Below are positions 1 to 64,000 of a stretch of 64,000 bases of DNA, piece by piece; the stretch's first letter is position 1, and each line of letters opens with the position of its first letter. Origin of the DNA: a virus. Location of the stretch: the IMG/VR virus record IMGVR_UViG_3300025030_000041, positions 182,116 through 246,115 of that record; one strand, given 5' to 3'. A program made the position numbers and the translations under genes. Under the pieces are notes generated by a model. The model had not been told where the DNA came from and searched no databases. It was given only the letters and a program-made list of their open reading frames with translations.

Positions 1-365
1 AGCGGCTTACTTATATCAGTACTCAATTTCCATACTTCATTTAAGCCTTCAATAGACTGAAAATACCAAGGAGTAGTATCCTGTATCCAACTTATAATAT
101 CTCTAAACTTATCTAAATAATCAGACTCCTTTTTATATCCTAATAAACTTAAATATTCAATTGCGCCATACCCATCACCTGGACGAGTAAATAACGGTGA
201 ATTCATTAATTTGCTATCATATTGTAAAAAAGAATTTAAATTAAATTGAACATTAAATGAAAGAAAGGTTGGATCTTCAATTCCATATTTACTTTCAAAT
301 AAAAATCCTCTTCTAAAATTTTGAAATTCATTAGTATTTACAAAACTTCTTAGATTAGTAGCCAT
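1..365 (-). CDS. virion/baseplate protein, N-terminal part (runs off window)
   Basis: Open frame on the minus strand that starts with ATG at 365-363 and is still open at base 1, giving at least 121 residues. The protein starts MATNLRSFVNTNEFQNFRRG and has no signal peptide or membrane segment. It is the most upstream member seen of a same-strand run of baseplate-type genes, since the hub-like gene follows after 13 bases on the same strand side. An AAATAAATAA motif (371-380) lies just before the ATG and may be a late promoter. I do not recognise the family; a baseplate or tail role is inferred from context only. Confidence 0.6.
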   Translation of the reverse strand, partial: MATNLRSFVNTNEFQNFRRGFLFESKYGIEDPTFLSFNVQFNLNSFLQYDSKLMNSPLFTRPGDGYGAIEYLSLLGYKKESDYLDKFRDIISWIQDTTPWYFQSIEGLNEVWKLSTDISKP

Positions 366-378
366 TTAATTTATTTAT

Positions 379-1893
379 TTAAACTGCTGAATTTGGATTA
401 GTACTACCTATTTCAGGTATAGGCTTCCACTCTCGCTTTGTTAAAATCATCTGAGTCCAAAAATTAGTTGTATCACCTGTATATTGGTTACTTCCCTTAC
501 TATAATTTACTATTAAACTATCTACATAATAATAATCAGATAAAAATCTATCAATTTTTATATTTAATTGTTTTTCAGCTTGATAGATACTTCCATCTAA
601 ATCTTTTTCTTCATATTCTTCACTATGTACAGAATCTGACGAGTTTTCATTTACTATTACAATTGGTATTCTCATACCTCTAATTACAGATGGATTATAC
701 CCAAGAGTAGTTATTTTTAATTGGATTTTATTTAATTCAATATTATTTTGAAAATTATGAAATTTGCTATATATATAATTCATATGTCTATTATCGTATT
801 CTATTCCAGCCCATTTATGTACTTCTAAATCTTTTAAAACATCATTTGTCGGTTTCAAACTATTCTTTTTAGATTTCATATTTCGAGTAACTAATGACTC
901 TACAAATAAATCTTGATATTTATTAGTTTCTAGATTAGCTTCATAATAATTCATTTTACGTCTTACTCCATTCTCAATTAAGTTACTTCCTAAATTAGAA
1001 ACTAAATTATAACTTGTAATAAACATTGGAGACTTTCTATATTTAGAAAAATTACTAAATAATAATCTCATAGTATCGTCTTCTATTTCTTTTTTATCAT
1101 TTAATAAATAATCAGTCATAGTTAATGAATAAAAAATAAAATCATCTATTGTTTGCTCATCACTAAATTGGTTATTGACATTAATTAAATTTAAATAATA
1201 GTACTTATCAATAAATGTTCTATAAAAAGATTCATCATTTTTCCAAATATGTTTTACTGTATCTTTTATAAAACCTTCATAATTCCAATTTGGATTAATC
1301 CATGTCATTTTATCATCCATGGAGTCTTCATTTGTAGCATATCCAATCTGCATTTCAATAGCTAATTGTTTAAATAAATCAAAAGATGTTAAGTCTTTAT
1401 ACGCTTTAATATTATATTTCCATAAAGTCGGAACAAATAAAATACCACTTATTGTAAATGTTTTATTTTTACCATGCATTTCCATTTCTCCACTTCCACT
1501 TGACATTGGAGTTGCATCAATTATTAAAAAATCAGCGCGTATAGGTTTATATTGCTCTTTTTTAGACCTAATATATATACTTATCTTTTCATCAGATTTA
1601 GGAAAAAAAGCACTATTTAAATTTCCATTTACATCTAATACTGTTACAGTAATACTTGGCAAAAATGAATCTTCTTCTAATCTCAATGACCTAATAGTAT
1701 CATATGCAAACCTATATTTACCAATTTGAATAAATGGAAATAAATCCCCGTATATTCTAGATTCATCTCTTAACGAATCTTTCCTTTGTTCAGGTTTAAC
1801 ACTTGGATTATCTAAAACAGTATCCATAGTAGACATCTTTTCTAATGGTATCTTAGGATCAACTAGAGTAAGTATTTTATTTGAAACTCCCAT
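379..1893 (-). CDS. baseplate hub-like protein (gp27 / late control D fold)
   Basis: A 504-residue soluble protein. The first part (about residues 60-160) is a beta-rich domain with a pattern like the first domain of phage hub proteins. It is followed by a segment with F-D-L-F-K-Q-L-A-x-x-M and then W-I-N-P-N-W and a D-x-S-F-Y/R-x-F-I-D-x-Y-Y-x-L motif, which is typical of gp27/gpD hub proteins that form the central trimer under the tail tube. Length is larger than T4 gp27 (391 aa). The LysM-containing gp53-like gene is immediately upstream (12 bases), which supports a baseplate operon. The match is by pattern, so the assignment is moderate. Confidence 0.55.
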   Translation of the reverse strand: MGVSNKILTLVDPKIPLEKMSTMDTVLDNPSVKPEQRKDSLRDESRIYGDLFPFIQIGKYRFAYDTIRSLRLEEDSFLPSITVTVLDVNGNLNSAFFPKSDEKISIYIRSKKEQYKPIRADFLIIDATPMSSGSGEMEMHGKNKTFTISGILFVPTLWKYNIKAYKDLTSFDLFKQLAIEMQIGYATNEDSMDDKMTWINPNWNYEGFIKDTVKHIWKNDESFYRTFIDKYYYLNLINVNNQFSDEQTIDDFIFYSLTMTDYLLNDKKEIEDDTMRLLFSNFSKYRKSPMFITSYNLVSNLGSNLIENGVRRKMNYYEANLETNKYQDLFVESLVTRNMKSKKNSLKPTNDVLKDLEVHKWAGIEYDNRHMNYIYSKFHNFQNNIELNKIQLKITTLGYNPSVIRGMRIPIVIVNENSSDSVHSEEYEEKDLDGSIYQAEKQLNIKIDRFLSDYYYVDSLIVNYSKGSNQYTGDTTNFWTQMILTKREWKPIPEIGSTNPNSAV

Positions 1894-1904
1894 GTATTAA
1901 ATAG

Positions 1905-2495
1905 TTAACCAAATATTTTTTTAGTAAGTAATCTTTCTTTTAATCTAGCCTTACTTAATGGTTCAGGACAATTTTGAGTAGTTATTTGAGTAACATCTGG
2001 GCCGAATACAATTTCTCCATTTTCTATTTTAATATTCTGAGTTCCGGGCTTAGATATATTAGGAGGTAATACTTCTTTTTTTCCTAACTCTACCTTCTGC
2101 TTAATTAAATCTAACCTCTTTTTATCTTTAACTGTTTCAGCCTTTATTGCAATCTCTTCTTTTTTATTTTGATTTTCATTTATACCATCAGACGGAGTAA
2201 CTATCATTGCATCCATCTCGCTTCTCTCTGGGATTAGCAGGATTTGCCCAGGCTCAATTGATAATGGATTTGATATTCCATTATAAGTTAATATATAATC
2301 TAACAGAGACTCATCCCCGTACTTTAATTTAGCTATTAAATCAGGTCGCATTGCAAATTCATCTGTTACTACTACAATGTCTTTAATAGCTGGAGCAAAT
2401 TTATATTTAATAGTATTAACAGCTAAGTCAACTATAACATCGTTATTAGGTTTTTTAAAAAACCTTTTATTAAGAAGAGTCGTTAAATTTAGCAT
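1905..2495 (-). CDS. gp53-like baseplate wedge protein with LysM-like segment
   Basis: 196 residues, the same length as T4 gp53. Residues about 45-90 read R-P-D-L-I-A-K-L-x-Y-G-D followed by a L-L-D-Y-I-L-x-Y-N-G-I-x-N-P-L-S-I-x-P-G-Q-I-L-L-I-P stretch; this is the gp53 'leave YG-N, LL-x-N' pattern running into a LysM-type 'I-x-P-G-Q-x-L-x-I-P' ending. In T4, gp53 joins wedges into the baseplate ring. The C-terminal half is charged and lacks recognisable domains. It sits three bases downstream of the 576-residue structural gene and upstream of the hub-like gene, consistent with a baseplate cluster. Confidence 0.6.
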   Translation of the reverse strand: MLNLTTLLNKRFFKKPNNDVIVDLAVNTIKYKFAPAIKDIVVVTDEFAMRPDLIAKLKYGDESLLDYILTYNGISNPLSIEPGQILLIPERSEMDAMIVTPSDGINENQNKKEEIAIKAETVKDKKRLDLIKQKVELGKKEVLPPNISKPGTQNIKIENGEIVFGPDVTQITTQNCPEPLSKARLKERLLTKKIFG

Positions 2496-2498
2496 TAA

Positions 2499-4229
2499 TT
2501 AGAAATTAGTTTTTGTTCCATCAATAAATGCAGGAAGAGCTGGGTTATTTGCCATATATTCACCCCATCTAACTTTAACTCTATCTCTTATGACATCTAC
2601 ATCTCGCTTATTTCCTCTAGCTGAATCATTATCTTTTTTAAGAGTTTCTGCTGTATTTTTATTAGTTGGTATTCCATTAACATCTGCCCCGGGAAATGTA
2701 TTTCTTTCAGATGGTAATTGGCCAAGAGTAGAATAATACATTCGGCCTGTTCCTAAATTTAACATACTTTCTATATCTCCTTTATCTCTAGGTTTTCCAT
2801 GTTTTAATTTAACAGTAAAAGTTACTTCAGTAGGAAAATCCTCTGCACCTAATTTTTCTGAAAATTCAAGAGTACTGTCATCTAATATTAAATTACCAAT
2901 AACTGCTATAGGATTTAACGGATTTCCAATTGCTAAATGCCATTCTCCAATAGGCTCACCTGTTAATAATGATTTAACAGATAACATCTTAGGTCTAGAC
3001 TGAGACGCTAAGTTACCCATCGCTAAGTTTAATCCGCCCTTTATTAATTCTTCTAACCCTGCTCCTGAAAATAATTTACTTAAAAAAGACTCTCCACCTT
3101 TAGTTGCAGCGCCGAGCTGGCTTTTTATAGAATCATAATATTTACCACTATAAAATAAGTTTTGATCTCCTAAGAAACCAACTTTATTAGATTTTGGAAA
3201 ATACCGTCTCGCACCACCCCAAAATTTAGCATTAGAAAATGTTAATAATAAAAAATTAGATATAATATCTAGCATTGCAACCTTAGGACTTATCTTATCA
3301 TAAGAATTTAATTTATAATGAAATTTAACAGTAATTGGATTATCAAATTTAAGTCCACGAGTTCTCATATGTGTTTTATCAATAACATTAACAGGTCCGT
3401 ATACTCTATTTTGAAATGACCCACTAGACGGATCGTATATGCCTTTGGCCCACTCATTATAGTTTTCCTTTCTTCCATCCCAATCGCCATTCCCTTGACC
3501 TGCTTGTATTAATCCAAGAGCTTTCTGTATTTTATCTGGTGCAAATTGTTCAATTCCGCTACCAAACTGGGTCTCATTACCATCAATATTTTGCACTTCA
3601 GACTTTAGTTCCTCCCAATTATATCCATATGTAAATTTTAAAATATCTTTAAGTGAATTGCCTGGGTCTTCACCTAACCAACTAACCGACTGAGCAATTG
3701 GTACTAATATTTGGTCTTCTGTGCCTTTAAGATTATCTAAAACAGGCATTGGATAACGTCTTAAAGTAATCATATAATTATTAGGTATTTTACCATAATG
3801 TTTACAATATAAAAAATCATTCCATGAATACGGAGCTGGACCAAATACTGAATTTTCATCTTTTTGATCTTGAGACCATTTAATAATTTTAGCAGCAGTT
3901 GGGGTAGATGCCTCTGGGGCGTATTGATCATTTAAATTTGTAAGATAATGTGAAGTCTCATTATACTCGGCTTTATTTAATCCATATCCATTCTTTGCAA
4001 CTCTAAATACAACATAATTATTAAATAATGAATTAGTACCACTAATAGAAGGTATATCACCAGTTAATACCTTATCAGTATATCCTCCTGTAATATTTTC
4101 AGTGATAGACTTAGTAGTAACACTACTTGCAACATTTTCTTGTTGAGTATCTAGCATATCATCCAATAATTCTGGATTCATACCAGCAGCAAGCATTTGC
4201 TCTCGTCGACTCTTAGGATCAATTGCCAT
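2499..4229 (-). CDS. large tail/baseplate structural protein
   Basis: 576 residues, soluble. The N-terminus (about 1-60) is Ser/Thr rich and low in structure; the rest is a long globular sequence. The C-terminal part contains S-V-K-S-L-L-T-G-E-P-I-G-E-W-H-L and I-G-N-P-L-N-P-I-A-V-I-G-N, followed by a beta-rich region ending in L-K-H-G-K-P-R-D-K. This reads like a tube or tube-junction domain, so a role near the tail tube or baseplate (gp48/gp54 or tube-related) is possible, but I cannot name a homologue. Neighbours on both sides are baseplate-like. An AATAAATAATAA motif (about 4243-4257) precedes the start. Confidence 0.55.
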   Translation of the reverse strand: MAIDPKSRREQMLAAGMNPELLDDMLDTQQENVASSVTTKSITENITGGYTDKVLTGDIPSISGTNSLFNNYVVFRVAKNGYGLNKAEYNETSHYLTNLNDQYAPEASTPTAAKIIKWSQDQKDENSVFGPAPYSWNDFLYCKHYGKIPNNYMITLRRYPMPVLDNLKGTEDQILVPIAQSVSWLGEDPGNSLKDILKFTYGYNWEELKSEVQNIDGNETQFGSGIEQFAPDKIQKALGLIQAGQGNGDWDGRKENYNEWAKGIYDPSSGSFQNRVYGPVNVIDKTHMRTRGLKFDNPITVKFHYKLNSYDKISPKVAMLDIISNFLLLTFSNAKFWGGARRYFPKSNKVGFLGDQNLFYSGKYYDSIKSQLGAATKGGESFLSKLFSGAGLEELIKGGLNLAMGNLASQSRPKMLSVKSLLTGEPIGEWHLAIGNPLNPIAVIGNLILDDSTLEFSEKLGAEDFPTEVTFTVKLKHGKPRDKGDIESMLNLGTGRMYYSTLGQLPSERNTFPGADVNGIPTNKNTAETLKKDNDSARGNKRDVDVIRDRVKVRWGEYMANNPALPAFIDGTKTNF

Positions 4230-4271
4230 ATATTAATACCTCTTTTTTATTATTTATTAAAAATAAAAAAA

Positions 4272-4289
4272 GCCTTAAAAAATTAAGGC
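4272..4289 (-). terminator. intrinsic terminator for the minus strand
   Basis: GCCTTAA (4272-4278) pairs with TTAAGGC (4283-4289) around a four-base A loop, and on the minus strand it is followed by a run of seven T. It lies 26 bases after the stop of the 133-residue gene at 4316-4717. Confidence 0.75.
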
Positions 4290-4315
4290 CTTTTTAAAAT
4301 TATGTTAAATATGCA

Positions 4316-4717
4316 TTATTCAGTTGGAAATAACTCCCTAATATCGTCATGATCAATAGATTTATCACCAGATACTGTTTTTAGTATGCGACCATCACCA
4401 TCTTCATCATGCTGACCAAATTTAACTTTAGCAACTGTAGTAAAATGTTCACGAATTTTAGAAAAATAATTTATTTCATCTTCATCATAATCATCAATAC
4501 TAAATGGAATAGCATATACTGGTAAAATACTATACCCTGCATCATTTTTATCATAATGCTCCCAATGGCCTTCATCAACAAAAATATAGTATATATCCTT
4601 TTTTAATTTATTTTTTTCATATTTTTGTTTTTGTTTTTCAAAGTCAGGGTCCCCATCATATTTATATTTTGGTCTAGGCGACTTAAATTCTTCAAATAAT
4701 TTTACATATTTTTTCAT
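4316..4717 (-). CDS. small acidic protein with capsid-targeting-like N-terminus
   Basis: 133 residues. The N-terminus M-K-K-Y-V-K-L-F-E-E-F resembles the K-L-F-E-Q-F start shared by several proteins in this window and the T4 internal-protein targeting peptide, but it lacks the following I/L-x-E cleavage motif. The rest is highly charged, rich in Asp and Glu, with no recognised domain. It has its own terminator downstream and an AT-rich leader with a (TA)13 tract upstream. If the motif is functional the product would be packaged in the phage head; this is inference. Confidence 0.6.
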   Translation of the reverse strand: MKKYVKLFEEFKSPRPKYKYDGDPDFEKQKQKYEKNKLKKDIYYIFVDEGHWEHYDKNDAGYSILPVYAIPFSIDDYDEDEINYFSKIREHFTTVAKVKFGQHDEDGDGRILKTVSGDKSIDHDDIRELFPTE

Positions 4718-4777
4718 TTTCTTATTATATTTTTAATTATTTATATTGAAAAATTTCAGAAAACTTATAAAAACTAG

Positions 4778-4803
4778 TATATATATATATATATATATAT
4801 ATA
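4778..4803. repeat. (TA)13 microsatellite
   Basis: Twenty-six bases of perfect TA dinucleotide repeat in the short gap between two minus-strand genes that both encode capsid-targeting-like N-termini. A tract like this can change length by slippage and could alter promoter spacing of the downstream gene at 4316-4717. Confidence 0.95.
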
Positions 4804-4830
4804 ACATTGATACACAATTAAATAAAATTT

Positions 4831-5463
4831 TCAAAAATAAACTTCTCCTTTTATATCAACTATGCCTCTTATTTCTTCTTCTGTAAATTTCTTCACATTA
4901 TCGATAATCATAAAATCTCCTTTAACTATCTTAGGAGCTCCTTCTATACTAGTTATAATATTATAAGAACACTTAAAATCTCCATTAACTATCGTAGGAG
5001 CTCCTACTAGACTAGTTATATCATTAGTAGAACAACTAAAATCTCCATTAGATATAGTAGGGCCGCCTTCTAGACTAGTTAACTTATTATGAAAACAACT
5101 AAAATCTCCATTAGATATAGTAGGAGATCCTTTTAAACTAGTTAATCCATTAAATGAACAATTAAACTCTCCAGATACTTCTTCTAAATTTAATTCTTTT
5201 AAAATATCACCATTTATTCTAACACCACCTATTATTACTTTAATATCCTTAAATTCTTTTACATTAGTGTTATTTATACTAATAAATTCATTAAAATCTT
5301 TAGATACATATATTTGGTCTTTAGTATACCCTTTATTTAGGTATGGAATAAGTAAGTCATCCCATCTTTCTTTAAGTCTTCTTGGTATAAATATATCTTT
5401 AGCACTAAGTTTAGGAGCTTCTTCTTTGAGTATAAATTGTTCAAATAGTTTTATATGTTTCAT
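4831..5463 (-). CDS. repeat protein with capsid-targeting-like N-terminus (paralogue of 27121-27963)
   Basis: 210 residues. It begins M-K-H-I-K-L-F-E-Q-F-I-L-K-E-E, an excellent match to the T4-type capsid-targeting motif with an L-x-E cleavage site. Residues about 20-50 (S-A-K-D-I-F-I-P-R-R-L-K-E-R-W-D-D-L) are almost identical to the protein at 27121-27963. The remainder is a tandem of about 22-residue units of the form L-T-S-L-x-G-x-P-x-I-x-N-G-D-F-x-C, a leucine-rich-like solenoid. Four to five units are present here and more in the paralogue. Function unknown; the repeats suggest binding rather than catalysis. The stop of the upstream gene (5460) overlaps its start by four bases. Confidence 0.7.
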   Translation of the reverse strand: MKHIKLFEQFILKEEAPKLSAKDIFIPRRLKERWDDLLIPYLNKGYTKDQIYVSKDFNEFISINNTNVKEFKDIKVIIGGVRINGDILKELNLEEVSGEFNCSFNGLTSLKGSPTISNGDFSCFHNKLTSLEGGPTISNGDFSCSTNDITSLVGAPTIVNGDFKCSYNIITSIEGAPKIVKGDFMIIDNVKKFTEEEIRGIVDIKGEVYF

Positions 5464-7370
5464 TTCTTAAATTCTCTTTTAACAAAACTATAAGTATTAA
5501 TATTTTCAGGTTTTATAAAAATTTCAGTTTCAGTAGGTCTATTAACTAATGTGAAGCTATTACCTTTATCTTCTATAAATCCATTAAATTTTGCAGCAGA
5601 ATACACAATTTCCCCATTTTTAGTCATATCATAAACTTTATATACTGAATCTTTTATTAAATTATCTTCCATATTACGTGATTCTTTAGAAAACGCTAAG
5701 TAATCATTATTATTTTGAAATTTTGAAGAAGACTTTTCATCAATACTTTCATTTTCTTTTTCCGGTACATTATACCCTTTTCTTTTAGCATATGAATAAG
5801 CTATTGCAATAGCTTGTTGTTGAGGGTATCCTTCATGCCTTAATTTAGAAATCTTTTTACTTATATAATCTTGAGCATCTTTACTTACTTCATCTAATTT
5901 AGAAACAGTAGGATTACTCATTTTATTTAAGTAATCATCAAAACTTAATATTAATTTATCATCTTTATGTGGTTCAAACCCACCTTCAATATTTGTTTTT
6001 TTCACTATTTTTTTAGGAATAGACATAGGCTCAACTTTTCCTGGATCTAATACTTTATTATTTTTTTCAGCTAATATCTCGTCTTTTTCAACTTGTGTAA
6101 ATCCAGCTTTATTAATTAAGTGTTTAACTACATCTTGATTATGCTTCGATAATACATTTAAATTAGGTATAGATAAAGTATCTCCACTATAAACGAAATT
6201 AAATTTCTTATTCATTCCCTTAAGAGTTTTAAGAGAATCTAATAATTTTTTAAAGTATTCGTCATTCATATTATTAGATTCATTATATGTTAATTCATTT
6301 ATTTCGGCGTCATCTTCATTTAATTTTTTCTTTTTTATAGGTTGAAATTGGTCTCCACTTCCAGCGGTAGTTCTAGTTGGTGCAATAGGATCTCCTTGAC
6401 CAACTAAAGATCCAGGAGTTTGAGCTCCATCTGGGGCGCCCTCCTCATTAAGAAGTTTAGGTACAGTAAAAGAAAAAGCCCCTTTAACTTTACTAATAGT
6501 TTCTTGAGCTCCTTTTAAAATTTTAGGGTCTAATGTTCCTAAAGTTTTTTTAATATTACTTCCTAATGTATTTTGTTTTGCAGCAAATGAAGTGTCTTTA
6601 GTATCAAATTTAAATCCTTTATCTGATTTTTTTATTCCAAATAAATCTGCAACTTTCTTTTTAGAATCATCAGTATCAGCTTCATTTAAATCAATAGGAG
6701 TTTCTACTAAATCTTTAATTGCGTCTTCTCCAGGTTGTTCTATTTTAGTATCATATTTTATTAAGTCACTATTAGTTTCAATATTTGGGCTTATTAATTT
6801 AATAGAATGTACTAATTTATTTAAATCATTAAAATACCCAAACGTTGGATTGCCATATTCTAAATCAATTTTAGAATTAAATGAATATACAACTTTTCCA
6901 TCCTCTACATTTACATAAACTACAAAGTCATATATATCATTTTTTCCATTAATCCCAAATTGCATAGAATTTTCTAATTCTGGGTATAACCCAGGTTCAT
7001 CAATTTCATATCCAGCTTCTTTAAATTTAGTTTGTATAGTCTTTATTAATTCCAATAGTTTATCCTTAGGATATTTGCCATCTTCAGATAATCTATTTAA
7101 TAAATCCTCGTCATACCTAGTATTTTCAAAAAAGAATTCTTCTTTAATTTCTTTAGTATTTTTTTGAAAAATATCTTTAGGTATATTAATATTAGTATTA
7201 ATTAGTAATATATCACAAGAATCTTCATTTTCTTTTAATAAAGAGATTTCAGTATCTTTTTCTATAGCTTCAAGTAAATTATTTTTTTTTATTACAAAAG
7301 ATTTTGTAACTTTAAAAATTCTATCTACATTTTTATCATGATTTAAACCTTGTATATGTTTAATTTTCAT
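5460..7370 (-). CDS. large virion-associated protein with 'HEGYPQQQAIAIAYS' motif
   Basis: 636 residues. Most is low-complexity and charged, with Pro/Gly-rich linkers (about 310-360). Around residues 510-545 is I-S-K-K-I-S-K-L-R-H-E-G-Y-P-Q-Q-Q-A-I-A-I-A-Y-S, a short helical motif that recurs in proteins of many large phages, often head or structural proteins. The last 60 residues form a small beta-rich domain. Function is unknown; a head or internal structural role is inferred from the motif and from the neighbouring capsid-targeting-like genes. It is translated just upstream of the repeat protein with a four-base overlap. Confidence 0.55.
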   Translation of the reverse strand: MKIKHIQGLNHDKNVDRIFKVTKSFVIKKNNLLEAIEKDTEISLLKENEDSCDILLINTNINIPKDIFQKNTKEIKEEFFFENTRYDEDLLNRLSEDGKYPKDKLLELIKTIQTKFKEAGYEIDEPGLYPELENSMQFGINGKNDIYDFVVYVNVEDGKVVYSFNSKIDLEYGNPTFGYFNDLNKLVHSIKLISPNIETNSDLIKYDTKIEQPGEDAIKDLVETPIDLNEADTDDSKKKVADLFGIKKSDKGFKFDTKDTSFAAKQNTLGSNIKKTLGTLDPKILKGAQETISKVKGAFSFTVPKLLNEEGAPDGAQTPGSLVGQGDPIAPTRTTAGSGDQFQPIKKKKLNEDDAEINELTYNESNNMNDEYFKKLLDSLKTLKGMNKKFNFVYSGDTLSIPNLNVLSKHNQDVVKHLINKAGFTQVEKDEILAEKNNKVLDPGKVEPMSIPKKIVKKTNIEGGFEPHKDDKLILSFDDYLNKMSNPTVSKLDEVSKDAQDYISKKISKLRHEGYPQQQAIAIAYSYAKRKGYNVPEKENESIDEKSSSKFQNNNDYLAFSKESRNMEDNLIKDSVYKVYDMTKNGEIVYSAAKFNGFIEDKGNSFTLVNRPTETEIFIKPENINTYSFVKREFKK

Positions 7371-7381
7371 TTAATTAAATA

Positions 7382-7552
7382 TTATTTTTTAAATGGTTCT
7401 TTAATATTATCTTGGCTTTTTTGCCAATCACTATATGTTTTTACCCAAAAATTGCGTTTAAAATTTTTAGTTATTAAACTCGGAACATCATGAGAAGTAG
7501 TTTCAGGATGAGGTAAAATCGCTATTTTAGTTTTATCAGTTATTTCGTTCAT
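7382..7552 (-). CDS. small hypothetical protein
   Basis: 56 residues, ATG at 7552, starting M-N-E-I-T-D-K-T-K-I-A-I-L-P-H-P-E. It is preceded by an AT-rich leader containing ATAAATAAATAA (about 7557-7570), the candidate late promoter motif, and lies eleven bases upstream of the 636-residue gene. The upstream gene ends in a strong terminator, so this gene probably begins a transcript. No domain recognised. Confidence 0.6.
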   Translation of the reverse strand: MNEITDKTKIAILPHPETTSHDVPSLITKNFKRNFWVKTYSDWQKSQDNIKEPFKK

Positions 7553-7583
7553 GATATTATTTATTTATTATTTTCAAATAAAA

Positions 7584-7605
7584 AAGGCAGAGTTTAGTCT
7601 GCCTT
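7584..7605 (-). terminator. intrinsic terminator for the minus strand
   Basis: AAGGCAGA (7584-7591) pairs with TCTGCCTT (7598-7605), loop of six, followed on the minus strand by six T. It closes the transcript of the 755-residue gene at 7633-9900. Confidence 0.85.
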
Positions 7606-7632
7606 AAAAAAATTAAAGTTTTATTTTTTTCT

Positions 7633-9900
7633 TTAAAGAGTTACTTCAACTTTTAAAAATTTCTTTGGTATAGTAATAGATACTGGAGATTCTGCAGGTA
7701 CATCAGTTTCAAGTTCATCATCTGTCATTTCAACCGGTTCAGGCTCTACAGTTTCTATATCTTTTTCATGGGGTTCAAGCGTTTCAGTTGGGATTTCATC
7801 AGTTTTAATTGGAGTTTCTACTTTTTTAACAATTGCAACTAAGTCTTCATCACCACTTGAAGTATATGAAGCTGGGTCAATCTGTACAGTATCACCTGCT
7901 TTAAAATCTCCATAGTCTTCTGTTACAGTTGCAGTAATTGGCTCAGGTTTAGTTTCAGTAGACTGGTCATCTTCTAAGCTAGTATCAAGTGTATCAGTAG
8001 TAGAATTTTCTTCAACATTTTCAGAAGTTTCAATAGTATCTATAGTTTCATCTGTATTAATTTCAATATTTACAGTATCTAATTCTAAGTCATCAGAGTT
8101 AGTAGATTTATCAGTATTTTCTTCAGACGATAATTCAGTATCTTCTTGTGATTTAACATTAGAATCTACTTCTGCTGATACTGATGTTTCAATATCATCT
8201 TCTTTAGCTACTATAAACTTATTATCATTAGTATAAATTCCATATTCATTAGTTGTATCATTAATAGAAACTATTTCACCAATTGATCCATCTTTTAGCT
8301 TAACAGTTTCTCCCATTTCGTAGGTATAATTCGTAGCTTCTTCTTTAAGGCTAGCGATTTCTTTAGATTCAAGTTCTAATTTAATATAATTTTCTTTTAA
8401 TGTAATGGCTTCATTTTCTAATTCTAACTTAAGAGATTCAAGTTTTGTAATTTTATTATCATCTTTAGAATTAAGTTTAATTGATTCATCAAGTTTAGTT
8501 ATTGATTTTTCAACTATTGATATAGACTTAATAATTTCTAATTTTCTTTCTTCTATTTTCTTAATAAGATTATGTGCAGTTTTTATTTCATTTTCAAAAA
8601 TAGTAGAAATATCAAATTTAAATTTATTATTTACGTATTTATAAGTTTGGTATCCAGTTGATTCAAATAATTTAATTTGTTTATTTTCTTTAACAAATAA
8701 ATTATATTTTTCTTCTAATTTGAAAATATAAATTTTGCTATTTGTTTGTGTATTATTAATTAGTTTAACATCTTCTAATGCACAAATTTTATCTATACTT
8801 TCAAATAAAGAAAGTATTTGCTGGCGCGTATTAACGCTTTCAGTAAGTAGAATTTCCGATAAATTCTTAGTATTTTTAACTTCTGAATTATTAATAAATG
8901 ATTTTAATACATTAGATTCATCTAATTTAAGATCTATAGTAATATAATTACTAAGTTGTTTAGTTAATCCAGACTGAGTATTTGTAAAGCCTAATGATTC
9001 AAAGTTTTTACAATAAGCATAAAACTTTGGTAATTTCTCAATTACTTTATTTTCATTAAGTTCAGTTACTTTAGTTTTATTAACTAATAAAAATTTACCT
9101 TCTAAAAATAAAATAGGTTTATTATTTTCAATTTTAGCAGGGCAAATTACATTTTGTACTTTTATATTATTAGTCTTAGTTTCCCATACTTTAAATTCTT
9201 TTCCTTCTAATTTAGCTATAGAGTCAACCAAAGTTTTAACAACTGATAGGTCTTTGAATTCTCTAGTTTCAAATAGTATGCTTGAATGAGAATAATCGTT
9301 TTTAAAAATAGTATTTTCAAATTTCTCGAGTACTTTATCATAAAAACCATTAAAATTTTGTTTTCTTAAATTATAAATAGTATCTAGTATTAATAATTTA
9401 GAGTTATTTTCTTTTAAATAATTTTCAAGTTTTTCAACTACTCCTTTAACTTCAGAGTCATACTTATAAGGGCTTACTCTATTTATAAATTCATTAATAT
9501 ATCTATATTGAGGAACTCCTTTATTTTCATTAATATATTGTTCTAATTTAATTAGATACCCATTTAGCATTGGGTCTTTTCCAATACTAGTAGTTCTTAG
9601 GGTTTTAATATCGTTTGCTATTTTAAAGTCATAAATAGACTCGGTTATACTATTTGATACAATAGATGATTTATCTTCTATATCGAATTTTTCTGTAATA
9701 CTAGTTAGAGTTTCATTAATAAAATAATCAAATTTATATTTAGTTAATGACTCTACAATTTCTTTAGGATCTAGCTTATTTTTTGCAAGATGATTTTTTA
9801 AAACTGAGGCAACTTCAATATATATTGGATTTGAAGAATTTCCTTTAATTACATTATTTAAATCTTCTAATTGTAATTTAAGTTCTTTAGTAGTTTCCAT
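7633..9900 (-). CDS. very large coiled-coil virion protein with acidic tail
   Basis: 755 residues. Residues 1-440 are mostly helical and Lys/Glu/Asn rich; about 440-520 form a strong coiled coil (repeated K-L-E-x-L-K-L-E heptads); about 525-560 look like a small SH3-like barrel (G-E-T-V-K-L-K-D-G-S-I-G-E-I-V-S-I), and a second such piece appears near 665-695 (D-F-K-A-G-D-T-V-Q-I-D). Between and after them the protein is extremely Asp/Glu/Thr/Ser rich. No catalytic motif seen. Its own terminator lies downstream and a candidate late motif upstream. I interpret it as a structural or head-internal protein, without a named homologue. Confidence 0.6.
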   Translation of the reverse strand: METTKELKLQLEDLNNVIKGNSSNPIYIEVASVLKNHLAKNKLDPKEIVESLTKYKFDYFINETLTSITEKFDIEDKSSIVSNSITESIYDFKIANDIKTLRTTSIGKDPMLNGYLIKLEQYINENKGVPQYRYINEFINRVSPYKYDSEVKGVVEKLENYLKENNSKLLILDTIYNLRKQNFNGFYDKVLEKFENTIFKNDYSHSSILFETREFKDLSVVKTLVDSIAKLEGKEFKVWETKTNNIKVQNVICPAKIENNKPILFLEGKFLLVNKTKVTELNENKVIEKLPKFYAYCKNFESLGFTNTQSGLTKQLSNYITIDLKLDESNVLKSFINNSEVKNTKNLSEILLTESVNTRQQILSLFESIDKICALEDVKLINNTQTNSKIYIFKLEEKYNLFVKENKQIKLFESTGYQTYKYVNNKFKFDISTIFENEIKTAHNLIKKIEERKLEIIKSISIVEKSITKLDESIKLNSKDDNKITKLESLKLELENEAITLKENYIKLELESKEIASLKEEATNYTYEMGETVKLKDGSIGEIVSINDTTNEYGIYTNDNKFIVAKEDDIETSVSAEVDSNVKSQEDTELSSEENTDKSTNSDDLELDTVNIEINTDETIDTIETSENVEENSTTDTLDTSLEDDQSTETKPEPITATVTEDYGDFKAGDTVQIDPASYTSSGDEDLVAIVKKVETPIKTDEIPTETLEPHEKDIETVEPEPVEMTDDELETDVPAESPVSITIPKKFLKVEVTL

Positions 9901-9962
9901 TATTAATATGTATTTTTATATTATTTTTATTTATTTGAAATTTTTTATTAAAAAATAAAAAA

Positions 9963-10718
9963 TTATTTAGGTTTAACTTTTAGTTGGTCTAATAGTTGGG
10001 ATTCATCGTATATATTTCCGTCTATTTCTTTCATTATACTACCTCTAAATCTTTCAGTAGTTTCGTCAAACGCTGGATAATATGTCTCAATTTCACTTGA
10101 AAATTTTATATTTATTTTATTATCTTCAGCATACGTAAATTTCAAAATCTTTTCAACGTTATAGCTTTCAGGAAATTGTATATTACTCTGTATTCTAAGT
10201 CCTTTATATTGATAATACATAATATTATTTTTATAAAAAATATCAATAATAGTCTGTACTGTTTTAAATGCTTGATTTAAGCTTGCTGTTTTAATTTCAA
10301 CATCATAATTCAAGGTTAAAGGAATAGCAAATAACATACTTGAATAAGCTTTTGTTATACGTTCATTATTATCTCCTTTAATTTCTTTTTGGAAGGTTCC
10401 TCTTACAAATTTATTAACTATGTCACTACTTCTTACAATTAATCCAGTAAAAGTTATAATACCCCGTGGAATAGGATCATAATTTCCTTCAGCGTGAATT
10501 GGTATATTGCAACTATCAGGTAAATTAATATAAAAGTCTTTTAGAAAATTTTCATCGGAACTAAAATTATAAAAAAATGGAATAGGGTATCTCTTTGGAT
10601 CAGAAATATCGCAATCTTCAATTTGTTCTATATTAACCCTATTATTAAGTAAATCTAAATATGCTAAAGTTTGATTTCTTAAAAATATATCGTTTATATT
10701 TTTATTTTCTATTGCCAT
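9963..10718 (-). CDS. possible tail sheath stabiliser/tail terminator (gp15-like)
   Basis: 251 residues, close to T4 gp15 (272). The layout resembles gp15: an N-terminal region with R-Y-P-I-P-F-F-Y, then I-P-L-T-L-N-Y-D-V-E-I-K-T with a helix (A-F-K-T-V-Q-T-I-I-D-I-F), then F-P-E and a final beta strand block ending E-T-Y-Y-P-A-F-D. gp15 caps the sheath and tube. The similarity is structural pattern only, so other tail completion proteins remain possible. It starts after an ATTATTTATTTA (minus: AAATAAATAAT) motif at 10724-10734. Confidence 0.45.
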   Translation of the reverse strand: MAIENKNINDIFLRNQTLAYLDLLNNRVNIEQIEDCDISDPKRYPIPFFYNFSSDENFLKDFYINLPDSCNIPIHAEGNYDPIPRGIITFTGLIVRSSDIVNKFVRGTFQKEIKGDNNERITKAYSSMLFAIPLTLNYDVEIKTASLNQAFKTVQTIIDIFYKNNIMYYQYKGLRIQSNIQFPESYNVEKILKFTYAEDNKINIKFSSEIETYYPAFDETTERFRGSIMKEIDGNIYDESQLLDQLKVKPK

Positions 10719-10746
10719 TTAAATTATTTATTTAAAAGGCAAAGAA

Positions 10747-11085
10747 TTATTTAATTTTTACCCAAGAACGGTCGGAGTAATTGCTAGTTTTTTCATATAC
10801 TCCAGTTTCAAACTTTAATAAGTATAAACATATTTGCAAAGCAATACGAGTGTCGTCATGTAATTCTTTAGCTAATTCAGATTGTTCTTCACTTAACTCT
10901 TCATTTTCATTAAGTTCCCATTCTAATATTTCGGCTATATCTAACTCGACACTAGAATTTCCATATGGCCGTTTAGGGTCTACTGATGGTGCTCCATATT
11001 CACAGTCATACCAATCAATATGCATTCTCTGCAATAATTTTAAATGATCTTGAGTAAGATTAAAATATGTTTTAGTTACTAACAT
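10747..11085 (-). CDS. conserved phage protein, unknown function
   Basis: 112 residues. The region D-H-L-K-L-L-Q-R-M followed by W-x-D-C-E-Y-G-A-P and D-P-K-R-P-Y-G-N-S is a pattern I recall from small conserved proteins in many phages, none with a proven function. Acidic in the middle (E-L-N-E-N-E-E-L-S-E-E). It sits between the putative tail-completion gene and the homing endonuclease. Confidence 0.65.
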   Translation of the reverse strand: MLVTKTYFNLTQDHLKLLQRMHIDWYDCEYGAPSVDPKRPYGNSSVELDIAEILEWELNENEELSEEQSELAKELHDDTRIALQICLYLLKFETGVYEKTSNYSDRSWVKIK

Positions 11086-11095
11086 GATATTATTA

Positions 11096-12130
11096 TTATT
11101 TTAAATATTGTATTATTTTTTCTAATTCTAAATAGTTTTTATCTAAAATAAAAAGATATTTTTTTCCTGTTGATTCTACAGCTCTCTTTTTAGCATTAAG
11201 AACATCAATTCCACCTTGCTTTTTTAAAATATAAGATGATTTAATTTCTATTTCTATATCATTAATTTTAAAATCAGTTAGCGTACGATTTCCATATAGT
11301 CTATCTTGTTCTAAGATACGATATACTCCACCATTTTCTATTAAATTTATAATTCCATTAGATTCACAAAAATGAAGAAAATCTAATTCATAAGAACTTT
11401 GGTAATATAAATTTCCATTATTAAATTTTTTTGATTTAAATCCATTTTTTAAAAAAGGATTATTTTCAGTCATCCGCTTTGAAGCATTTTCTCTAAATTC
11501 TTTTGTTTTTGAAATATGGTCATACCCGTATTTCCGTATCATAGTTCTTCTAATTTTATCTTTAACTTCATTTAATTTCATTGGATGATCTACCCCATAT
11601 TTTTCAAAATAGGTTTCTTTAATTTTATCTTTAACTTCATTTAATTTCATGTGATGGTCTACTCCATATTTTTCAAAACATGTTTCTTTAATTTTATCTT
11701 TAACTTCATTTAATTTCATTGGGTGGTCTACCTCGTATTTTTCAAAATATGTTTCTTTAATTTTATCTTGATTCCAATTATTAGGTAAACATTTATAAGA
11801 ATAATATTTAAGAGGTTTCCCTCTGTAAATTTTAACTAAATTTCCGCATCCACATTTACATTTCGGCTCTCCATATTTCTTAATATATTGTTCTTTTAAC
11901 CAATTAAAATCCCTATGCTTAGGATTTATTTTGAAAAATTTATTTTTTCTATCTATAAATACTGCATCATCTTGACAATATCCACATTGACACTTAGGTG
12001 GAATTCCATTATAATCTATTTTAATAAAATAATCTTTCCTAGAAATTTTATGATCTTTTAATAAGTGTATAGTAAAAGACCCACATGAATAATTAAAATT
12101 TTGATTACATATCTTGCATAAAAAATTCAT
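11096..12130 (-). CDS. free-standing homing endonuclease, PD-(D/E)XK type with KYG-DH repeats
   Basis: 344 residues. The N-terminus has Cys pairs (C-K-I-C, C-Q-C-G-Y-C, C-K-C-G-C-G) typical of zinc-finger-like DNA-binding modules. Residues about 125-195 contain 23-residue repeats of F-E-K-Y-G-V-D-H-P-M-K-L-N-E-V-K-D-K-I, encoded by about 69-bp DNA repeats. The C-terminus has L-T-D-F (Asp286) and E-I-E-I-K (Glu295, Lys297), the D...E-x-K core of a VSR/PD-(D/E)XK nuclease. Such genes are common mobile elements in T4-like phages. It lies directly downstream of the intein-bearing reductase gene and has a regulatory hairpin on its start codon (12125-12174). A lone HNH or GIY-YIG motif was not found. 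Confidence 0.75.
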   Translation of the reverse strand: MNFLCKICNQNFNYSCGSFTIHLLKDHKISRKDYFIKIDYNGIPPKCQCGYCQDDAVFIDRKNKFFKINPKHRDFNWLKEQYIKKYGEPKCKCGCGNLVKIYRGKPLKYYSYKCLPNNWNQDKIKETYFEKYEVDHPMKLNEVKDKIKETCFEKYGVDHHMKLNEVKDKIKETYFEKYGVDHPMKLNEVKDKIRRTMIRKYGYDHISKTKEFRENASKRMTENNPFLKNGFKSKKFNNGNLYYQSSYELDFLHFCESNGIINLIENGGVYRILEQDRLYGNRTLTDFKINDIEIEIKSSYILKKQGGIDVLNAKKRAVESTGKKYLFILDKNYLELEKIIQYLK

Positions 12131-12174
12131 TTAGATATATTTTTTATTATTATTATTTATATATCTAAATGAAT
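12125..12174 (-). promoter_or_regulatory. start-codon hairpin with embedded late-type promoter
   Basis: A perfect 16-bp inverted repeat, 12125-12140 against 12159-12174, with an 18-base AT loop. The start codon of the homing endonuclease (12130-12128) is inside the stem. On the minus strand TATAAATA sits at 12161-12154, at the edge of the 5' arm and loop. A transcript reading in from upstream would hide the start codon, whereas a transcript starting just after TATAAATA would lack the 5' arm and be translatable. This is the arrangement known for T4 I-TevI. Confidence 0.75.
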
Positions 12175-12267
12175 GTAAAAAATGTATAAACTCCAGTGAA
12201 TATCCTTTAAAACATTTAAAGATAATCTAGTAATATTTTAAATTTCACATATTTTTTATTAAAAAAA

Positions 12268-15219
12268 TCAACATTTCGACGAGCCACAATCCGCACATTT
12301 TTGGCACCCTTCTTCTAATATAATATTAGAGCTTCCACAATTACTGCATTTTTCACCAGTTAATTCTTTATTTACAATATATTTTTTAATAGCTCGGCCT
12401 ATCGCTTTACTAAATGCAACAATTGTACCATGAGATTTACTTAATTGTTCATATACAAAATTAATATCTGCCCCATGGCGAAGTGAAGTCGAGATCATTC
12501 TCGTTAAAGCTTCCTGTTCATCTGTTTCAAAATGAGCTCTTATATCATCAATTATTAATCCATCTTCTAATTCTAAATCATATCTTCCCTGTTTTACTTT
12601 TGCTAATTTTCCAGATTTAATTTTAGTTGGTATATGAATAGATTTAGGTCTAAACGAAAATACTTCATACGGATCTCCTTCTAATAAACCGATTATAACT
12701 ATCCATTTTTTACCTTCTGCTGTAATATGATGTATATCACAAGGTAATTCTTTAGGTCTTCTAGGAGAAGTCGTTTTTTGAATTTTAATATTATCTTTTT
12801 TAGAATCCTCTTTACTTATTAATACACCAGTTCTTGACCCAGCCCGGTATACAGTAATACCCTTTAAACCTAATTCCCAAGCCGTCATATAGATTTCACC
12901 AACTTTTTCTATAGAAGTATCTTCAGGTAAGTTACATGTTGATGAAATTGAATGTGTTATATATTTTTGGCATATTGATTGTAATTTTAGTCTATTTAAC
13001 CAATTAATTTCTTCAGCTGTGGATTTATAATATGGACTATCTTCGACTTTAGTTTTTCCAGTTATTTCTTTCCATAATTTAAATTTAGGATGTAGTACCT
13101 CATAATGCTGCCATTTATCTCCAGATTGATCTGTAAAATCTATTTTTATATCTTTATCAGAGGTATTTACTTTTTTCCTACGTGTATAAGATAACATAAA
13201 TACTGGTTCTATTCCAGATGAAGTTTGAGTTAGCATAGAAACTGATCCAGTTGGAGCTGTCGTAGATATTGATACATTTCTACGACCATATTTCATCATT
13301 CTAGTATAAACATCTGGTAATTCTTGTTTAAGCATTTGAACAAAATGTGAGGTTTCTTCTATATCAATATTAAATCCAGTAAAGCTACCCCTTTCAATAG
13401 ACATATCAATAGATGAATTAAATTCAGCTTCACATTTAGTTTTCATTATTTTATCAACTATATTTAAAGCTTCACTAGAATCAAATTTAATATTTAATGC
13501 TGCAATAGTGTCTGCTAGTGCAGTAAATCCTAATCCAGTTCTTCTTCCTGCTTTGCCATTATCATATAGGGCTTTCCATGTTCGTAGTTCTACGTCTTTT
13601 ATGTAATCTGGTTCAGAATCAGTTTCAATTTTGTTTAATATTTTTTCTATAGACTCTAATTCTAAATCTACTAAATCATCCATTAATCGTTGCGCATCAT
13701 ATGTAGTTTCATAAAACTTTGTAAAATTAAATTTAGCAGTTTTAGTAAATGGATTATCTATAAATCCAAATAAATTAATAGATATTAATCTACAAGAATC
13801 ATTTCCACCCATTGCAATTTCTGAACAATTATGAACTAATATATTATTAGCAAAGAAATTATGATTATCCTTAACTTTTATATCATAAACATCTTCATTT
13901 TGAATAATATTTATAGATTTAATTTTACCATTTTTAATAGTTTTTAATGAATTAATTTTAATTAAAATATTTGTTTTAGTTAATAAAGACGCTTCAATCC
14001 ATCCTTCTTTTTTAGTATATACTCTATGATCAGGGGTTAATTTAAGTTTTTCTCCATCTTCTAATTCAAGTTCTATAATATTTGCATTTTTTCTAGTAAG
14101 CATTCCAGCTTCAATTTCTTTATATTCAAGCTTATTATTTTTTGTATTATAACTTAAAGTTTCAAGATAATCCCCTTGTATTATCCTTTTAATAACTTCT
14201 TTTAATTTTAATTTACCAATATTAGTTTCTATAATGGCGTCACCGGTTATACATGGGTTTGTTGTTATATTTTTATATTCAGGATAAACTGAAGATGTTG
14301 AATAATTATGTTGTCTATCCCAAAAAATTAATCCAGGCTCTGCTGTATTTCTAGCGGATGTAACTATAGTATTCCATAGGTCTTTAGCTTTTATAGTTTT
14401 TGTAATTTTAGGTTTTCCAGTAATTGGCCATCTTAATGTAAAATCTAAATCATTCTTTACGGCATTCATAAATTCGTTAGTAAGTTTAATGCTAATATTT
14501 GCACCAGTTACTTTAGATAAATCATTTTTAATAACTGCAAATTCAGGAGAATTTATATGTGATACATCAATTGAACAAATTAGAGCGCCACGCCGTCCAT
14601 TTTGAGCAACTTCCCTAGTTGTATTAGAAAATCTTTCCATAAAACTAATTGCCCCAGTGGAAGTACCTGCTGAATTAGTCACAGAATATCCTTCTGGCCG
14701 TAAACTAGAAACGTCTAAGCCTACCCCGCATCTTCGTTTCATTAGTTGTACTAATTGCTGATCTGCAAACATTATACCTCCGTATGAATCATATAGTTCA
14801 GGTAGTACTATACAATTACTTAATGAAGCTATAGTAAATGGATTTCCTAGTGACGCCATTATACTACCTTGTGGTACAATATACTTAAAATGATCAAAAT
14901 ATTCAAAAATTATTTCTTCAGTTAATTCTTTTCGCCTTTGCCCATATTCACTTATTTTTTTTAATTTTCCATTTAAATTAGTTTTATATTTAGATTCTAT
15001 TCTTGCAAATTCCTTAGCCATTCTTCGATGAGTGTCAGCCGGAGTCATTTCATAAAAATCGCCTTTAGAATCTTTTAAACAATATTTAGAAATCCAAACT
15101 TCTGTTGCAAGGTCATCACCATTAAAATATTCCAAACATTTTTCTTTAATTATATTTTTAGGTATTGTTTTTAATTCTGTAATAACTAGGTCTGTATCTT
15201 TTTCAACAATTTCTTCCAT
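12268..15219 (-). CDS. nrdJ: adenosylcobalamin-dependent (class II) ribonucleotide reductase precursor with intein
   Basis: 983-residue precursor; 841 residues after removal of a 142-residue intein. The enzyme reduces ribonucleotides to deoxyribonucleotides for phage DNA synthesis. Visible landmarks are the N-terminal ATP-cone-free start, the substrate loop with N-T-A-E-P-G, the catalytic N-P-C-S-E-I motif (interrupted by the intein), the A-P-T-G-S-V-S motif, and a C-terminal C-S-N-C-G / C-Q-K-C-A-D-C zinc-ribbon tail typical of NrdJ, whose cysteines re-reduce the active site. No separate small subunit is seen, in keeping with a class II enzyme that needs host B12. It is followed by a homing endonuclease gene, a frequent neighbour of reductase genes in T4-like phages. 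Confidence 0.9.
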   Translation of the reverse strand: MEEIVEKDTDLVITELKTIPKNIIKEKCLEYFNGDDLATEVWISKYCLKDSKGDFYEMTPADTHRRMAKEFARIESKYKTNLNGKLKKISEYGQRRKELTEEIIFEYFDHFKYIVPQGSIMASLGNPFTIASLSNCIVLPELYDSYGGIMFADQQLVQLMKRRCGVGLDVSSLRPEGYSVTNSAGTSTGAISFMERFSNTTREVAQNGRRGALICSIDVSHINSPEFAVIKNDLSKVTGANISIKLTNEFMNAVKNDLDFTLRWPITGKPKITKTIKAKDLWNTIVTSARNTAEPGLIFWDRQHNYSTSSVYPEYKNITTNPCITGDAIIETNIGKLKLKEVIKRIIQGDYLETLSYNTKNNKLEYKEIEAGMLTRKNANIIELELEDGEKLKLTPDHRVYTKKEGWIEASLLTKTNILIKINSLKTIKNGKIKSINIIQNEDVYDIKVKDNHNFFANNILVHNCSEIAMGGNDSCRLISINLFGFIDNPFTKTAKFNFTKFYETTYDAQRLMDDLVDLELESIEKILNKIETDSEPDYIKDVELRTWKALYDNGKAGRRTGLGFTALADTIAALNIKFDSSEALNIVDKIMKTKCEAEFNSSIDMSIERGSFTGFNIDIEETSHFVQMLKQELPDVYTRMMKYGRRNVSISTTAPTGSVSMLTQTSSGIEPVFMLSYTRRKKVNTSDKDIKIDFTDQSGDKWQHYEVLHPKFKLWKEITGKTKVEDSPYYKSTAEEINWLNRLKLQSICQKYITHSISSTCNLPEDTSIEKVGEIYMTAWELGLKGITVYRAGSRTGVLISKEDSKKDNIKIQKTTSPRRPKELPCDIHHITAEGKKWIVIIGLLEGDPYEVFSFRPKSIHIPTKIKSGKLAKVKQGRYDLELEDGLIIDDIRAHFETDEQEALTRMISTSLRHGADINFVYEQLSKSHGTIVAFSKAIGRAIKKYIVNKELTGEKCSNCGSSNIILEEGCQKCADCGSSKC
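13828..14253 (-). other. mini-intein in the reductase active site
   Basis: Residues 323-464 of the precursor. It begins with Cys (C-I-T-G-D-A-I-I) and ends V-H-N before the +1 Cys, the classic intein splice junctions. Inside are block-B-like T-P-D-H-R-V-Y-T and block-F-like D-V-Y-D-I-K-V-K-D-N-H-N-F-F-A. At 142 residues it has only the splicing domain and no endonuclease domain. The insertion separates Pro from the Cys of N-P-C-S-E-I, the cysteine that forms the thiyl radical, so unspliced enzyme should be inactive. Confidence 0.9.
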
Positions 15220-15246
15220 ATTTTTAATTTAATTTTTAATTAATTA

Positions 15247-15573
15247 TTATTGTATCTTTAATAATCTATTATCAAAGAATTCATAAACTGTTTTACTAAA
15301 ATTTTGATTTATTTTTCTTTTTGAACAAAATTCATATATATCAGTATTAATACTTAATTTATCTAAATAATAAATATATAACTTTGACTTAAAAGAGGTA
15401 ATATTATTTATAGCTATATTTTTATAAAAGTTCTTAAAAATGAAAGGATAATATGTAAATATTTGAAAATGAATATCATTATTTTTTTCTATATTATCTC
15501 TAATCCATCTTTTTAAAATATAGCAATCTCCTAATCCACCATTACATACTACTGATATTACTTTTTTTTTAAT
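15247..15573 (-). CDS. GT-B/GT9-like N-terminal fragment in the -1 frame after a slippery A9 tract
   Basis: An open frame without any ATG, 104 codons from the G after the A tract to the stop at 15247. Translation begins V-I-S-V-V-C-N-G-G-L-G-D, the N-terminal nucleotide-sugar-binding signature of GT-B glycosyltransferases, then continues as helix-rich sequence to a stop. The only initiation possibilities in frame are ATT at 15573 or ribosomal frameshifting from the upstream glycosyltransferase, whose last codons AAA AAA AAG before TAA form the A-AAA-AAG slippery heptamer in the -1 direction. It could be a frameshift fusion, a gene with a rare start, or a decayed glycosyltransferase; full GT-B proteins are about three times longer. 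Confidence 0.5.
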   Translation of the reverse strand: MKKKVISVVCNGGLGDCYILKRWIRDNIEKNNDIHFQIFTYYPFIFKNFYKNIAINNITSFKSKLYIYYLDKLSINTDIYEFCSKRKINQNFSKTVYEFFDNRLLKIQ

Positions 15574-16970
15574 AAATTATTTTTAATTAAAAATTCTTGA
15601 AATATCTTCTCGTCACTCATAGAATATTCTTCAATCTCAATATCATTATATTTTCTAATTCCTCCATTATTATTTCGATAATGTAAAACTTTAGTAGAAG
15701 TATCCACATATACTGAATACCCTGCTAATTTCATTTTTAAACTAAAAAAAGTTTCTTCTCTATGCGATACTGGAGATAAATTTAATTCATAATTAATATT
15801 ATAGTCGTTTGTTCTAAACATAAATGATGAATATAAATGGTCCACTTCTTTTTTACCTCTATTAATATCTAGCCATTGTTCATTCATAGATGAAAATATA
15901 TCTTCTATTTTAGATGATATATCTACTTCATTTGTATTAATAGGTAAAGCTGGATCTACTACTAATGGACCAACTGCATAACAATTAAGAGTAGCTTCTA
16001 AAAAATTATATAAGTTTTCTAAAGTATTATAAGTTGCCAAACAGTCATCATCAATTCTGTAGTGGTATTTACAATTAATATTAGTTCTATTAGTTTCTAA
16101 TGCAAATTGATGTTTTTTAGATATATGGTCTATATCTGAATTTATAACAATAACATCAGTTCCTTTACTCTCTATACCTTTTAATATATTTTGTATAAGT
16201 AAAAACAATGGATTATTCTCCGAGTATTCTTCTATATCATTCCACATTAATAGTAATACTCTAGGAGTTTTAGTTTGATTTAAAATAGAAGTAAGAGTAA
16301 TTGGTAAAGTCGTAGTAGACCTATTACTAGTAATAACTTCAACTAAAACATCTATATTATGTTTTGATTTTCTTAAAAATGACTCCCTTTTATATTTAAT
16401 TAATTCATCATTAATTAATCTGTTAGATATTTCTTTTTCATCATCAATATACTCACAAACATTATTTTTAATAAAATTAAAATGATGTTTATTTGTTATT
16501 AACAAATCACAAAAATCCATGACGCCAAATTCAGGTATTGTATAATTATTAAATTCATAATTATAAAATACGTCTCTCTTAATTAAAGATGGAAATAAAT
16601 ACATAAAATTAACATTATGTATTTCCATCATATTTACGCCAACTCCTGAATTATCATATAAATTTAAATATAAATTCTCAATCCAATTATTATCATTAAT
16701 AATAACATTTTCATTTAAAAGAATAATATATTCGCCATTACTATTTGAAATTCCATAATTTATTAATTCAAAAATACAGTTAGTTTCTTTAATTAAAAAA
16801 TTAATAAGTCTATCAAATGTAGAATTATTAGTATATGTACAATTATTTATACATATAATTTCTATATCAAGAGCGTATGGTATTTTTTGTAAAAGAGATT
16901 CTAAATATTCTGTAGTTTTTAAAGAATCTAAAAAAGGAAGTATAATGGAGTATTTAAATTTATAAGTCAT
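15558..16970 (-). CDS. two-domain GT-A glycosyltransferase
   Basis: 470 residues. The first domain (about 5-190) starts F-K-Y-S-I-I-L-P-F and has the GT2-like E-I-I-C-I-N-N-C and G-I-S-N-S-N-G-E-Y-I-I-L-L-N-E-N pattern, with the usual Asp-x-Asp replaced by N-E-N, so it may be inactive. The second domain (about 205-465) begins V-E-V-I-T-S-N-R and carries Y-R-I-D-D-D-C near residue 310, a metal-binding DxD-type motif, and H-R-E-E-T-F-F-S-L-K near 400. No membrane segments. It could glycosylate virion proteins, cell surface or phage DNA; which one cannot be told. It overlaps the preceding gene by 11 bases and ends at the slippery tract. Confidence 0.75.
   Translation of the reverse strand: MTYKFKYSIILPFLDSLKTTEYLESLLQKIPYALDIEIICINNCTYTNNSTFDRLINFLIKETNCIFELINYGISNSNGEYIILLNENVIINDNNWIENLYLNLYDNSGVGVNMMEIHNVNFMYLFPSLIKRDVFYNYEFNNYTIPEFGVMDFCDLLITNKHHFNFIKNNVCEYIDDEKEISNRLINDELIKYKRESFLRKSKHNIDVLVEVITSNRSTTTLPITLTSILNQTKTPRVLLLMWNDIEEYSENNPLFLLIQNILKGIESKGTDVIVINSDIDHISKKHQFALETNRTNINCKYHYRIDDDCLATYNTLENLYNFLEATLNCYAVGPLVVDPALPINTNEVDISSKIEDIFSSMNEQWLDINRGKKEVDHLYSSFMFRTNDYNINYELNLSPVSHREETFFSLKMKLAGYSVYVDTSTKVLHYRNNNGGIRKYNDIEIEEYSMSDEKIFQEFLIKNNLLKKK
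15559..15573 (-). promoter_or_regulatory. candidate -1 ribosomal frameshift site
   Basis: On the minus strand TTA AAA AAA AAG TAA places A-AAA-AAG, the same heptamer used in bacterial dnaX, immediately before the stop codon. A -1 slip here continues directly into the V-I-S-V-V-C-N-G-G-L-G-D frame. No obvious stimulatory hairpin or Shine-Dalgarno element was noticed. Confidence 0.4.
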
Positions 16971-17301
16971 TTAAATCTATATTTCCAAAGTGTTTACCAG
17001 TATTTTTGCCAAGTTTTCCATCTTTAATTAATCTTAATTTAATAAAGTCTAGAGCTATACAATTTAGCCCAACTCCATTACCATCCGAGTAATGCGCATA
17101 TAAAAATTCTCCAATTTCAGTTTTATTTGATTTTAAAAGAATACGTATAGCTTCAGGCCGTGCTTTTTCTGTTATAGATGTATTAACAATACTTTGCAAA
17201 TGCGTTTTTAAAGTTTTGTTAATTACTAAACTATCTTTTTTTAAAGATTTCTCTAGATTTTTAAAAAATTCTTCAGTAGTATAGGGTTTTCGTCTTCTCA
17301 T
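16960..17301 (-). CDS. small basic hypothetical protein
   Basis: 113 residues, starting M-R-R-R-K-P-Y-T-T-E-E-F-F, with a helical first half (about 10-70) and a final G-K-L-G-K-N-T-G-K-H-F-G segment. No catalytic motif. It overlaps the glycosyltransferase start by 11 bases and follows the next small gene by five bases, so the three are probably co-translated. Family not recognised. Confidence 0.6.
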   Translation of the reverse strand: MRRRKPYTTEEFFKNLEKSLKKDSLVINKTLKTHLQSIVNTSITEKARPEAIRILLKSNKTEIGEFLYAHYSDGNGVGLNCIALDFIKLRLIKDGKLGKNTGKHFGNIDLNDL

Positions 17302-17306
17302 TAAAA

Positions 17307-17621
17307 TTAAATGTAATTAATTTCTAGTGTAGTTTTTCTTATTGTATTATTAGTACTTCCATAATGAGTAGGGTCTAGAGTTAGAACAACTTTATGCGAG
17401 TCATTAGATTTATTAAAAGTTGTTTTAAATGTAGAAAAATGGTTATATTTTTTAAAATATTTAATTTGATTTTCATTTAAGAAAAAATTAATTTCTGTTG
17501 GATTACCTATTCGGGTTTCTTTAAAAATTATATTACATTCACTAAAAATAGATAACATTAATTTTCTGCATTGAAAATCCACATCTTCATCTTTAGGTAA
17601 ATTAATTTGTTTAGTTTCCAT
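17307..17621 (-). CDS. small hypothetical protein
   Basis: 104 residues when started at the ATG at 17621 (M-E-T-K-Q-I-N-L-P-K-D-E-D); the longer open frame from 17648 would overlap the upstream S1-domain gene and adds only a Leu/Ile/Lys-rich extension, so the inner start is preferred. Beta-rich, with no domain recognised. Confidence 0.6.
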   Translation of the reverse strand: METKQINLPKDEDVDFQCRKLMLSIFSECNIIFKETRIGNPTEINFFLNENQIKYFKKYNHFSTFKTTFNKSNDSHKVVLTLDPTHYGSTNNTIRKTTLEINYI

Positions 17622-17631
17622 TATATTTTTT

Positions 17632-18702
17632 TTAATTAGTAAAATCAAATTCTATATGTTGGTCCATTATATTTACTGATTTAATTCTAATTTTGGAGAA
17701 TTCTCTATTTTTACGTATTTCAGCAGGATCCACTGTTATTGAAATTGGGGTATCTCCAGTTATTATATTAATAACATCACCATTTATAGTATAATTAAAG
17801 TTTTTATCTTGTAAAAGTAATCTTAAGTCATACCATTTAAGTAAGTTATTATTAGTATTTAGAGAATCCATAGTTAGGGTAATTCGGAGTTGTTTATCTT
17901 TTTTAACAATATCTTTAACATATACGTCAATCGTATCACCAATTTTATATGATTTTTTTATTTCATTATAATCAGTAAACTCACTTGAGTGTAATAATCC
18001 AGTATATGTTCCATCAAATTCAACAAACATACCAAAAGGATAAGGATTATTTGTCAAATGAGCTGTATATTTTTTAGTAATATCTAACTCATTTTTAATT
18101 TTGTAAGGTAAAGCCTTATTTAAATATTTTTTATATGATACTATAAATAGTTTATTATCTTTGTCATAGTTATCAACCATTACATAGTATTCACTATTAA
18201 GATGTTTTTTAAAATCTAAAATAACATTTGCTCCGGCTAAACTTCCTGGAACAAATACTTCATATATATCTTTATATAAAGCAAGGTAACCTCCATTAAC
18301 TAATGAAGTATATTTAACTTTAAAAAATTGATTATTTTTATTAAAATTAAATAATTCAGTATAATATAAGGCTTCTTGCGATTTTTTTTCTGACGCGAAA
18401 ACTTCATTAGCTTTAGATACCTTAATAACTGCTACTTTTAATGACGGTATATTGCCATCTTCAATTTCTTTAATATCAGTAGTTAAGTCTTTAAAACTAA
18501 CATAAACATTAGTCTTAGATTTTTTCTCATAAAGTTCTAAAGTTTTATCAGAAAAATTAATTTTACTAGGTATAACTTCAATAATTTGTCCAATATTGTA
18601 TTCTTTAGATGACTCTAAATATTCAGGATGTTCACTTAAATATTTAGCAAATTCATTTATAGGTTCAACTTCCGTTTCAAAATCCATTAATTGTGTATTC
18701 AT
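17632..18702 (-). CDS. S1-domain RNA-binding protein
   Basis: 356 residues. A clear S1/OB-fold domain lies at about 215-285: G-M-F-V-E-F-D-G-T-Y-T-G-L-L-H-S-S-E and I-G-D-T-I-D-V-Y-V-K-D-I-V, the pattern of ribosomal protein S1 repeats. A second, weaker S1-like block is at about 130-205 (Y-E-V-F-V-P-G-S-L-A-G). S1 repeats bind single-stranded RNA at the ribosome or in degradosomes, so the protein may act in translation or mRNA handling of phage transcripts. In hosts that do not use Shine-Dalgarno pairing, S1-type contacts are especially important for initiation; linking this gene to that is inference. Confidence 0.75.
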   Translation of the reverse strand: MNTQLMDFETEVEPINEFAKYLSEHPEYLESSKEYNIGQIIEVIPSKINFSDKTLELYEKKSKTNVYVSFKDLTTDIKEIEDGNIPSLKVAVIKVSKANEVFASEKKSQEALYYTELFNFNKNNQFFKVKYTSLVNGGYLALYKDIYEVFVPGSLAGANVILDFKKHLNSEYYVMVDNYDKDNKLFIVSYKKYLNKALPYKIKNELDITKKYTAHLTNNPYPFGMFVEFDGTYTGLLHSSEFTDYNEIKKSYKIGDTIDVYVKDIVKKDKQLRITLTMDSLNTNNNLLKWYDLRLLLQDKNFNYTINGDVINIITGDTPISITVDPAEIRKNREFSKIRIKSVNIMDQHIEFDFTN

Positions 18703-18795
18703 AAAAATTTATTTAAATAAGGTTAGTACTATTATTAATAATATGTGTTTTATATAAAAAAATATTAAATTGTTTTTAATTATTAAATTTTTATT

Positions 18796-21700
18796 TTAAA
18801 AGCCTGAACGTTGTTTAGTAGTATGTAAAAAGCTATCCATAAATAACATAAATATAAAATTGTCGAGACTTAGCCTTTCCCATGGTGGTAAGTCGTCATA
18901 TTCTAAAATTGGATGGAGTGTCTGTAGGGCTTTAGTATTTCCAGATGCAATTAAATATAAAGACGCTACGAATGGTATAGGTATGGCATTTTCTAATACT
19001 TTATACGCATCATTAAGAGCTTTAATATTAGTAAGATTAATTTGGTCATTTGCATTTTTTCCAAAAAGCATAAGTGGATTCTTTAAAAGACCTGTCATAA
19101 CATCCATTAAATTTATATCTTTAATTGATTTTAATGCCGGTATAGTATTAAACGGTGTTTCAAAAATAGCAGAAGACACTTCAATACTATCTTTAATAGT
19201 TTTTTTAAATAAAACCTTCATATCAGTTGGACTAAAATTTATAAAATCAGTATCAATACTTAAATGAAATGACTTTGTAATACTTTTAATAGAATCGTCC
19301 AATGATTTTTTTATTGGTTCTTTTAAGATATTCATATCAATTTTTATTCCTGCTTGTATTAAATCTAAATTAAAGCTTAATTCAAGAGTTTTATAAATAT
19401 TAATTAATGTATTTTTCATAATATTTATAATACTAAAGTCATAAAGGAAATCTGGCAAAAATTTATCAGGAACCGTTTTTTTAATTATTATTTTTAAACT
19501 GTCTTTCATTCTAGATGGAGATATAGATTCTAACGATAGTATTTCCTTAATATTTTCAGAAGTTAAAAGATTTAAGGTTGAGGCTATTAGTTGTTCAACT
19601 ATAATAATTATTTCCAGAGCCGCTCCTGGAATTTTTATATTAATAGGAGGTAATTCATCTTTACAATTAAAAGGATTGCCTATTGTAATTTCATTTAATT
19701 GTTGTATATTTAATAATGAAAATGCTAATTCTGGATTATTTTTTATTTTATCAAAACTCTTAGATAGAATCTTATTCCATTTATCTTTTATTTTAACTAA
19801 ATTCTCATCATTTATAGGTATATCAGGAATATCTCCTACTATATCAGAAATATCAAGTTTATCAATTTCATTTAAAATTTTAGTTTTTAAATTTCGTTTT
19901 TCTTTATTATCATCTTTATATTTATTAGTATTATAATCTTTAAATAAATCATTAATACTTTTTCCACTATTTTTTTTAGGGTATATTTTAGTTTTATCTT
20001 TAGGTAATTCAAGTGTTGGAAAATCAATATTATCTATGTATTCATAAAAATCTAGTTTTATTAAATTAATTTTTTCATCAATTGATAAGTCATTAAGGCT
20101 TTTTCCTAATTTATCTTTTAATTTATTAAAATTAGTCATTGGAGGCAATTGAATAGCATCAATTTTTTGGGCTAATTCACTATATATTTCTGCAGTAAAT
20201 TCGTCAAATGTTTGGTCTATTCCTATTTTTTTTAAAAAATCTAATTCAGGTTTTGAAATACCAAATAATTTTAGTTTGTCTAGACCGAAGTTTTTAAGTA
20301 TATTAAGTTTAGCTTGTAAAAAATCTTTAATATTAGATGAATCGTTAGGCTGACCGAATTCAGTAGATTCTCCTTTTAGTGTAATTAAAAATTTTTTGAC
20401 TCCACTTTTAGAAATATAAAAAACTAAAGGGCATGGTAGTATTCCACACTGTACTACAAATATTACAATTGTTCCTAAATTAGAAGAAATAACAGTTATT
20501 GGTATAAAAACTGGAGGAAGTTGTATTTTTTTAGGACCAGCCGGAGTTGGAACTACTAATCCATATGGCCAATATCTAAATGATGGAGCTTCTGGTATAG
20601 GGAGTAATCCTGCCATAGTTGCAATTTTAGCAAATTTTACCCAATAACACCACTTAGTTATATTTGGATTAGAAATACTTATACCGTTCTTTAAACTTTG
20701 TCTTCCTAAAGGATCAATACCAGCCCCTTCTGGTTCAGTAAGTTCGTCAAGACTACCCGTCTTTTTAGAACATTGTACAGAAGATAAATCATTTTTAAAA
20801 TTATTAATAACTGATATATTCTGTAATTGCTCTGATTCTAACTTATGTATTTCAGTAGTTAAATCTTTATAACCAGAGTTGTATGAATTGTATATATTAT
20901 GTATTGTATTAATAATAGAACTCAAATCGCTATTAATATTTAAGATAAGTTTAGGATTATTTAAATCAATTATTAAATCATCTTTAACTAATGTACTGCT
21001 AAATAAATCGCCGTATGCTAAAATATATTTTATCTGGGTAGTAGCTAATTCCTTTAGCATAAAAATTAATTTATCTAAACTAGGTTTAATTTTAGATTCT
21101 TTTATTTCATTAATTCTAATATTTAATTGGCTTTGTATAGTACTATTAAATTCTTGAAATTTCTTAAAATCTTTAATATAATAAGTTATTCCATTAATAT
21201 CAATCTTAACACTGTTTGAAATATCTATTCCAGATTGCTTAGATACTTCAATATCATTTTTTAATTCAATATCAATTTTAGATTGGTCTGATGTAAGACC
21301 TCTTTCGTCTAAAGAAAAGAAATTATTAATAGGGTCTTGAAAAAGATTATAATATTGTTCATATAAAATTCCTGAATATTTATACTCATCAGGAATTTGT
21401 TCTATTGTAAAATTTGTTAAATTAGTAATAAATGATTTTTTTTGTAAAATATTAAGTATATTTTCTTTTTTAATATTATCATCTAAATCAATTGATTGAT
21501 GTATAAAATCAAATAGTATTTTAAAATTTAAATCCTTTGTTATTTCTACATCTGTTGCATTAATAGTTAAATTACTTGCATAAGCATTTGAAAATATTGA
21601 AATATTAGATTCTAGAAAAGCTCCTGTAATAAGTTTATTTAATAATTCTTTTTTAGCTGCATCTTTATCAATAGCAGTGTCATCTATAATAAATTCAGTA

Positions 21701-22341
21701 TTTAAAATAGAGTCAAACTTTATTTTATTTTTTTCTCTATTTACTAAATACTCTAATTTAGTTTTTAATACATTCTTTTTTAAATTTAATGAATTTATTT
21801 CTTTTTGTATATTATCTGATAAAGTTTTATCAGTAGTAGAATATTTATCTCTTTCAAGAGTTTTATTATCTATAGTATTAGAAATATTTGTTATAGATGT
21901 TCTTATTACATTAATACTATCTAAATAGGTTTGTCTTTTTTGTAAAAGAAGATCTGCTTGGTTTTTTAATTCAAAATGGTATTGATATATCGGTTCATAT
22001 AAATCTTTATATTCTTTTAATTTAGATAAAGTAGCATCAACTATTAAATTTTTATTAATATTTGATGCAAGGTCTTTAGTTTTAGAATTAATATCCTTTA
22101 AACATAAGTCTAATTGACTCATATTATCTTGTAATTCTTTTTCTAAAGATTCACGAGTAGAGTCTTGTTTAGTAAATTCAGATTGTTCAATAGGTTCTTT
22201 TAATTCAGAAAAAGGTATACCATTAAGTTGGCATTCAGTTAAAGCTTTATTTAAAATATCATTAGATGCTAAAGTATTATCTTGTATTTTACAATGTTCT
22301 AAAAGTAGTTCCTGTAGAAGTTTATTTAATTCTTCATCCAT
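18796..22341 (-). CDS. 1181-residue virion structural protein
   Basis: The longest gene here. Residues 1-240 are helical with coiled-coil stretches (many L/I at heptad spacing, D-N-K-T-L-E-R-D-K), residues about 555-660 are a Pro/aromatic-rich hydrophobic region (W-C-Y-W-V-K-F-A-K-I, then P-P-V-F-I-P-I-T-V and C-G-I-L-P-C-P-L-V-F-Y), and the C-terminal 450 residues are again helical. The hydrophobic centre could be a membrane-contacting segment. The mix of coiled coil and hydrophobic core suggests a tape-measure, baseplate or other large tail protein, but the sequence does not identify it. It lies at the upstream end of the minus-strand structural run. Confidence 0.55.
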   Translation of the reverse strand: MDEELNKLLQELLLEHCKIQDNTLASNDILNKALTECQLNGIPFSELKEPIEQSEFTKQDSTRESLEKELQDNMSQLDLCLKDINSKTKDLASNINKNLIVDATLSKLKEYKDLYEPIYQYHFELKNQADLLLQKRQTYLDSINVIRTSITNISNTIDNKTLERDKYSTTDKTLSDNIQKEINSLNLKKNVLKTKLEYLVNREKNKIKFDSILNTEFIIDDTAIDKDAAKKELLNKLITGAFLESNISIFSNAYASNLTINATDVEITKDLNFKILFDFIHQSIDLDDNIKKENILNILQKKSFITNLTNFTIEQIPDEYKYSGILYEQYYNLFQDPINNFFSLDERGLTSDQSKIDIELKNDIEVSKQSGIDISNSVKIDINGITYYIKDFKKFQEFNSTIQSQLNIRINEIKESKIKPSLDKLIFMLKELATTQIKYILAYGDLFSSTLVKDDLIIDLNNPKLILNINSDLSSIINTIHNIYNSYNSGYKDLTTEIHKLESEQLQNISVINNFKNDLSSVQCSKKTGSLDELTEPEGAGIDPLGRQSLKNGISISNPNITKWCYWVKFAKIATMAGLLPIPEAPSFRYWPYGLVVPTPAGPKKIQLPPVFIPITVISSNLGTIVIFVVQCGILPCPLVFYISKSGVKKFLITLKGESTEFGQPNDSSNIKDFLQAKLNILKNFGLDKLKLFGISKPELDFLKKIGIDQTFDEFTAEIYSELAQKIDAIQLPPMTNFNKLKDKLGKSLNDLSIDEKINLIKLDFYEYIDNIDFPTLELPKDKTKIYPKKNSGKSINDLFKDYNTNKYKDDNKEKRNLKTKILNEIDKLDISDIVGDIPDIPINDENLVKIKDKWNKILSKSFDKIKNNPELAFSLLNIQQLNEITIGNPFNCKDELPPINIKIPGAALEIIIIVEQLIASTLNLLTSENIKEILSLESISPSRMKDSLKIIIKKTVPDKFLPDFLYDFSIINIMKNTLINIYKTLELSFNLDLIQAGIKIDMNILKEPIKKSLDDSIKSITKSFHLSIDTDFINFSPTDMKVLFKKTIKDSIEVSSAIFETPFNTIPALKSIKDINLMDVMTGLLKNPLMLFGKNANDQINLTNIKALNDAYKVLENAIPIPFVASLYLIASGNTKALQTLHPILEYDDLPPWERLSLDNFIFMLFMDSFLHTTKQRSGF

Positions 22342-22347
22342 TTACAT

Positions 22348-22599
22348 TTATTTATTTTTAAATAAAGATTTTAAAGATTTTTTACTAGAAATATTAAATT
22401 TTATTTTATCTTTAACTTCTTTTGTAAAAGAAACTTTTCCTGAATTTTTAATTAAAAAGTCTATATATTGGTAATCTATAATAATAATTTCTTCTATAGT
22501 TAAATTTTTATATTTACCAAAATATATTTTATCAGTTAATGATAAAAGGTATTTAGTTACAGTTTTATTAAAAATATGAGGAATTTCAATAGGTGTCAT
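22348..22599 (-). CDS. stand-alone ExoX C-terminal-like domain protein
   Basis: 83 residues. K-I-Y-F-G-K-Y-K-N-L-T-I-E-E-I-I-I-I-D-Y-Q-Y-I-D-F-L-I-K-N matches, in pattern, the small C-terminal domain of exodeoxyribonuclease X (F-G-K-Y-K-G-x-x-I-x-E-I-x-x-x-D-P-x-Y-L-x-W-L). The exonuclease catalytic domain is absent, so this is a binding or adaptor version. It is the first gene of the leftward transcription unit from the divergent control region. Confidence 0.65.
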   Translation of the reverse strand: MTPIEIPHIFNKTVTKYLLSLTDKIYFGKYKNLTIEEIIIIDYQYIDFLIKNSGKVSFTKEVKDKIKFNISSKKSLKSLFKNK

Positions 22600-22693
22600 T
22601 AAAAGTTTATTTTACTTTAAAATAAACATAGCTTACGCTTTTGAAGTGCTAATTTAAAACTTAAGTTCTAAATTTTAATTTATCTTTTATTTT

Positions 22694-22820
22694 TTTAATA
22701 TTAAAAATATATTCTTTAATCTTTAATTTTTATTTTTTAATATTAAAAGTATTTTTTAATTTATAATTTGTTTTTTTAGTTTTTTTAATTTTTGTTTTAA
22801 TATTAAAAATATATTCTTTA
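22694..22820. repeat. three AT-rich iteron-like repeats
   Basis: A 25-base sequence (TTTAATATTAAAAATATATT followed by CTTTA) occurs at 22694-22718 and exactly again at 22796-22820. A third, diverged copy lies between them at about 22736-22758. All three are in the same orientation. They contain the palindrome TAATATTA. Confidence 0.8.
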
Positions 22821-23089
22821 TTTTTTTAAGTATTATTTTTATAATTAGAAACTTAAGAGTTAATTAGACTTAGCAAGCACTCTATCACTTCTATTAAAAA
22901 AAATGAATTTGTTTTAGTTTTTTTCATCTTTTTCGAAAAAATATTTTTAAAATAAATAAAAAATAGTAAAAACAATATTTTAAAGTTAAGCAAATTTATA
23001 AGTCTGGAATTTTGACATGGTATGCAGTTTTATAAAAAATATTTCTTTCTAGGGTTGTCCTATAGTCTTTAGGATAAAAAAGTCAGTAA

Positions 23090-23118
23090 TTGAAGTAAAA
23101 TTCCATTAATTATTTTTG
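23090..23118 (+). promoter_or_regulatory. Bacteroidetes-type promoter for the gp32-like gene
   Basis: TTG at 23090-23092, an 18-base spacer, then TATTTTTG at 23111-23118, which fits the Bacteroidetes primary sigma consensus TTG / TAnnTTTG. The ATG is 87 bases downstream and is preceded by an A-rich leader without a Shine-Dalgarno motif. Confidence 0.6.
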
Positions 23119-23204
23119 TTTAATTTTAAAACATTTTTATCAATTTGTTATATTAATTGATGATAATTAAAAACATTGTTTAACTTTAAAAAAACTAAAA
23201 CAAA

Positions 23205-24224
23205 ATGGAAGATTACAAAAAATTATTTAATTTGAACAGCAATCAGTTCAGTGAAAAAAAGAAAGATGACCGTAAAGTAGATGAAAATCTTTATTCTCCA
23301 GAACCAGAGCAGTCAGTAGACAAAAAAGTGTATAAATCAGTTATACGGTTTATACCATTTTATGCAGATCCTGATAAAAGTAAATTTCAGAAGGACATCT
23401 GTATTATGAAAAACTCAATTTCTAATGAAAGACTAATTATTGAAGACCCATCTGCATTTGGTCAGTTTAGTTTAACTCTTAAATATGATATTATACTTAA
23501 GAAATTAGCAAAAGATGATGCAAATTTAGTAAATGAATTAAGACAGAATTTTTCTCGTTTTTCTAAGTTTTTCTCATTAGTACAAATAGTAAAGGACCCA
23601 AATCGTCCAGATTTAGAAGGAAAAATTAAAGTATTTAATTTTGGTTTTAATATTAATAAATTAATTGAAACTGAAATTAATCCAGCAACAGACGGATTAT
23701 TAGATACCGTAAGTGTAAATCCATATGATTTATTAAAAGGTAAAGATTTTCTTTTGGTAGTTTCTAAAAAAGGAAAATACAATAATTATGATGGTAGTAA
23801 ATTTATTAATGAATTAACTCCGTTTAAGTTTAATGGTAATCCTACTGAAATGTCTGAAAAAGGTATGAAAGATGTATTTTCATATTTAAAAGATAATTCA
23901 CCAAACTTAATGGAGTATTACCCTAAACAACTTGAAGAAGGTATGGACCAAAAGACTAGAGAATTTTTAGAATCAATTATACCATATCAAAAAATTAAAG
24001 ACGAAGTATTTTCATCTTCTTTTAAGAAAGGAAATGATAATTTAGCGGCAGTACCTTCAGAATCTAAAAAAGAAGTAGTCACTGCTACAGAATTAGGAAA
24101 TTCAATTAAAAAAGAAAATGAAAGTCTTTCTGAAAAAACAAAAACTAAAAAAGAAAAAGAACCAGTTGTTGAAGCTGATGAGCCTTCTGAAAATAGTTAT
24201 AAAGACTTATTAGATTCGCTCTAA
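23205..24224 (+). CDS. single-stranded DNA-binding protein, T4 gp32-like
   Basis: 339 residues. The core (about 45-200) contains I-R-F-I-P-F-Y-A-D-P and E-D-P-S-A-F-G-Q, followed by L-R-x-x-F-S-R-F-S-K-F-F-S-L-V-Q-I-V-K-D-P and G-K-I-K-V-F-N-F-G-F; this is the gp32/OB-fold layout for coating single-stranded DNA during replication and recombination. The T4 zinc-binding cysteines are missing. The C-terminus (from about 275) is charged and ends E-A-D-E-P-S-E-N-S-Y-K-D-L-L-D-S-L, an acidic tail used in T4 to recruit partner proteins. It has its own promoter and terminator, fitting strong expression. Confidence 0.8.
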   Translation: MEDYKKLFNLNSNQFSEKKKDDRKVDENLYSPEPEQSVDKKVYKSVIRFIPFYADPDKSKFQKDICIMKNSISNERLIIEDPSAFGQFSLTLKYDIILKKLAKDDANLVNELRQNFSRFSKFFSLVQIVKDPNRPDLEGKIKVFNFGFNINKLIETEINPATDGLLDTVSVNPYDLLKGKDFLLVVSKKGKYNNYDGSKFINELTPFKFNGNPTEMSEKGMKDVFSYLKDNSPNLMEYYPKQLEEGMDQKTREFLESIIPYQKIKDEVFSSSFKKGNDNLAAVPSESKKEVVTATELGNSIKKENESLSEKTKTKKEKEPVVEADEPSENSYKDLLDSL

Positions 24225-24241
24225 GATAATTAGAATTGTAT

Positions 24242-24288
24242 AAAGCCTAATACATATTAAATATATTCTATAATATTTATTAGGCTTT
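24242..24288 (+). terminator. terminator after the gp32-like gene
   Basis: AAAGCCTAATA (24242-24252) pairs perfectly with TATTAGGCTTT (24278-24288). The loop is 25 bases and the T tract after it is short, so efficiency is uncertain. Confidence 0.7.
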
Positions 24289-24344
24289 TATTAGTGAAAG
24301 GTCGCGGAATAAAATAAAAAAGTTTCGCCCTATTTAAAAGTAGG

Positions 24345-24356
24345 ATAAATAAATAA
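24345..24356 (+). promoter_or_regulatory. candidate late promoter motif
   Basis: ATAAATAAATAA ends four bases before the ATG of the gene at 24361. It resembles the T4 late promoter TATAAATA and is one of many such motifs just upstream of genes here. The very short distance to the ATG would give an almost leaderless transcript. Confidence 0.4.
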
Positions 24357-24360
24357 CAAT

Positions 24361-26313
24361 ATGAGTAGTATTTTACATTTACAAGATATTTTAGAAAAAA
24401 AAGGAAATGACTTTATTTATGAACTTTTTAATAAAGAGGTAATTATAAATGAAAAAAATAATTTTTCTAGTTTTTCATTTAGAAAATGTAGTGATAATAC
24501 TTTTAAATTTTTTAAAAAAGATAAAGAGATTACTAATATAGACAGAATTATTAGTAAATTTTATGAAACCCCTATTAATTATATTGAGAATTTACCAGTA
24601 GAAATAAAAAACAAATTACCTCATAATTTTATATTTGGGACAGGATATAGTCCAGACTCTTCGATTTTACCAAATAACTTACTATTAAATTATATTCATG
24701 TTTTAAACGACCAGAATGACGCAGACTATACTATTCATGATAAAAAACAATTAGATTATTGGTCAGATACTTTAGGAATAAGCAAGCCTCGTATTATATT
24801 TCAAGGAAAACTAACAGATAAACAAAAGAATCAAATTTTAGAATTTATACAGACTCCAGTTGAGCAACTAAAAGATAAATTTAAACTACAGGATTTTAGT
24901 ACATTTATAGTAAAGTTATTATGTAAAGAGATAAAAATAAAAGATATTAGAAAATTTAATGAATTAATATTTAGATTTATTGGTGATAATACTGAAAATA
25001 CAATTTTAGCAAAAATAGTTGACCCATTATTTAAACAAAGAAAAATAGAAAATGTACAACAAGAAAGTACTGATGACTATGTATATTTAATTATTATAGA
25101 CTTATTAAATTTTATTGAAACTTTAGATTTTAATAAAATATTTTTAGGTTCAGAAAAATTTGAAGATAAATATATTGAATTCTGTAATTATGTATTTAAC
25201 GAATTTATAAATGAATATGGCGAAAAATATTCAAGTATTTTAATAAACGTTCCAGAGTTTTTAAGAACCGACAATTTCCAAATTAATATAAACTATATTA
25301 GAGATATTGGTGTAATTAATAATTTAAATAAAAATGACAATTATAAAGAGATATATAAAATATTATTAAATTTTTTTAGAAAAAAACGTAAAAAAACCAG
25401 TGGTAAAATTTTTGATAAAAACATATTAATACAATTTAATAGCTTAATAGACAAAATAAATATTTTCTTAAGAAAGAACGAATTATACGAACGATACTTT
25501 CCATTATTTAACGAATTTGTAACTAGCGAGATAGATGATGATTTAATTAAAGTAAATAACTATATAGAAGAGTCAATTGAAATTAATCCAGTAGAAACTA
25601 AAAATGTAAATATTTTAGTAGGTAAATTTCAGCCATTTCATATTGGTCATTTAAAAAGTTTAGAACTTTTAAAAAATAAAAATGGATTACCTACGATTAT
25701 AATATGTATTAAGCAAGATAAGAATAATGATAAATTTCCTTTTAATAAAAGTGCTCAAGAAAAAATATTTAATAAAGTAAAAGATAATCATAAAGATTTA
25801 ATAGAAACTGTTTTATATACTAAACGTGGATGGATTGAAGACTTATTGAAATTAGTAAGACCAACTTATGAACCTATATTATGGGGGTCAGGCGAAGATA
25901 AAATTGGATCATATAAATTACAAGTTGAATATGCTAAAAATAAAAAAATTGACTTAAACCTAAATAAAGATTTTAAATTATATAAATTACCAAAGTATAC
26001 ATCAAGCAATTTAGTTAGGCAATATATAACGGAAAATAATTATACTGAATATAAAAAGTTAATGCCAGAATTTTTACATAATGAATTTCCATACTTATAC
26101 AGAGAAATTCAAAATGCTTCTCCTAAACAAGGAATGTTTGAATCAACTAATATAGAAGCCAAATATAATATTTTAATGGAAAGCTTAACTCATTTATTAA
26201 ACGAAACTGAAAATATTGAAGTTTGGAAAAATTTAATTAATACTAAATACTCAGATTTAACAGAAGACCAACGATTCTTTTATAAGAATACCCTGAGAAA
26301 GATAAATGAATGA
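24361..26313 (+). CDS. nucleotidyltransferase fusion (NMNAT/cytidylyltransferase-like C-terminus)
   Basis: 650 residues. From about 418 the sequence reads N-I-L-V-G-K-F-Q-P-F-H-I-G-H, the G-x-F-x-P-x-H-x-G-H signature of the nucleotidyltransferase superfamily, and near 547 S-S-N-L-V-R-Q, the S-S/T-x-I/V-R motif; both match NadM/NadR-type NMN adenylyltransferases. The N-terminal 400 residues carry E-K-N-N-F-S-S-F-S-F followed by F-K-F-F-K-K-D; the spacing recalls the lysine motif of nucleic-acid ligase-like enzymes but the K-x-D-G is not intact. A role in NAD or nucleotide-linked metabolism, or RNA modification, is plausible; substrate unknown. It overlaps the next gene by four bases. Confidence 0.65.
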   Translation: MSSILHLQDILEKKGNDFIYELFNKEVIINEKNNFSSFSFRKCSDNTFKFFKKDKEITNIDRIISKFYETPINYIENLPVEIKNKLPHNFIFGTGYSPDSSILPNNLLLNYIHVLNDQNDADYTIHDKKQLDYWSDTLGISKPRIIFQGKLTDKQKNQILEFIQTPVEQLKDKFKLQDFSTFIVKLLCKEIKIKDIRKFNELIFRFIGDNTENTILAKIVDPLFKQRKIENVQQESTDDYVYLIIIDLLNFIETLDFNKIFLGSEKFEDKYIEFCNYVFNEFINEYGEKYSSILINVPEFLRTDNFQININYIRDIGVINNLNKNDNYKEIYKILLNFFRKKRKKTSGKIFDKNILIQFNSLIDKINIFLRKNELYERYFPLFNEFVTSEIDDDLIKVNNYIEESIEINPVETKNVNILVGKFQPFHIGHLKSLELLKNKNGLPTIIICIKQDKNNDKFPFNKSAQEKIFNKVKDNHKDLIETVLYTKRGWIEDLLKLVRPTYEPILWGSGEDKIGSYKLQVEYAKNKKIDLNLNKDFKLYKLPKYTSSNLVRQYITENNYTEYKKLMPEFLHNEFPYLYREIQNASPKQGMFESTNIEAKYNILMESLTHLLNETENIEVWKNLINTKYSDLTEDQRFFYKNTLRKINE

Positions 26314-27143
26314 ATTATTTATTTCAATTAATTTCTAATAAATCAAATGGATCAATAATTGATTTAAATTCATTTTTAAATAGGACAGATATTTGTCAAA
26401 ATAAAATACAAAGCCTAAATAATAAATTATCTCTAATATTTACATTAAAAGATTCTCGTGAATTATCTATTTTTACAGAGACCCTAGTTTCTAATTTATA
26501 TAATGCTAAAATAACAAATAGAAATACTATTTTTTATGATATTAAAAGAAATAATGAATTTATTAGTGTAAAAAGTAGTATTAATTCTACTAATTTAGAA
26601 AATACTTTAAATACTACTTCTACTAAAATTACATCATTAATATACGCTGCATATGGCTTAGATACAATTAATAATAATATATTAAAAATATTAAATGACT
26701 ATACTGTATTTGAATCAGATTCAAACTATTGCAAAATAAAAGATATTCTAAATAAAGAACTCGGAGTCCTATCTAATAGGACTTTTTCTCTTTCTGCCGT
26801 TTGGTTTAATAAAAAAAGAAATACTATTTATATTATTAAAACTAAACATATTGATTCAACTACTCTATTAAATGAATCACTTAAAGAATGGCATAATAAA
26901 ATAAAATTTAAGAAAAAACATAACCGTAATAAAACAGATATACGAATATCGTATAGTGCAGTTTTGAACATTTTTAATGGAATTAGAGATAGATTTGAAA
27001 TTATTTTATTAAATAGTAAAATAAATAAAAATAAATTAATTAAACTTCAAAAAATAAAAAACGAGATAAATAATACAATATATGACATATACGACGAGAA
27101 AAAATTAAAAAAAATAAAGAATGAGTTATATAAAATTATTTGA
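26310..27143 (+). CDS. hypothetical protein, basic C-terminus
   Basis: 277 residues. Start overlaps the upstream stop (ATGA), so the two are translationally coupled. Residues about 85-115 (F-Y-D-I-K-R-N-N-E-F-I-S-V-K-S-S) have a E-x-K-like spacing, but no convincing nuclease core is visible. The C-terminus is very Lys/Asn/Ile rich. The family is not recognised. Confidence 0.6.
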   Translation: MNYLFQLISNKSNGSIIDLNSFLNRTDICQNKIQSLNNKLSLIFTLKDSRELSIFTETLVSNLYNAKITNRNTIFYDIKRNNEFISVKSSINSTNLENTLNTTSTKITSLIYAAYGLDTINNNILKILNDYTVFESDSNYCKIKDILNKELGVLSNRTFSLSAVWFNKKRNTIYIIKTKHIDSTTLLNESLKEWHNKIKFKKKHNRNKTDIRISYSAVLNIFNGIRDRFEIILLNSKINKNKLIKLQKIKNEINNTIYDIYDEKKLKKIKNELYKII

Positions 27144-27963
27144 ACAATTTATATCTGAAGAAGAAACTCCTAAGCCAAGCGCTAAAGATATATTTATACC
27201 TAGAAGGCTTAAAGAAAGATGGGATGACTTATTACTTCCTTACTTAAATAAAGGTTATACTAAAGAACAAATATTTGTAGTGAAACCAATTGATGAAACT
27301 TTTATTATAAATATGGGTAATATTGAGAAATTTAAGAATATTAAAGTTATAATTGGTAATATTGAAATAAAAAGAATAAGTGATTTAAGTATATTGAATA
27401 TAGAAGAAATATCAGGAGATTTTGATTGTGCTGTTACTGATCTAATTAATTTAAAAGGGGTACCTAAAATAATAAATGGAAATTTTTATTGCTATCGTAG
27501 TCATTTAACTAGTTTAGTTGATGGTCCTAATATAGTTACTGGAGATTTTAATTGTTCTGGTAATTACTTAACTAATTTAAAAGGAGTACCTAAAATATCT
27601 AATGGAGATTTTAATTGTGCTGCTAATAATTTAACTAGTCTAATTGATTGCCCTGAAAAAATTAATGGAGATTTTTATTGTTCTAATAATAACTTAACTA
27701 ATTTAGATGGGTCACCAAAAATAGTTAAAGGAGAATATTGGTGTAATAATAACTATTTATCTAATTTGGAAGGTGTACCTAAAATAATAAATGGAGATTT
27801 TCATTGTTCTTATAATTATTTGACTAGTCTTGAAGGAGGGCCTGTAGAGGTTAAAGGAGATTTTTATATTGAAGAAAATGACCCAAAATTTACAGAAGAT
27901 ACAGTAAGAGAATTTGTTAATGTAAAAGGCGATGTTTATTTTTTTAAAAATAATAATTATTAA
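27121..27963 (+). CDS. repeat protein with capsid-targeting-like N-terminus (paralogue of 4831-5463)
   Basis: 280 residues. Starts M-S-Y-I-K-L-F-E-Q-F-I-S-E-E-E, with I-S-E as the probable prohead-protease site. Residues about 20-50 are nearly identical to those of the 4831-5463 protein. About eight units of the L-T-x-L-x-G-x-P-x-I-x-N-G-D-F-x-C repeat follow, then F-T-E-D-T-V-R-E-F-V and V-K-G-D-V-Y-F, the same end as its paralogue (F-T-E-E-E-I-R-G-I-V). The start is inside the end of the previous gene (23-base overlap) but the conserved N-terminus supports it. Confidence 0.7.
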   Translation: MSYIKLFEQFISEEETPKPSAKDIFIPRRLKERWDDLLLPYLNKGYTKEQIFVVKPIDETFIINMGNIEKFKNIKVIIGNIEIKRISDLSILNIEEISGDFDCAVTDLINLKGVPKIINGNFYCYRSHLTSLVDGPNIVTGDFNCSGNYLTNLKGVPKISNGDFNCAANNLTSLIDCPEKINGDFYCSNNNLTNLDGSPKIVKGEYWCNNNYLSNLEGVPKIINGDFHCSYNYLTSLEGGPVEVKGDFYIEENDPKFTEDTVREFVNVKGDVYFFKNNNY

Positions 27964-27965
27964 AA

Positions 27966-28214
27966 ATGAGTTATATAAAATCTTATAAAAAATTTCATAA
28001 AATAGATGAGCTTACTAGTACATCTAACTATGAAAATAAAATATTTAAAAATGGTAAATTAATAGACTATGCTGCAATTAGTAAAGATACTGCTATAAAA
28101 ATACAGGACTTACTTGATGCTGAAAGAAATACTAGAATTTATACAGACCCAACTAGAGAATTAATTGAGAAACCCATTGGATTAAATGAGAATAGTAAAA
28201 AAAATAAAAAATGA
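27966..28214 (+). CDS. small protein with capsid-targeting-like N-terminus
   Basis: 82 residues, starting M-S-Y-I-K-S-Y-K-K-F-H-K-I-D-E, a looser version of the motif with I-D-E as possible cleavage point. The rest is charged with no domain. It is separated from the repeat protein by two bases and from the next gene by one base (stop TGA, then A, then ATG), so the three look like one operon of packaged proteins. Confidence 0.6.
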   Translation: MSYIKSYKKFHKIDELTSTSNYENKIFKNGKLIDYAAISKDTAIKIQDLLDAERNTRIYTDPTRELIEKPIGLNENSKKNKK

Positions 28215-28215
28215 A

Positions 28216-29028
28216 ATGTATAAGGTAAAATTATTTGAGCAATTTATAAATGAAGCTCTTTCTTCTAAAGAAGAAACTAAATTAAAAAAAGATTTAGAAA
28301 AAGCAGTTAAGGAATGGAAAGTATTAAATACTACATTAACTACTGAATTTAAAAAATATCAAGATTTAATTAAAGATGTATCTGAAAAAGAATCTAAAGT
28401 TAAAAGTGATATTCTATCTATGATGGATACTCTTGGTAAAACTAAACATGAAGTCGGAGATTTAATAGTATCATTTACTAGAGGATATACTCGATCTACT
28501 ATTCCATATAAAGAAATTATAGAAATAATAGAGAAAAAAGTTAATGGTATTCTCCGAGCTTTTATTGCTAGAATTATAAAAGAAAAAACTAGAACTACTG
28601 AAATTAAAGCGACAATCGATATTAAAAAGAAAAAAGAATTAAATGAAGGTTTAAAACAAATATGGGATAAATTTATATCTTTTGTATCTAAAGGAATAGA
28701 GTCTTTAAAAGGCTATATGTCAAAATATAGTGATGCAATTGAAGACCTTAAAGATTTAGCTAAGTCTTTACCAAAAAACGCAAAAAGAACAGTTAATGAA
28801 AATGAAGATTATGACAGATTTGGTGTAGCTCAAAGTTTAACTACCTTACTACAAGGAGATGGTGTTGACTTTGAACCATTAGATGAAAATGATCCATTAT
28901 GGACTAAATTAGGTCTTACTGATTTTCCAGTAAATCCACCAGAGGATATTGAAGACTTTGTAGAAAATCTTTCAGACGACCAATTTAATATTATTAAAGA
29001 TATTCTTAATGAAGAGGGGTATCTCTAA
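28216..29028 (+). CDS. helical protein with capsid-targeting-like N-terminus
   Basis: 270 residues from the ATG at 28216; an upstream in-frame ATG at 28186 would lie in the end of the previous gene and would bury the motif, so the inner start M-Y-K-V-K-L-F-E-Q-F-I-N-E-A is chosen. I-N-E before Ala fits T4 gp21 protease cleavage. Residues about 20-115 form a helical, Lys/Glu-rich segment with V-G-D-L-I-V-S-F-T-R-G-Y near 80; the end is acidic (D-F-E-P-L-D-E-N-D-P). Function unknown. A strong terminator follows. Confidence 0.7.
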   Translation: MYKVKLFEQFINEALSSKEETKLKKDLEKAVKEWKVLNTTLTTEFKKYQDLIKDVSEKESKVKSDILSMMDTLGKTKHEVGDLIVSFTRGYTRSTIPYKEIIEIIEKKVNGILRAFIARIIKEKTRTTEIKATIDIKKKKELNEGLKQIWDKFISFVSKGIESLKGYMSKYSDAIEDLKDLAKSLPKNAKRTVNENEDYDRFGVAQSLTTLLQGDGVDFEPLDENDPLWTKLGLTDFPVNPPEDIEDFVENLSDDQFNIIKDILNEEGYL

Positions 29029-29050
29029 ACAAATGATTAAATAAATTATT

Positions 29051-29080
29051 AAAAGGACCTAATTAAAAATAGGTCCTTTT
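29051..29080 (+). terminator. intrinsic terminator
   Basis: AAAAGGACCTA (29051-29061) pairs perfectly with TAGGTCCTTTT (29070-29080), eight-base loop, then more T. It ends the operon of capsid-targeting-like proteins. Confidence 0.85.
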
Positions 29081-29135
29081 TTATTTTAAAACATTTTTTA
29101 GTATTTTGTGTATAAGTTAAAAGGGTATATATTAA

Positions 29136-30272
29136 ATGAAACTACTATTTGACACAAATGTAATCTTATTTCTTTCATCAAATATGATTAATTATAAATT
29201 AAATAATGCTGATGTAAAAGAAGTCGCGTCATGGTCAGATGAAAAGGAGAGATACATATTAAAGGATGAGCCTGGTAAATTATTTAATGATTTTATAGTA
29301 AAATATTTAAACTCTACAATTTATCCATTACGTAAAAGTTTAGACAATATAACGTTTATTTTTGATAAAGGCCGGTCATGGAGAAAATTATATTTAGAAG
29401 AATATTTTAAAGATAGTATTCAAAAACAATTTGAGTATAAAGCTGGAAGAAAAACTGAGCATAATACTAAAATGTTTTTATATTTTAATTATTTCGCCGA
29501 TACTATTAAATATAAATTACAAGATATTCCAGGAGTCTCTATATTAGAAGGAAATAATATTGAAGCTGATGATTTCTTTAAATATATCATAGACCAACCT
29601 GAAAATACTAAAAATATTATATGGAGCATAGACACTGATTTACAACAATTATTGCATTATAAAAATGAAAATAATTGGAATATTATGCTAACTCCAAAGG
29701 GACAAACTAAAAATAAAAAAATATATGCTCCAAAAGAATTCATAGATACTTTTATTGAATATACTCCTGATATTTTTAACTTTTCTTTAAATTCAGAAGG
29801 ATCTTTAAAAGATATAATGAAGAATCTTATTACAAACAAAGATTATAAACAATATGATATTAATCCACTTAAATCTTTAATAGAAAAAATATTATCTGGA
29901 GATAAATCTGATAATATCCCTAATATATTTAATGAAATACAAGAGGATTTAAGTAAAGTTGATTTTGTAAGAATTACAAATAAATTAGTTAAACTTCATG
30001 ATGATATAATACAAGACTTTGATACTAATATAGACTTAATAGTTGAGTCTATAATAAACAGTATAAATGAATTATATACTATCGATTTAACTGCTAATTA
30101 TAATTTAATTAAATCAAATCTAAAACTTAATGAAAAACTCATTAGATTACACTTAGGGAATATGCCTGACTATATAAGTGATAAAATAATTAATAAATAC
30201 AAAACAAATTATAATAATACAAATTTCGAATATTCTAAATTTAGTGATTTTGTTAAATTAAATAAGATATGA
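29136..30272 (+). CDS. T4 RNase H-like 5'-3' exonuclease (FEN family)
   Basis: 378 residues. Landmarks of the FEN/PIN fold are F-D-T-N at 5-8, G-N-N-I-E-A-D-D near 140, S-I-D-T-D-L near 165 and S-G-D-K-S-D-N-I-P near 254, the last being the helix-three-turn-helix/metal-binding region. In T4 this enzyme removes RNA primers from lagging-strand fragments and works with gp32, whose homologue is encoded 5 kb upstream. Length is similar to T4 RNase H (305) plus a C-terminal extension. The stop overlaps the start of the sigma-factor gene by four bases. Confidence 0.8.
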   Translation: MKLLFDTNVILFLSSNMINYKLNNADVKEVASWSDEKERYILKDEPGKLFNDFIVKYLNSTIYPLRKSLDNITFIFDKGRSWRKLYLEEYFKDSIQKQFEYKAGRKTEHNTKMFLYFNYFADTIKYKLQDIPGVSILEGNNIEADDFFKYIIDQPENTKNIIWSIDTDLQQLLHYKNENNWNIMLTPKGQTKNKKIYAPKEFIDTFIEYTPDIFNFSLNSEGSLKDIMKNLITNKDYKQYDINPLKSLIEKILSGDKSDNIPNIFNEIQEDLSKVDFVRITNKLVKLHDDIIQDFDTNIDLIVESIINSINELYTIDLTANYNLIKSNLKLNEKLIRLHLGNMPDYISDKIINKYKTNYNNTNFEYSKFSDFVKLNKI

Positions 30273-30880
30273 AAAAAAATAATTCAATAAAAAATATTAA
30301 AATAGATCCAGAATTAATTAATAAAATTATTGAGACTAATAATTCTGAATTATTTGCAATAATAATAACTAAATATAATACTGCTCTTACTAATTTCATT
30401 AATAAAAAAACTAAAGACTCTGATTTAACTAAAGACGTTGTAAACGTAGCATTCACTAAAGCCTTTTTTAAATTAAATCAATATAACTATACTTCAGCAT
30501 TCTCAACATGGTTATTCTCTATAGCAAATCATACTTATATAGACATGTTAAGAAAAAATAAAGCTACGAATAATACAATATCACTTGATACATATTTAAA
30601 TACATATGATGATCCTCACTCAATAGATATTATAGATCCTGACCTATTAGCTGATGATAAACTTATAAAACAACAACTGCATGAATCTCTTAATAATACT
30701 ATAGAAACTATAGAGGATAAATATAAAATTGCACTAAAATTAAGATACTTTGACGAATTATCATATGAAGAAATATCTAAAAAATTAAATATACCATATG
30801 GAACTGCAAAAGTTAATGTGTTTAGAGCTAAGCAGATACTTAAAAATTTAATAGAGGCGAACCCTTTAACTTATTTTTAA
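30269..30880 (+). CDS. ECF-type RNA polymerase sigma factor
   Basis: 203 residues. Region 2 is seen at about 50-100 (A-F-T-K-A-F-F-K-L-N-Q-Y followed by F-S-T-W-L-F-S-I-A-N-H and Y-I-D-M-L-R-K-N) and region 4 at about 150-195 (L-R-Y-F-D-E-L-S-Y-E-E-I-S-K-K-L-N-I-P-Y-G-T-A-K-V-N-V). This is the two-domain ECF layout rather than the T4 gp55 form. It probably redirects host RNA polymerase to phage promoters, possibly those with the ATAAATAAATA motif; that link is inference. It is immediately followed by a terminator and then by the late fibre genes. Confidence 0.85.
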   Translation: MKKNNSIKNIKIDPELINKIIETNNSELFAIIITKYNTALTNFINKKTKDSDLTKDVVNVAFTKAFFKLNQYNYTSAFSTWLFSIANHTYIDMLRKNKATNNTISLDTYLNTYDDPHSIDIIDPDLLADDKLIKQQLHESLNNTIETIEDKYKIALKLRYFDELSYEEISKKLNIPYGTAKVNVFRAKQILKNLIEANPLTYF

Positions 30881-30912
30881 AAAAAAACTTAATTCTTTTG
30901 TATTTAAACTAC

Positions 30913-30934
30913 TGCCAACTTTTATAAGTTGGCA
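30913..30934 (+). terminator. intrinsic terminator after the sigma gene
   Basis: TGCCAACTT (30913-30921) pairs with AAGTTGGCA (30926-30934), a four-base loop, followed by five T. It separates the replication/sigma operon from the fibre genes. Confidence 0.85.
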
Positions 30935-30975
30935 TTTTTATTTTTAAATAAATAATAAAAAATATTTATTGTTTA

Positions 30976-33678
30976 GTGGAAGACATTTTCAAGAGAGTAA
31001 ATAGTATAAAAAATATTACTAATTCAAGTCTTTCAGGAATACTTAGTAAAGTAAATATAAATTTTGAAACACTTTCTAATTCATTTGACGATTATTTAAC
31101 TCTTATTAATTTTAATCAAACTGCAAATTCTATTAGTATTAAAGAATTAACAGTTGACACTATTCATTTAAATAAATTATTACATATTGATTTATTTGGA
31201 GATAATGACTTATCTAATGATTTACGTATAGATGACCAAGGAAGAATATATGCAAAATCTTTCATTGGAGAATTAAGTGAAGTTGAGAGACTTAGATTAA
31301 AATCATTAGCCCCATCACAATTATATTTAGAAACTGGATTACCTGTTGCTGGAGTTCCTGGTGATATTATATTCACTGGTGTAGACTTCTTTGGATATAT
31401 GGGTGAATCATTCGGTTGGAAAAGCTTAACCTTTGGAGAGTCTGAATTTTCAGATTTATTTGCTGGAGTTGGAGCAAATGATATAGAATATGATAATTTA
31501 ATTACAGGATCTCCTGGTATAGGAACAAATATACAAGACGCATTAGATAGTTTATACTTATTAATTCAAGCATTAGGCGGTAGTGGAGGAGGATCAGTTG
31601 GTACTCCTGGAAGTAATAATAATATTGCAGTATGGCAAAATAATTCTTTAGTTGGAAGTTTATGGAATGTTAACCCAACTGGAGAATTATACCCCACATC
31701 AACTTATAATATAGGAACTTCAACTAATAAAATTGGTAAAATATTATTATCAAATACGTCATTAGCTATAACTCCAGAAGAAGGCACTTTAGAATATGAT
31801 GGAAATAGTGTATTTTTTACAGTAAGTAGTACTAGATATGACTTACTAAGTGCTGGAACTGCACAAATAGGCCAAGCTGAAGATACTGACTATACAGACG
31901 GATTATTTACAGATTTTGTTCCAACTACTCCAGTTGGAACAGCAGTAGACAGATTTAATGAAATACTTAAATCTTTAGTTCCACCACCCGCTCCAATATT
32001 ATCAAACTATGATGGAACAAAATCAGGAACTCATGTTAATGGTAAATTAAGTTTTGATTCATCTAATCCTATTACAGCTCAGAGTTATTTTGGAGGTGAT
32101 CTATCAACTTCTCCAATTTTAGTCGATGGAACTTGGTCAATATTAGATCATCCAACTTCTCAAATTGCCGAAAGATTTGGAATTTGCTCATTAGCTTCAG
32201 GAAATATTACCGGAGATTTAAACTATCAAGTAATTGCTCATACTGCAACTCCTACCCCTTCATATGCTGCAAAAATGTTTAGTGATGCAGATAAAGGGTA
32301 TTTAAAATTATATATTAATGGAACTGAAAAAGTTTCAGCAACAATAGATTTAACTATCTTATCTGCAACAGACTCAACTTCAAGTGGAGCATCTTCTGGT
32401 ATAAATATATCAGTTGCAACTCCATCATATTTTGCTCAAGGAGATCCTTTTGTATTTTTCTATAATAGAACTGGAACATACTTAGTAAGAATGGATGATT
32501 CTCTAATTCGTCAAGGCTATAATTATATTTATATACAACATATTGACGGTACTAACTTCAATAGAATATTAGGAAACCTTGAATTTATATTAGATGATGA
32601 CGCTACTTCAACTTCATATTCTGGAAATAGCTTACATACATTATCTATGACTGGTAGTAAAAAAATATCTGGAATAGACTATCATACAGGAGGAACTGCC
32701 CAATATAATGTTAATATAGATAATGCATATAGAAATACATATAGCCAGGATAGTGACGCAATTAGTTTTACTGGAAATAGTAATACATACGGAGTATTAT
32801 TATCAGCATCATCTCAGGCATTAGGAAATTGTTCTGGTAATGAAGCTTTACAAGTAAGTATAGTTAATAAAGTTGCAACTTTAACTTCTTCAGGCCGAAG
32901 AATCCTAAATAATTTAATTAGTGTAACTACTAATGTTAAGCGTACAATTCAAGGAAATACTAGTGGTGGAGCTTCTAGTATTAATAATATTTTATTAGAT
33001 AATGTTTCAGCGTCATCTACTGCATATGTAGAAGGATTTGATGATGAGACTTATAGATTAAAATCTGGAATTTCTTATAATTTAGTATCTGATATTACGT
33101 CTAATCCATGGGATTCTACTCAATCATTGAGCGACGGGTCATCTGGGCATACTGATGGATTACAGGTTATAGATAGCCGATTACTTTATTCTGGAACAAA
33201 TGGATATGTATCAGATTTTAGAACAACTAATATTATAAATGGTTCGGTATTTAATGATGGAGGAACAGGAGGATCTGCTAGAAATTATACAGGGTTAGCG
33301 GGAAGTAGAACATTTATTAGATATTTTAGACAAGTTTCTCCAACAACTTCTAATTTCACAATGACTATAAATGGAGCAACTGGTACATTTGTACCAACTA
33401 CTACTTCATTAACTGGAAATAATATTCATGTTGAAATTAAATTGCCAACTCAGTCTGGCTGGTTTGATGCTTATGATGATTTTGTAACAGGACAATTTAA
33501 TGATGGAGACGGCTGTAGGAATGCAACATTAGGAGCAGGAAGAGCATTTGGAACAACATGGGGATTAACCTCTGGAACATTGTCTACGGCAAACACGTCA
33601 GGCTATATTGTAATAAGAATAACAGTTGGAAATTCTTTTGCTGGATATTTTTCTGGTATAACTTTTAATTACGTTTAA
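30976..33678 (+). CDS. tail-fibre/virion adhesin, 900 residues
   Basis: Starts with GTG. Residues 1-130 contain a short helical start and a linker typical of structural attachment; from about 130 the protein is Gly/Ser/Thr rich (G-V-G-A-N-D-I-E-Y-D-N-L-I-T-G near 165 and G-G-S-G-G-G near 205), a composition of phage fibre proteins. It includes several beta-rich domains to the end (I-V-I-R-I-T-V-G-N-S-F). No enzymatic motif seen. Likely first of the fibre genes, preceded by a candidate late promoter motif at 30946-30958. Confidence 0.7.
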   Translation: MEDIFKRVNSIKNITNSSLSGILSKVNINFETLSNSFDDYLTLINFNQTANSISIKELTVDTIHLNKLLHIDLFGDNDLSNDLRIDDQGRIYAKSFIGELSEVERLRLKSLAPSQLYLETGLPVAGVPGDIIFTGVDFFGYMGESFGWKSLTFGESEFSDLFAGVGANDIEYDNLITGSPGIGTNIQDALDSLYLLIQALGGSGGGSVGTPGSNNNIAVWQNNSLVGSLWNVNPTGELYPTSTYNIGTSTNKIGKILLSNTSLAITPEEGTLEYDGNSVFFTVSSTRYDLLSAGTAQIGQAEDTDYTDGLFTDFVPTTPVGTAVDRFNEILKSLVPPPAPILSNYDGTKSGTHVNGKLSFDSSNPITAQSYFGGDLSTSPILVDGTWSILDHPTSQIAERFGICSLASGNITGDLNYQVIAHTATPTPSYAAKMFSDADKGYLKLYINGTEKVSATIDLTILSATDSTSSGASSGINISVATPSYFAQGDPFVFFYNRTGTYLVRMDDSLIRQGYNYIYIQHIDGTNFNRILGNLEFILDDDATSTSYSGNSLHTLSMTGSKKISGIDYHTGGTAQYNVNIDNAYRNTYSQDSDAISFTGNSNTYGVLLSASSQALGNCSGNEALQVSIVNKVATLTSSGRRILNNLISVTTNVKRTIQGNTSGGASSINNILLDNVSASSTAYVEGFDDETYRLKSGISYNLVSDITSNPWDSTQSLSDGSSGHTDGLQVIDSRLLYSGTNGYVSDFRTTNIINGSVFNDGGTGGSARNYTGLAGSRTFIRYFRQVSPTTSNFTMTINGATGTFVPTTTSLTGNNIHVEIKLPTQSGWFDAYDDFVTGQFNDGDGCRNATLGAGRAFGTTWGLTSGTLSTANTSGYIVIRITVGNSFAGYFSGITFNYV

Positions 33679-33711
33679 AATAAATAAAAATAGAAAAATA
33701 AGTTTATATAA

Positions 33712-36024
33712 TTGGCATTTGATACTACAAATAAAACATCTACTGCATTTAAAAACCTACTTGGAAAATCCCAAACTGATTCCTCTAAAGAATTAGGAAA
33801 TGAGGCTATTCCTATAAGTTTTAATGTTCATGCTAATACTATTTTTATTGATACTATAGACTCTACTCCAGCTAATGCAGTATCTGCAGGAATTGCGGTT
33901 TATGTTGAATCTAATTTAATACTAGATGCTACTTCAAATGGACATGCGTATTTTGCAAAATGGCCAGTAACTCCTCCTTCTGGAACAGACCCACAAACAT
34001 CAAATCCTTTTGCTTATGGATTAGGAAGTTTAGAAAATATTTCTTCAGGAGACAGAATAACTAATATTATTAGTTATCAATACGGAGATTTATATGAGGC
34101 TAAACCATTTGATTCTTTATCTAATCCAATTTCAATTAATGATGCGAGAGATTGGATATTTCAATATCAAAGTGGAGTTTTTTATCAGCAAGATAATGTT
34201 GGAAATACCCCAGGATCTATTAATTTATATGTATATATAGGCAATTTATTATCTACTGAATTAAGTAATAAATTGTGGCAAAAAAATGGTAATGATATTC
34301 AAGCAATTGATTTTGACGGATCACCGACAATTGCACCGAAAATATTACCTTCGGCCAATGACGCATGCGATTTAGGTTCAACTATTTTACGGTTTAAAGA
34401 CCTATATTTAGGATCAAATATAGATTATTCATCCGCTTTATTATTTAAAGAAGCTGGAACAGAACGAGCTAGATTTCAAAATAATAAATTTGGAATCAAT
34501 ACTACTTCTATGATAGCAATGTTTGAAGTATTAGGAGCAAACACTGGAAGCGGGACTAATGATTTTACTGCTAAATTTCATAATTCTACTGGAACTAATA
34601 ATAGCTTAGTAATAAGAAATGACGGTAATGTTGGAATTGGGGTATCTACTCCAAATAATAAAATACAGGTCTCTGGACTAATTAATTTTAATAATACTAG
34701 ATTTAGTACTGCCATTGGCTATCAAGCTCTAAATGTTATTGCCGGCAACTATAATACTGCAATTGGTTATCAGGCTCTTTTAGGAAATAGCTCTGGTAAT
34801 AATAATACAGCAGTTGGATATAATTCAGGTTCAAAAATTACAGCATCTACTAGTAGTCGTAATGTATTTATTGGGAGTGAGGCTGGTGGAAATACAAGTA
34901 CAACATATGTTGAAAAAAACGTTTTAATAGGGTATTATGCAGGGTATAGTTTAACTGGAAATATTTCTACTAATGGAAAGAATAATGTATTAATAGGTCA
35001 TGAGGCTGGAAAAGCATTAACTACGGGGTATAGGAATACATTTATAGGAACTAATACTGGAGATACTAATATAAATGGAAGTTATAATGTATTCATTGGT
35101 CATGAGTCAGGCACAGGCTCTATCGGAGGTGAAGGCAATATCTGTGCAGGAAGTTTAACAGGGGTATCTTTAATCACAGGCTCAACTAATATTTTCATGG
35201 GTAATTCAGCTGGACAATATACAACAGATGGATATAATAATGTATTTTTAGGGCAATCTGCTGGTAATAGTAACATAGTTGGGCATGATAATATTGTTAT
35301 TGGAAATCAAACCTCTTCAATAAATACTGTAGGAAATTATAATGTTTCACTTGGAAATGAAGTTGATAGTAACCAATTTAATTATACCGTTATTCTTGGA
35401 ACTGAATATACCGGAGGACTAACTACTGCTGATATGGATAATCAGTTTGTTATAACTGATAGTATAACAAACTATAGATTAGGAGGAGTCCAATATATTG
35501 TTCCAACTACTCCGCCTACTACTGGGCAAGTTCTTACTACATCTAGTTTAGTAAATAAGACATTTATCGTGTTTGATGCATTAAACCAAACGAATGCGCC
35601 ATACCAGGTTGGTGAAACTGTAACAGGCAGTATTTCTGGAAATACTGCAGTTGTTGTTTCAGAAGACATTACTGGAACATTAGATGTGTCAGGTTCAACT
35701 GGAGCATTTACAATAGGCGAAAATTTAACAGGATCTATTTCAGGTAATATTTCTCAAGTGTTAAGCTATACAAATAATATAGGAATAGGTAATCTATCAT
35801 GGGAAACTTTTCCTAAAAAATATACAACTACGTTTACTCCAGGTACAGCTGGAGTTCCTAATACAATAACACATAACTTGGGAACTACTGCAATTACAAT
35901 AGAGCTATGGGATGCTACTGGAAAAGTTATATACTCAACAATTAATAATAGGACAACTAATAGTGTAGATATAACATTTACAGTAAATCCAGTTGGTGAT
36001 GTTGAAATTGTAGTAGTTGGATAA
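33712..36024 (+). CDS. tail fibre with YadA-like head repeats
   Basis: 770 residues, started with TTG at 33712. About 330-560 is a series of 14-16-residue repeats such as N-T-A-I-G-Y-Q-A-L and N-V-F-I-G-S-E-A-G, the left-handed beta-roll repeats of trimeric autotransporter adhesin heads, giving a trimeric shaft that can bind host surfaces. The C-terminal 70 residues (T-F-T-P-G-T-A-G-V-P-N-T-I-T-H-N-L-G-T) form a small beta domain that recurs in the next gene and, in weaker form, in two later fibres. Part of the same late fibre cluster. Confidence 0.8.
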   Translation: MAFDTTNKTSTAFKNLLGKSQTDSSKELGNEAIPISFNVHANTIFIDTIDSTPANAVSAGIAVYVESNLILDATSNGHAYFAKWPVTPPSGTDPQTSNPFAYGLGSLENISSGDRITNIISYQYGDLYEAKPFDSLSNPISINDARDWIFQYQSGVFYQQDNVGNTPGSINLYVYIGNLLSTELSNKLWQKNGNDIQAIDFDGSPTIAPKILPSANDACDLGSTILRFKDLYLGSNIDYSSALLFKEAGTERARFQNNKFGINTTSMIAMFEVLGANTGSGTNDFTAKFHNSTGTNNSLVIRNDGNVGIGVSTPNNKIQVSGLINFNNTRFSTAIGYQALNVIAGNYNTAIGYQALLGNSSGNNNTAVGYNSGSKITASTSSRNVFIGSEAGGNTSTTYVEKNVLIGYYAGYSLTGNISTNGKNNVLIGHEAGKALTTGYRNTFIGTNTGDTNINGSYNVFIGHESGTGSIGGEGNICAGSLTGVSLITGSTNIFMGNSAGQYTTDGYNNVFLGQSAGNSNIVGHDNIVIGNQTSSINTVGNYNVSLGNEVDSNQFNYTVILGTEYTGGLTTADMDNQFVITDSITNYRLGGVQYIVPTTPPTTGQVLTTSSLVNKTFIVFDALNQTNAPYQVGETVTGSISGNTAVVVSEDITGTLDVSGSTGAFTIGENLTGSISGNISQVLSYTNNIGIGNLSWETFPKKYTTTFTPGTAGVPNTITHNLGTTAITIELWDATGKVIYSTINNRTTNSVDITFTVNPVGDVEIVVVG

Positions 36025-36032
36025 ATAAATAA
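36021..36032 (+). promoter_or_regulatory. candidate late promoter motif
   Basis: ATAAATAAATAA just after the previous stop and 13 bases before the ATG at 36046; one of the recurring motifs. Confidence 0.4.
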
Positions 36033-36045
36033 AAGAAGAAGATAA

Positions 36046-38805
36046 ATGGAAATATTTGATAAATTAATCCTTAAAACTCAATCAATTGGAAGTCCAACTT
36101 ATGATAGTATACAGGATTATGTTAATTATGCCGGAACAGCCGGGAGTTTAACTCTATCTCCTTTTATTACTGATGCAGGTGGAGGAACTATTAATATTAT
36201 AGCAGGAGACGGATTAATTAGAGAATCTAATTCACATTTATCACCAATAAAATTTTTTAATTGGTCAGCCTCACTTGGTATAAGTATTCCAACTAATACT
36301 ACTAGATATATCGGAGTAGAATATAATAGTGGATCACCCCAACTTTCAGTAAGAACTACGGAAAACTGGAATTATCATACTGATTTTCCATTAGGGCTTG
36401 TTATTAATGAATCTGGAACTTTACACATTTTTGAAAATGGCAGAATAATACCAGATATTGCTGGGCATGCAATAAAACGTGTATATAAAACTTCTCCATT
36501 AACTAGATCTGAACGAGATGGAGGATTAATACTAGGAGAAACTGGAACTAGAAATGTTACAGTTTCAACGGGTATATTATGGGATAGACTAAATGAATTT
36601 AATATTCCAGTAATAAATACGTCAATATCCGGTACTTTTGATATATACTATAGAGATAGCGGATCTGGATTTACTAAAGTTGCGGCACAAACACAATGGC
36701 CAAATACTCAATATGATAATGGAACTGGTACACTAGCTACTATGACTAATAACAGATATGCCGTTTTATGGTGTTATATTGAAACCGATGGAGACTTTGT
36801 AATGGTATATGGTAGGGACGAATATACTTCATTAGCATCTGCTGAAACTGAATCCACCCCAGGTACTATTCCAGAAAGATTATTGAAAACTGCAAAATTA
36901 ATAGGTAGATTTATATTTCAAAAATCTGCAGTAACTACTTCTCAAATAGATAGTGTATTTACTATAACATTTACACCAACTGCAACTGCAAATCACGCTA
37001 ATTTATCTAATTTAGATTACGCATCATCTGGACATACTGATTTTGCTAATAGTGGAGCAAATTCAAATATAACATCTTTATCAGGTTTAACTACACCTTT
37101 AACAGTTGGTCAAGGAGGTACTGGAACTGCTACTCAATTTACACAAGGATCTATAATATTTGCAGGAGCATCTGGAGTTTATAGTGAAGATAATACTAAA
37201 CTATTTTGGGATGATACTAATAATAGAGTTGGAGTAGGATTAACTACACCAATTGGAGCGCTTGATATATTAAAAACAGTAACTATAACTACTGGAGCAA
37301 TAGATTATGGCATAAGAAATAGAACAAACTATAATGCTTCTGAGAATTTTATAAAATATGGGTTATACCAAGAAACTTCAGTTGGTAGTGGAGTAGATAA
37401 TACGTCTGGCATTATTGGTATTAATTCTCACTTAATCCATGATAGTTCATCAGTTACTACTCCTATTACAAATTATAGAGCAACTGGTATAATAAATAGT
37501 GGGCAATCTCCGAATTGGTATTTATATAGAGCAAATAATGTTACAGGGGCAGGGTTTATTGATAATTTATATGGATTATATATTTCGCAATTATCTAAAG
37601 GAATATTAAATTGGGCTATTTATACAGCAGGTAATACAAATAGCTATTTTAATGGTAATATTGGAATAAGTACTCCATCATACCCAGTAACAGCTTTACA
37701 TGCATATAGAACTGATAGTGGATCCATATATACACCTATTACAGGAACTTCTCAAACTATAACAAATATATTATCTGAACAGACTATTACAAGTGTTCCA
37801 ACTACATCTAGCCTTGTAAGCAATTTATTTTCAACATTAATATATACTCCAACCATAAGTGGAACTAAAACATATTATGGTATTAGATCAGCTTTAGTAG
37901 TAGACCCAATTACAGGTAGTGGAGGATCTACTACATCTTTAGTAGGTGGAAGATTTGAAGTAGATGTTCAATCAGCTATTACATTATTGAATGTAACTGG
38001 AACACGGTGTTATGCTAGTGTAAGTAGTACTACTCCAACTATTCATGGAGTATCTAGTGAAGCTCGTAATAATTTCACTGGAACAGTTACTGATGCATAC
38101 GGAGGTAGGTTTAGTGTAACAACAAATGCTGCTGGAATAATAACAAATGGATATTGTGGTGATTTTCAACTTATTAATTATAGTATTGGTAAAATTGTAA
38201 ATGGACATGGAATAAGAGTTCAATCTCCAAGTAACCCAAGTGGTATATTTGAATACATATATGGTATTAAAATTGAAGACCAAAGAATAGGTACAATTGA
38301 ACCTTGGGGCCAAACCTATGGTATATATCAAGAAGGTATAGACGATATTAATTATTTTAATGGTAATGTAGGTATAGGATTAAATAATCCAACTGCTACT
38401 TTACATATAACAACTGGATTATCTAGTCCAGCTCAATATGTATTTAAAGCAAGTAGTGGATTAGGAGATATATTTTATATAAGAGATGATAAACGTATAA
38501 TTTATGATGATGGTAACCAAGGGGCCGGAAAAGTTTTAACTAGTGACGCTAATGGAGTTGCTACTTGGCAAACTGCAGCAAGTGGTGGAACCCAAAAATA
38601 TGCAACTACATTTACTCCAGGTACAGTTACTGTACCAAATACTATTGTTCATAGTTTAGGAACAACTGATTTTTCAGTAACTTTATGGGATGTAACTACA
38701 GGAGAAATAGTTTATGCAAAGGTAGATAATAGAACAACTTCTAATGTTGATATAACATTTACAACAAATCCAGCAGGAGATGTTCGAATTGTTGTAATTG
38801 GATAA
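36046..38805 (+). CDS. tail-fibre protein, 919 residues
   Basis: N-terminal region (1-100) with A-G-G-G-T-I-N-I-I-A-G-D-G-L-I-R; middle region of Gly/Thr/Ser-rich beta structure; about 365-400 has L-F-W-D-D-T-N-N-R-V-G-V-G, a motif seen in phage fibre shafts (L-x-x-D-x-x-x-x-R-V-G-I-G), followed by long A-I-Y-T-A-G-N-T-N-S-Y-F-N-G-N type repeats also found in the next gene. The final 70 residues repeat the T-F-T-P-G tip domain of the previous protein. A host-recognition fibre is the natural reading. Confidence 0.75.
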   Translation: MEIFDKLILKTQSIGSPTYDSIQDYVNYAGTAGSLTLSPFITDAGGGTINIIAGDGLIRESNSHLSPIKFFNWSASLGISIPTNTTRYIGVEYNSGSPQLSVRTTENWNYHTDFPLGLVINESGTLHIFENGRIIPDIAGHAIKRVYKTSPLTRSERDGGLILGETGTRNVTVSTGILWDRLNEFNIPVINTSISGTFDIYYRDSGSGFTKVAAQTQWPNTQYDNGTGTLATMTNNRYAVLWCYIETDGDFVMVYGRDEYTSLASAETESTPGTIPERLLKTAKLIGRFIFQKSAVTTSQIDSVFTITFTPTATANHANLSNLDYASSGHTDFANSGANSNITSLSGLTTPLTVGQGGTGTATQFTQGSIIFAGASGVYSEDNTKLFWDDTNNRVGVGLTTPIGALDILKTVTITTGAIDYGIRNRTNYNASENFIKYGLYQETSVGSGVDNTSGIIGINSHLIHDSSSVTTPITNYRATGIINSGQSPNWYLYRANNVTGAGFIDNLYGLYISQLSKGILNWAIYTAGNTNSYFNGNIGISTPSYPVTALHAYRTDSGSIYTPITGTSQTITNILSEQTITSVPTTSSLVSNLFSTLIYTPTISGTKTYYGIRSALVVDPITGSGGSTTSLVGGRFEVDVQSAITLLNVTGTRCYASVSSTTPTIHGVSSEARNNFTGTVTDAYGGRFSVTTNAAGIITNGYCGDFQLINYSIGKIVNGHGIRVQSPSNPSGIFEYIYGIKIEDQRIGTIEPWGQTYGIYQEGIDDINYFNGNVGIGLNNPTATLHITTGLSSPAQYVFKASSGLGDIFYIRDDKRIIYDDGNQGAGKVLTSDANGVATWQTAASGGTQKYATTFTPGTVTVPNTIVHSLGTTDFSVTLWDVTTGEIVYAKVDNRTTSNVDITFTTNPAGDVRIVVIG

Positions 38806-38809
38806 AATA

Positions 38810-38817
38810 TATAAATA
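38810..38817 (+). promoter_or_regulatory. T4-type late promoter sequence TATAAATA
   Basis: Exact TATAAATA seven bases before the ATG at 38824, between two fibre genes. The start-point distance would make a nearly leaderless mRNA. Confidence 0.4.
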
Positions 38818-38823
38818 ATATAG

Positions 38824-41800
38824 ATGAGAATACTTGATGACTTAGTAATAGCTAATATAATAGACGGTAAAGTTAATATAAAGCTTGGATCGACTGAACA
38901 ATTTCTTATTGATGCTACTACTAATCCTAGAACATTAACAAATGGAGCATTTAGAATAAATTTTACTCCTTCTGCTACTGGAACACGAGCTATTCATATA
39001 GATATTTCAGCAGGCAGTTATGGTGATACTCACGCATCTTTTATAAATTATAAACCATCGGGTTTTATAGGAACGAAAGACGCCCATATTAATGATATTT
39101 TAGTTGATTCGACTGGATCTACTGGAGGAGAAGTTGTTGGATATGCTGTAAGTAAAATAGGTTCAGGCTCAGTTGGAGTAGTAGGTATAGAAACATACCC
39201 AGGGGTTATTCCAGTCGAAGCGAAATCAGGAACAGAAGCAAATCCTATACAAGTGTTTACTACTGCAAATGAGATAAGTTTTACTGATATAACTTCAGAA
39301 GCAACTAATCCAGCAGTAGATGTTCAAATATGGACTACTAATAATAGCTGGCTTTATGTTGGACATACTTCTCCATTTTATATAATAAATTTATATTGGC
39401 AAGTATTTGCAGATGGTAATGGTATTTTACCAACGTTTCAATATTCTATTGATGGTGGAGGAGATCCACTATGGGCCTCTTTTACTCCGTCAGATGGAAC
39501 TAATGGCGCAAGAAATAATGGAAGCATAACATTTGGGTCTTCGTCTGTACCTGGATGGGTTTCTGGACCACATGATAACTCTTTGCCTCCAGGAAGATAT
39601 TGGATTCGCATAAAAAGAACAAATGCAAGTTTAGTTACTCCTCCAACTGAAGACTATATTAAAACAATTGCTACTACGACTTATAAGTGGGATGCAACTG
39701 GAAATGTTAATTTTTCAACATTAAGAGCGTCTGGACAAGCAGGATTTGGAGTAACTTCTCTTAATACATCTACTGGGTTAGAATTACAACGAACACATAC
39801 TACAACTGGAATAAAATATGGTCAAAAGAATTTTATTAATTTCGGCAATTCTTTAACGGACACGAGTGCGAAGTACGGAACATACCAATCTATTGTGTAC
39901 GGGTCAAATAATGTTTTTACTAATGCAATACATGTTGGTTACCACTCACAATTTGATGCAAATGATAGTGGCCCAATTACTAGTTTAGTTGGATTTCAAA
40001 ATTTATTTAGTTTTTCACCTGAAGGAGGAACTATTACTAATACATATGGTTTTTTAGCTAAAAGTTTAGCTATTCTTGACGGAGTTGGAGTTACTAATAA
40101 CTATGGGGTTTATGTAGAATTACAATCTGCAGCAACAAACAACTGGGCTGTTTACACAGCAGGAACTACTAAGAGTTATTTTGGTGGTGCGGTTGGGGTC
40201 GGAAGCATAAATATCGGTTATCCAAGTACATCTACTTCATCAATATCAATGAGAATAAAAGGAGATACATCTAATAACTCTTTGAGATTTTATAATTCCT
40301 CAGATGAAAATAGCTTATTTATAGGCAACGAATCAAGTACAAGTGCTGGTCTTAAACTTATTAGTGGAGGTATAATTAAAACTCAATTTTATTCTAATTC
40401 GACAAGTGCTAACTATATAAATAACGGTGCAGGATTAACATTAGGAACAACAACTCACGCTCAAACATCATTAGGAACACAATTAAATATTGATAAAGTA
40501 GGGACTCTTGTTGATACTATTAATACTATCTTCAGTAGAAGTGGAATTACTTATGGTAGTATAAATGCGAATGGAATTTCAAGTGCGTTTGAAATATTAA
40601 CATCATCAGTAAATTGGGATTTAAGGTTGTCAGTTTCAGGAGTCACGAATGCTTTCGTAATACAAAAAGTAACAGGACATGCTAGTATAGGAGTTGTGCC
40701 AGACACAAACATTTTATTAAAGTTATCAAAAACATATTCTTCAGTAACAGGTGCAGGGTCTTATGGAATTAAAAACTCTACTACATATAATGCAAGTGAA
40801 AACTTTGTAAAATATGGACTTTACCAAGAAACAGTACTTGCCGATAATATTTCTAATTCACAGGGCTTAGTTGGGATAAGTTCAGTAATGTCTTATGGAA
40901 CAACAGGTAATAGTTCCTCTGCAAATGTGCCTTTTACTAACTTCTTAGCAAGCGGAGGGGTTTTTACAGATACTGGGAATTGCCCTAATTGGTATCAATT
41001 TAAAGCGGATAACCTTACAGCAGGTGGAACTATTACCAATCTGTACGGATTCTACGTTTCAAATTTAACAACTGCAACAAACAACTGGGCAGTTTACACA
41101 GCAGGAACTACTAAGAGTTATTTTGGGGGAAGAGTTGGAATTAATAAGACAGTTCCAACCGCTTCTTTAGAGATAGTTGGTGAAGGAGATACAAATGCTA
41201 CTTATGCGTTGAAGGTGCATAATTCGAGTGGGACTAATAATAGTTTAGTGGTTGGTAATGCTGGGAATGTTGGGATAGGAACAGCACCAACTACTGTTAA
41301 ATTAAGTATAAATGAGGGAGTGTTTTCAGACACAATTACAAGAGGCACTTTGACAGAGGGTGATTGTACAGGAAATGTTGGCATAATTGGGAGTAGATTT
41401 TCATTATCAAATACCTCAGGAGTAATAACATCGGCATTTAGGAATACAAGACTGTCCTCATTTAGAGGATTGGAAATTATTACTGAAACAGACCATCCTA
41501 TAAGGTTTAATACATTACACAATAACCACTTGGAATGGAAGACTGAACGATTTAGGATAACAAATGTTGGAAATTTTGGTTTTGGTATAGCTTACCCACA
41601 ATCTTTTTTTCAAGTAAGTCAAACCATAAGTTCTGATGGAACTCTTAGTATTTCAGGAACATCCGTTACAGGAGTTGGAACATCTTTCACAACTAATATG
41701 GTTGGCAATATAATTATTTTCTCCGATGGAACGATTAAAAACATAACATCATATATCTCGCCCACTTCATTAACCGTTGCAGAATCTGGAACTATTGGTA

Positions 41801-42171
41801 GTCAGACATATAAGATTATTTATAAAGGTTTTAATGTAAACGGTAACAATGTGGGAATTAACACATCCACCTTCGGAACATCAGCAGTAGGAGTCTTCGC
41901 ACAAAAGAACGGAACTTCACCTTCTACAGATATAGTTGACCAATATCAGTTATATGCAGCAGACATAGTTGGAGGAAATTCAGCACCTCATTTTAGAACA
42001 GAGAATGGAGACATTATAAAGTTGTATAAAACAGGTACAGGTTGGGCTGCTACAAATTACACACAAAGAAAAACTATTGATTTATCAAGTTTTACGCTTC
42101 AAGAATTGGGAGATTTAGTCGGAACATTAATAGAAGAAGTGCACAAATTAAATGGATTTATTTCTGCATAA
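38824..42171 (+). CDS. tail-fibre protein, 1115 residues
   Basis: A Gly/Thr/Ser-rich fibre with repeated blocks of the form N-Y-G-V-Y-V and N-N-W-A-V-Y-T-A-G-T-T-K-S-Y-F-G-G, two of which are nearly identical at DNA level. The C-terminus differs from the neighbours: R-K-T-I-D-L-S-S-F followed by helical L-Q-E-L-G-D-L-V-G-T-L-I-E-E-V-H-K-L-N, a short coiled coil instead of the T-F-T-P-G tip. Base composition in the second half is visibly less AT-rich than upstream, suggesting acquisition of a domain from elsewhere. Confidence 0.75.
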   Translation: MRILDDLVIANIIDGKVNIKLGSTEQFLIDATTNPRTLTNGAFRINFTPSATGTRAIHIDISAGSYGDTHASFINYKPSGFIGTKDAHINDILVDSTGSTGGEVVGYAVSKIGSGSVGVVGIETYPGVIPVEAKSGTEANPIQVFTTANEISFTDITSEATNPAVDVQIWTTNNSWLYVGHTSPFYIINLYWQVFADGNGILPTFQYSIDGGGDPLWASFTPSDGTNGARNNGSITFGSSSVPGWVSGPHDNSLPPGRYWIRIKRTNASLVTPPTEDYIKTIATTTYKWDATGNVNFSTLRASGQAGFGVTSLNTSTGLELQRTHTTTGIKYGQKNFINFGNSLTDTSAKYGTYQSIVYGSNNVFTNAIHVGYHSQFDANDSGPITSLVGFQNLFSFSPEGGTITNTYGFLAKSLAILDGVGVTNNYGVYVELQSAATNNWAVYTAGTTKSYFGGAVGVGSINIGYPSTSTSSISMRIKGDTSNNSLRFYNSSDENSLFIGNESSTSAGLKLISGGIIKTQFYSNSTSANYINNGAGLTLGTTTHAQTSLGTQLNIDKVGTLVDTINTIFSRSGITYGSINANGISSAFEILTSSVNWDLRLSVSGVTNAFVIQKVTGHASIGVVPDTNILLKLSKTYSSVTGAGSYGIKNSTTYNASENFVKYGLYQETVLADNISNSQGLVGISSVMSYGTTGNSSSANVPFTNFLASGGVFTDTGNCPNWYQFKADNLTAGGTITNLYGFYVSNLTTATNNWAVYTAGTTKSYFGGRVGINKTVPTASLEIVGEGDTNATYALKVHNSSGTNNSLVVGNAGNVGIGTAPTTVKLSINEGVFSDTITRGTLTEGDCTGNVGIIGSRFSLSNTSGVITSAFRNTRLSSFRGLEIITETDHPIRFNTLHNNHLEWKTERFRITNVGNFGFGIAYPQSFFQVSQTISSDGTLSISGTSVTGVGTSFTTNMVGNIIIFSDGTIKNITSYISPTSLTVAESGTIGSQTYKIIYKGFNVNGNNVGINTSTFGTSAVGVFAQKNGTSPSTDIVDQYQLYAADIVGGNSAPHFRTENGDIIKLYKTGTGWAATNYTQRKTIDLSSFTLQELGDLVGTLIEEVHKLNGFISA
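40132..41127 (+). repeat. 54-bp near-identical direct repeat inside a fibre gene
   Basis: 40132-40185 and 41074-41127 differ at one base and encode the same N-W-A-V-Y-T-A-G-T-T-K-S-Y-F-G-G block in the same frame. Recombination between them would remove 942 bases (314 codons) in frame. Confidence 0.85.
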
Positions 42172-42189
42172 AATAAAATTTAAGTAAAA

Positions 42190-43791
42190 ATGACAAAAAT
42201 AAAAAGTGTAAATAGTAATACTTCAATTCTAATAGGAGAAGGTTCTAATTATATTATTCCAGATGTTACTACGGACAATCCAACTACTAACGGAACTAAT
42301 TTAGTTAATGCTTATGCTGCGGCAGTTGCTTTAAATTCTGCAAATGGTCTATCCTTATCTTCAACTAATAGGTTTACAATATTATTAATGCCTTCAATGT
42401 ATCAATTGGCGACTAATGCTCTAAACCTAAATACTCAATATATTGATATTGTTGGAATTAGTGATAACGCTGAAAGTACTATATTAACAAGTACTGGAAA
42501 TACGGTACTGCAGAATGCAGATAATGTTTGGATTAAAAATTGTTATATAACTACTACAAGTATAAGTGGAGATTTCGCTTATACTATTCCTGCTTCTACG
42601 TCTTATAATAATCAATTAATGGAGAATGTCATATTTTATCAAACATCTGATAATGGAAAATTTATGCAAGCTGGGTCTACTTACGAGTACTCTGGAATTT
42701 ATAAAAAGATTAAAGCAAATGTGACTGGAGGAAATGCCAGGTTATTCGGAGGAGGTAGTACTGCGTCAGGAACTTTTATAGATTGCGATTCCTACAATAC
42801 AGGAACTGGGAATAATGCATCATTTGGAGGAGGAACAAGTGGAGTAGCTTCAGGTACATTTACTAACTGTATGGCTTATACAAATACTGGAAATATATCG
42901 GCATTCTCTGGCGGTACGGGTGGAGTAGCATCTGGAATATTTATTAATTGTAAAACACATATCCTGAATTCTTCACCTAACAATAATTTTTCTTTTGGAG
43001 GAGGTGATGCTGGAATAGCTTCTGGTACTTTTACAGGTTGTACAGTGTATTTTGACGGAAGTGGTACAGGTGGGTTGTTCGCATTTGGTGGTTATACAGC
43101 AGGAGGATCGGCGACAGGTATATTTAATGATTGTACCACCACGATGGTTGGAACATCTACGAATGCCAACCGCTCATTTGCAAGTATTGCTTCTGGCACT
43201 TTTACTAAATGTACTGTTAATTCGTCATATACCACATATTCATTTGGTAATGATACAGCTTCTGGTACTTTTACCAACTGTATAACAAATTCAACACAAA
43301 ATTCTGGTTCATTTGGTTATGTTACTGCTTCTGGAACTTTTAATAATTGTATTGTTACATCTACAGCTGGAGCTAATAATTCTTTCGGAGCTGCTAATGC
43401 AGGGGTAGCTTCAGGTACATTTACTAATTGTATATCTATCAGTAACTCAGAAGACGAATCTTTTGGGAGCTCAAATAATGATAATGGAACATGCTCAGGC
43501 ACTTTTTTTAACATTAAAAAAACCGGAAGATTAAATACTATATTCACTGGAACATTAAGAGATTCAGAGATAACTGCTCTTGGAACTAACTATGATGGTA
43601 TAACCAATATAAGAACTTCAGCACGAATTTTTAATTGTACTATTAAAAGTAATGGTACTGGTAAATCTTTAAACTCATCATTGGCTGGACAGACTCCAGC
43701 TATCGCCTATAGCCGATTTAATTCAGCGTATGGAGCAAATGTTACAGATGGGCTATCGACAAACTATAATATAATCGATGCTTTAATTTAA
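42190..43791 (+). CDS. beta-helix-like fibre/adhesin with S-G-T-F-T-N-C repeats
   Basis: 533 residues. From about 165 to 430 there are about ten repeats of the form G-G-G-x-x-G-V-A-S-G-T-F-T-N-C, a spacing suited to a right-handed beta-helix with a buried Cys ladder. The N-terminus lacks a signal peptide, and the C-terminus (about 430-533) is a separate domain. No pectate-lyase catalytic residues are evident. Probably a tail spike or fibre tip, in the same late cluster. It could have depolymerase activity, but nothing shows it. Confidence 0.65.
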   Translation: MTKIKSVNSNTSILIGEGSNYIIPDVTTDNPTTNGTNLVNAYAAAVALNSANGLSLSSTNRFTILLMPSMYQLATNALNLNTQYIDIVGISDNAESTILTSTGNTVLQNADNVWIKNCYITTTSISGDFAYTIPASTSYNNQLMENVIFYQTSDNGKFMQAGSTYEYSGIYKKIKANVTGGNARLFGGGSTASGTFIDCDSYNTGTGNNASFGGGTSGVASGTFTNCMAYTNTGNISAFSGGTGGVASGIFINCKTHILNSSPNNNFSFGGGDAGIASGTFTGCTVYFDGSGTGGLFAFGGYTAGGSATGIFNDCTTTMVGTSTNANRSFASIASGTFTKCTVNSSYTTYSFGNDTASGTFTNCITNSTQNSGSFGYVTASGTFNNCIVTSTAGANNSFGAANAGVASGTFTNCISISNSEDESFGSSNNDNGTCSGTFFNIKKTGRLNTIFTGTLRDSEITALGTNYDGITNIRTSARIFNCTIKSNGTGKSLNSSLAGQTPAIAYSRFNSAYGANVTDGLSTNYNIIDALI

Positions 43792-43808
43792 AATAAAAAA
43801 AGTAAAAC

Positions 43809-44117
43809 ATGAGATTAACATTTATATTTAAAAATGACCAGTGGAAAGTATTAAAAATATTTCCGTCAGAAATAGAAGAAGAAATAACAACACAAACATT
43901 TGAGGTTCCTTTAGAAATACTTCCAAAATTGGAAGCTATAAAAACATTAGAGTATCAGGATAATTGTGAGAATATTAGTTTTGACATATATTATCTCAAT
44001 GGAAAATATACCGGAATACATAATACTAGAGTATCTATAAATCACAAGCAGTATAGATTTTCTGGAACACTGAATTTTACAGAAGAAGAACTTGGAATCT
44101 TAGAATCATTAATATAA
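43809..44117 (+). CDS. small hypothetical protein in fibre cluster
   Basis: 102 residues starting M-R-L-T-F-I-F-K-N-D-Q-W. Beta-rich with Glu/Thr-rich centre; no domain recognised. Its position between the spike-like gene and a pair of paralogous small genes suggests a role in fibre assembly. Confidence 0.6.
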   Translation: MRLTFIFKNDQWKVLKIFPSEIEEEITTQTFEVPLEILPKLEAIKTLEYQDNCENISFDIYYLNGKYTGIHNTRVSINHKQYRFSGTLNFTEEELGILESLI

Positions 44118-44135
44118 AAAAATAAAAATAAAAAC

Positions 44136-44525
44136 ATGGGACTAAAAATAAACATAGCATTAACCCCGCAAGGCATGACCTCTGCGGTAATTCCTGCAAA
44201 TTCTGTTATCAGTTTTGATACACGATTCGAAACAATTAGATTTGAAACAGTAAATCCTGAAACTAGCGAAATAACAGGGTATTATTTAAGAACAAAGATA
44301 ATGTTTGATATTAATCATTACCTTTCTCAAACAGCATTTGAGAGCGGAGAAAGTGTATTGATTCCTGTAAAAGAAATTCAAAACAATTATGGAAGATTCA
44401 TAACGGACGCTGAGTATTATGACATTTTTGTAAATGGAAATGCTGGAGCAAAAGTAGAGTCTTGGCTTATTACCTTAATGAATTTAAGTTTGGGTAATGT
44501 TGAGCATATTGATTTTAGTATTTAA
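44136..44525 (+). CDS. small virion-type protein (paralogue of 46026-46403)
   Basis: 129 residues. Starts M-G-L-K-I-N-I-A-L-T-P-Q-G-M-T-S-A-V-I-P-A-N-S-V-I-S, very similar to the protein at 46026 (M-G-L-Q-I-N-E-V-L-T-P) over its length, including the K-E-x-x-x-x-Y and final H-I-D-F. A beta-sandwich-like small protein, unknown role, perhaps fibre chaperone or adaptor. Confidence 0.65.
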   Translation: MGLKINIALTPQGMTSAVIPANSVISFDTRFETIRFETVNPETSEITGYYLRTKIMFDINHYLSQTAFESGESVLIPVKEIQNNYGRFITDAEYYDIFVNGNAGAKVESWLITLMNLSLGNVEHIDFSI

Positions 44526-44541
44526 AAAAAATGATATTTAA

Positions 44542-45147
44542 ATGGACATACAAAAATTAAAGGGTTCTATTCCTGATAGTATATTAAATGAGATACCATC
44601 TATTATGGAAAAATTTTCGATAAATACTCCATTAAGACTTGCTCATTTTTTGGGTCAAACTTCTCACGAATCTGGTAATTTCAAAGTATTTTCAGAGAAT
44701 CTAAATTATTCTGCTGAAGGACTTACTAAAGTATTTAAAAAATATTTTCCTAGTATTGATGTTGCTACTCCTTACGCAAGGAATCCTCAAAAAATAGCTA
44801 ATAAAGTATATTCTAATAGAATTGGAAACGGAGATGAAACGAGTGGTGATGGATATAATTTCAGAGGCAGAGGTAGTATACAATTAACTGGTAAATCTAA
44901 TTATATGGAATTCGATAAAATAGTTAATGAAAATATAATCGCTAATCCAGACTTAGTTGCAACTAAATATCCATTATTATCTGCGGCTTGGTTTTGGAAT
45001 AGAAACAATCTTAATACAAAAGCTGATTTAGGAGCGACTGATGATGTTGTTACGAAAGTTACTAAAGTTATTAATGGCGGAACAATTGGATTAGATGGTA
45101 GGATTGCTAAATTTAATTTATTTTACTCAAAATTAAAAACAGTTTGA
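44542..45147 (+). CDS. glycoside hydrolase family 19 lysozyme/chitinase-type endolysin
   Basis: 201 residues. H-F-L-G-Q-T-S-H-E-S-G-N-F (Glu43) and S-E-N-L-N-Y-S (Glu52) are the GH19 catalytic glutamates, followed by R-G-R-G-S-I-Q-L-T-G-K-S-N-Y and A-A-W-F-W. Phage GH19 enzymes cut peptidoglycan glycan strands. No signal peptide, so it is either released by a holin or tail-associated. No holin was recognised adjacent, though small membrane genes exist later (49396-49629). Its stop overlaps the next start by four bases. Confidence 0.85.
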   Translation: MDIQKLKGSIPDSILNEIPSIMEKFSINTPLRLAHFLGQTSHESGNFKVFSENLNYSAEGLTKVFKKYFPSIDVATPYARNPQKIANKVYSNRIGNGDETSGDGYNFRGRGSIQLTGKSNYMEFDKIVNENIIANPDLVATKYPLLSAAWFWNRNNLNTKADLGATDDVVTKVTKVINGGTIGLDGRIAKFNLFYSKLKTV

Positions 45148-45737
45148 TGAAACCAATATTAGAAAAGTATTATAAAAATAGAAATGATATAGAACCTGGC
45201 GATATTATATTAACTCAAGGTTCATCACTACTATCTAAATCTATTCAATATTTTGATAGATTATCTGGAGAAAACGAAATATATAATCATGCATTATTAG
45301 TTGGATATATGCATGGTAAATTAATAGCAATAGAAAGTGTGGCTAAAGGGGTACACCCTGAATTTTTAAGTTATAGATTAAGTAAAAATGTAAATTTTTG
45401 TGTATTAAAGTCAACTGGTTTTTCTACAGAGTTAAAAGAAAATGCTATTACTAAATTATTAACTACTGCTGAATCAACTATAAAATATGATAATCTTTTA
45501 TTACTTAGAATTGCTGCATATAGAAAATTTGGTATTGACCTAGAAAAATTAGGTTCTAATAATTTAGATGTTTGTAGTGAAACAACTGGAGTAAGATTTG
45601 CTACAAAGTTATTAGAGGCAACTTCATTTAAAGATATAATAGAGAAACAAGGATGGATAACCCCAGAAGATCATAAAAGATATTATAATGAAAATGAATT
45701 TACTTTAATTTTAGATGATTTTAAAATAAATAAATAA
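45144..45737 (+). CDS. permuted NlpC/P60 (YiiX-like) cysteine hydrolase
   Basis: 197 residues. E-P-G-D-I-I-L-T-Q-G at 17-26, N-H-A-L-L-V-G with His49, A-I-E-S near Glu64, and L-D-V-C-S-E-T-T-G with Cys144 match the order His-Glu-Cys of the permuted papain-like family. Members act on lipids or peptidoglycan amide bonds. Coupled to the GH19 gene (ATGA overlap), so both may form a lysis or host-entry pair. Substrate is not shown. Confidence 0.7.
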   Translation: MMKPILEKYYKNRNDIEPGDIILTQGSSLLSKSIQYFDRLSGENEIYNHALLVGYMHGKLIAIESVAKGVHPEFLSYRLSKNVNFCVLKSTGFSTELKENAITKLLTTAESTIKYDNLLLLRIAAYRKFGIDLEKLGSNNLDVCSETTGVRFATKLLEATSFKDIIEKQGWITPEDHKRYYNENEFTLILDDFKINK

Positions 45738-45746
45738 AAAATAAAA

Positions 45747-45998
45747 ATGAAAAACTTTATTAAGTCATTTAGTGATTTTATAATTGAAAATAAACAAAAT
45801 ATATTTTCAAATGTTAAAACTGATGTATCTAAAAAAATTAAGTATTGGGAAGAACGAATTGCAGGAAATGTCTTTGCACTTAAAGTTTTAAATAGTATTA
45901 AAAAACAAGGTAATAAAGCAACAACTAGGCAGATTAGTTATTTAGATAGAGCTGCTACAGGACAAGACAAACCTGAGTATTATCATCCTAAAAATTAA
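45747..45998 (+). CDS. small protein with capsid-targeting-like N-terminus
   Basis: 83 residues, starting M-K-N-F-I-K-S-F-S-D-F-I-I-E-N-K, which matches K-x-F-x-x-F-I-x-E with I-I-E as cleavage site. The rest is basic, with W-E-E-R-I-A-G-N-V-F-A-L-K-V near 35. Function unknown. Confidence 0.6.
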   Translation: MKNFIKSFSDFIIENKQNIFSNVKTDVSKKIKYWEERIAGNVFALKVLNSIKKQGNKATTRQISYLDRAATGQDKPEYYHPKN

Positions 45999-46025
45999 AT
46001 GAGTAAAAAATAATAATACCTATAA

Positions 46026-46403
46026 ATGGGATTACAAATAAATGAAGTATTAACTCCAACTTTTGCAACATCTGCGATTATTCCATCTGGGTCTGTTATT
46101 TCTTATTCTACAACATTTTATCCAGTTAGACTTAAAAATGAAGATGATACATATAGTCTTCAGCAACAAATCCATTATAATATGACAGTATATTATAGTA
46201 AGTCAGCCTATGAAACTGGTGAATCCTCAATTAATACAGGAGTTAAAGAATTTAAGTTAAGTTATGAAAAAAATCTTACTTTAGAGGAATATATAAGTTT
46301 ATCAGGAACAAATGCTTTTGCAATAGTTGAAGGCTGGCTAGTTTCATATTTAGAAAATATAATTGGCACAGGTAAAATTGTGCATATAGATTTTGCAATT
46401 TAA
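46026..46403 (+). CDS. small virion-type protein (paralogue of 44136-44525)
   Basis: 125 residues; same start pattern M-G-L-Q-I-N-E-V-L-T-P and C-terminal H-I-D-F-A-I. It appears to be a recent duplicate flanking the lysis-type genes. Confidence 0.65.
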   Translation: MGLQINEVLTPTFATSAIIPSGSVISYSTTFYPVRLKNEDDTYSLQQQIHYNMTVYYSKSAYETGESSINTGVKEFKLSYEKNLTLEEYISLSGTNAFAIVEGWLVSYLENIIGTGKIVHIDFAI

Positions 46404-46467
46404 TTTATTTTTTTAAAACAAATTATTATTTTTTTAATAGAATTATAAAAATAATATATTAAAAGAT

Positions 46468-46938
46468 ATGACTGAAAATTTAAAACTAAATGAAATTCTA
46501 AATGTTCGTAGAGCAGTAGATGTTTTACGTGAAGGTAAAATTAATTTACCATTTGATCTATCAGTAGAAGTTGGGCATTTCTATAAATCGACTGAAGACT
46601 TAGAAAATACTTTAAAAAGTAAAATTAAAGAATTAGAAAATAAATATAATTCTTTATTAGAAACAAAAAGAAAAGAAATAAGGTCTAATGCTAAAGATGA
46701 GGCTAATGCATTATCTGAAATTAAGCAATTTGAAATTTCTATTTCTAATGAAATGACATCTGAAATTAATATTATTTTAGAGTCAATTCATGTGGCACCT
46801 GTATTTGTTGCAGATGTTGCCCAACTTAAGCAAATGTATCAAGCATTTCCAGTTGAGTTTTTTATTAAATTGCCAGATTCTTTTATGAAAAAAGAAGAAA
46901 ACCCAGAGTCTAATCAGCATCAATTAACTGCGGTTTAA
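46468..46938 (+). CDS. helical hypothetical protein
   Basis: 156 residues, with a coiled-coil middle (about 45-100: K-I-K-E-L-E-N-K-Y-N-S-L-L-E-T-K-R-K-E) and a C-terminal V-A-P-V-F-V-A-D-V-A-Q-L-K-Q segment. It has its own AT-rich leader and a terminator. Family not recognised. Confidence 0.6.
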   Translation: MTENLKLNEILNVRRAVDVLREGKINLPFDLSVEVGHFYKSTEDLENTLKSKIKELENKYNSLLETKRKEIRSNAKDEANALSEIKQFEISISNEMTSEINIILESIHVAPVFVADVAQLKQMYQAFPVEFFIKLPDSFMKKEENPESNQHQLTAV

Positions 46939-46963
46939 TTTAAAAATTAAATAAACTTTTTCT

Positions 46964-46989
46964 AAAGGCTATCTTTTCAGATAGCCTTT
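46964..46989 (+). terminator. intrinsic terminator
   Basis: AAAGGCTATCT (46964-46974) pairs perfectly with AGATAGCCTTT (46979-46989) around a four-base loop, then five or more T. It ends the transcript of 46468-46938. Confidence 0.9.
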
Positions 46990-47035
46990 TTTATTTTTAA
47001 AAATAAATAAATAAAATAAATATATTTTATATTAA

Positions 47036-47719
47036 ATGTCATTTATACGTAATGTACAAAACGTTGGATTAGGGCGAGGAATATATAAAGCAACAATAGA
47101 CTCATTAATTGAGCTTAAAACTATTAAAGCTGGGTATGGTATAGATGTAGTTGAATATGATGCATATTTAGAGCTTAATTTAAATGGAGCAATTGGAACA
47201 TCTGGATTTAGTGGTCATTCTGGAGAAACTGGATATTCAGGTTTTAGTGGATTTAGTGGGTATAGTGGTAAGTCTGGCTATTCTGGATTTAGTGGAATAA
47301 GTGGGTATAGTGGAAAGCCTGGACCAAACGGATTACCTGGGTCGGCTGGAACTTCTGGATATTCAGGATATTCGGGGTATAGTGGACAAGCTGGTACAAG
47401 TGGATATTCAGGGTGGAGTGGAAAATCAGGATTTAGTGGAGGTAGTGGATATTCCGGATATAGTGGACCAACTGGAGCAGTTGGAGCAGTTGGATTAAGT
47501 GGATATTCTGGTTATTCTGGTTATGCAAGTGGATATATTTTTACTCAAGGTACTCCATCTGCTACTTGGTCAATTGCCCATGCTTTAGGTAAATTTCCAG
47601 GAGTATCTATGGTTAATACAATAAATGAATTAATAGAAGGAGATGTTACTTATACTGATTCTAATAATATTATAGTACAATTTTCAACTGCAATTGATGG
47701 TAAAGCCTATTTAACTTAA
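47036..47719 (+). CDS. collagen-like fibre protein
   Basis: 227 residues. Residues about 55-170 are Gly-X-Y triplets, mostly G-Y-S and G-F-S with some G-K-P, interrupted near residue 95-100 by G-P-N-G-L-P-G-S. Triplet tracts like this form a collagen triple helix and are common in tail fibres. The last 55 residues (S-I-A-H-A-L-G-K-F-P-G-V) form the same class of small C-terminal tip domain as the other fibres. Preceded by the motif AAATAAATAAATA at about 47001-47013. Confidence 0.85.
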   Translation: MSFIRNVQNVGLGRGIYKATIDSLIELKTIKAGYGIDVVEYDAYLELNLNGAIGTSGFSGHSGETGYSGFSGFSGYSGKSGYSGFSGISGYSGKPGPNGLPGSAGTSGYSGYSGYSGQAGTSGYSGWSGKSGFSGGSGYSGYSGPTGAVGAVGLSGYSGYSGYASGYIFTQGTPSATWSIAHALGKFPGVSMVNTINELIEGDVTYTDSNNIIVQFSTAIDGKAYLT

Positions 47720-47735
47720 AAATATTATTATATGA

Positions 47736-48992
47736 GTGGCTCGTAAATTTTATACATCTATAAATTTAAATAAAAATGAATTACAAAATGCTGTAATTCA
47801 CAATTTAAGTTCTGCACCACTTTCGCCTACTCCAGGTCAAATTTATTATGATACTTCTACCAATAGAGTATATATTTATGACGGCACAACATGGCTAGAT
47901 AACACTGGAGATATTAGAGATGTTATAGGGACTTCACCAATTAATGTTTCAGTAGTTAGCGGAAATGCAACAGTAAGTATACTACCTGCGTCAGGATCAA
48001 CTGCTGGTAGTATGAGTATTACTGATAAAAATAAATTAGATAATTCAACTAATTTAAATACTCCATCAACTTTAGTTATTAGAGATTCTTCTGGAAATTT
48101 TTCATCAAACATTATAACGGCAAATGATATAACAATATTAAATACTCCACTAAATTCAACTGACGCAACTAATAAAGCATATGTTGATTCTATTATACAT
48201 GGATTAGAAATTAAAGAATCAGTTAGATTAGCGACTACTCCAGTTGATGGAGATATTGATTTAATTGGAATGACATTTGGAGGAACCCTTGACGGATATA
48301 CAGTAAATGCTGGAGATAGAGTTCTTATTAAGAATCAAAGTACCTTATCTGAAAATGGTATATATGTCTATGATGGTGGAAGCCCAAATACTTTTACTAG
48401 ATCAGATGACGCAAATACATCAGATAAAGTTAAGTCTGGTATGTTTTGCTTTATTAATGAAGGAACTTTAAATATAGACACCGCATGGGTATTAACTACA
48501 GATAATCCAATTATTTTAGAAAGTACCTCTTTAACTTTTACTCAATTTACCCAATTAGGCCAAATAACAGCCGGAGCAGGATTAACTAAAACTAATGATA
48601 ATATATTAGATATTAACGCCGGAGATAATTCTATTACGGTTAATAGTGATAATATAGTAGTAAAAAGAAATTCAACTGGCGCAATAGGAATTGATTCTAA
48701 CGGTATTTTAATTAATACAGATAATACTACAATAGATATTAATAGTAATCAGTTAAGAGTTGTGCCTGGGGCATTTACTAAGAAATATACTGCAACTGGA
48801 GTATCTATTGGTACTACTCCTGGATTACAAACAATAACTCATAATTTAAACACTAGGTCTGTTGTTGTTAGTATAATTGATGAGACGACTTTCGTAGAAT
48901 ATGAGTGTGATGTAATACACGCTACACTAAATACTATAACTATACAGGCTAGTGGATCTACTAAAACTGTAACCGCAACAATAGAAGGATAG
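47736..48992 (+). CDS. tail-fibre protein, 418 residues
   Basis: Starts with GTG. N-terminus S-I-N-L-N-K-N-E-L-Q-N-A-V-I-H-N-L, then P-T-P-G-Q-I-Y-Y-D-T-S-T-N-R-V-Y-I-Y-D-G, a shaft motif that occurs widely in phage fibre proteins; near 170-240 G-L-E-I-K-E-S-V-R-L-A-T and S-E-N-G-I-Y-V-Y. The C-terminus has T-I-T-H-N-L-N-T, the tip domain shared with its neighbours. Translation begins after the collagen-like gene with no terminator between them, so they are likely co-transcribed. Confidence 0.75.
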   Translation: MARKFYTSINLNKNELQNAVIHNLSSAPLSPTPGQIYYDTSTNRVYIYDGTTWLDNTGDIRDVIGTSPINVSVVSGNATVSILPASGSTAGSMSITDKNKLDNSTNLNTPSTLVIRDSSGNFSSNIITANDITILNTPLNSTDATNKAYVDSIIHGLEIKESVRLATTPVDGDIDLIGMTFGGTLDGYTVNAGDRVLIKNQSTLSENGIYVYDGGSPNTFTRSDDANTSDKVKSGMFCFINEGTLNIDTAWVLTTDNPIILESTSLTFTQFTQLGQITAGAGLTKTNDNILDINAGDNSITVNSDNIVVKRNSTGAIGIDSNGILINTDNTTIDINSNQLRVVPGAFTKKYTATGVSIGTTPGLQTITHNLNTRSVVVSIIDETTFVEYECDVIHATLNTITIQASGSTKTVTATIEG

Positions 48993-48994
48993 TA

Positions 48995-49399
48995 TTATTT
49001 TTTTAAGAGGCTGTTATAAAATAAGCTAAACGTTAAATTCCAAAGGGTTCCGTATATTATAAGACCCATTAAATAATTAATTGCAGTAATGTTGCAGTAT
49101 TTATAAAAATGGCATTTATCAAATGTAATAATAGATAAACATATGAAAACTATCATTAGTGTTTTAAAAAAATGAAAAGCATCAGTTAGTTGAACAGGAA
49201 AATTAATTTTAGTATTAAATAATTTTCGTCTGCCCCACTTATATTCTCTATTAATATACTTATTTTTCCAAGAAATTTCCCCGTTCCACCACGTATGGTT
49301 TAGTTTACTAAAAATACTATCTGAAAAATGGTGATTTGTAATGTCCATTATAGAATTACAGATTGCTGCTAAAAATATGAAAATAAAACTTAGTATCAT
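48995..49399 (-). CDS. membrane protein
   Basis: 134 residues with an N-terminal hydrophobic helix (I-L-S-F-I-F-I-F-L-A-A-I), a polar H/W-rich segment (H-T-W-W-N-G-E-I-S-W-K-N-K-Y), and two or three further hydrophobic helices. Overlaps the next gene by four bases. It is first on the minus strand after the fibre cluster and converges on the fibre gene, with only two bases between stops. Function unknown. Confidence 0.6.
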   Translation of the reverse strand: MILSFIFIFLAAICNSIMDITNHHFSDSIFSKLNHTWWNGEISWKNKYINREYKWGRRKLFNTKINFPVQLTDAFHFFKTLMIVFICLSIITFDKCHFYKYCNITAINYLMGLIIYGTLWNLTFSLFYNSLLKK

Positions 49400-49629
49400 T
49401 TTTTCTTATTGTTTTTATGGTCTCTAATAGGGTTAATTATCCAAGCGTATATTATAGAAACTATAGTAAATACAACGGGCCATACTAAACTAATTAATAG
49501 TAGTATACTAGCCCATTCATAAAAATTAGATAAAATACTAAAAATTAAAGCTAATACTAAAGATACCACTAGCCATCCTATTTTTGTAGTAAATAACTGC
49601 AAAAACCAAAAAATTAATTTGTCTTTCAT
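49396..49629 (-). CDS. small two-helix membrane protein
   Basis: 77 residues with two hydrophobic helices and a Lys-rich C-terminal tail (H-K-N-N-K-K-K). The layout (two helices, charged C-terminus) is that of many holins, and a lysozyme is encoded 4.5 kb away, but this is only a size-and-topology argument. Translationally coupled to the downstream membrane protein. Confidence 0.5.
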   Translation of the reverse strand: MKDKLIFWFLQLFTTKIGWLVVSLVLALIFSILSNFYEWASILLLISLVWPVVFTIVSIIYAWIINPIRDHKNNKKK

Positions 49630-49660
49630 TATAAAATGATTTATTTTTATTTATCCTCTT

Positions 49661-49804
49661 TTATAGTTTGTACTCACGTTCTTCAATAAATTTATCAGAC
49701 TGTAAATCATTAATCGTAATTATAATTTCCGTCTCAAGCATTTTTTTAGCTTGGTCTTTTGTATAGCCTAATTCCAAAAGAAATAAGATTCGTTTATCTT
49801 CCAT
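49661..49804 (-). CDS. small hypothetical protein
   Basis: 47 residues, ATG at 49804: M-E-D-K-R-I-L-F-L-L-E-L-G-Y-T-K-D-Q-A-K. Resembles a helical 'E-L-G-Y-T-x-x-Q-A' fragment. Too short for firm assignment, but ATG context, frame and codon use suit a gene. Confidence 0.5.
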   Translation of the reverse strand: MEDKRILFLLELGYTKDQAKKMLETEIIITINDLQSDKFIEEREYKL

Positions 49805-49815
49805 AGTTTTAAGTA

Positions 49816-49959
49816 TTAATTAAATTTAATTGATTTATTTAACTTTTTATGTTTAGTGAAATTTTCATAAAACCAAATCATATACTCTAATTCGCGTATT
49901 GATGAATAAAAAACGCAAATTGTCTTAATTTTATCACAATTAATAGTACAAGTTTTCAT
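49816..49959 (-). CDS. small hypothetical protein
   Basis: 47 residues, ATG at 49959: M-K-T-C-T-I-N-C-D-K-I-K-T-I-C. Three Cys in the first fifteen residues. Lies between the previous gene and the nuclease in the same direction; low certainty because of its size. Confidence 0.45.
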   Translation of the reverse strand: MKTCTINCDKIKTICVFYSSIRELEYMIWFYENFTKHKKLNKSIKFN

Positions 49960-49966
49960 TGTTGTA

Positions 49967-50617
49967 TTAGTTTAATTTTAAGTCATATTTTAATTTTCTT
50001 TTAAGATCACCAATTGGAATACTTTTAATACTATTTTTCTCTTTTTCATTAGTAAATAGTAATGAATAGATGACTTCATTAGTAGACAACGATTTTACTA
50101 TTTTAAAGCAATATTTTGGTATTAGAGTTTGACTTTTTTCAATACGTGTATCATCTATGTATATACCTCCGCATATGATTAATAGACTATCTGTTTGGCT
50201 TAATTTGCAGATTTTATTTTCATATGACTTCCATATTCCTCTATTTAAATTTGGATACTGTGGCAAACAATTATAAAATTTAAAAGTTAATTCCATTTTA
50301 GAGCAGTCATACGCAAAATCTTCTGCATTAACTAAATGACCCTCATCAAACTCATTGGTTATATAGTCTTGCTTTGTAGAAAAATGTTTATCTTTTTCAT
50401 TTTTAAATGAATACTTACTTCTATTACAGTCACCGCCCCCTTTATACAATTTGTAAGTTACGTATAACGGATTTCTAACATTAAATGAATAATAGCTTGT
50501 ATAGACATTATTTTTAATAATTGTATCTGCTATTAAGTTTAATTCATTATGAGTTTGTTTTAAATTAAAAGAAGTTAAACCTAATAATACAAATACTCCT
50601 AACGCTAGTTTTTTCAT
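49967..50617 (-). CDS. secreted non-specific DNA/RNA endonuclease (NUC-like)
   Basis: 216 residues from the ATG at 50617. A longer frame reaches 50677 but the inner start creates a good signal peptide (M-K-K-L-A-L-G-V-F-V-L-L-G-L) that the longer one hides. D-E-G-H-L-V-N-A-E-D-F (His94) corresponds to the D-R-G-H motif of the NUC family, with Glu in place of Arg, and N-C-L-P-Q-Y-P-N-L-N-R-G-I-W carries the Asn and Trp of the metal site. It is expected in the periplasm or released. Could degrade host DNA or provide nucleotides. A His-metal finger with E replacing R is unusual. Confidence 0.7.
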   Translation of the reverse strand: MKKLALGVFVLLGLTSFNLKQTHNELNLIADTIIKNNVYTSYYSFNVRNPLYVTYKLYKGGGDCNRSKYSFKNEKDKHFSTKQDYITNEFDEGHLVNAEDFAYDCSKMELTFKFYNCLPQYPNLNRGIWKSYENKICKLSQTDSLLIICGGIYIDDTRIEKSQTLIPKYCFKIVKSLSTNEVIYSLLFTNEKEKNSIKSIPIGDLKRKLKYDLKLN

Positions 50618-50633
50618 TTTTATAAAGCTATTT

Positions 50634-51098
50634 TTATTTAAACCATTCTGGTATTTCTCTATTTTTCCATGATGCAAACTTACGCTTGTGTGTCATATAG
50701 TATATTCTATATGAATTAATAGTATTTCCTATTTTGCATTCATTTGGCATTGCTTTTATAAAGGGTGTCATATTTCCATTTATTTTAATATTTGGAGTAT
50801 TATTTATGCACAATTCTATAATAGACTGTGATTTATGAATTTTATTATACCTATATGTATACTCATTACAAAGTGAAATTCCTAATTCACTTAGCCATAT
50901 ATAATTCTCAAGGCACTCTCTTGCCCATACTGAACATGGATGATTTTTATGAGTTAATTTAAATGGAGTGTTAGACCCACTTATCCAATGCACTCCACAT
51001 AAAAGTTGAGCCGTTTCTAATATCATTTTAATACAATGCTTATCTGAATGATATTGAGTAGCTTTAACAGGGTCAGAATCTAATATAAAAATATTCAT
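50634..51098 (-). CDS. conserved phage protein of the M-N-I-F-x-L-D-x-D-P family (remote Pyr_excise-like)
   Basis: 154 residues. Begins M-N-I-F-I-L-D-S-D-P and contains Y-H-S-D-K-H-C-I-K-M-I-L-E-T-A-Q-L-L and H-P-C-S-V-W-A-R-E, a pattern that I recall from small proteins often labelled pyrimidine-dimer DNA glycosylase-like. D-K-H and K-M look like active-site candidates. I would not claim a repair activity from sequence alone. The 17-base gap to the nuclease suggests co-transcription. Confidence 0.55.
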   Translation of the reverse strand: MNIFILDSDPVKATQYHSDKHCIKMILETAQLLCGVHWISGSNTPFKLTHKNHPCSVWARECLENYIWLSELGISLCNEYTYRYNKIHKSQSIIELCINNTPNIKINGNMTPFIKAMPNECKIGNTINSYRIYYMTHKRKFASWKNREIPEWFK

Positions 51099-51201
51099 TT
51101 TTAAGTTATTATAAAAAATAGTTTAAATCGCCAAGTCTTTGCCATTTTGACAAGTAATAATTCTTTTTTATAAATATAGCTAAACATTTCATTAGTTATT
51201 T

Positions 51202-51360
51202 TTAATGTTGAGGATTTAAGACTATATTTCTCCTAACCTTATCTCGGTGGTATGACGATACCTTTTCAAACCACTCTACTCCATTTTTATAACCAAGTAT
51301 AATGTTAGAATTAACCGAGAGATTATGGGTTTCATTTGGCATTTTTACATGTTTAGTCAT
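51202..51360 (-). CDS. small hypothetical protein
   Basis: 52 residues from ATG at 51360: M-T-K-H-V-K-M-P-N-E-T-H-N-L-S-V-N-S-N. Starts 24 bases after the repeat copy at 51385-51497, consistent with the repeat providing its promoter. No domain recognised. Confidence 0.5.
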   Translation of the reverse strand: MTKHVKMPNETHNLSVNSNIILGYKNGVEWFEKVSSYHRDKVRRNIVLNPQH

Positions 51361-51384
51361 CTTGCCTATTATTTAACACTTATA

Positions 51385-51497
51385 CTATTTAATATAAAAA
51401 TAAGAAATAATTTTGATATATTAAAGCATTTAATACTTTATTTTTGAACTAAATATAATAAGTAAATACAATTAATTGATAGTCAATCTACTAAATT
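51385..51497 (+). repeat. palindromic repeat, copy A
   Basis: One of five ~115-bp copies. This one reads ...AATATAAAAATAAGAAATAA at the start and CTACTAAATT at the end. The conserved core is an imperfect palindrome whose arms carry CAAAAATA / TATTTTTG; here the TATAAC end is changed to TATAAT. It lies upstream of 51202-51360. Confidence 0.85.
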
Positions 51498-51505
51498 GTA
51501 ATTTT

Positions 51506-51583
51506 TTATTTAATTACATTGGGATAAATATTTATTTCATAATCATCGTGTAGTATATATAGTAATTCTTTAAGTGTTGTCAT
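51506..51583 (-). CDS. very small possible gene
   Basis: 25 residues from ATG at 51583 (M-T-T-L-K-E-L-L-Y-I-L-H-D). It lies between repeat copy A and the integrase stop. Weak, given as a possibility only. Confidence 0.25.
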   Translation of the reverse strand: MTTLKELLYILHDDYEINIYPNVIK

Positions 51584-51604
51584 AAAAAACAGTTTTTACT
51601 TACA

Positions 51605-52408
51605 CTAGATTGGTAGTTGAATTTTGTTTAATAATTGATTTGATACATGTGTATAAATTTCCGTGGTTTTTACTGAGGAGTGCCCTAAAATTCTTTGAAT
51701 AATTCGTAAATCTACTCCTGACTCTAATAATGCAGTAGCGGAAGAGTGTCTTAAGATATGGAAATGATGATTTGAATCTATGTATTTTTTAAATATTTGT
51801 TGGCATGACCTGACTGAATATAGATTAGAGAATTGGCCATTAAATAGATGTTCTTTTGGTTTATACTGTATGTAATAGTTTCTTAACAAATCAAGAACAA
51901 TTTGCGATAAGGGTACTATTCTGTCCTTTCGCCCTTTAGCATTTTTTATGTGAATTATCATTCGTTTACTATCAATGTCTTCTATTTTTAAATTCACAAC
52001 TTCAGATACCCTTAGCCCTATTGAGTACGCTAGAGTTAGTATTGTTCTGTGCTTTAGGTTCTCAATTTTTGAAAGTTGACTTAAAATAAAGTCTTTATCT
52101 ATCACTTGAGGTAATCTCTTTTCATTTTTAGCATATTCAATAAATCTAAATTTGAATTTTTGATGAATTGTTAATTTGTAGAAAAGTTTAATAGCACTAT
52201 GTTTGTGTTTTTGGCTATTTATGCAATTAGCCGAAATTAAATAATCTTTAATTCTCTCTTGTGGAATATGTGATGGCGTATTGTATTCTTTTTCAAAATA
52301 TGTCATGAATAATACTATTTGGGAATAATAGTTATTAATACTTGACTTAGAATAATTTTTAAGAATTAAGTCTTTTTTAAATTGGTTCGCATACTTTAAA
52401 ATATTCAT
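51605..52408 (-). CDS. tyrosine recombinase/integrase
   Basis: 267 residues, the size of XerC/XerD-like enzymes. Catalytic residues visible: Arg133 (G-L-R-V-S-E), Lys159 (G-R-K-D-R hairpin), His217 and Arg220 (H-I-L-R-H), His243 (L-G-H-S-S) and the nucleophile Tyr252 (I-Y-T-H). The N-terminal SAM-like core-binding domain is at 1-85. The extra helix found between the conserved patches in integron integrases of the IntI type is not seen. The gene lies at the edge of an array of small genes and palindromes, so it may recombine those sites. Whether it acts like an integron integrase, an invertase or a phage integrase cannot be decided here. Confidence 0.85.
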   Translation of the reverse strand: MNILKYANQFKKDLILKNYSKSSINNYYSQIVLFMTYFEKEYNTPSHIPQERIKDYLISANCINSQKHKHSAIKLFYKLTIHQKFKFRFIEYAKNEKRLPQVIDKDFILSQLSKIENLKHRTILTLAYSIGLRVSEVVNLKIEDIDSKRMIIHIKNAKGRKDRIVPLSQIVLDLLRNYYIQYKPKEHLFNGQFSNLYSVRSCQQIFKKYIDSNHHFHILRHSSATALLESGVDLRIIQRILGHSSVKTTEIYTHVSNQLLNKIQLPI

Positions 52409-52475
52409 GTCGTAAGTTATTAATAATTAATTAATTATAAACATGTTTTATATATACTTGTTAGCAGCAATAAGC

Positions 52476-52646
52476 CTATATCCGTTTAATAACATCACAC
52501 ATCTTTGAAAATTTATCTGCATCTATAATCACCTTCTTCTTTTTTGAGGTCGGCTTACTGCTTATAACAACATGTTTATTCAATTGCTGGCTTTCGTAGT
52601 CTGCAATTAACTTTTTCGCTTTTAAGTATTGTTTTTCGGTTATCAT
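52476..52646 (-). CDS. small basic hypothetical protein (cassette-like)
   Basis: 56 residues from ATG at 52646: M-I-T-E-K-Q-Y-L-K-A-K-K-L-I-A-D-Y-E. Lys-rich with S-K-K-K-K-V-I-I-D-A-D-K-F-S-K-M-C. Flanked by GTTAGCAG at 52460 and 52690, the edges of a possible cassette. Confidence 0.55.
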   Translation of the reverse strand: MITEKQYLKAKKLIADYESQQLNKHVVISSKPTSKKKKVIIDADKFSKMCDVIKRI

Positions 52647-52697
52647 AATTTTTCGTTTTTAAAGTCGCAACTAAATAAACCTGCAAACCGTTAGCAG

Positions 52698-52850
52698 TCA
52701 GTTTTCTTTCGGTAATTCTTTAAAACATTTATCACACTGTCTAATTCCATATATGTAATGTTTCGGCTTCTTGCATTTGCAAACCGAACTGCTAACAAAT
52801 GATAAACGCAATTTTTCTTGTTCTTTATCAAATTCTTCTAATGTTTTCAT
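52698..52850 (-). CDS. small zinc-ribbon protein (cassette-like)
   Basis: 50 residues, ATG at 52850. C-K-C-K-K-P-K-H and R-Q-C-D-K-C form a C-x-C...C-x-x-C zinc ribbon, as seen in many small phage proteins. Its 5' half overlaps the left arm of the palindrome at 52791-52904. Confidence 0.55.
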   Translation of the reverse strand: MKTLEEFDKEQEKLRLSFVSSSVCKCKKPKHYIYGIRQCDKCFKELPKEN

Positions 52851-52904
52851 GTTGTATCTTTTTATTAAGTTATCGTTAAACCACGTTTATCATCAGCCGT
52901 TATA
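52791..52904. repeat. attC-like palindrome 1
   Basis: GCTAACAAATGATAAACG (52791-52808) and CGTTTATCATCAGCCGTTAT (52884-52903) are inverted, sharing ten consecutive base pairs plus TAAC/GTTA ends with 75 bases between arms. Its right end is joined directly to repeat copy B. This type of AAC...GTT imperfect palindrome with unpaired inner bases is the form of integron attC sites. Confidence 0.6.
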
Positions 52905-53014
52905 TTCAATACAAAAATAATAAAAAGTTTTGATATATTAAAATATTTAGTACTTTATTTTTGAACTAAATATAACAAGTAAATATAATTAATTGATAAT
53001 CAATCTACTAAATT
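52899..53014 (+). repeat. palindromic repeat, copy B
   Basis: Begins GTTATATTCAATAC and ends CTACTAAATT. Core bounded by inverted GTTATATT and TAAATATAAC; the arms contain CAAAAATAA and TTATTTTTG. Precedes the zinc-ribbon gene region and overlaps both attC-like palindromes. Confidence 0.85.
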
Positions 53015-53060
53015 ATAAATGACAGTACTCTTCAACTAATCATATTTACAGAACGTTATA
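52971..53060. repeat. attC-like palindrome 2
   Basis: TATAAC (52971-52976) and GTTATA (53055-53060) outer boxes, with inner arms 52979-52996 and 53032-53049 pairing at 16 of 18 positions. The left arm is part of repeat copy B; the right arm is not conserved elsewhere. The right side has extra unpaired bases (AGAAC) as attC sites do. Confidence 0.65.
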
Positions 53061-53085
53061 GGTAATATTTTTACCCACCGCACAA

Positions 53086-53313
53086 TTACGAGTTCCAAGC
53101 ATTCAGTAAGTCCTTTACTTCTTCTACTATAGCCTTGTATCTGTAAAGAACTTTTGATAATGCTTCATACTTTATCAAAGCAATTCTTTTTTCCTCGTTC
53201 AAATTGTGGCTACTATAAAAATCAATTTGTGAAATCAATTTTTCTTCTTCTTTAGCATATCCATCTACTCGGATTAAATTGCTTTCAAGTATCTCTTTTA
53301 ATTTTTCTTCCAT
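53086..53313 (-). CDS. small helical hypothetical protein (cassette-like)
   Basis: 75 residues from ATG at 53313: M-E-E-K-L-K-E-I-L-E-S-N-L-I-R-V. Predicted helical hairpin. Enclosed by attC-like palindrome 2 and palindrome 3, the clearest gene-plus-site unit of the array. Family not recognised. Confidence 0.65.
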   Translation of the reverse strand: MEEKLKEILESNLIRVDGYAKEEEKLISQIDFYSSHNLNEEKRIALIKYEALSKVLYRYKAIVEEVKDLLNAWNS

Positions 53314-53356
53314 TTTATATTTATTTTTAATAATTCCTACGCAAAAAACACATACC

Positions 53357-53412
53357 TATAACAGCACCTTGTAAGCCATTGAAGAAACGGCTACAAGCTG
53401 CAAACCGTTATA
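53357..53412. repeat. attC-like palindrome 3
   Basis: Outer TATAAC (53357-53362) / GTTATA (53407-53412); inner GCACCTTGTA(A)GCC (53364-53377) / GGCTACAAGCTGC (53389-53401). Between outer and inner boxes there is one base on the left and five on the right, and an extra A bulges in the left arm. These are the unpaired central spacer and extrahelical base of attC sites. Joined to repeat copy C. Confidence 0.7.
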
Positions 53413-53480
53413 TTTAATACAAAAATAAGAAATATTTTTGATATATTAACACGTTTAGTACTTTATTTTTGAACTAAATT
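53407..53480 (+). repeat. palindromic repeat, truncated copy C
   Basis: Starts GTTATATTTAATAC like the other copies but stops at GAACTAAATT. Comparison with copy A shows that the missing part lies between two ACTAAAT direct repeats, so this copy looks like a deletion by recombination between them. Confidence 0.8.
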
Positions 53481-53535
53481 GTAGTCTAATTGCATCATTC
53501 TATAAAGTCCATTTTCTTCATAATAAAAAAACATA

Positions 53536-53751
53536 TTAAAGACCCCTCGCTTTTAACATTTCGTCTGCAAATTGATACCTCATTATAGATTGATATTTAA
53601 ATTCAAAGTCAATCATTTTTAATGGGTCTTGTAAATCATAGTCTAACCCGAGTTTTGCAGCTACTACTTTTATTGTAGTTTCATTTTGCAATGTTGGAAT
53701 AAGTAATGGTTCTAAACTCATCGCTAATTCATCTCTTAAAGTTTTTTTCAT
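53536..53751 (-). CDS. small hypothetical protein (cassette-like)
   Basis: 71 residues from ATG at 53751: M-K-K-T-L-R-D-E-L-A-M-S-L-E-P-L-L-I-P-T-L. Helical, acidic and soluble, with an A-A-K-L-G-L-D-Y-D-L-Q-D-P segment. No domain recognised; a single small gene between palindromes, as expected of a cassette. Confidence 0.6.
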   Translation of the reverse strand: MKKTLRDELAMSLEPLLIPTLQNETTIKVVAAKLGLDYDLQDPLKMIDFEFKYQSIMRYQFADEMLKARGL

Positions 53752-53849
53752 TTTGATAATTATTTAGGTATTAATAAAATAGGTTTGCTAACATCCAGTA
53801 GCGCCAGTATAAGTTTCACTACAAATTTAAAGTGTCACATTCATACAAC

Positions 53850-53957
53850 GTTATATCCAAGTGTGACTCAACAGAAGTTCCCGTTACGTTGCTACGCAAG
53901 AGGCTTTACTTTGATACTTCTCCATCCATTTAGATGTTCGCCACACTAGTATATAAC
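53850..53957. repeat. palindrome with GTT...AAC ends
   Basis: GTTATATCCAAGTGTGAC (53850-53867) and GCCACACTAGTATATAAC (53940-53957) pair at 15 of 18 positions, and AGAAGT/ACTTCT pair further in. No gene lies inside. Orientation of the ends is opposite to the attC-like sites, as in the cores of the A-E repeats. Confidence 0.65.
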
Positions 53958-53993
53958 ATCAAATATTTTAAATTAATTTTTACAATCACGTAG

Positions 53994-54248
53994 TTAATCC
54001 GGTGTATAAGATTTAAAAAACTCATCAACGCTCATTTCGTTTCCTTGTGTATAGTAGCCTTTTTGGGTTTTCATAAATTCCTTTAATACTCTATAAATGT
54101 CTCCTTCTGTTTCTGCTTTTATGTCTTTGCTGCTCAAATAGTCTTTGAACTCTAATTGACATTCATTACATACATAGCCAATACCGCTAACATACGTATC
54201 ACACATTATGCTATTACATGCATTTCTTGAACAGCTCAGTACTCCCAT
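53994..54248 (-). CDS. small Cys-rich hypothetical protein
   Basis: 84 residues from ATG at 54248. C-S-R-N-A-C-N-S-I-M-C then C-N-E-C looks like a zinc-binding knuckle at the N-terminus; the remainder is charged. Similar small Cys-rich proteins are common in flavobacterial phages. Function unknown. Confidence 0.6.
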   Translation of the reverse strand: MGVLSCSRNACNSIMCDTYVSGIGYVCNECQLEFKDYLSSKDIKAETEGDIYRVLKEFMKTQKGYYTQGNEMSVDEFFKSYTPD

Positions 54249-54360
54249 TTTAATTTAGTTTTTATAAACATTATTATTTATGCCCGGTGTAGTCAATTAG
54301 GTTTGATATTTAAGCCATTTATTATACTCTCTTGCTCTTTCTATATGCTAAACTAATCCT

Positions 54361-55209
54361 TTAAATTCCTCTTAAAGTTAATCTTTTATTTAATTCTTCT
54401 TGACCAACCTCGCGATACCCATATCCTGACGATATTGCGGATTCTATATCTCTAATTCCTTTAACTAATTGTATAAAATCTCGTATTTCAACAGCTGATG
54501 ATTGGTCAGACCCCCATTTATTTTTATCTAAAGTAATATGTCGTTCTATCCATGATACTCCTAATGGAATTGTTGCTAGTGTTGTAAAAATTTTACTTTC
54601 ATGCCCGCTATATCCAATTTGTTTATCTGGATATTTTTCTTTAAGCCACTTAATATATCCAAATTTCAAATTAATAGGCTCGCATGGGTAAGAACTATTT
54701 GTATGAAATATAACATTAGGATTTGATTCTTTAATAGCATTAGATATTTCGTCTTCTGTAGACATCCCAGTACTTAATAATAATAATTTAGATTTTTTTC
54801 TGGCGTATTTAATTAAATTAGTATTAGTTATTAGTGCGCTAGGTATTTTTATTATATCAGTATATTGACTAATAAAATCAACAGACGGCTCATCCCAAAC
54901 TGATGCAAACCACTTTATTTCTTTATTTTTACAATACGTGTTTATAATATCATATTCAAACTTATTAAATTCTATTTCTTTTTTATATTGTAAATACGTA
55001 ATTTGATTATTATGCCAAGGAACCGTTTTTAATATATTTTTTTGATGTTCAGGTACACACAATAAAGGATCTCTTTTTTGAAATTTAACATAGTCACACC
55101 CAGATATATACGCTGCATCAATTAAAGTTAATGCATTATTTAAAAAATTGGATTTACTATCCCCAAATGCATAATTAATTCCTATCTCAGCACAAATTTT
55201 AGTTTTCAT
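54361..55209 (-). CDS. NeuB-like sialic/nonulosonic acid synthase
   Basis: 282 residues covering the TIM-barrel NeuB domain: I-C-A-E-I-G-I-N at the start, Y-V-K-F-Q-K-R near 40, S-T-G-M-S-T near 167, H-T-N-S-S-Y-P near 190, G-Y-S-G-H near 220 and E-R-H-I-T-L near 240 are the phosphoenolpyruvate- and sugar-binding motifs. The C-terminal antifreeze-like (SAF) domain of bacterial NeuB (about 345 aa) is missing. The enzyme condenses phosphoenolpyruvate with an amino sugar to make sialic-type acids. Its phage role may be surface mimicry or decoration with the glycosyltransferases at 15.2-17 kb; that is inference. Confidence 0.85.
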   Translation of the reverse strand: MKTKICAEIGINYAFGDSKSNFLNNALTLIDAAYISGCDYVKFQKRDPLLCVPEHQKNILKTVPWHNNQITYLQYKKEIEFNKFEYDIINTYCKNKEIKWFASVWDEPSVDFISQYTDIIKIPSALITNTNLIKYARKKSKLLLLSTGMSTEDEISNAIKESNPNVIFHTNSSYPCEPINLKFGYIKWLKEKYPDKQIGYSGHESKIFTTLATIPLGVSWIERHITLDKNKWGSDQSSAVEIRDFIQLVKGIRDIESAISSGYGYREVGQEELNKRLTLRGI

Positions 55210-55298
55210 ATAAAAATTTTATAACATTTATAGTTTGATTTTGCTGGTATATTGAAGTAAAAATGATACATTCAGCATTAAGTAATGACTAGACTTTA

Positions 55299-55502
55299 TT
55301 AGCAATGCCAGTTAGAAGCGTCATCACCATTTTTGAAACTATCAATTATAGTTCTGTTTTCAAGAGTATATCTGAAATCAAGTTTGTGCAATTGTATATA
55401 CCAATTCACAAAATCAATTACCTTATCGTCATTCCAAAACTCAGTGCAACTATCCTTACATATAGTGCCGGGTCTTTTGTTTTTCAAATCGTCTTTTTCC
55501 AT
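55299..55502 (-). CDS. small hypothetical protein
   Basis: 67 residues from ATG at 55502: M-E-K-D-D-L-K-N-K-R-P-G-T-I-C-K-D-S-C. Cys positions 15 and 19 and a terminal W-H-C. Plus-strand frames over the same DNA are reading shadows. Unknown function. Confidence 0.55.
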   Translation of the reverse strand: MEKDDLKNKRPGTICKDSCTEFWNDDKVIDFVNWYIQLHKLDFRYTLENRTIIDSFKNGDDASNWHC

Positions 55503-55582
55503 ATTTTTTAATTATAGTGTTTAAAATTATTTAAGATATTTACTTCTATTTAAGTTAATTCAATAACTTATAACTGTAGTAG

Positions 55583-55714
55583 TTAGTACTCATTTGCTAA
55601 CGACTTAATTAACATATCATATTCTAATTGAGTTCCAATAAAATTCATTTTTAATCTAAATTCTAAGTCTTGCTCTGTTTCATCTGACACATCAAATATA
55701 TTCCACTCTTGCAT
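55583..55714 (-). CDS. very small hypothetical protein
   Basis: 43 residues from ATG at 55714: M-Q-E-W-N-I-F-D-V-S-D-E-T-E-Q-D-L-E-F. Acidic, ends L-A-N-E-Y. It follows the next gene by five bases. Its size makes it tentative. Confidence 0.45.
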   Translation of the reverse strand: MQEWNIFDVSDETEQDLEFRLKMNFIGTQLEYDMLIKSLANEY

Positions 55715-55719
55715 TGTTA

Positions 55720-55953
55720 TCAAAGTAACAATTGCCCGTTTTCGTTTAATAATTCTAGCCGTCTTAAATTAAAAGTTATTTCATTTTCACAATCTTTAAT
55801 TGCCCATTCATTAAAGTTTTGAGTTTTTGTGTTACACGGTGTTGTTTGTTTCTTGTTTTCAAATCCATATTCGTAATTTTTCACGAGTGAAAGAGAAAGA
55901 AAATCTCTCAAATTTGAATTTTCTAATCCTGAATGAATTTTACTATTTTTCAT
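55720..55953 (-). CDS. small hypothetical protein
   Basis: 77 residues: M-K-N-S-K-I-H-S-G-L-E-N-S-N-L-R-D-F-L-S. No domain recognised. Follows the broken gene at 55982-56242. Confidence 0.5.
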   Translation of the reverse strand: MKNSKIHSGLENSNLRDFLSLSLVKNYEYGFENKKQTTPCNTKTQNFNEWAIKDCENEITFNLRRLELLNENGQLLL

Positions 55954-55981
55954 TTTTTAAAGTTTAGTGTCATATGACTTT

Positions 55982-56242
55982 TCATACTTCCCACTTAAAT
56001 CCGCGTCTAAAATATGATGTGTCTATTCCTATTGCTTTAAGCACTTGCATTACCTCATCATCTATCAATTTCATTGTAACACCATCTTTAGTAATGTATA
56101 GTGTTTTATCTTCTATAATGTGCTTATACCCACTGTTCTTATTATCAACACTCTACATAGTCCACATACTAAAATTACTACCACTAACATTTACTTTGGC
56201 GTTATTGGCAGATTCGCCTGTTAATTTAGTTTCGTTTTCCAT
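55982..56242 (-). pseudogene. small gene interrupted by an in-frame TAG
   Basis: ATG at 56242 opens a frame M-E-N-E-T-K-L-T-G-E-S-A-N-N-A-K that reaches TAG at codon 30 (56155-56153) and continues S-V-D-N-K-N-S-G-Y-K-H-I to a TGA at 55982; the two halves have similar coding character. TAG is used as a normal stop by other genes here (for example 52476 and 48992), so this is more likely a nonsense mutation than stop-codon reassignment. It is upstream of a similar-sized gene and downstream of repeat copy D, which would drive it. Confidence 0.5.
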
Positions 56243-56292
56243 AGTTTATTTAGGTATTTAATTAAGTTTAGTTCTTGACAATTACACATATT

Positions 56293-56408
56293 GCTATATT
56301 TAATACAAAAATAAGAAATAGTTTTGATATATTAAAATTTTTAAGTACTTTATTTTTAAACTAAATATAACACATAATATAATTAATTGATAGTCAGTCT
56401 ACTAAATT
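56293..56408 (+). repeat. palindromic repeat, copy D
   Basis: Starts GCTATATTTAATAC and ends CTACTAAATT. Fully conserved core with TAAATATAAC and TATTTTTA/CAAAAATA arms; it lies 51 bases upstream of the start of the broken gene and 25 bases after the stop of 56433-57020. Confidence 0.85.
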
Positions 56409-56432
56409 TACCTAAAAATCAGTATAGCCTCA

Positions 56433-57020
56433 TTAATTTAAGTAATAATTAAATCCAAATACGGAGTTTTCTATGGGATAGCCTGAAATATTTTTATTTT
56501 GTAGTAAAAGACTTTCAAATTTATGAGTTTTGCTTAATGCAATTTCTTCTTTAGTTTTTCCATATAAAAATGTATTACTAAATTTTAAATAATAACTATT
56601 TTTATCCATATTACATAATGTAAAATCTAGTATCCTGTTTTCAATAAACTTTCTAAATCTTACTAAAATATCTTTTACAAATTTCTTAAAGTCTTTATTA
56701 AAAGTATTATTAAAATATAATTTTTCGATTCTACTATAATATACTATCATATCATCCCATGACGTGAATATAAAGGGCTTTACTACTTTCCATTCATTTT
56801 CAGTAAATTGTTTTATACAGATTCCATCAAGATATAAATAATAAATATCTCCTATCTTATGAACTTTTCCTTCTTTTTGTTTAGTAGTTTCAAATTTCAT
56901 AAATACGTCATCCTCATCGTCTAGCCCTGTTAAAATATTTAATAAGGTTATTTGTTCTCCGCTAAATATATAAACGGCGCTTATTAAAAAATCTACAAAA
57001 ATATTATCGTTGTGCTCCAT
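56433..57020 (-). CDS. hypothetical protein
   Basis: 195 residues. N-terminal hydrophobic start then E-T-T-K-Q-K-E-G-K-V-H-K-I-G-D-I-Y and a helical C-terminal half rich in Phe and Lys (L-V-R-F-R-K-F-I-E-N-R). No domain recognised. The largest gene of the minus-strand island after the integrase and NeuB, with a TATTTTTG-like box upstream (57070s). Confidence 0.6.
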   Translation of the reverse strand: MEHNDNIFVDFLISAVYIFSGEQITLLNILTGLDDEDDVFMKFETTKQKEGKVHKIGDIYYLYLDGICIKQFTENEWKVVKPFIFTSWDDMIVYYSRIEKLYFNNTFNKDFKKFVKDILVRFRKFIENRILDFTLCNMDKNSYYLKFSNTFLYGKTKEEIALSKTHKFESLLLQNKNISGYPIENSVFGFNYYLN

Positions 57021-57343
57021 CTTTTTTATTTAATTTAAATAGTATTTACTTAATTAAGGGTTTCTACATTTTACAAAAATAATATATTTTTATTTATTTT
57101 AAAAATTAATACTAAAAAAATAGTGCAAAAAAATAATAATACCGACGTATTATAATATAGAGTATCTCATATAATTTATTAGATTGATTATCAATTAATT
57201 ATGTTTACTTATATATTTTAGTTAAAAAATAAAGTATTAAATATTTTAATATATCAAATTATTTTCTTATTTTTGTATTAAATATTAAAAGGAATCTTTT
57301 AATTGAGTTATAATTTTTTTATTAATACTTAAAACTAAAAACT
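57021..57343. other. AT-rich divergent intergenic region with repeat copy E
   Basis: 323 bases between the minus-strand island and the plus-strand block; no gene. Holds repeat copy E and AT-rich leaders for both directions. Confidence 0.6.
57173..57287 (-). repeat. palindromic repeat, copy E (inverted)
   Basis: The same element as A-D in reverse orientation: AATTTATTAG at 57173 corresponds to the CTACTAAATT end, and GTATTAAATAT at the other end to the start. It lies just upstream of the plus-strand gene at 57344, so in all five copies the same end faces the downstream gene's start. Confidence 0.85.
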
Positions 57344-57598
57344 ATGTGTAATTATCCTAAAGGAAGAACTACTATTTCTAAATCTTGTTTGATAGCACTG
57401 ATATTAGAAAATGAATCTGAATTCGCATCGTCTATTTGTGAATTGAAAAAATTAAGAAATAAAATACTTAAGATTGTACGTAAAAAAAATCATTTCTTAT
57501 TTAAAAAAGTAAGGCGTGAATTATTAGATTTAAGTGGAGTATCTGACTGTACGTTTGACTACACTTCATTTTATTTTTATAGTAAAAAATTAGAATAA
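57344..57598 (+). CDS. small hypothetical protein
   Basis: 84 residues: M-C-N-Y-P-K-G-R-T-T-I-S-K-S-C. Lys/Arg-rich second half (I-V-R-K-K-N-H-F-L-F-K-K-V-R-R). First gene of the plus-strand run, with repeat copy E as upstream element. Family not recognised. Confidence 0.6.
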   Translation: MCNYPKGRTTISKSCLIALILENESEFASSICELKKLRNKILKIVRKKNHFLFKKVRRELLDLSGVSDCTFDYTSFYFYSKKLE

Positions 57599-57618
57599 AC
57601 TTAAATATTTAAAATTAT

Positions 57619-57915
57619 ATGATAAAAAAAAGTACAAGTGTATTAATAAAACCAGCTAAATTAAATAAAAAAACGAATACACACCATATAATATTATGGA
57701 ATGACGACTTTAATTCGTTTGAATGGATAGAGTATTGTTTAGTAGTATATTGTAATCATGAATTAGGCCAAGCTCGGCAGTGCGCATCAATCGTCCATAA
57801 TAATGGAAAGTGCTCAGTAAAAGTAGGAGAATATAAAAACTTAAAAATGATAGCAGAAGAACTACTTAACTGCCAAATAAACGTAACACTTGAAAAACTT
57901 GAAAATATTAATTAA
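57619..57915 (+). CDS. ClpS-like N-end-rule adaptor
   Basis: 98 residues. H-H-I-I-L-W-N-D-D-F-N-S-F-E-W-I with Asn28, Asp29 and Asp30, and I-V-H-N-N-G with His60, are the N-degron pocket residues of ClpS. Bacterial ClpS delivers proteins with destabilising N-terminal residues to ClpAP. A phage-encoded copy could redirect host proteolysis, for example to remove host proteins, protect phage ones or release packaged proteins after prohead cleavage. The pocket loop is slightly shortened relative to bacterial ClpS. Next genes are unknown; the context gives no further clue. Confidence 0.8.
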   Translation: MIKKSTSVLIKPAKLNKKTNTHHIILWNDDFNSFEWIEYCLVVYCNHELGQARQCASIVHNNGKCSVKVGEYKNLKMIAEELLNCQINVTLEKLENIN

Positions 57916-57947
57916 TATGTTTGGCATTACTCAATAAATAATAGTAT

Positions 57948-58319
57948 ATGTTTGCAGTATCTATTAGTACAAATTCTTCAACTCCGGACGCATTGGAAAT
58001 AATATATAAAATTCAATCTTTAATAAACACATTTAGTGAAATTAATCATACTAGTGTTAGTATAGATTTTTCTAAAAATAAAAATAAAGTAACTAAAATT
58101 AAAGGTAAAAATACAGCAATGCTTGTATTTAAAAATACTAAGCTTGATACTTTTAAAAATTTTTATGAAGTATTTTCCACATCAGATTATATTAAAGACT
58201 CCAATACACTGATACAATATGTAGATGACCCATTACAAACTAATAGAGTAATTTTTTTTAAATATTATACAACAAATGAATTAACTCATAAAAAAATAGA
58301 AATCCTACTTCAAAAATGA
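57948..58319 (+). CDS. hypothetical protein
   Basis: 123 residues, M-F-A-V-S-I-S-T-N-S-S-T-P-D. Mixed alpha/beta, with no catalytic motif. It overlaps the next gene by four bases (ATGA), suggesting coupled translation. Confidence 0.6.
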   Translation: MFAVSISTNSSTPDALEIIYKIQSLINTFSEINHTSVSIDFSKNKNKVTKIKGKNTAMLVFKNTKLDTFKNFYEVFSTSDYIKDSNTLIQYVDDPLQTNRVIFFKYYTTNELTHKKIEILLQK

Positions 58320-58960
58320 ACTTTATTAAGCACATAATATCAGCATTTAATCCACTATCAGTTTCAAAATATGAAAACTCATATGATATTGTATTTGATG
58401 ATACCTCTATTATAAAAATAGAAGTTGATGAGGTGGAGTCTTCTAAATCTGAAATAATTTCACTTATAGGAAGTAAAAGTGAGGCTTTTCAAAAATATTT
58501 TTATAGTTATACACCTAGTGATAACCATGTATTATATTTAGACGAATTATATAGTGAAATTGGAGATTCAGATATATTTAATGATAATGCTGACGGAACT
58601 AAGTTAATACTTATTAATAATATATCAGGTGGTCTAATTATAGAAGAATTAATGTATAATATACTATTCGGTTATAAAAAAGTAATAGAAAATACAATAG
58701 AAACTTTTATTATAACAGATGGATTGCCTTTAAATAATAATACTGGGCTAGACGATTTCGGACCATATATATATAAAATTATAAATAATAAAGTTGTATA
58801 CTGGGATGGCTGGATTAATAAAGATTTCTATTTTAAAATTAAAGGACTATCCGAGAATACCTCTTATATAATAACTGAAGAATTTATTGATATTACTTAT
58901 ATTAAATTAACACCAGACGAAATATCTAATTTAACATTTAAAAGGGCATTTTTACAATAA
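58316..58960 (+). CDS. hypothetical protein
   Basis: 214 residues, M-N-F-I-K-H-I-I-S-A-F-N. An amphipathic N-terminus, Asp/Glu-rich middle and a beta-rich C-terminus with Y-W-D-G-W-I-N-K-D. Coupled to the upstream gene. Not recognised. Confidence 0.6.
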   Translation: MNFIKHIISAFNPLSVSKYENSYDIVFDDTSIIKIEVDEVESSKSEIISLIGSKSEAFQKYFYSYTPSDNHVLYLDELYSEIGDSDIFNDNADGTKLILINNISGGLIIEELMYNILFGYKKVIENTIETFIITDGLPLNNNTGLDDFGPYIYKIINNKVVYWDGWINKDFYFKIKGLSENTSYIITEEFIDITYIKLTPDEISNLTFKRAFLQ

Positions 58961-58978
58961 GATAAAATAAATAACTAT

Positions 58979-59533
58979 ATGGAAATATTTGATTTTAATA
59001 AAGCCGTTTTAACTACTAAATATACAAGTGATTCTTATGAAATTTCAGAAGTTGGATACGACAACTCTAAACTTGAAATTTTAAAAAATACATTTTCAAC
59101 AGTTGGGTTTTTGCCTTTCTTAAAAAATAATGAAGGAATTATTAATGAGGTTATTGTTTCAAAAATACCTAATTTTTATAATACTGAATTAGAATATGCT
59201 CTTCTTACTGAAACACAAGAAGACTTAGATAATGATGACTTATCTACTGCTCAACGCGGTCTATTTGAAGAAACCACTTTACAAATTCTAGATATTAATA
59301 AATGGTATTTATTAGGCCATATAAAAATTAATAAGTTTATTAATAAAACTATACCAATTTATGCAGTTGACGTTACTGGTATTAATATTCCATTAAGAGC
59401 CGCCCCAACTAGTGATACATTAGAATCAACTCAAGAAATAGTAAAACTAAAAATTAATGAAATACTTAAAGGTAATATTCAGGATACCTTAATTTTATCA
59501 AGTTGTTTTCTTCTTTATTCTTATTTTAAATAA
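58979..59533 (+). CDS. Nudix-like hydrolase
   Basis: 184 residues. A-Q-R-G-L-F-E-E-T-T-L-Q-I (Arg93, Glu97, Glu98) matches R-E-U-x-E-E-x-G-U of the Nudix box except that Glu after Arg is Gly and the Gly is Thr; L-L-G-H-I and I-Y-A-V-D-V-T-G follow as in the fold. Nudix enzymes remove nucleoside diphosphates from various substrates, including mRNA caps and ADP-ribose. The degenerate box leaves catalysis unsure. Preceded by AAAATAAATAA at 58964-58974. Confidence 0.6.
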   Translation: MEIFDFNKAVLTTKYTSDSYEISEVGYDNSKLEILKNTFSTVGFLPFLKNNEGIINEVIVSKIPNFYNTELEYALLTETQEDLDNDDLSTAQRGLFEETTLQILDINKWYLLGHIKINKFINKTIPIYAVDVTGINIPLRAAPTSDTLESTQEIVKLKINEILKGNIQDTLILSSCFLLYSYFK

Positions 59534-59578
59534 AACATTTTAATCCTTCATAAATATAAATTATTAAAAAACTATAAA

Positions 59579-60223
59579 ATGGAAATAGTACAAACTAAAA
59601 AAATATCTGAAGACGTTGATTTATCATTAGTTGATCGTAAAAGTCTTTTAAGCGAAATTGAAGAAATTCAAAAAGAAATAAAAGAAAGACAAGATGTAGT
59701 TATTGAAAAAGCTAAGTTATTAGAAAAAACGATAGATTGGGTAGCTCAGCGAAAAGTTGATACTTTAAAAGATATAGACTATACTAATTTTACAAATGAG
59801 GACTGGGAGTGGATAATGTCAGAAGGGCAAATTGACGATAGAAGTGGTATTAAACATGAATTTAAAAAAAGTATTTTGTTTGGCAAATTTGGATTTATTA
59901 TAGAAAAATTCTGGAAATTTACAAATCAGTCATGCTTAGTAATTGGAAAAGTATTTTTTAAAGTACCAGATAAATTTGCTGAAGATAGAATTAAAGATAT
60001 TTGTAAACATTATAAGACTCTTAATTCTTTCCATGACCAAGAAAATGTTCATATTTTTCAAATACAAGATAAGCAGAATGGTAAAGCTGGAGTATATTAC
60101 TTTGAGTATAATCAATCTAATAATACTGGAAGAATAACTAAGATCTATCATAATGCTACTACTGAACCAAAACCATGGAAACCCATTCTTGAAATATTAG
60201 CAGATGTTGAAAAAATATCTTAA
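59579..60223 (+). CDS. hypothetical protein with coiled coil
   Basis: 214 residues; coiled-coil start (about 10-65, E-I-E-E-I-Q-K-E-I-K-E-R-Q), then a globular alpha/beta region with E-N-V-H-I-F-Q-I-Q-D and a basic stretch. Next gene follows in six bases. Not recognised. Confidence 0.6.
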   Translation: MEIVQTKKISEDVDLSLVDRKSLLSEIEEIQKEIKERQDVVIEKAKLLEKTIDWVAQRKVDTLKDIDYTNFTNEDWEWIMSEGQIDDRSGIKHEFKKSILFGKFGFIIEKFWKFTNQSCLVIGKVFFKVPDKFAEDRIKDICKHYKTLNSFHDQENVHIFQIQDKQNGKAGVYYFEYNQSNNTGRITKIYHNATTEPKPWKPILEILADVEKIS

Positions 60224-60229
60224 ATAATT

Positions 60230-60715
60230 ATGAGTAAAGAAATACAAAAATCGACTGGTAAAGTTAAGAGTTTTAAACAATTTATAAATGAAAGTTTAAA
60301 TAGACTAACATATAAAAAATCAGTTGATACTGACAGAGTAAAAATAACAGCATTCATAGATAATAGAAAAGTTGGTACACTTTCAATGGAAGTTCTATTT
60401 GAGTCATATGACTATGAATTTAGTGATGTATTTGATGAAGATACATTTAATAAAATTTATCCAGGCAATAAAATTGTTAAAATTGAACATATTGAAGTAG
60501 ATGATAATTATAAAAATTCTGGGATTGGCTATAAATTAATGGAATATGGAATGTCATTAATGAAAAAAGATGGGTACAATCAATTCTATTTAAATGCTTC
60601 ACCTATGGGATTTAAAGGATTAAATACACCAAATTTAGTTAATTTTTATAAAAAATTTGGGTTTAACGAATTGTTAAATCAAGGAAATAATGTTTTAATG
60701 GGAGTTGTCTTTTAA
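60230..60715 (+). CDS. GNAT acetyltransferase with capsid-targeting-like motif
   Basis: 161 residues. Residues 12-20 read V-K-S-F-K-Q-F-I-N-E-S, a close match to the T4 capsid-targeting motif with I-N-E cleavage site. From about 75 the GNAT fold is visible: I-E-H-I-E-V-D-D-N-Y-K-N-S-G-I-G-Y-K-L (motif A, acetyl-CoA loop), M-E-Y-G-M-S-L-M and N-L-V-N-F-Y-K-K-F-G-F-N-E-L. This would be an enzyme carried in the capsid and delivered into the host to acetylate a protein or antibiotic-like small molecule; the substrate is unknown. Confidence 0.8.
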   Translation: MSKEIQKSTGKVKSFKQFINESLNRLTYKKSVDTDRVKITAFIDNRKVGTLSMEVLFESYDYEFSDVFDEDTFNKIYPGNKIVKIEHIEVDDNYKNSGIGYKLMEYGMSLMKKDGYNQFYLNASPMGFKGLNTPNLVNFYKKFGFNELLNQGNNVLMGVVF

Positions 60716-60782
60716 TTGAAATGTAATACTAGAACTCTTAAAATGCAGAAATTTTAAATTTTAAGTACTAATAAATCAAAAT

Positions 60783-61022
60783 ATGATAAAACTAATTAAA
60801 AGAATTATAGGCGGGTTTCGCCAGAAAACTTTATCTGTTAAATCTATCATTGCACTCGTTACTTCTAAAAATAAAAAGTTGACATATCAAGATGAAAGCT
60901 TGAGAAAGTTTGATGAATATAAAGTTATAATGACAGGAAATATAGTGGTGGCACAAGGATATGAATGCAGTAAATGTAAAATAATAAGACAGTACTATCA
61001 ACCAATTTGTAATTGCAGCTAG
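60783..61022 (+). CDS. small protein with Cys-rich end
   Basis: 79 residues; M-I-K-L-I-K-R-I-I-G-G-F-R-Q-K-T. The C-terminus reads Y-E-C-S-K-C-K-I-I-R and P-I-C-N-C, a likely zinc ribbon. Function unknown. Convergent with the next gene. Confidence 0.6.
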   Translation: MIKLIKRIIGGFRQKTLSVKSIIALVTSKNKKLTYQDESLRKFDEYKVIMTGNIVVAQGYECSKCKIIRQYYQPICNCS

Positions 61023-61049
61023 TCTATGATTTTTCTTATTTAAAAAAAG

Positions 61050-61358
61050 TTATCTAAAAAGTTTTTTATCGTTTTTTATACTCTCTTGACGCTCTGACTC
61101 AACTAAAGCATTTTTAGCTTTTTCCTCGTCATTACTATATAATTCCAAATACATTTTATATTTAGATTCTCTACTTTTATTTATATGTTCAATATCAATC
61201 AGCTCAATATTTCGTAGGTGTTCCGCTGCAAAATCTTTTCCCATTTGCTTAATTTTATTTTTCATATCATCAAGCTCGGACTTATTAATTAGCCCCTTCT
61301 TAAATTTCTTTTCGTAATCTTTAAGTACATTTTTACGTTGTTCTTTATTTAAAAGCAT
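61050..61358 (-). CDS. small helical hypothetical protein
   Basis: 102 residues, M-L-L-N-K-E-Q-R-K-N-V-L-K-D-Y-E-K-K-F-K. Entirely helical and charged. Ten bases separate it from the upstream gene at 61368. Not recognised. Confidence 0.6.
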   Translation of the reverse strand: MLLNKEQRKNVLKDYEKKFKKGLINKSELDDMKNKIKQMGKDFAAEHLRNIELIDIEHINKSRESKYKMYLELYSNDEEKAKNALVESERQESIKNDKKLFR

Positions 61359-61367
61359 AATTGTATT

Positions 61368-61607
61368 TTATTTTTGAAAAAATCTTAATTTAAAATCTTT
61401 AAATGTTTCTGTAGTAATTGTACCATCAATCTGTTTAATTCCAACATCATAAGTTGGTTTACTAATTAAATTCGATAATTCATTTACGAAATTGTCATAT
61501 GCATCTTCATTTTCGAAATTAATTGCGTTATGTAATGTTTTAGATACGTTAAGACCTATAAATAGTCTATATTTAGTAGGTTCTTCTAAAGTTTTTAAGT
61601 TAGGCAT
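61368..61607 (-). CDS. small hypothetical protein
   Basis: 79 residues: M-P-N-L-K-T-L-E-E-P-T-K-Y-R-L-F-I-G-L-N. Ferredoxin-like pattern possible. Upstream of it an 18-bp palindrome lies between this gene and the divergent gene at 61701. Confidence 0.6.
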   Translation of the reverse strand: MPNLKTLEEPTKYRLFIGLNVSKTLHNAINFENEDAYDNFVNELSNLISKPTYDVGIKQIDGTITTETFKDFKLRFFQK

Positions 61608-61642
61608 AAATACTTTTTATTTTTAATATAATAAACTCCACC

Positions 61643-61660
61643 TTTTGTTTTAAAACAAAA
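61643..61660. promoter_or_regulatory. 18-bp perfect palindrome, possible operator
   Basis: TTTTGTTTTAAAACAAAA, complete symmetry, in the 93-base gap between divergent genes. Its halves contain CAAAA/TTTTG boxes similar to promoter elements, so it could be a bidirectional regulatory site. Confidence 0.5.
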
Positions 61661-61700
61661 AATATATTTTTTAATATAACAATAAAATCGTAAGCTATAT

Positions 61701-62099
61701 ATGACAGAAAATAGATGTATTTCTGTATTCTTTACTAAAAAACATAAGCATTTTAATAAGTTAGATCTTCAAAAAACTAACAACTATGTATTAAATATTA
61801 ATCTTTTAATTAGAGAAAAACTTAATACTGAATTTTTTATTATGAATAATATACAGAGTTTTATTCTTAATATAGAAATAAAAAAATGTATAGATCGTAG
61901 TATTAATCTTAAAAACGGAAAATATGATAACTTAATATATGTAAATGATAATATGACAATTTCGTCAATACTAAATATGATTACATTTATTGAAGCAACT
62001 TATAAAAATATAAAATTTGATTATACCCTACTTGACTCTGAAAATTTGTTTAATGACATTTTAAATAAAAGAGCAGACATAAAAATTACTACAATATGA
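61701..62099 (+). CDS. hypothetical protein
   Basis: 132 residues, M-T-E-N-R-C-I-S-V-F-F-T-K-K-H-K-H. Mixed alpha/beta. The stop overlaps the start of the following small membrane protein (ATGA). Not recognised. Confidence 0.55.
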   Translation: MTENRCISVFFTKKHKHFNKLDLQKTNNYVLNINLLIREKLNTEFFIMNNIQSFILNIEIKKCIDRSINLKNGKYDNLIYVNDNMTISSILNMITFIEATYKNIKFDYTLLDSENLFNDILNKRADIKITTI

Positions 62100-62275
62100 A
62101 AAGATTTATTAAATCAATAATACTATTGCTTTATATTATTATTTTGTTTTTAGTATTCTTAGGAATTGCAATACCTACGTTTATATTAGCATATATTCAT
62201 GATGTTTTAAATACAATTATGAATTTTTTTAATACTAAAATTCAAAACATGTGTACAAAGATTAAAGATGTTTAA
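62096..62275 (+). CDS. small single-pass membrane protein
   Basis: 59 residues from ATG at 62096: M-K-R-F-I-K-S-I followed by about 25 hydrophobic residues and a polar C-terminus with Cys. Coupled to the previous gene by ATGA and ends 14 bases into the opposing ATP-grasp gene's 3' end. Could be a small holin-like or accessory membrane protein. Confidence 0.55.
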   Translation: MKRFIKSIILLLYIIILFLVFLGIAIPTFILAYIHDVLNTIMNFFNTKIQNMCTKIKDV

Positions 62276-63386
62276 CTAGGTATTTCATATATAGAATTGG
62301 GCGTTCTATGCTTTTTTCATGTATTTCTGGCATTATTTCAAATAGGGTTCTTCCAGGCCTAGCATTAATTTCTATTAAATAAATATTACCAGTTTCACCA
62401 ATTAAATAATCTAATGCTAATTCTCCTAAACTACCTATTTCTTTTTCAATTTCTTTACATATTTTTTCACTTGTATTTCGTATAGTATTAGAAATAGGTC
62501 CATCTAAATCTTCATTAAATAATTCTTTTAATAATACACTTAACTCTAATTTATTTCCGCCCGTATGCAAATTCGCAGTAATTCGATTAGCCCCGCCTAT
62601 TCTTACTCCCATACCCGTTCTTTTAATATTATTATCGCCATCTTTTTGCATAAGAACTCTTATATCAAATACTGAATCATTATATTTTTGTAAATTAATA
62701 TATTGCTGTATTAAATATTTAGCAGGATCTAATTTATAATATTTTAGTATTATATCATTAACTTTATTTTCTAATTCATTATCACTAATGCTTATTTCTT
62801 TATCTTCATATTTAAGAGTATAACCCGGTGCATTATATTTTATATAAATTATTCCAGCTCCTTGACTTCCAAAAATTGGTTTTAAAATACAAGATTCATT
62901 ATAATTTAACATTTTAAGTAAATTATTAGAACTATAAATATCAGCAATTGGCATTTTTATTCCTTTAGATACTAAAAACTTTTGAGATTTTAATTTATCA
63001 TTAGCTAATTTAATAACATTAACCTCTGTGAATAACTTAACTCCTGCATTTTCCAGTTTTGTAAGAAAAGATAATGGAGTAACTTTAGACCTATTATAAA
63101 TAACAGCTGGTAATTTAGTTTCCATATCTACCCATTTATCATTAATTAAAAATGATGCTCTGTTAATCTTAGAAAAATCTTCATTTAAATCATTATGTGA
63201 AAATACACACACGTTAAGACTATTCTGCTGGCCTATCTTAACCAATTTTCTAAAATACTTCTCTTGCTCAAAGTACCTATTATATTGCGTTCCAATTTTT
63301 CTAACAGCAATAATTCCAATTAATGGAGCATTTGATAAATTTACAGCTTCGAATAACTTAAATTCATTATATGAATAGAATTTCAA
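62262..63386 (-). CDS. ATP-grasp ligase, YheC/YheD type, with capsid-targeting-like N-terminus
   Basis: 374 residues. After M-K-F-Y-S-Y-N-E-F-K-L-F-E-A (a targeting-like start with L-F-E cleavage site), the protein has I-I-A-V-R-K near 26, then P-A-V-I-Y-N-R-S-K near 95, and the ATP-grasp signature L-K-P-I-F-G-S-Q-G-A-G (about 170) with D-I-R-V-L-M-Q-K-D (about 243), R-V-G-G-A-N-R-I and I-N-A-R-P-G-R (about 350). These patterns match YheC/YheD, an ATP-grasp family first seen in spore-coat proteins, whose ligase targets are unknown. A packaged ligase that modifies a host component is a reasonable guess. Start at 63386 follows an AT-rich divergent region. Confidence 0.75.
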   Translation of the reverse strand: MKFYSYNEFKLFEAVNLSNAPLIGIIAVRKIGTQYNRYFEQEKYFRKLVKIGQQNSLNVCVFSHNDLNEDFSKINRASFLINDKWVDMETKLPAVIYNRSKVTPLSFLTKLENAGVKLFTEVNVIKLANDKLKSQKFLVSKGIKMPIADIYSSNNLLKMLNYNESCILKPIFGSQGAGIIYIKYNAPGYTLKYEDKEISISDNELENKVNDIILKYYKLDPAKYLIQQYINLQKYNDSVFDIRVLMQKDGDNNIKRTGMGVRIGGANRITANLHTGGNKLELSVLLKELFNEDLDGPISNTIRNTSEKICKEIEKEIGSLGELALDYLIGETGNIYLIEINARPGRTLFEIMPEIHEKSIERPILYMKYLVKHL

Positions 63387-63561
63387 TAGATATAGAAGTA
63401 TTTATTTTTATTTATTTAAAACTTTTTATCTATTTCTAATATAAGTAAGGTTTTATATAAAAAAATATAAAAATGTTTAAATAAAAAGAAAAACTTAATA
63501 TTTTTAATTTTTTCTTAATTTTTAAATAAATAATATTAACACAACGATTACGTCCTAACTC

Positions 63562-64000
63562 ATGCAAACTATTAAACTACCATACTATACGTCCTCTAAC
63601 TCTGACAAATCGACTATACTGTCATACCTTAAGCAATATTCGAACTGCCTACACTTTATGTTCAATCGTACAAATGACAACCTTTCTGAAACTACTATCA
63701 AACACCTACCAATCAATAATATATCGCTCTTAGATAGCTGGTTTAAACAGTCTTGTGTGAAAGAGGCTACTCAAATTACTACTGCAAATAAAAATACTAA
63801 AGTAATATTTGGTGGAAAAAAGAATTTTTTCAACAGACTAAATAACAAAATAACAAAAGACGAATACAAAATACTAAAACTTAGCCCTCTCTACTCAATA
63901 GGAGAAAAATCTAACCCTAGTGTAAAAGCTAACCGTAAATTTCATATAGAACAAGACCTACTAAACATAACTTTCAAACCTAATAAACTTACCAAAATAC
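63562..64000 (+). CDS. TnpB-like / Cas12-family protein, N-terminal part (runs off window)
   Basis: At least 146 residues from ATG at 63562, open to the end. The first part reads L-P-Y-Y-T-S-S-N-S-D-K-S and H-F-M-F-N-R, followed by L-L-D-S-W-F-K-Q-S-C-V-K-E-A and V-I-F-G-G-K-K-N-F-F-N-R, then L-S-P-L-Y-S-I-G-E and N-R-K-F-H, the order of features in TnpB-type RNA-guided nucleases of phages (an N-terminal helical domain, S-G-G/F-G-G region and N-R-K/G-N-R-x-F before the RuvC core). Codons use clearly more C in third positions (TAC, AAC, CTA) than neighbouring genes, suggesting transfer. The RuvC motifs would lie beyond the window. Confidence 0.5.
   Translation, partial: MQTIKLPYYTSSNSDKSTILSYLKQYSNCLHFMFNRTNDNLSETTIKHLPINNISLLDSWFKQSCVKEATQITTANKNTKVIFGGKKNFFNRLNNKITKDEYKILKLSPLYSIGEKSNPSVKANRKFHIEQDLLNITFKPNKLTKI

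Follow-up and report, generated by a model that had tools for sequence, protein, structure and literature searches.

An N-terminal sequence resembling the T4 capsid-targeting signal is shared by some 33 proteins of a metagenome-derived phage

The window analysed here, a stretch of 64,000 nucleotides, covers bases 182,116-246,115 of a 246,115-bp metagenome-derived virus record; the remaining record was also scanned, and ORFs were called mechanically throughout (318 proteins). Coordinates are those of the window unless marked "record", and a slash within a protein start marks the predicted cut. Eight proteins of the window had been predicted to begin with a T4-type capsid-targeting motif, and all of them do exist where the original prediction placed them, one being read from an internal ATG and one from a TTG. 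The minus strand encodes a 133-aa protein starting MKKYVKLFEEFKSPRP (4316..4717, tag at 4679-4717) and a 210-aa LRR-like repeat protein starting MKHIKLFEQFILKE/E (4831..5463, tag at about 5425-5463), which is one of 17 paralogues in the record. Three genes on the plus strand specify a 280-aa LRR-like repeat protein, MSYIKLFEQFISE/E (27121..27963, tag at 27121-27159), an 82-aa protein, MSYIKSYKKFHKIDE/L (27966..28214), and a 270-aa protein, MYKVKLFEQFINE/A (28216..29028, tag at 28216-28254). The last of these starts at an internal ATG within an ORF listed as 28186-29028, which matched the phiKZ internal head proteins (PF12699) with E=7.5e-4 and 19.2 bits, below the gathering cutoff of 27. Also on the plus strand are an 83-aa protein, MKNFIKSFSDFIIE/N (45747..45998, tag at 45747-45788), and a 161-aa GNAT acetyltransferase (60230..60715) with an N-terminal tag extension ending in KVKSFKQFINE/S (60230-60292). 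A 374-aa ATP-grasp ligase of the YheCD type, MKFYSYNEFKLFE/A, is encoded on the minus strand (62262..63386, tag at 63348-63386) and uses the TTG start codon.

To score the tags, leave-one-out (LOO) profiles were compared with a background of 59,676 windows taken from inside the proteins of this proteome. The carriers at 4316, 4831, 27121, 28216, 45747 and 60230 scored above all internal windows, and the ATP-grasp ligase at 62262 gave a moderate score (LOO E ~0.2 genome-wide). The start of the 82-aa protein at 27966 (IKSYKKFH) is not significant alone (LOO E ~3), and this protein, which adjoins two good carriers, is a doubtful member. The original claim of eight tagged proteins thus holds convincingly for seven, moderately in the case of 62262, and is weak for 27966.

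The original prediction had also proposed a genome-wide motif scan and a search for the prohead protease, and both gave positive results. In the whole 246-kb record, a tag of the type K-[LS]-[FY]-x-x-F-I-x-E was found at the N-terminus of about 33 convincing proteins belonging to at least 14 unrelated families. The strict T4-derived pattern K.[FY].[EQ]F[ILV] occurs within the first 30 residues of 24 of the 318 proteins, vs. 0.44 expected, and at only 3 of 65,391 internal positions, while shuffled N-termini gave at most two matches. When homologues were collapsed, 8 families still carried the strict pattern vs. 0.44 expected (Poisson p=2e-8). The N-terminal enrichment, seen with both the strict pattern and the LOO profile, rules out a chance origin of the tag, and since the strict matches are spread over the record, the finding is genome-wide and extends beyond the window. 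The tag is 13-21 residues long (e.g., MKHIKLFEQFISE and MKTLSKLYEAKLNE). Comparison of 35 candidate carriers behind the tag yielded 18 clusters, of which 16 are singletons, one is a pair and one is a repeat family of 17 members, in agreement with the claim that the carriers are unrelated behind the motif. A few of the singletons are weak, and the carrier at record 26252 has a weak tag match. De novo N-terminal motif discovery (EM) gave likelihoods clearly above those of shuffles in the record, in phage PAU and in two large relatives; this is supportive only, since crAss001, phiKZ and other genomes likewise exceeded the shuffles by a little, and the site lists were noisy. A carrier-specific promoter was sought as well, and neither TATAAATA nor other upstream words showed notable enrichment before carriers.

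In T4, the capsid-targeting sequence (CTS) is processed by gp21, and the internal proteins IPI and Alt are ejected alongside the DNA and act immediately. The T4 genome served as a positive control and gave three matching ORFs, two starting with MKTYQEFIAE, and gp61.1 (MKTFKEFIKED). In T4 IPIII, whose propeptide is identical to that of IPII, residues 4 and 7 mainly govern targeting and residues 8 and 10 processing, and Asp at position 10 stops processing while still allowing targeting (PMC9026906). Positions 4, 7, 8 and 10 of MKTYQEFIAE hold Y, F, I and E, and they correspond to the conserved columns of the present tag, [FY], F, [IL] and E, which keep the T4 spacing about three residues further in. 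Moreover, 9 of the 17 family representatives had [ILV]xE in the exact register, compared with 4 of 150 look-alikes at internal sites (p=6e-8), and 13 of 17 had it within 15 residues, compared with 22 of 150. No [IL]xE site lies near the motif of the 4316 carrier (FEEFKSPR), which would be targeted yet left uncut at the usual place. Two further carriers, at record 63676 and record 95362, have Asp at the last (processing) position, so that they would be predicted to be packaged but left uncut at this site.

The protease search revealed an S77 (gp21-type) prohead protease at record 88639-89136 (PF03420, 1.7e-10; 1.6e-8 at the protein level, above the cut-off). Its ORF comprises 681 aa, and the long, repetitive, coiled-coil-like C-terminal part is probably a fused scaffold; the protein in this position is annotated as "prohead core scaffolding protein and protease" in PTm1 and "prohead core protein serine protease" in MA9V-2. 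The gene for a gp23-type major capsid protein (MCP; PF07068, 1.3e-34) directly follows, and its product bears a plausible cleavage site, GALFE/S. Seven carriers are encoded within 7 kb upstream of the protease, amid structural genes, and several LRR-like carriers lie amid head/baseplate genes.

By tail-homology clustering, the 17 paralogues of the LRR-like repeat family make up half of all carriers. The family has no Pfam match, LRR profiles included, and the AlphaFold model of the 27121 protein matched LRR domains weakly in Foldseek (probability 1.00, but E ~2e-3 and TM ~0.45). In this model, the solenoid body mostly has pLDDT >90, and the tag region (blocks 1-30) about 45-50; such a disordered N-terminus on a well-folded modelled body is as would be expected of a removable tag. 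The paralogues are alike from approximately the start codon on and hardly upstream of it. In the uncultured 462-kb phage LR756500, one LRR protein lacks the tag and starts with MEYNDKNGLELIAELAKVS, where a tagged paralogue reads MKYIKEYEDFINE/AKRTKLNGLELIAKLAKVS.

The DNA encoding the tags of unrelated carriers is 0.595 identical, compared with 0.583 for synonymous-random coding (95% range 0.564-0.602), indicating that the motif is maintained by selection at the protein level. The exception is a 165-bp module of upstream and tag DNA that is 87% identical between the 4316 carrier and the unrelated carrier at record 95362, which diverge past the tag; it illustrates how the tag can spread. Given the unrelated bodies and the synonymous-random identity of the tag DNA, this one module aside, pure paralogy was rejected as the origin of the shared N-terminus.

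The two enzyme assignments made for the window were borne out. The 62262 protein matches Pfam ATPgrasp_YheCD (8.7e-55, residues 148-370), and the 60230 protein matches Acetyltransf_1 (4.7e-7, from residue 34). A GNAT orthologue in another virus contig (74% identity) retains KSFKQFVNE, while two distant GNATs lack the tag extension; in MA9V-2 both GNATs begin with tag-like or LNE-containing leaders. ATP-grasp enzymes were searched for with PF08443 in 15 records and with PF07478 in 7, and all five that were found in four related phages, the 62262 ligase among them, have tag-like starts. A RimK of a 348-kb IMG/VR record starts with MAGKVLDFWSFLNE/A, two RimKs of a 161-kb record with MMPQIKNLDSFLSE/G and MNKIKLFEEFIREE, and an R2K-type enzyme of LR756500 with MKFIKPYEEF; for the two longer RimKs the resemblance is looser and was assessed by eye. 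At its end, the RimK from the 348-kb record carries a stretch containing KFDTGNGAKS, which resembles the DTG motif of RimB (PMC11957791). No relatives of the 62262 ligase itself were found in IMG/VR or among GenBank phages. Other tagged bodies in relatives are an adenylate kinase, a DUF2201 metallopeptidase, a GDPD protein and LRR proteins. The carrier at record 110689 is a candidate HExxH protein (HTIIHEIGHAIDNY); it had no Pfam match, and its single-sequence structure was uninformative (pLDDT 33).

By MCP, the nearest named phages are LR756500, the Lak phages, Tenacibaculum pT24/PTm1, Flavobacterium MaF61, Chryseobacterium MA9V and the cultured phage PAU; a peptide-pattern search for MCP relatives in IMG/VR gave one near-identical contig only. 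The tag profile trained on our record alone matched the N-termini of 15 proteins in the 348-kb record and 17 in LR756500, with about one expected in each, and 3-5 proteins scored in the 161-kb record. An alignment of 41 carriers from relatives gave the consensus MKxIKxFExFxNE with almost no conservation beyond it. The test for cleavage sites in exact register did not reach significance in the 348-kb relative (p=0.15), partly because shorter variants (YQIFE/A) occur there. In PAU, the dialect MKTLxxLYE[AS]KLNE[AS] was found on 19 proteins vs. 0.08 expected. The PAU carriers mostly cluster with the portal, protease, scaffold and MCP genes, and include gp142 and gp154, both annotated as internal capsid protein, as well as gp152, annotated as "scaffolding". 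MA9V-2 has starts of the MKNFFSFINEA type; the PAU and MA9V-2 patterns were defined after being seen and then tested against the internal background. The profile scored at chance in SPO1, phiKZ, phi38:1, MaF61 and crAss001; five phages in which no S77 protease was detected gave no more tag matches than chance. The S77-encoding pT24, PTm1 and Lak-A2 showed no motif detectable by the tests used, so that the presence of S77 as the sole predictor of the motif was rejected; in these phages either the system is absent or its dialect is unrecognisable.

Almost all of the sequence tests accord with a T4-type signal. Taken together, the coincidence of the conserved residues with the targeting and processing residues of T4, the cleavage register, the protease and capsid genes and the recurrence in relatives support the T4-type reading originally proposed, and we consider it probable that the shared N-terminus is a T4-type CTS attached to an unusually large set of cargo proteins. 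As the tag in T4 is an address label for head loading and injection, it would appear that this genome flags which of its proteins are injected, among them enzymes that could modify host proteins. By analogy with T4, scaffold binding, packaging, cleavage, ejection and effector action might proceed as follows. Late in infection, the carriers would bind the prohead scaffold core through a short exposed peptide, an aromatic residue, two variable residues and Phe inside MK-x-[IV]-K-x-[FY]-x-x-F, and would be trapped inside when the gp23-type shell closes. The S77 protease would then cut behind [IL]-x-E, releasing the mature protein next to the packaged DNA, and at the next infection the cargo would be ejected with the DNA to act immediately, like T4 IPI and Alt. 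This cargo would consist of LRR-like binding proteins, the ATP-grasp ligase, the GNAT, the candidate HExxH metallopeptidase and several unknowns, for which effector roles are suggested by the domain types.

The tag might also target the prohead core while most carriers serve as core or scaffold helpers consumed in assembly rather than as injected effectors. We hold this to be unlikely, though it deserves attention, as several LRR-like carriers are encoded amid head/baseplate genes, the "scaffolding" protein gp152 of PAU is tagged, and T4 IPIII is itself known to affect head assembly (PMC9026906). However, enzyme domains for which a part in assembly is not obvious are found among the carriers (ATP-grasp, GNAT, adenylate kinase), and the carriers differ strongly from phage to phage, as the T4 internal proteins do. 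That the motif only resembles the T4 tag and sorts proteins to another phage structure (tail, membrane or DNA compartment) seems improbable to us: the link to heads is drawn here from sequence and three S77-encoding relatives lack the motif, but the residues are those of the mapped T4 signal with an identical cleavage register, the protease and MCP genes are in the neighbourhood, PAU carriers are annotated as internal capsid proteins, and phages without a detected S77 protease give no signal. Least credible by far is that the shared N-terminus is a functionless by-product of recent gene-start duplication or recombination, since, although one family of paralogues supplies half of the carriers and the 165-bp module is common to two genes, the tag DNA of other unrelated carriers does not exceed in similarity what random synonymous coding would give, and distant phages show the motif again in other codons and dialects.

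The concept of a T4-type targeting tag is known, T4-like phages having been suggested to package varied proteins by this means (PMC9026906); what appears to be new is the scale, the lineage dialects, one of which belongs to a cultured phage, and the repeated occurrence of ATP-grasp and GNAT enzymes as cargo. We tentatively propose, at chances falling slightly short of even, that huge phages of the T4 lineage, several of them with Bacteroidota-type hosts, carry manifests of dozens of head-packaged effectors with lineage-specific CTS dialects, in which ribosome- or protein-modifying ATP-grasp enzymes (RimK, R2K, YheCD) recur, together with GNATs, as time-zero cargo. Should this hold, the N-terminus would by itself reveal the packaged and injected proteins among hundreds of unknowns in huge phages as a readable list, would indicate host-modifying enzymes that act ahead of any phage gene expression, and would provide ready-made tags for loading cargo into non-T4 phage heads. 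The occurrence in the cultured phage PAU opens the claim to direct testing.

The putative system shares with the T4 CTS a short N-terminal peptide with aromatic-x-x-Phe-[IL]-x-E, unrelated bodies behind it, and an S77 protease together with a gp23 capsid. It differs in the number of carriers (about 33 vs. a handful), in the aromatic/Phe pair lying about three residues further in (MKHIKLFEQFISE vs. MKTYQEFIAE), in the long C-terminal coiled-coil-like extension encoded by the protease gene, and in the presence of a large LRR-like paralogue family and of ATP-grasp and GNAT enzymes in the cargo. Sphingomonas (Sphingobacterium) phage PAU likewise has a common N-terminus on about 20 proteins, [IL]xE-type sites and clustering with head genes, but its dialect is different and the scanned PAU carriers have no Pfam domain. 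The head ejection proteins of phiKZ and SPN3US have propeptides, several of more than 100 residues, that are removed by the prohead protease (PMC5694885). Many ejected proteins with N-terminal head-targeting propeptides removed in this way are a common feature, predicted from sequence in our case; the tag here, however, is 13-21 residues long with a T4-like consensus, and phiKZ is at chance with the profile. Finally, passages of Iyer et al. (2021, PMC7824862) propose jumbo-phage GNAT and R2K ATP-grasp enzymes as host-protein modifiers and report GNAT domains in injected polyvalent proteins; the passages matched by a term search make no mention of a capsid-targeting N-terminus. Compared with those passages, the enzyme classes are the same, whereas here single-domain enzymes bear a capsid-targeting-like start, and by analogy with T4 the tag would add timing to such host-modifying enzymes, namely action at injection.

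The LRR-like repeat proteins, exemplified by the tagged carriers at window 4831-5463 (minus strand) and 27121-27963 (plus strand), form a 17-member family that is dispersed across the whole 246,115-bp virus record (G000:C1), its members frequently lying between structural genes. The DNA likeness among the paralogues starts approximately at the start codon, as if they had been transferred as bare ORFs.

Another tagged protein (231 aa, G000:C1:110689-111384), for which Pfam gave no match, contains HTIIHEIGHAIDNY, an HExxH motif resembling that of zinc metallopeptidases. The prohead protease (S77) is encoded in a single 681-aa ORF (G000:C1:87100-89145), where the S77 part is followed by a lengthy, repetitive coiled-coil-like region with recurring 'YLAENINN' segments; the ORF is probably a protease-scaffold fusion.

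Elsewhere in the window, the ribonucleoside reductase-like protein (12268-15219) appears to contain an intein, as judged by eye from a Cys...HNC junction spanning approximately ITTNPCITGDAIIET to NILVHNCSEIAMG. A tyrosine-recombinase-like gene (window 51605-52408) has a similar counterpart at record 77209-78156, and the protein at window 47036-47719 bears a long, collagen-like GFSGYSG repeat, with tail-fibre-like genes nearby.

RimK-like ATP-grasp proteins of about 490 residues are also encoded in two other phage genomes (L129:4577-6034 and L142:7098-8588). The former ends in a C-terminal, RimB-like DTG segment and is possibly a RimK-RimB fusion. In T4, the 54-aa hypothetical protein gp61.1 (gene 61.1, L053:18966-19130) begins with MKTFKEFIKED, making it a candidate capsid-targeted protein in T4 itself.
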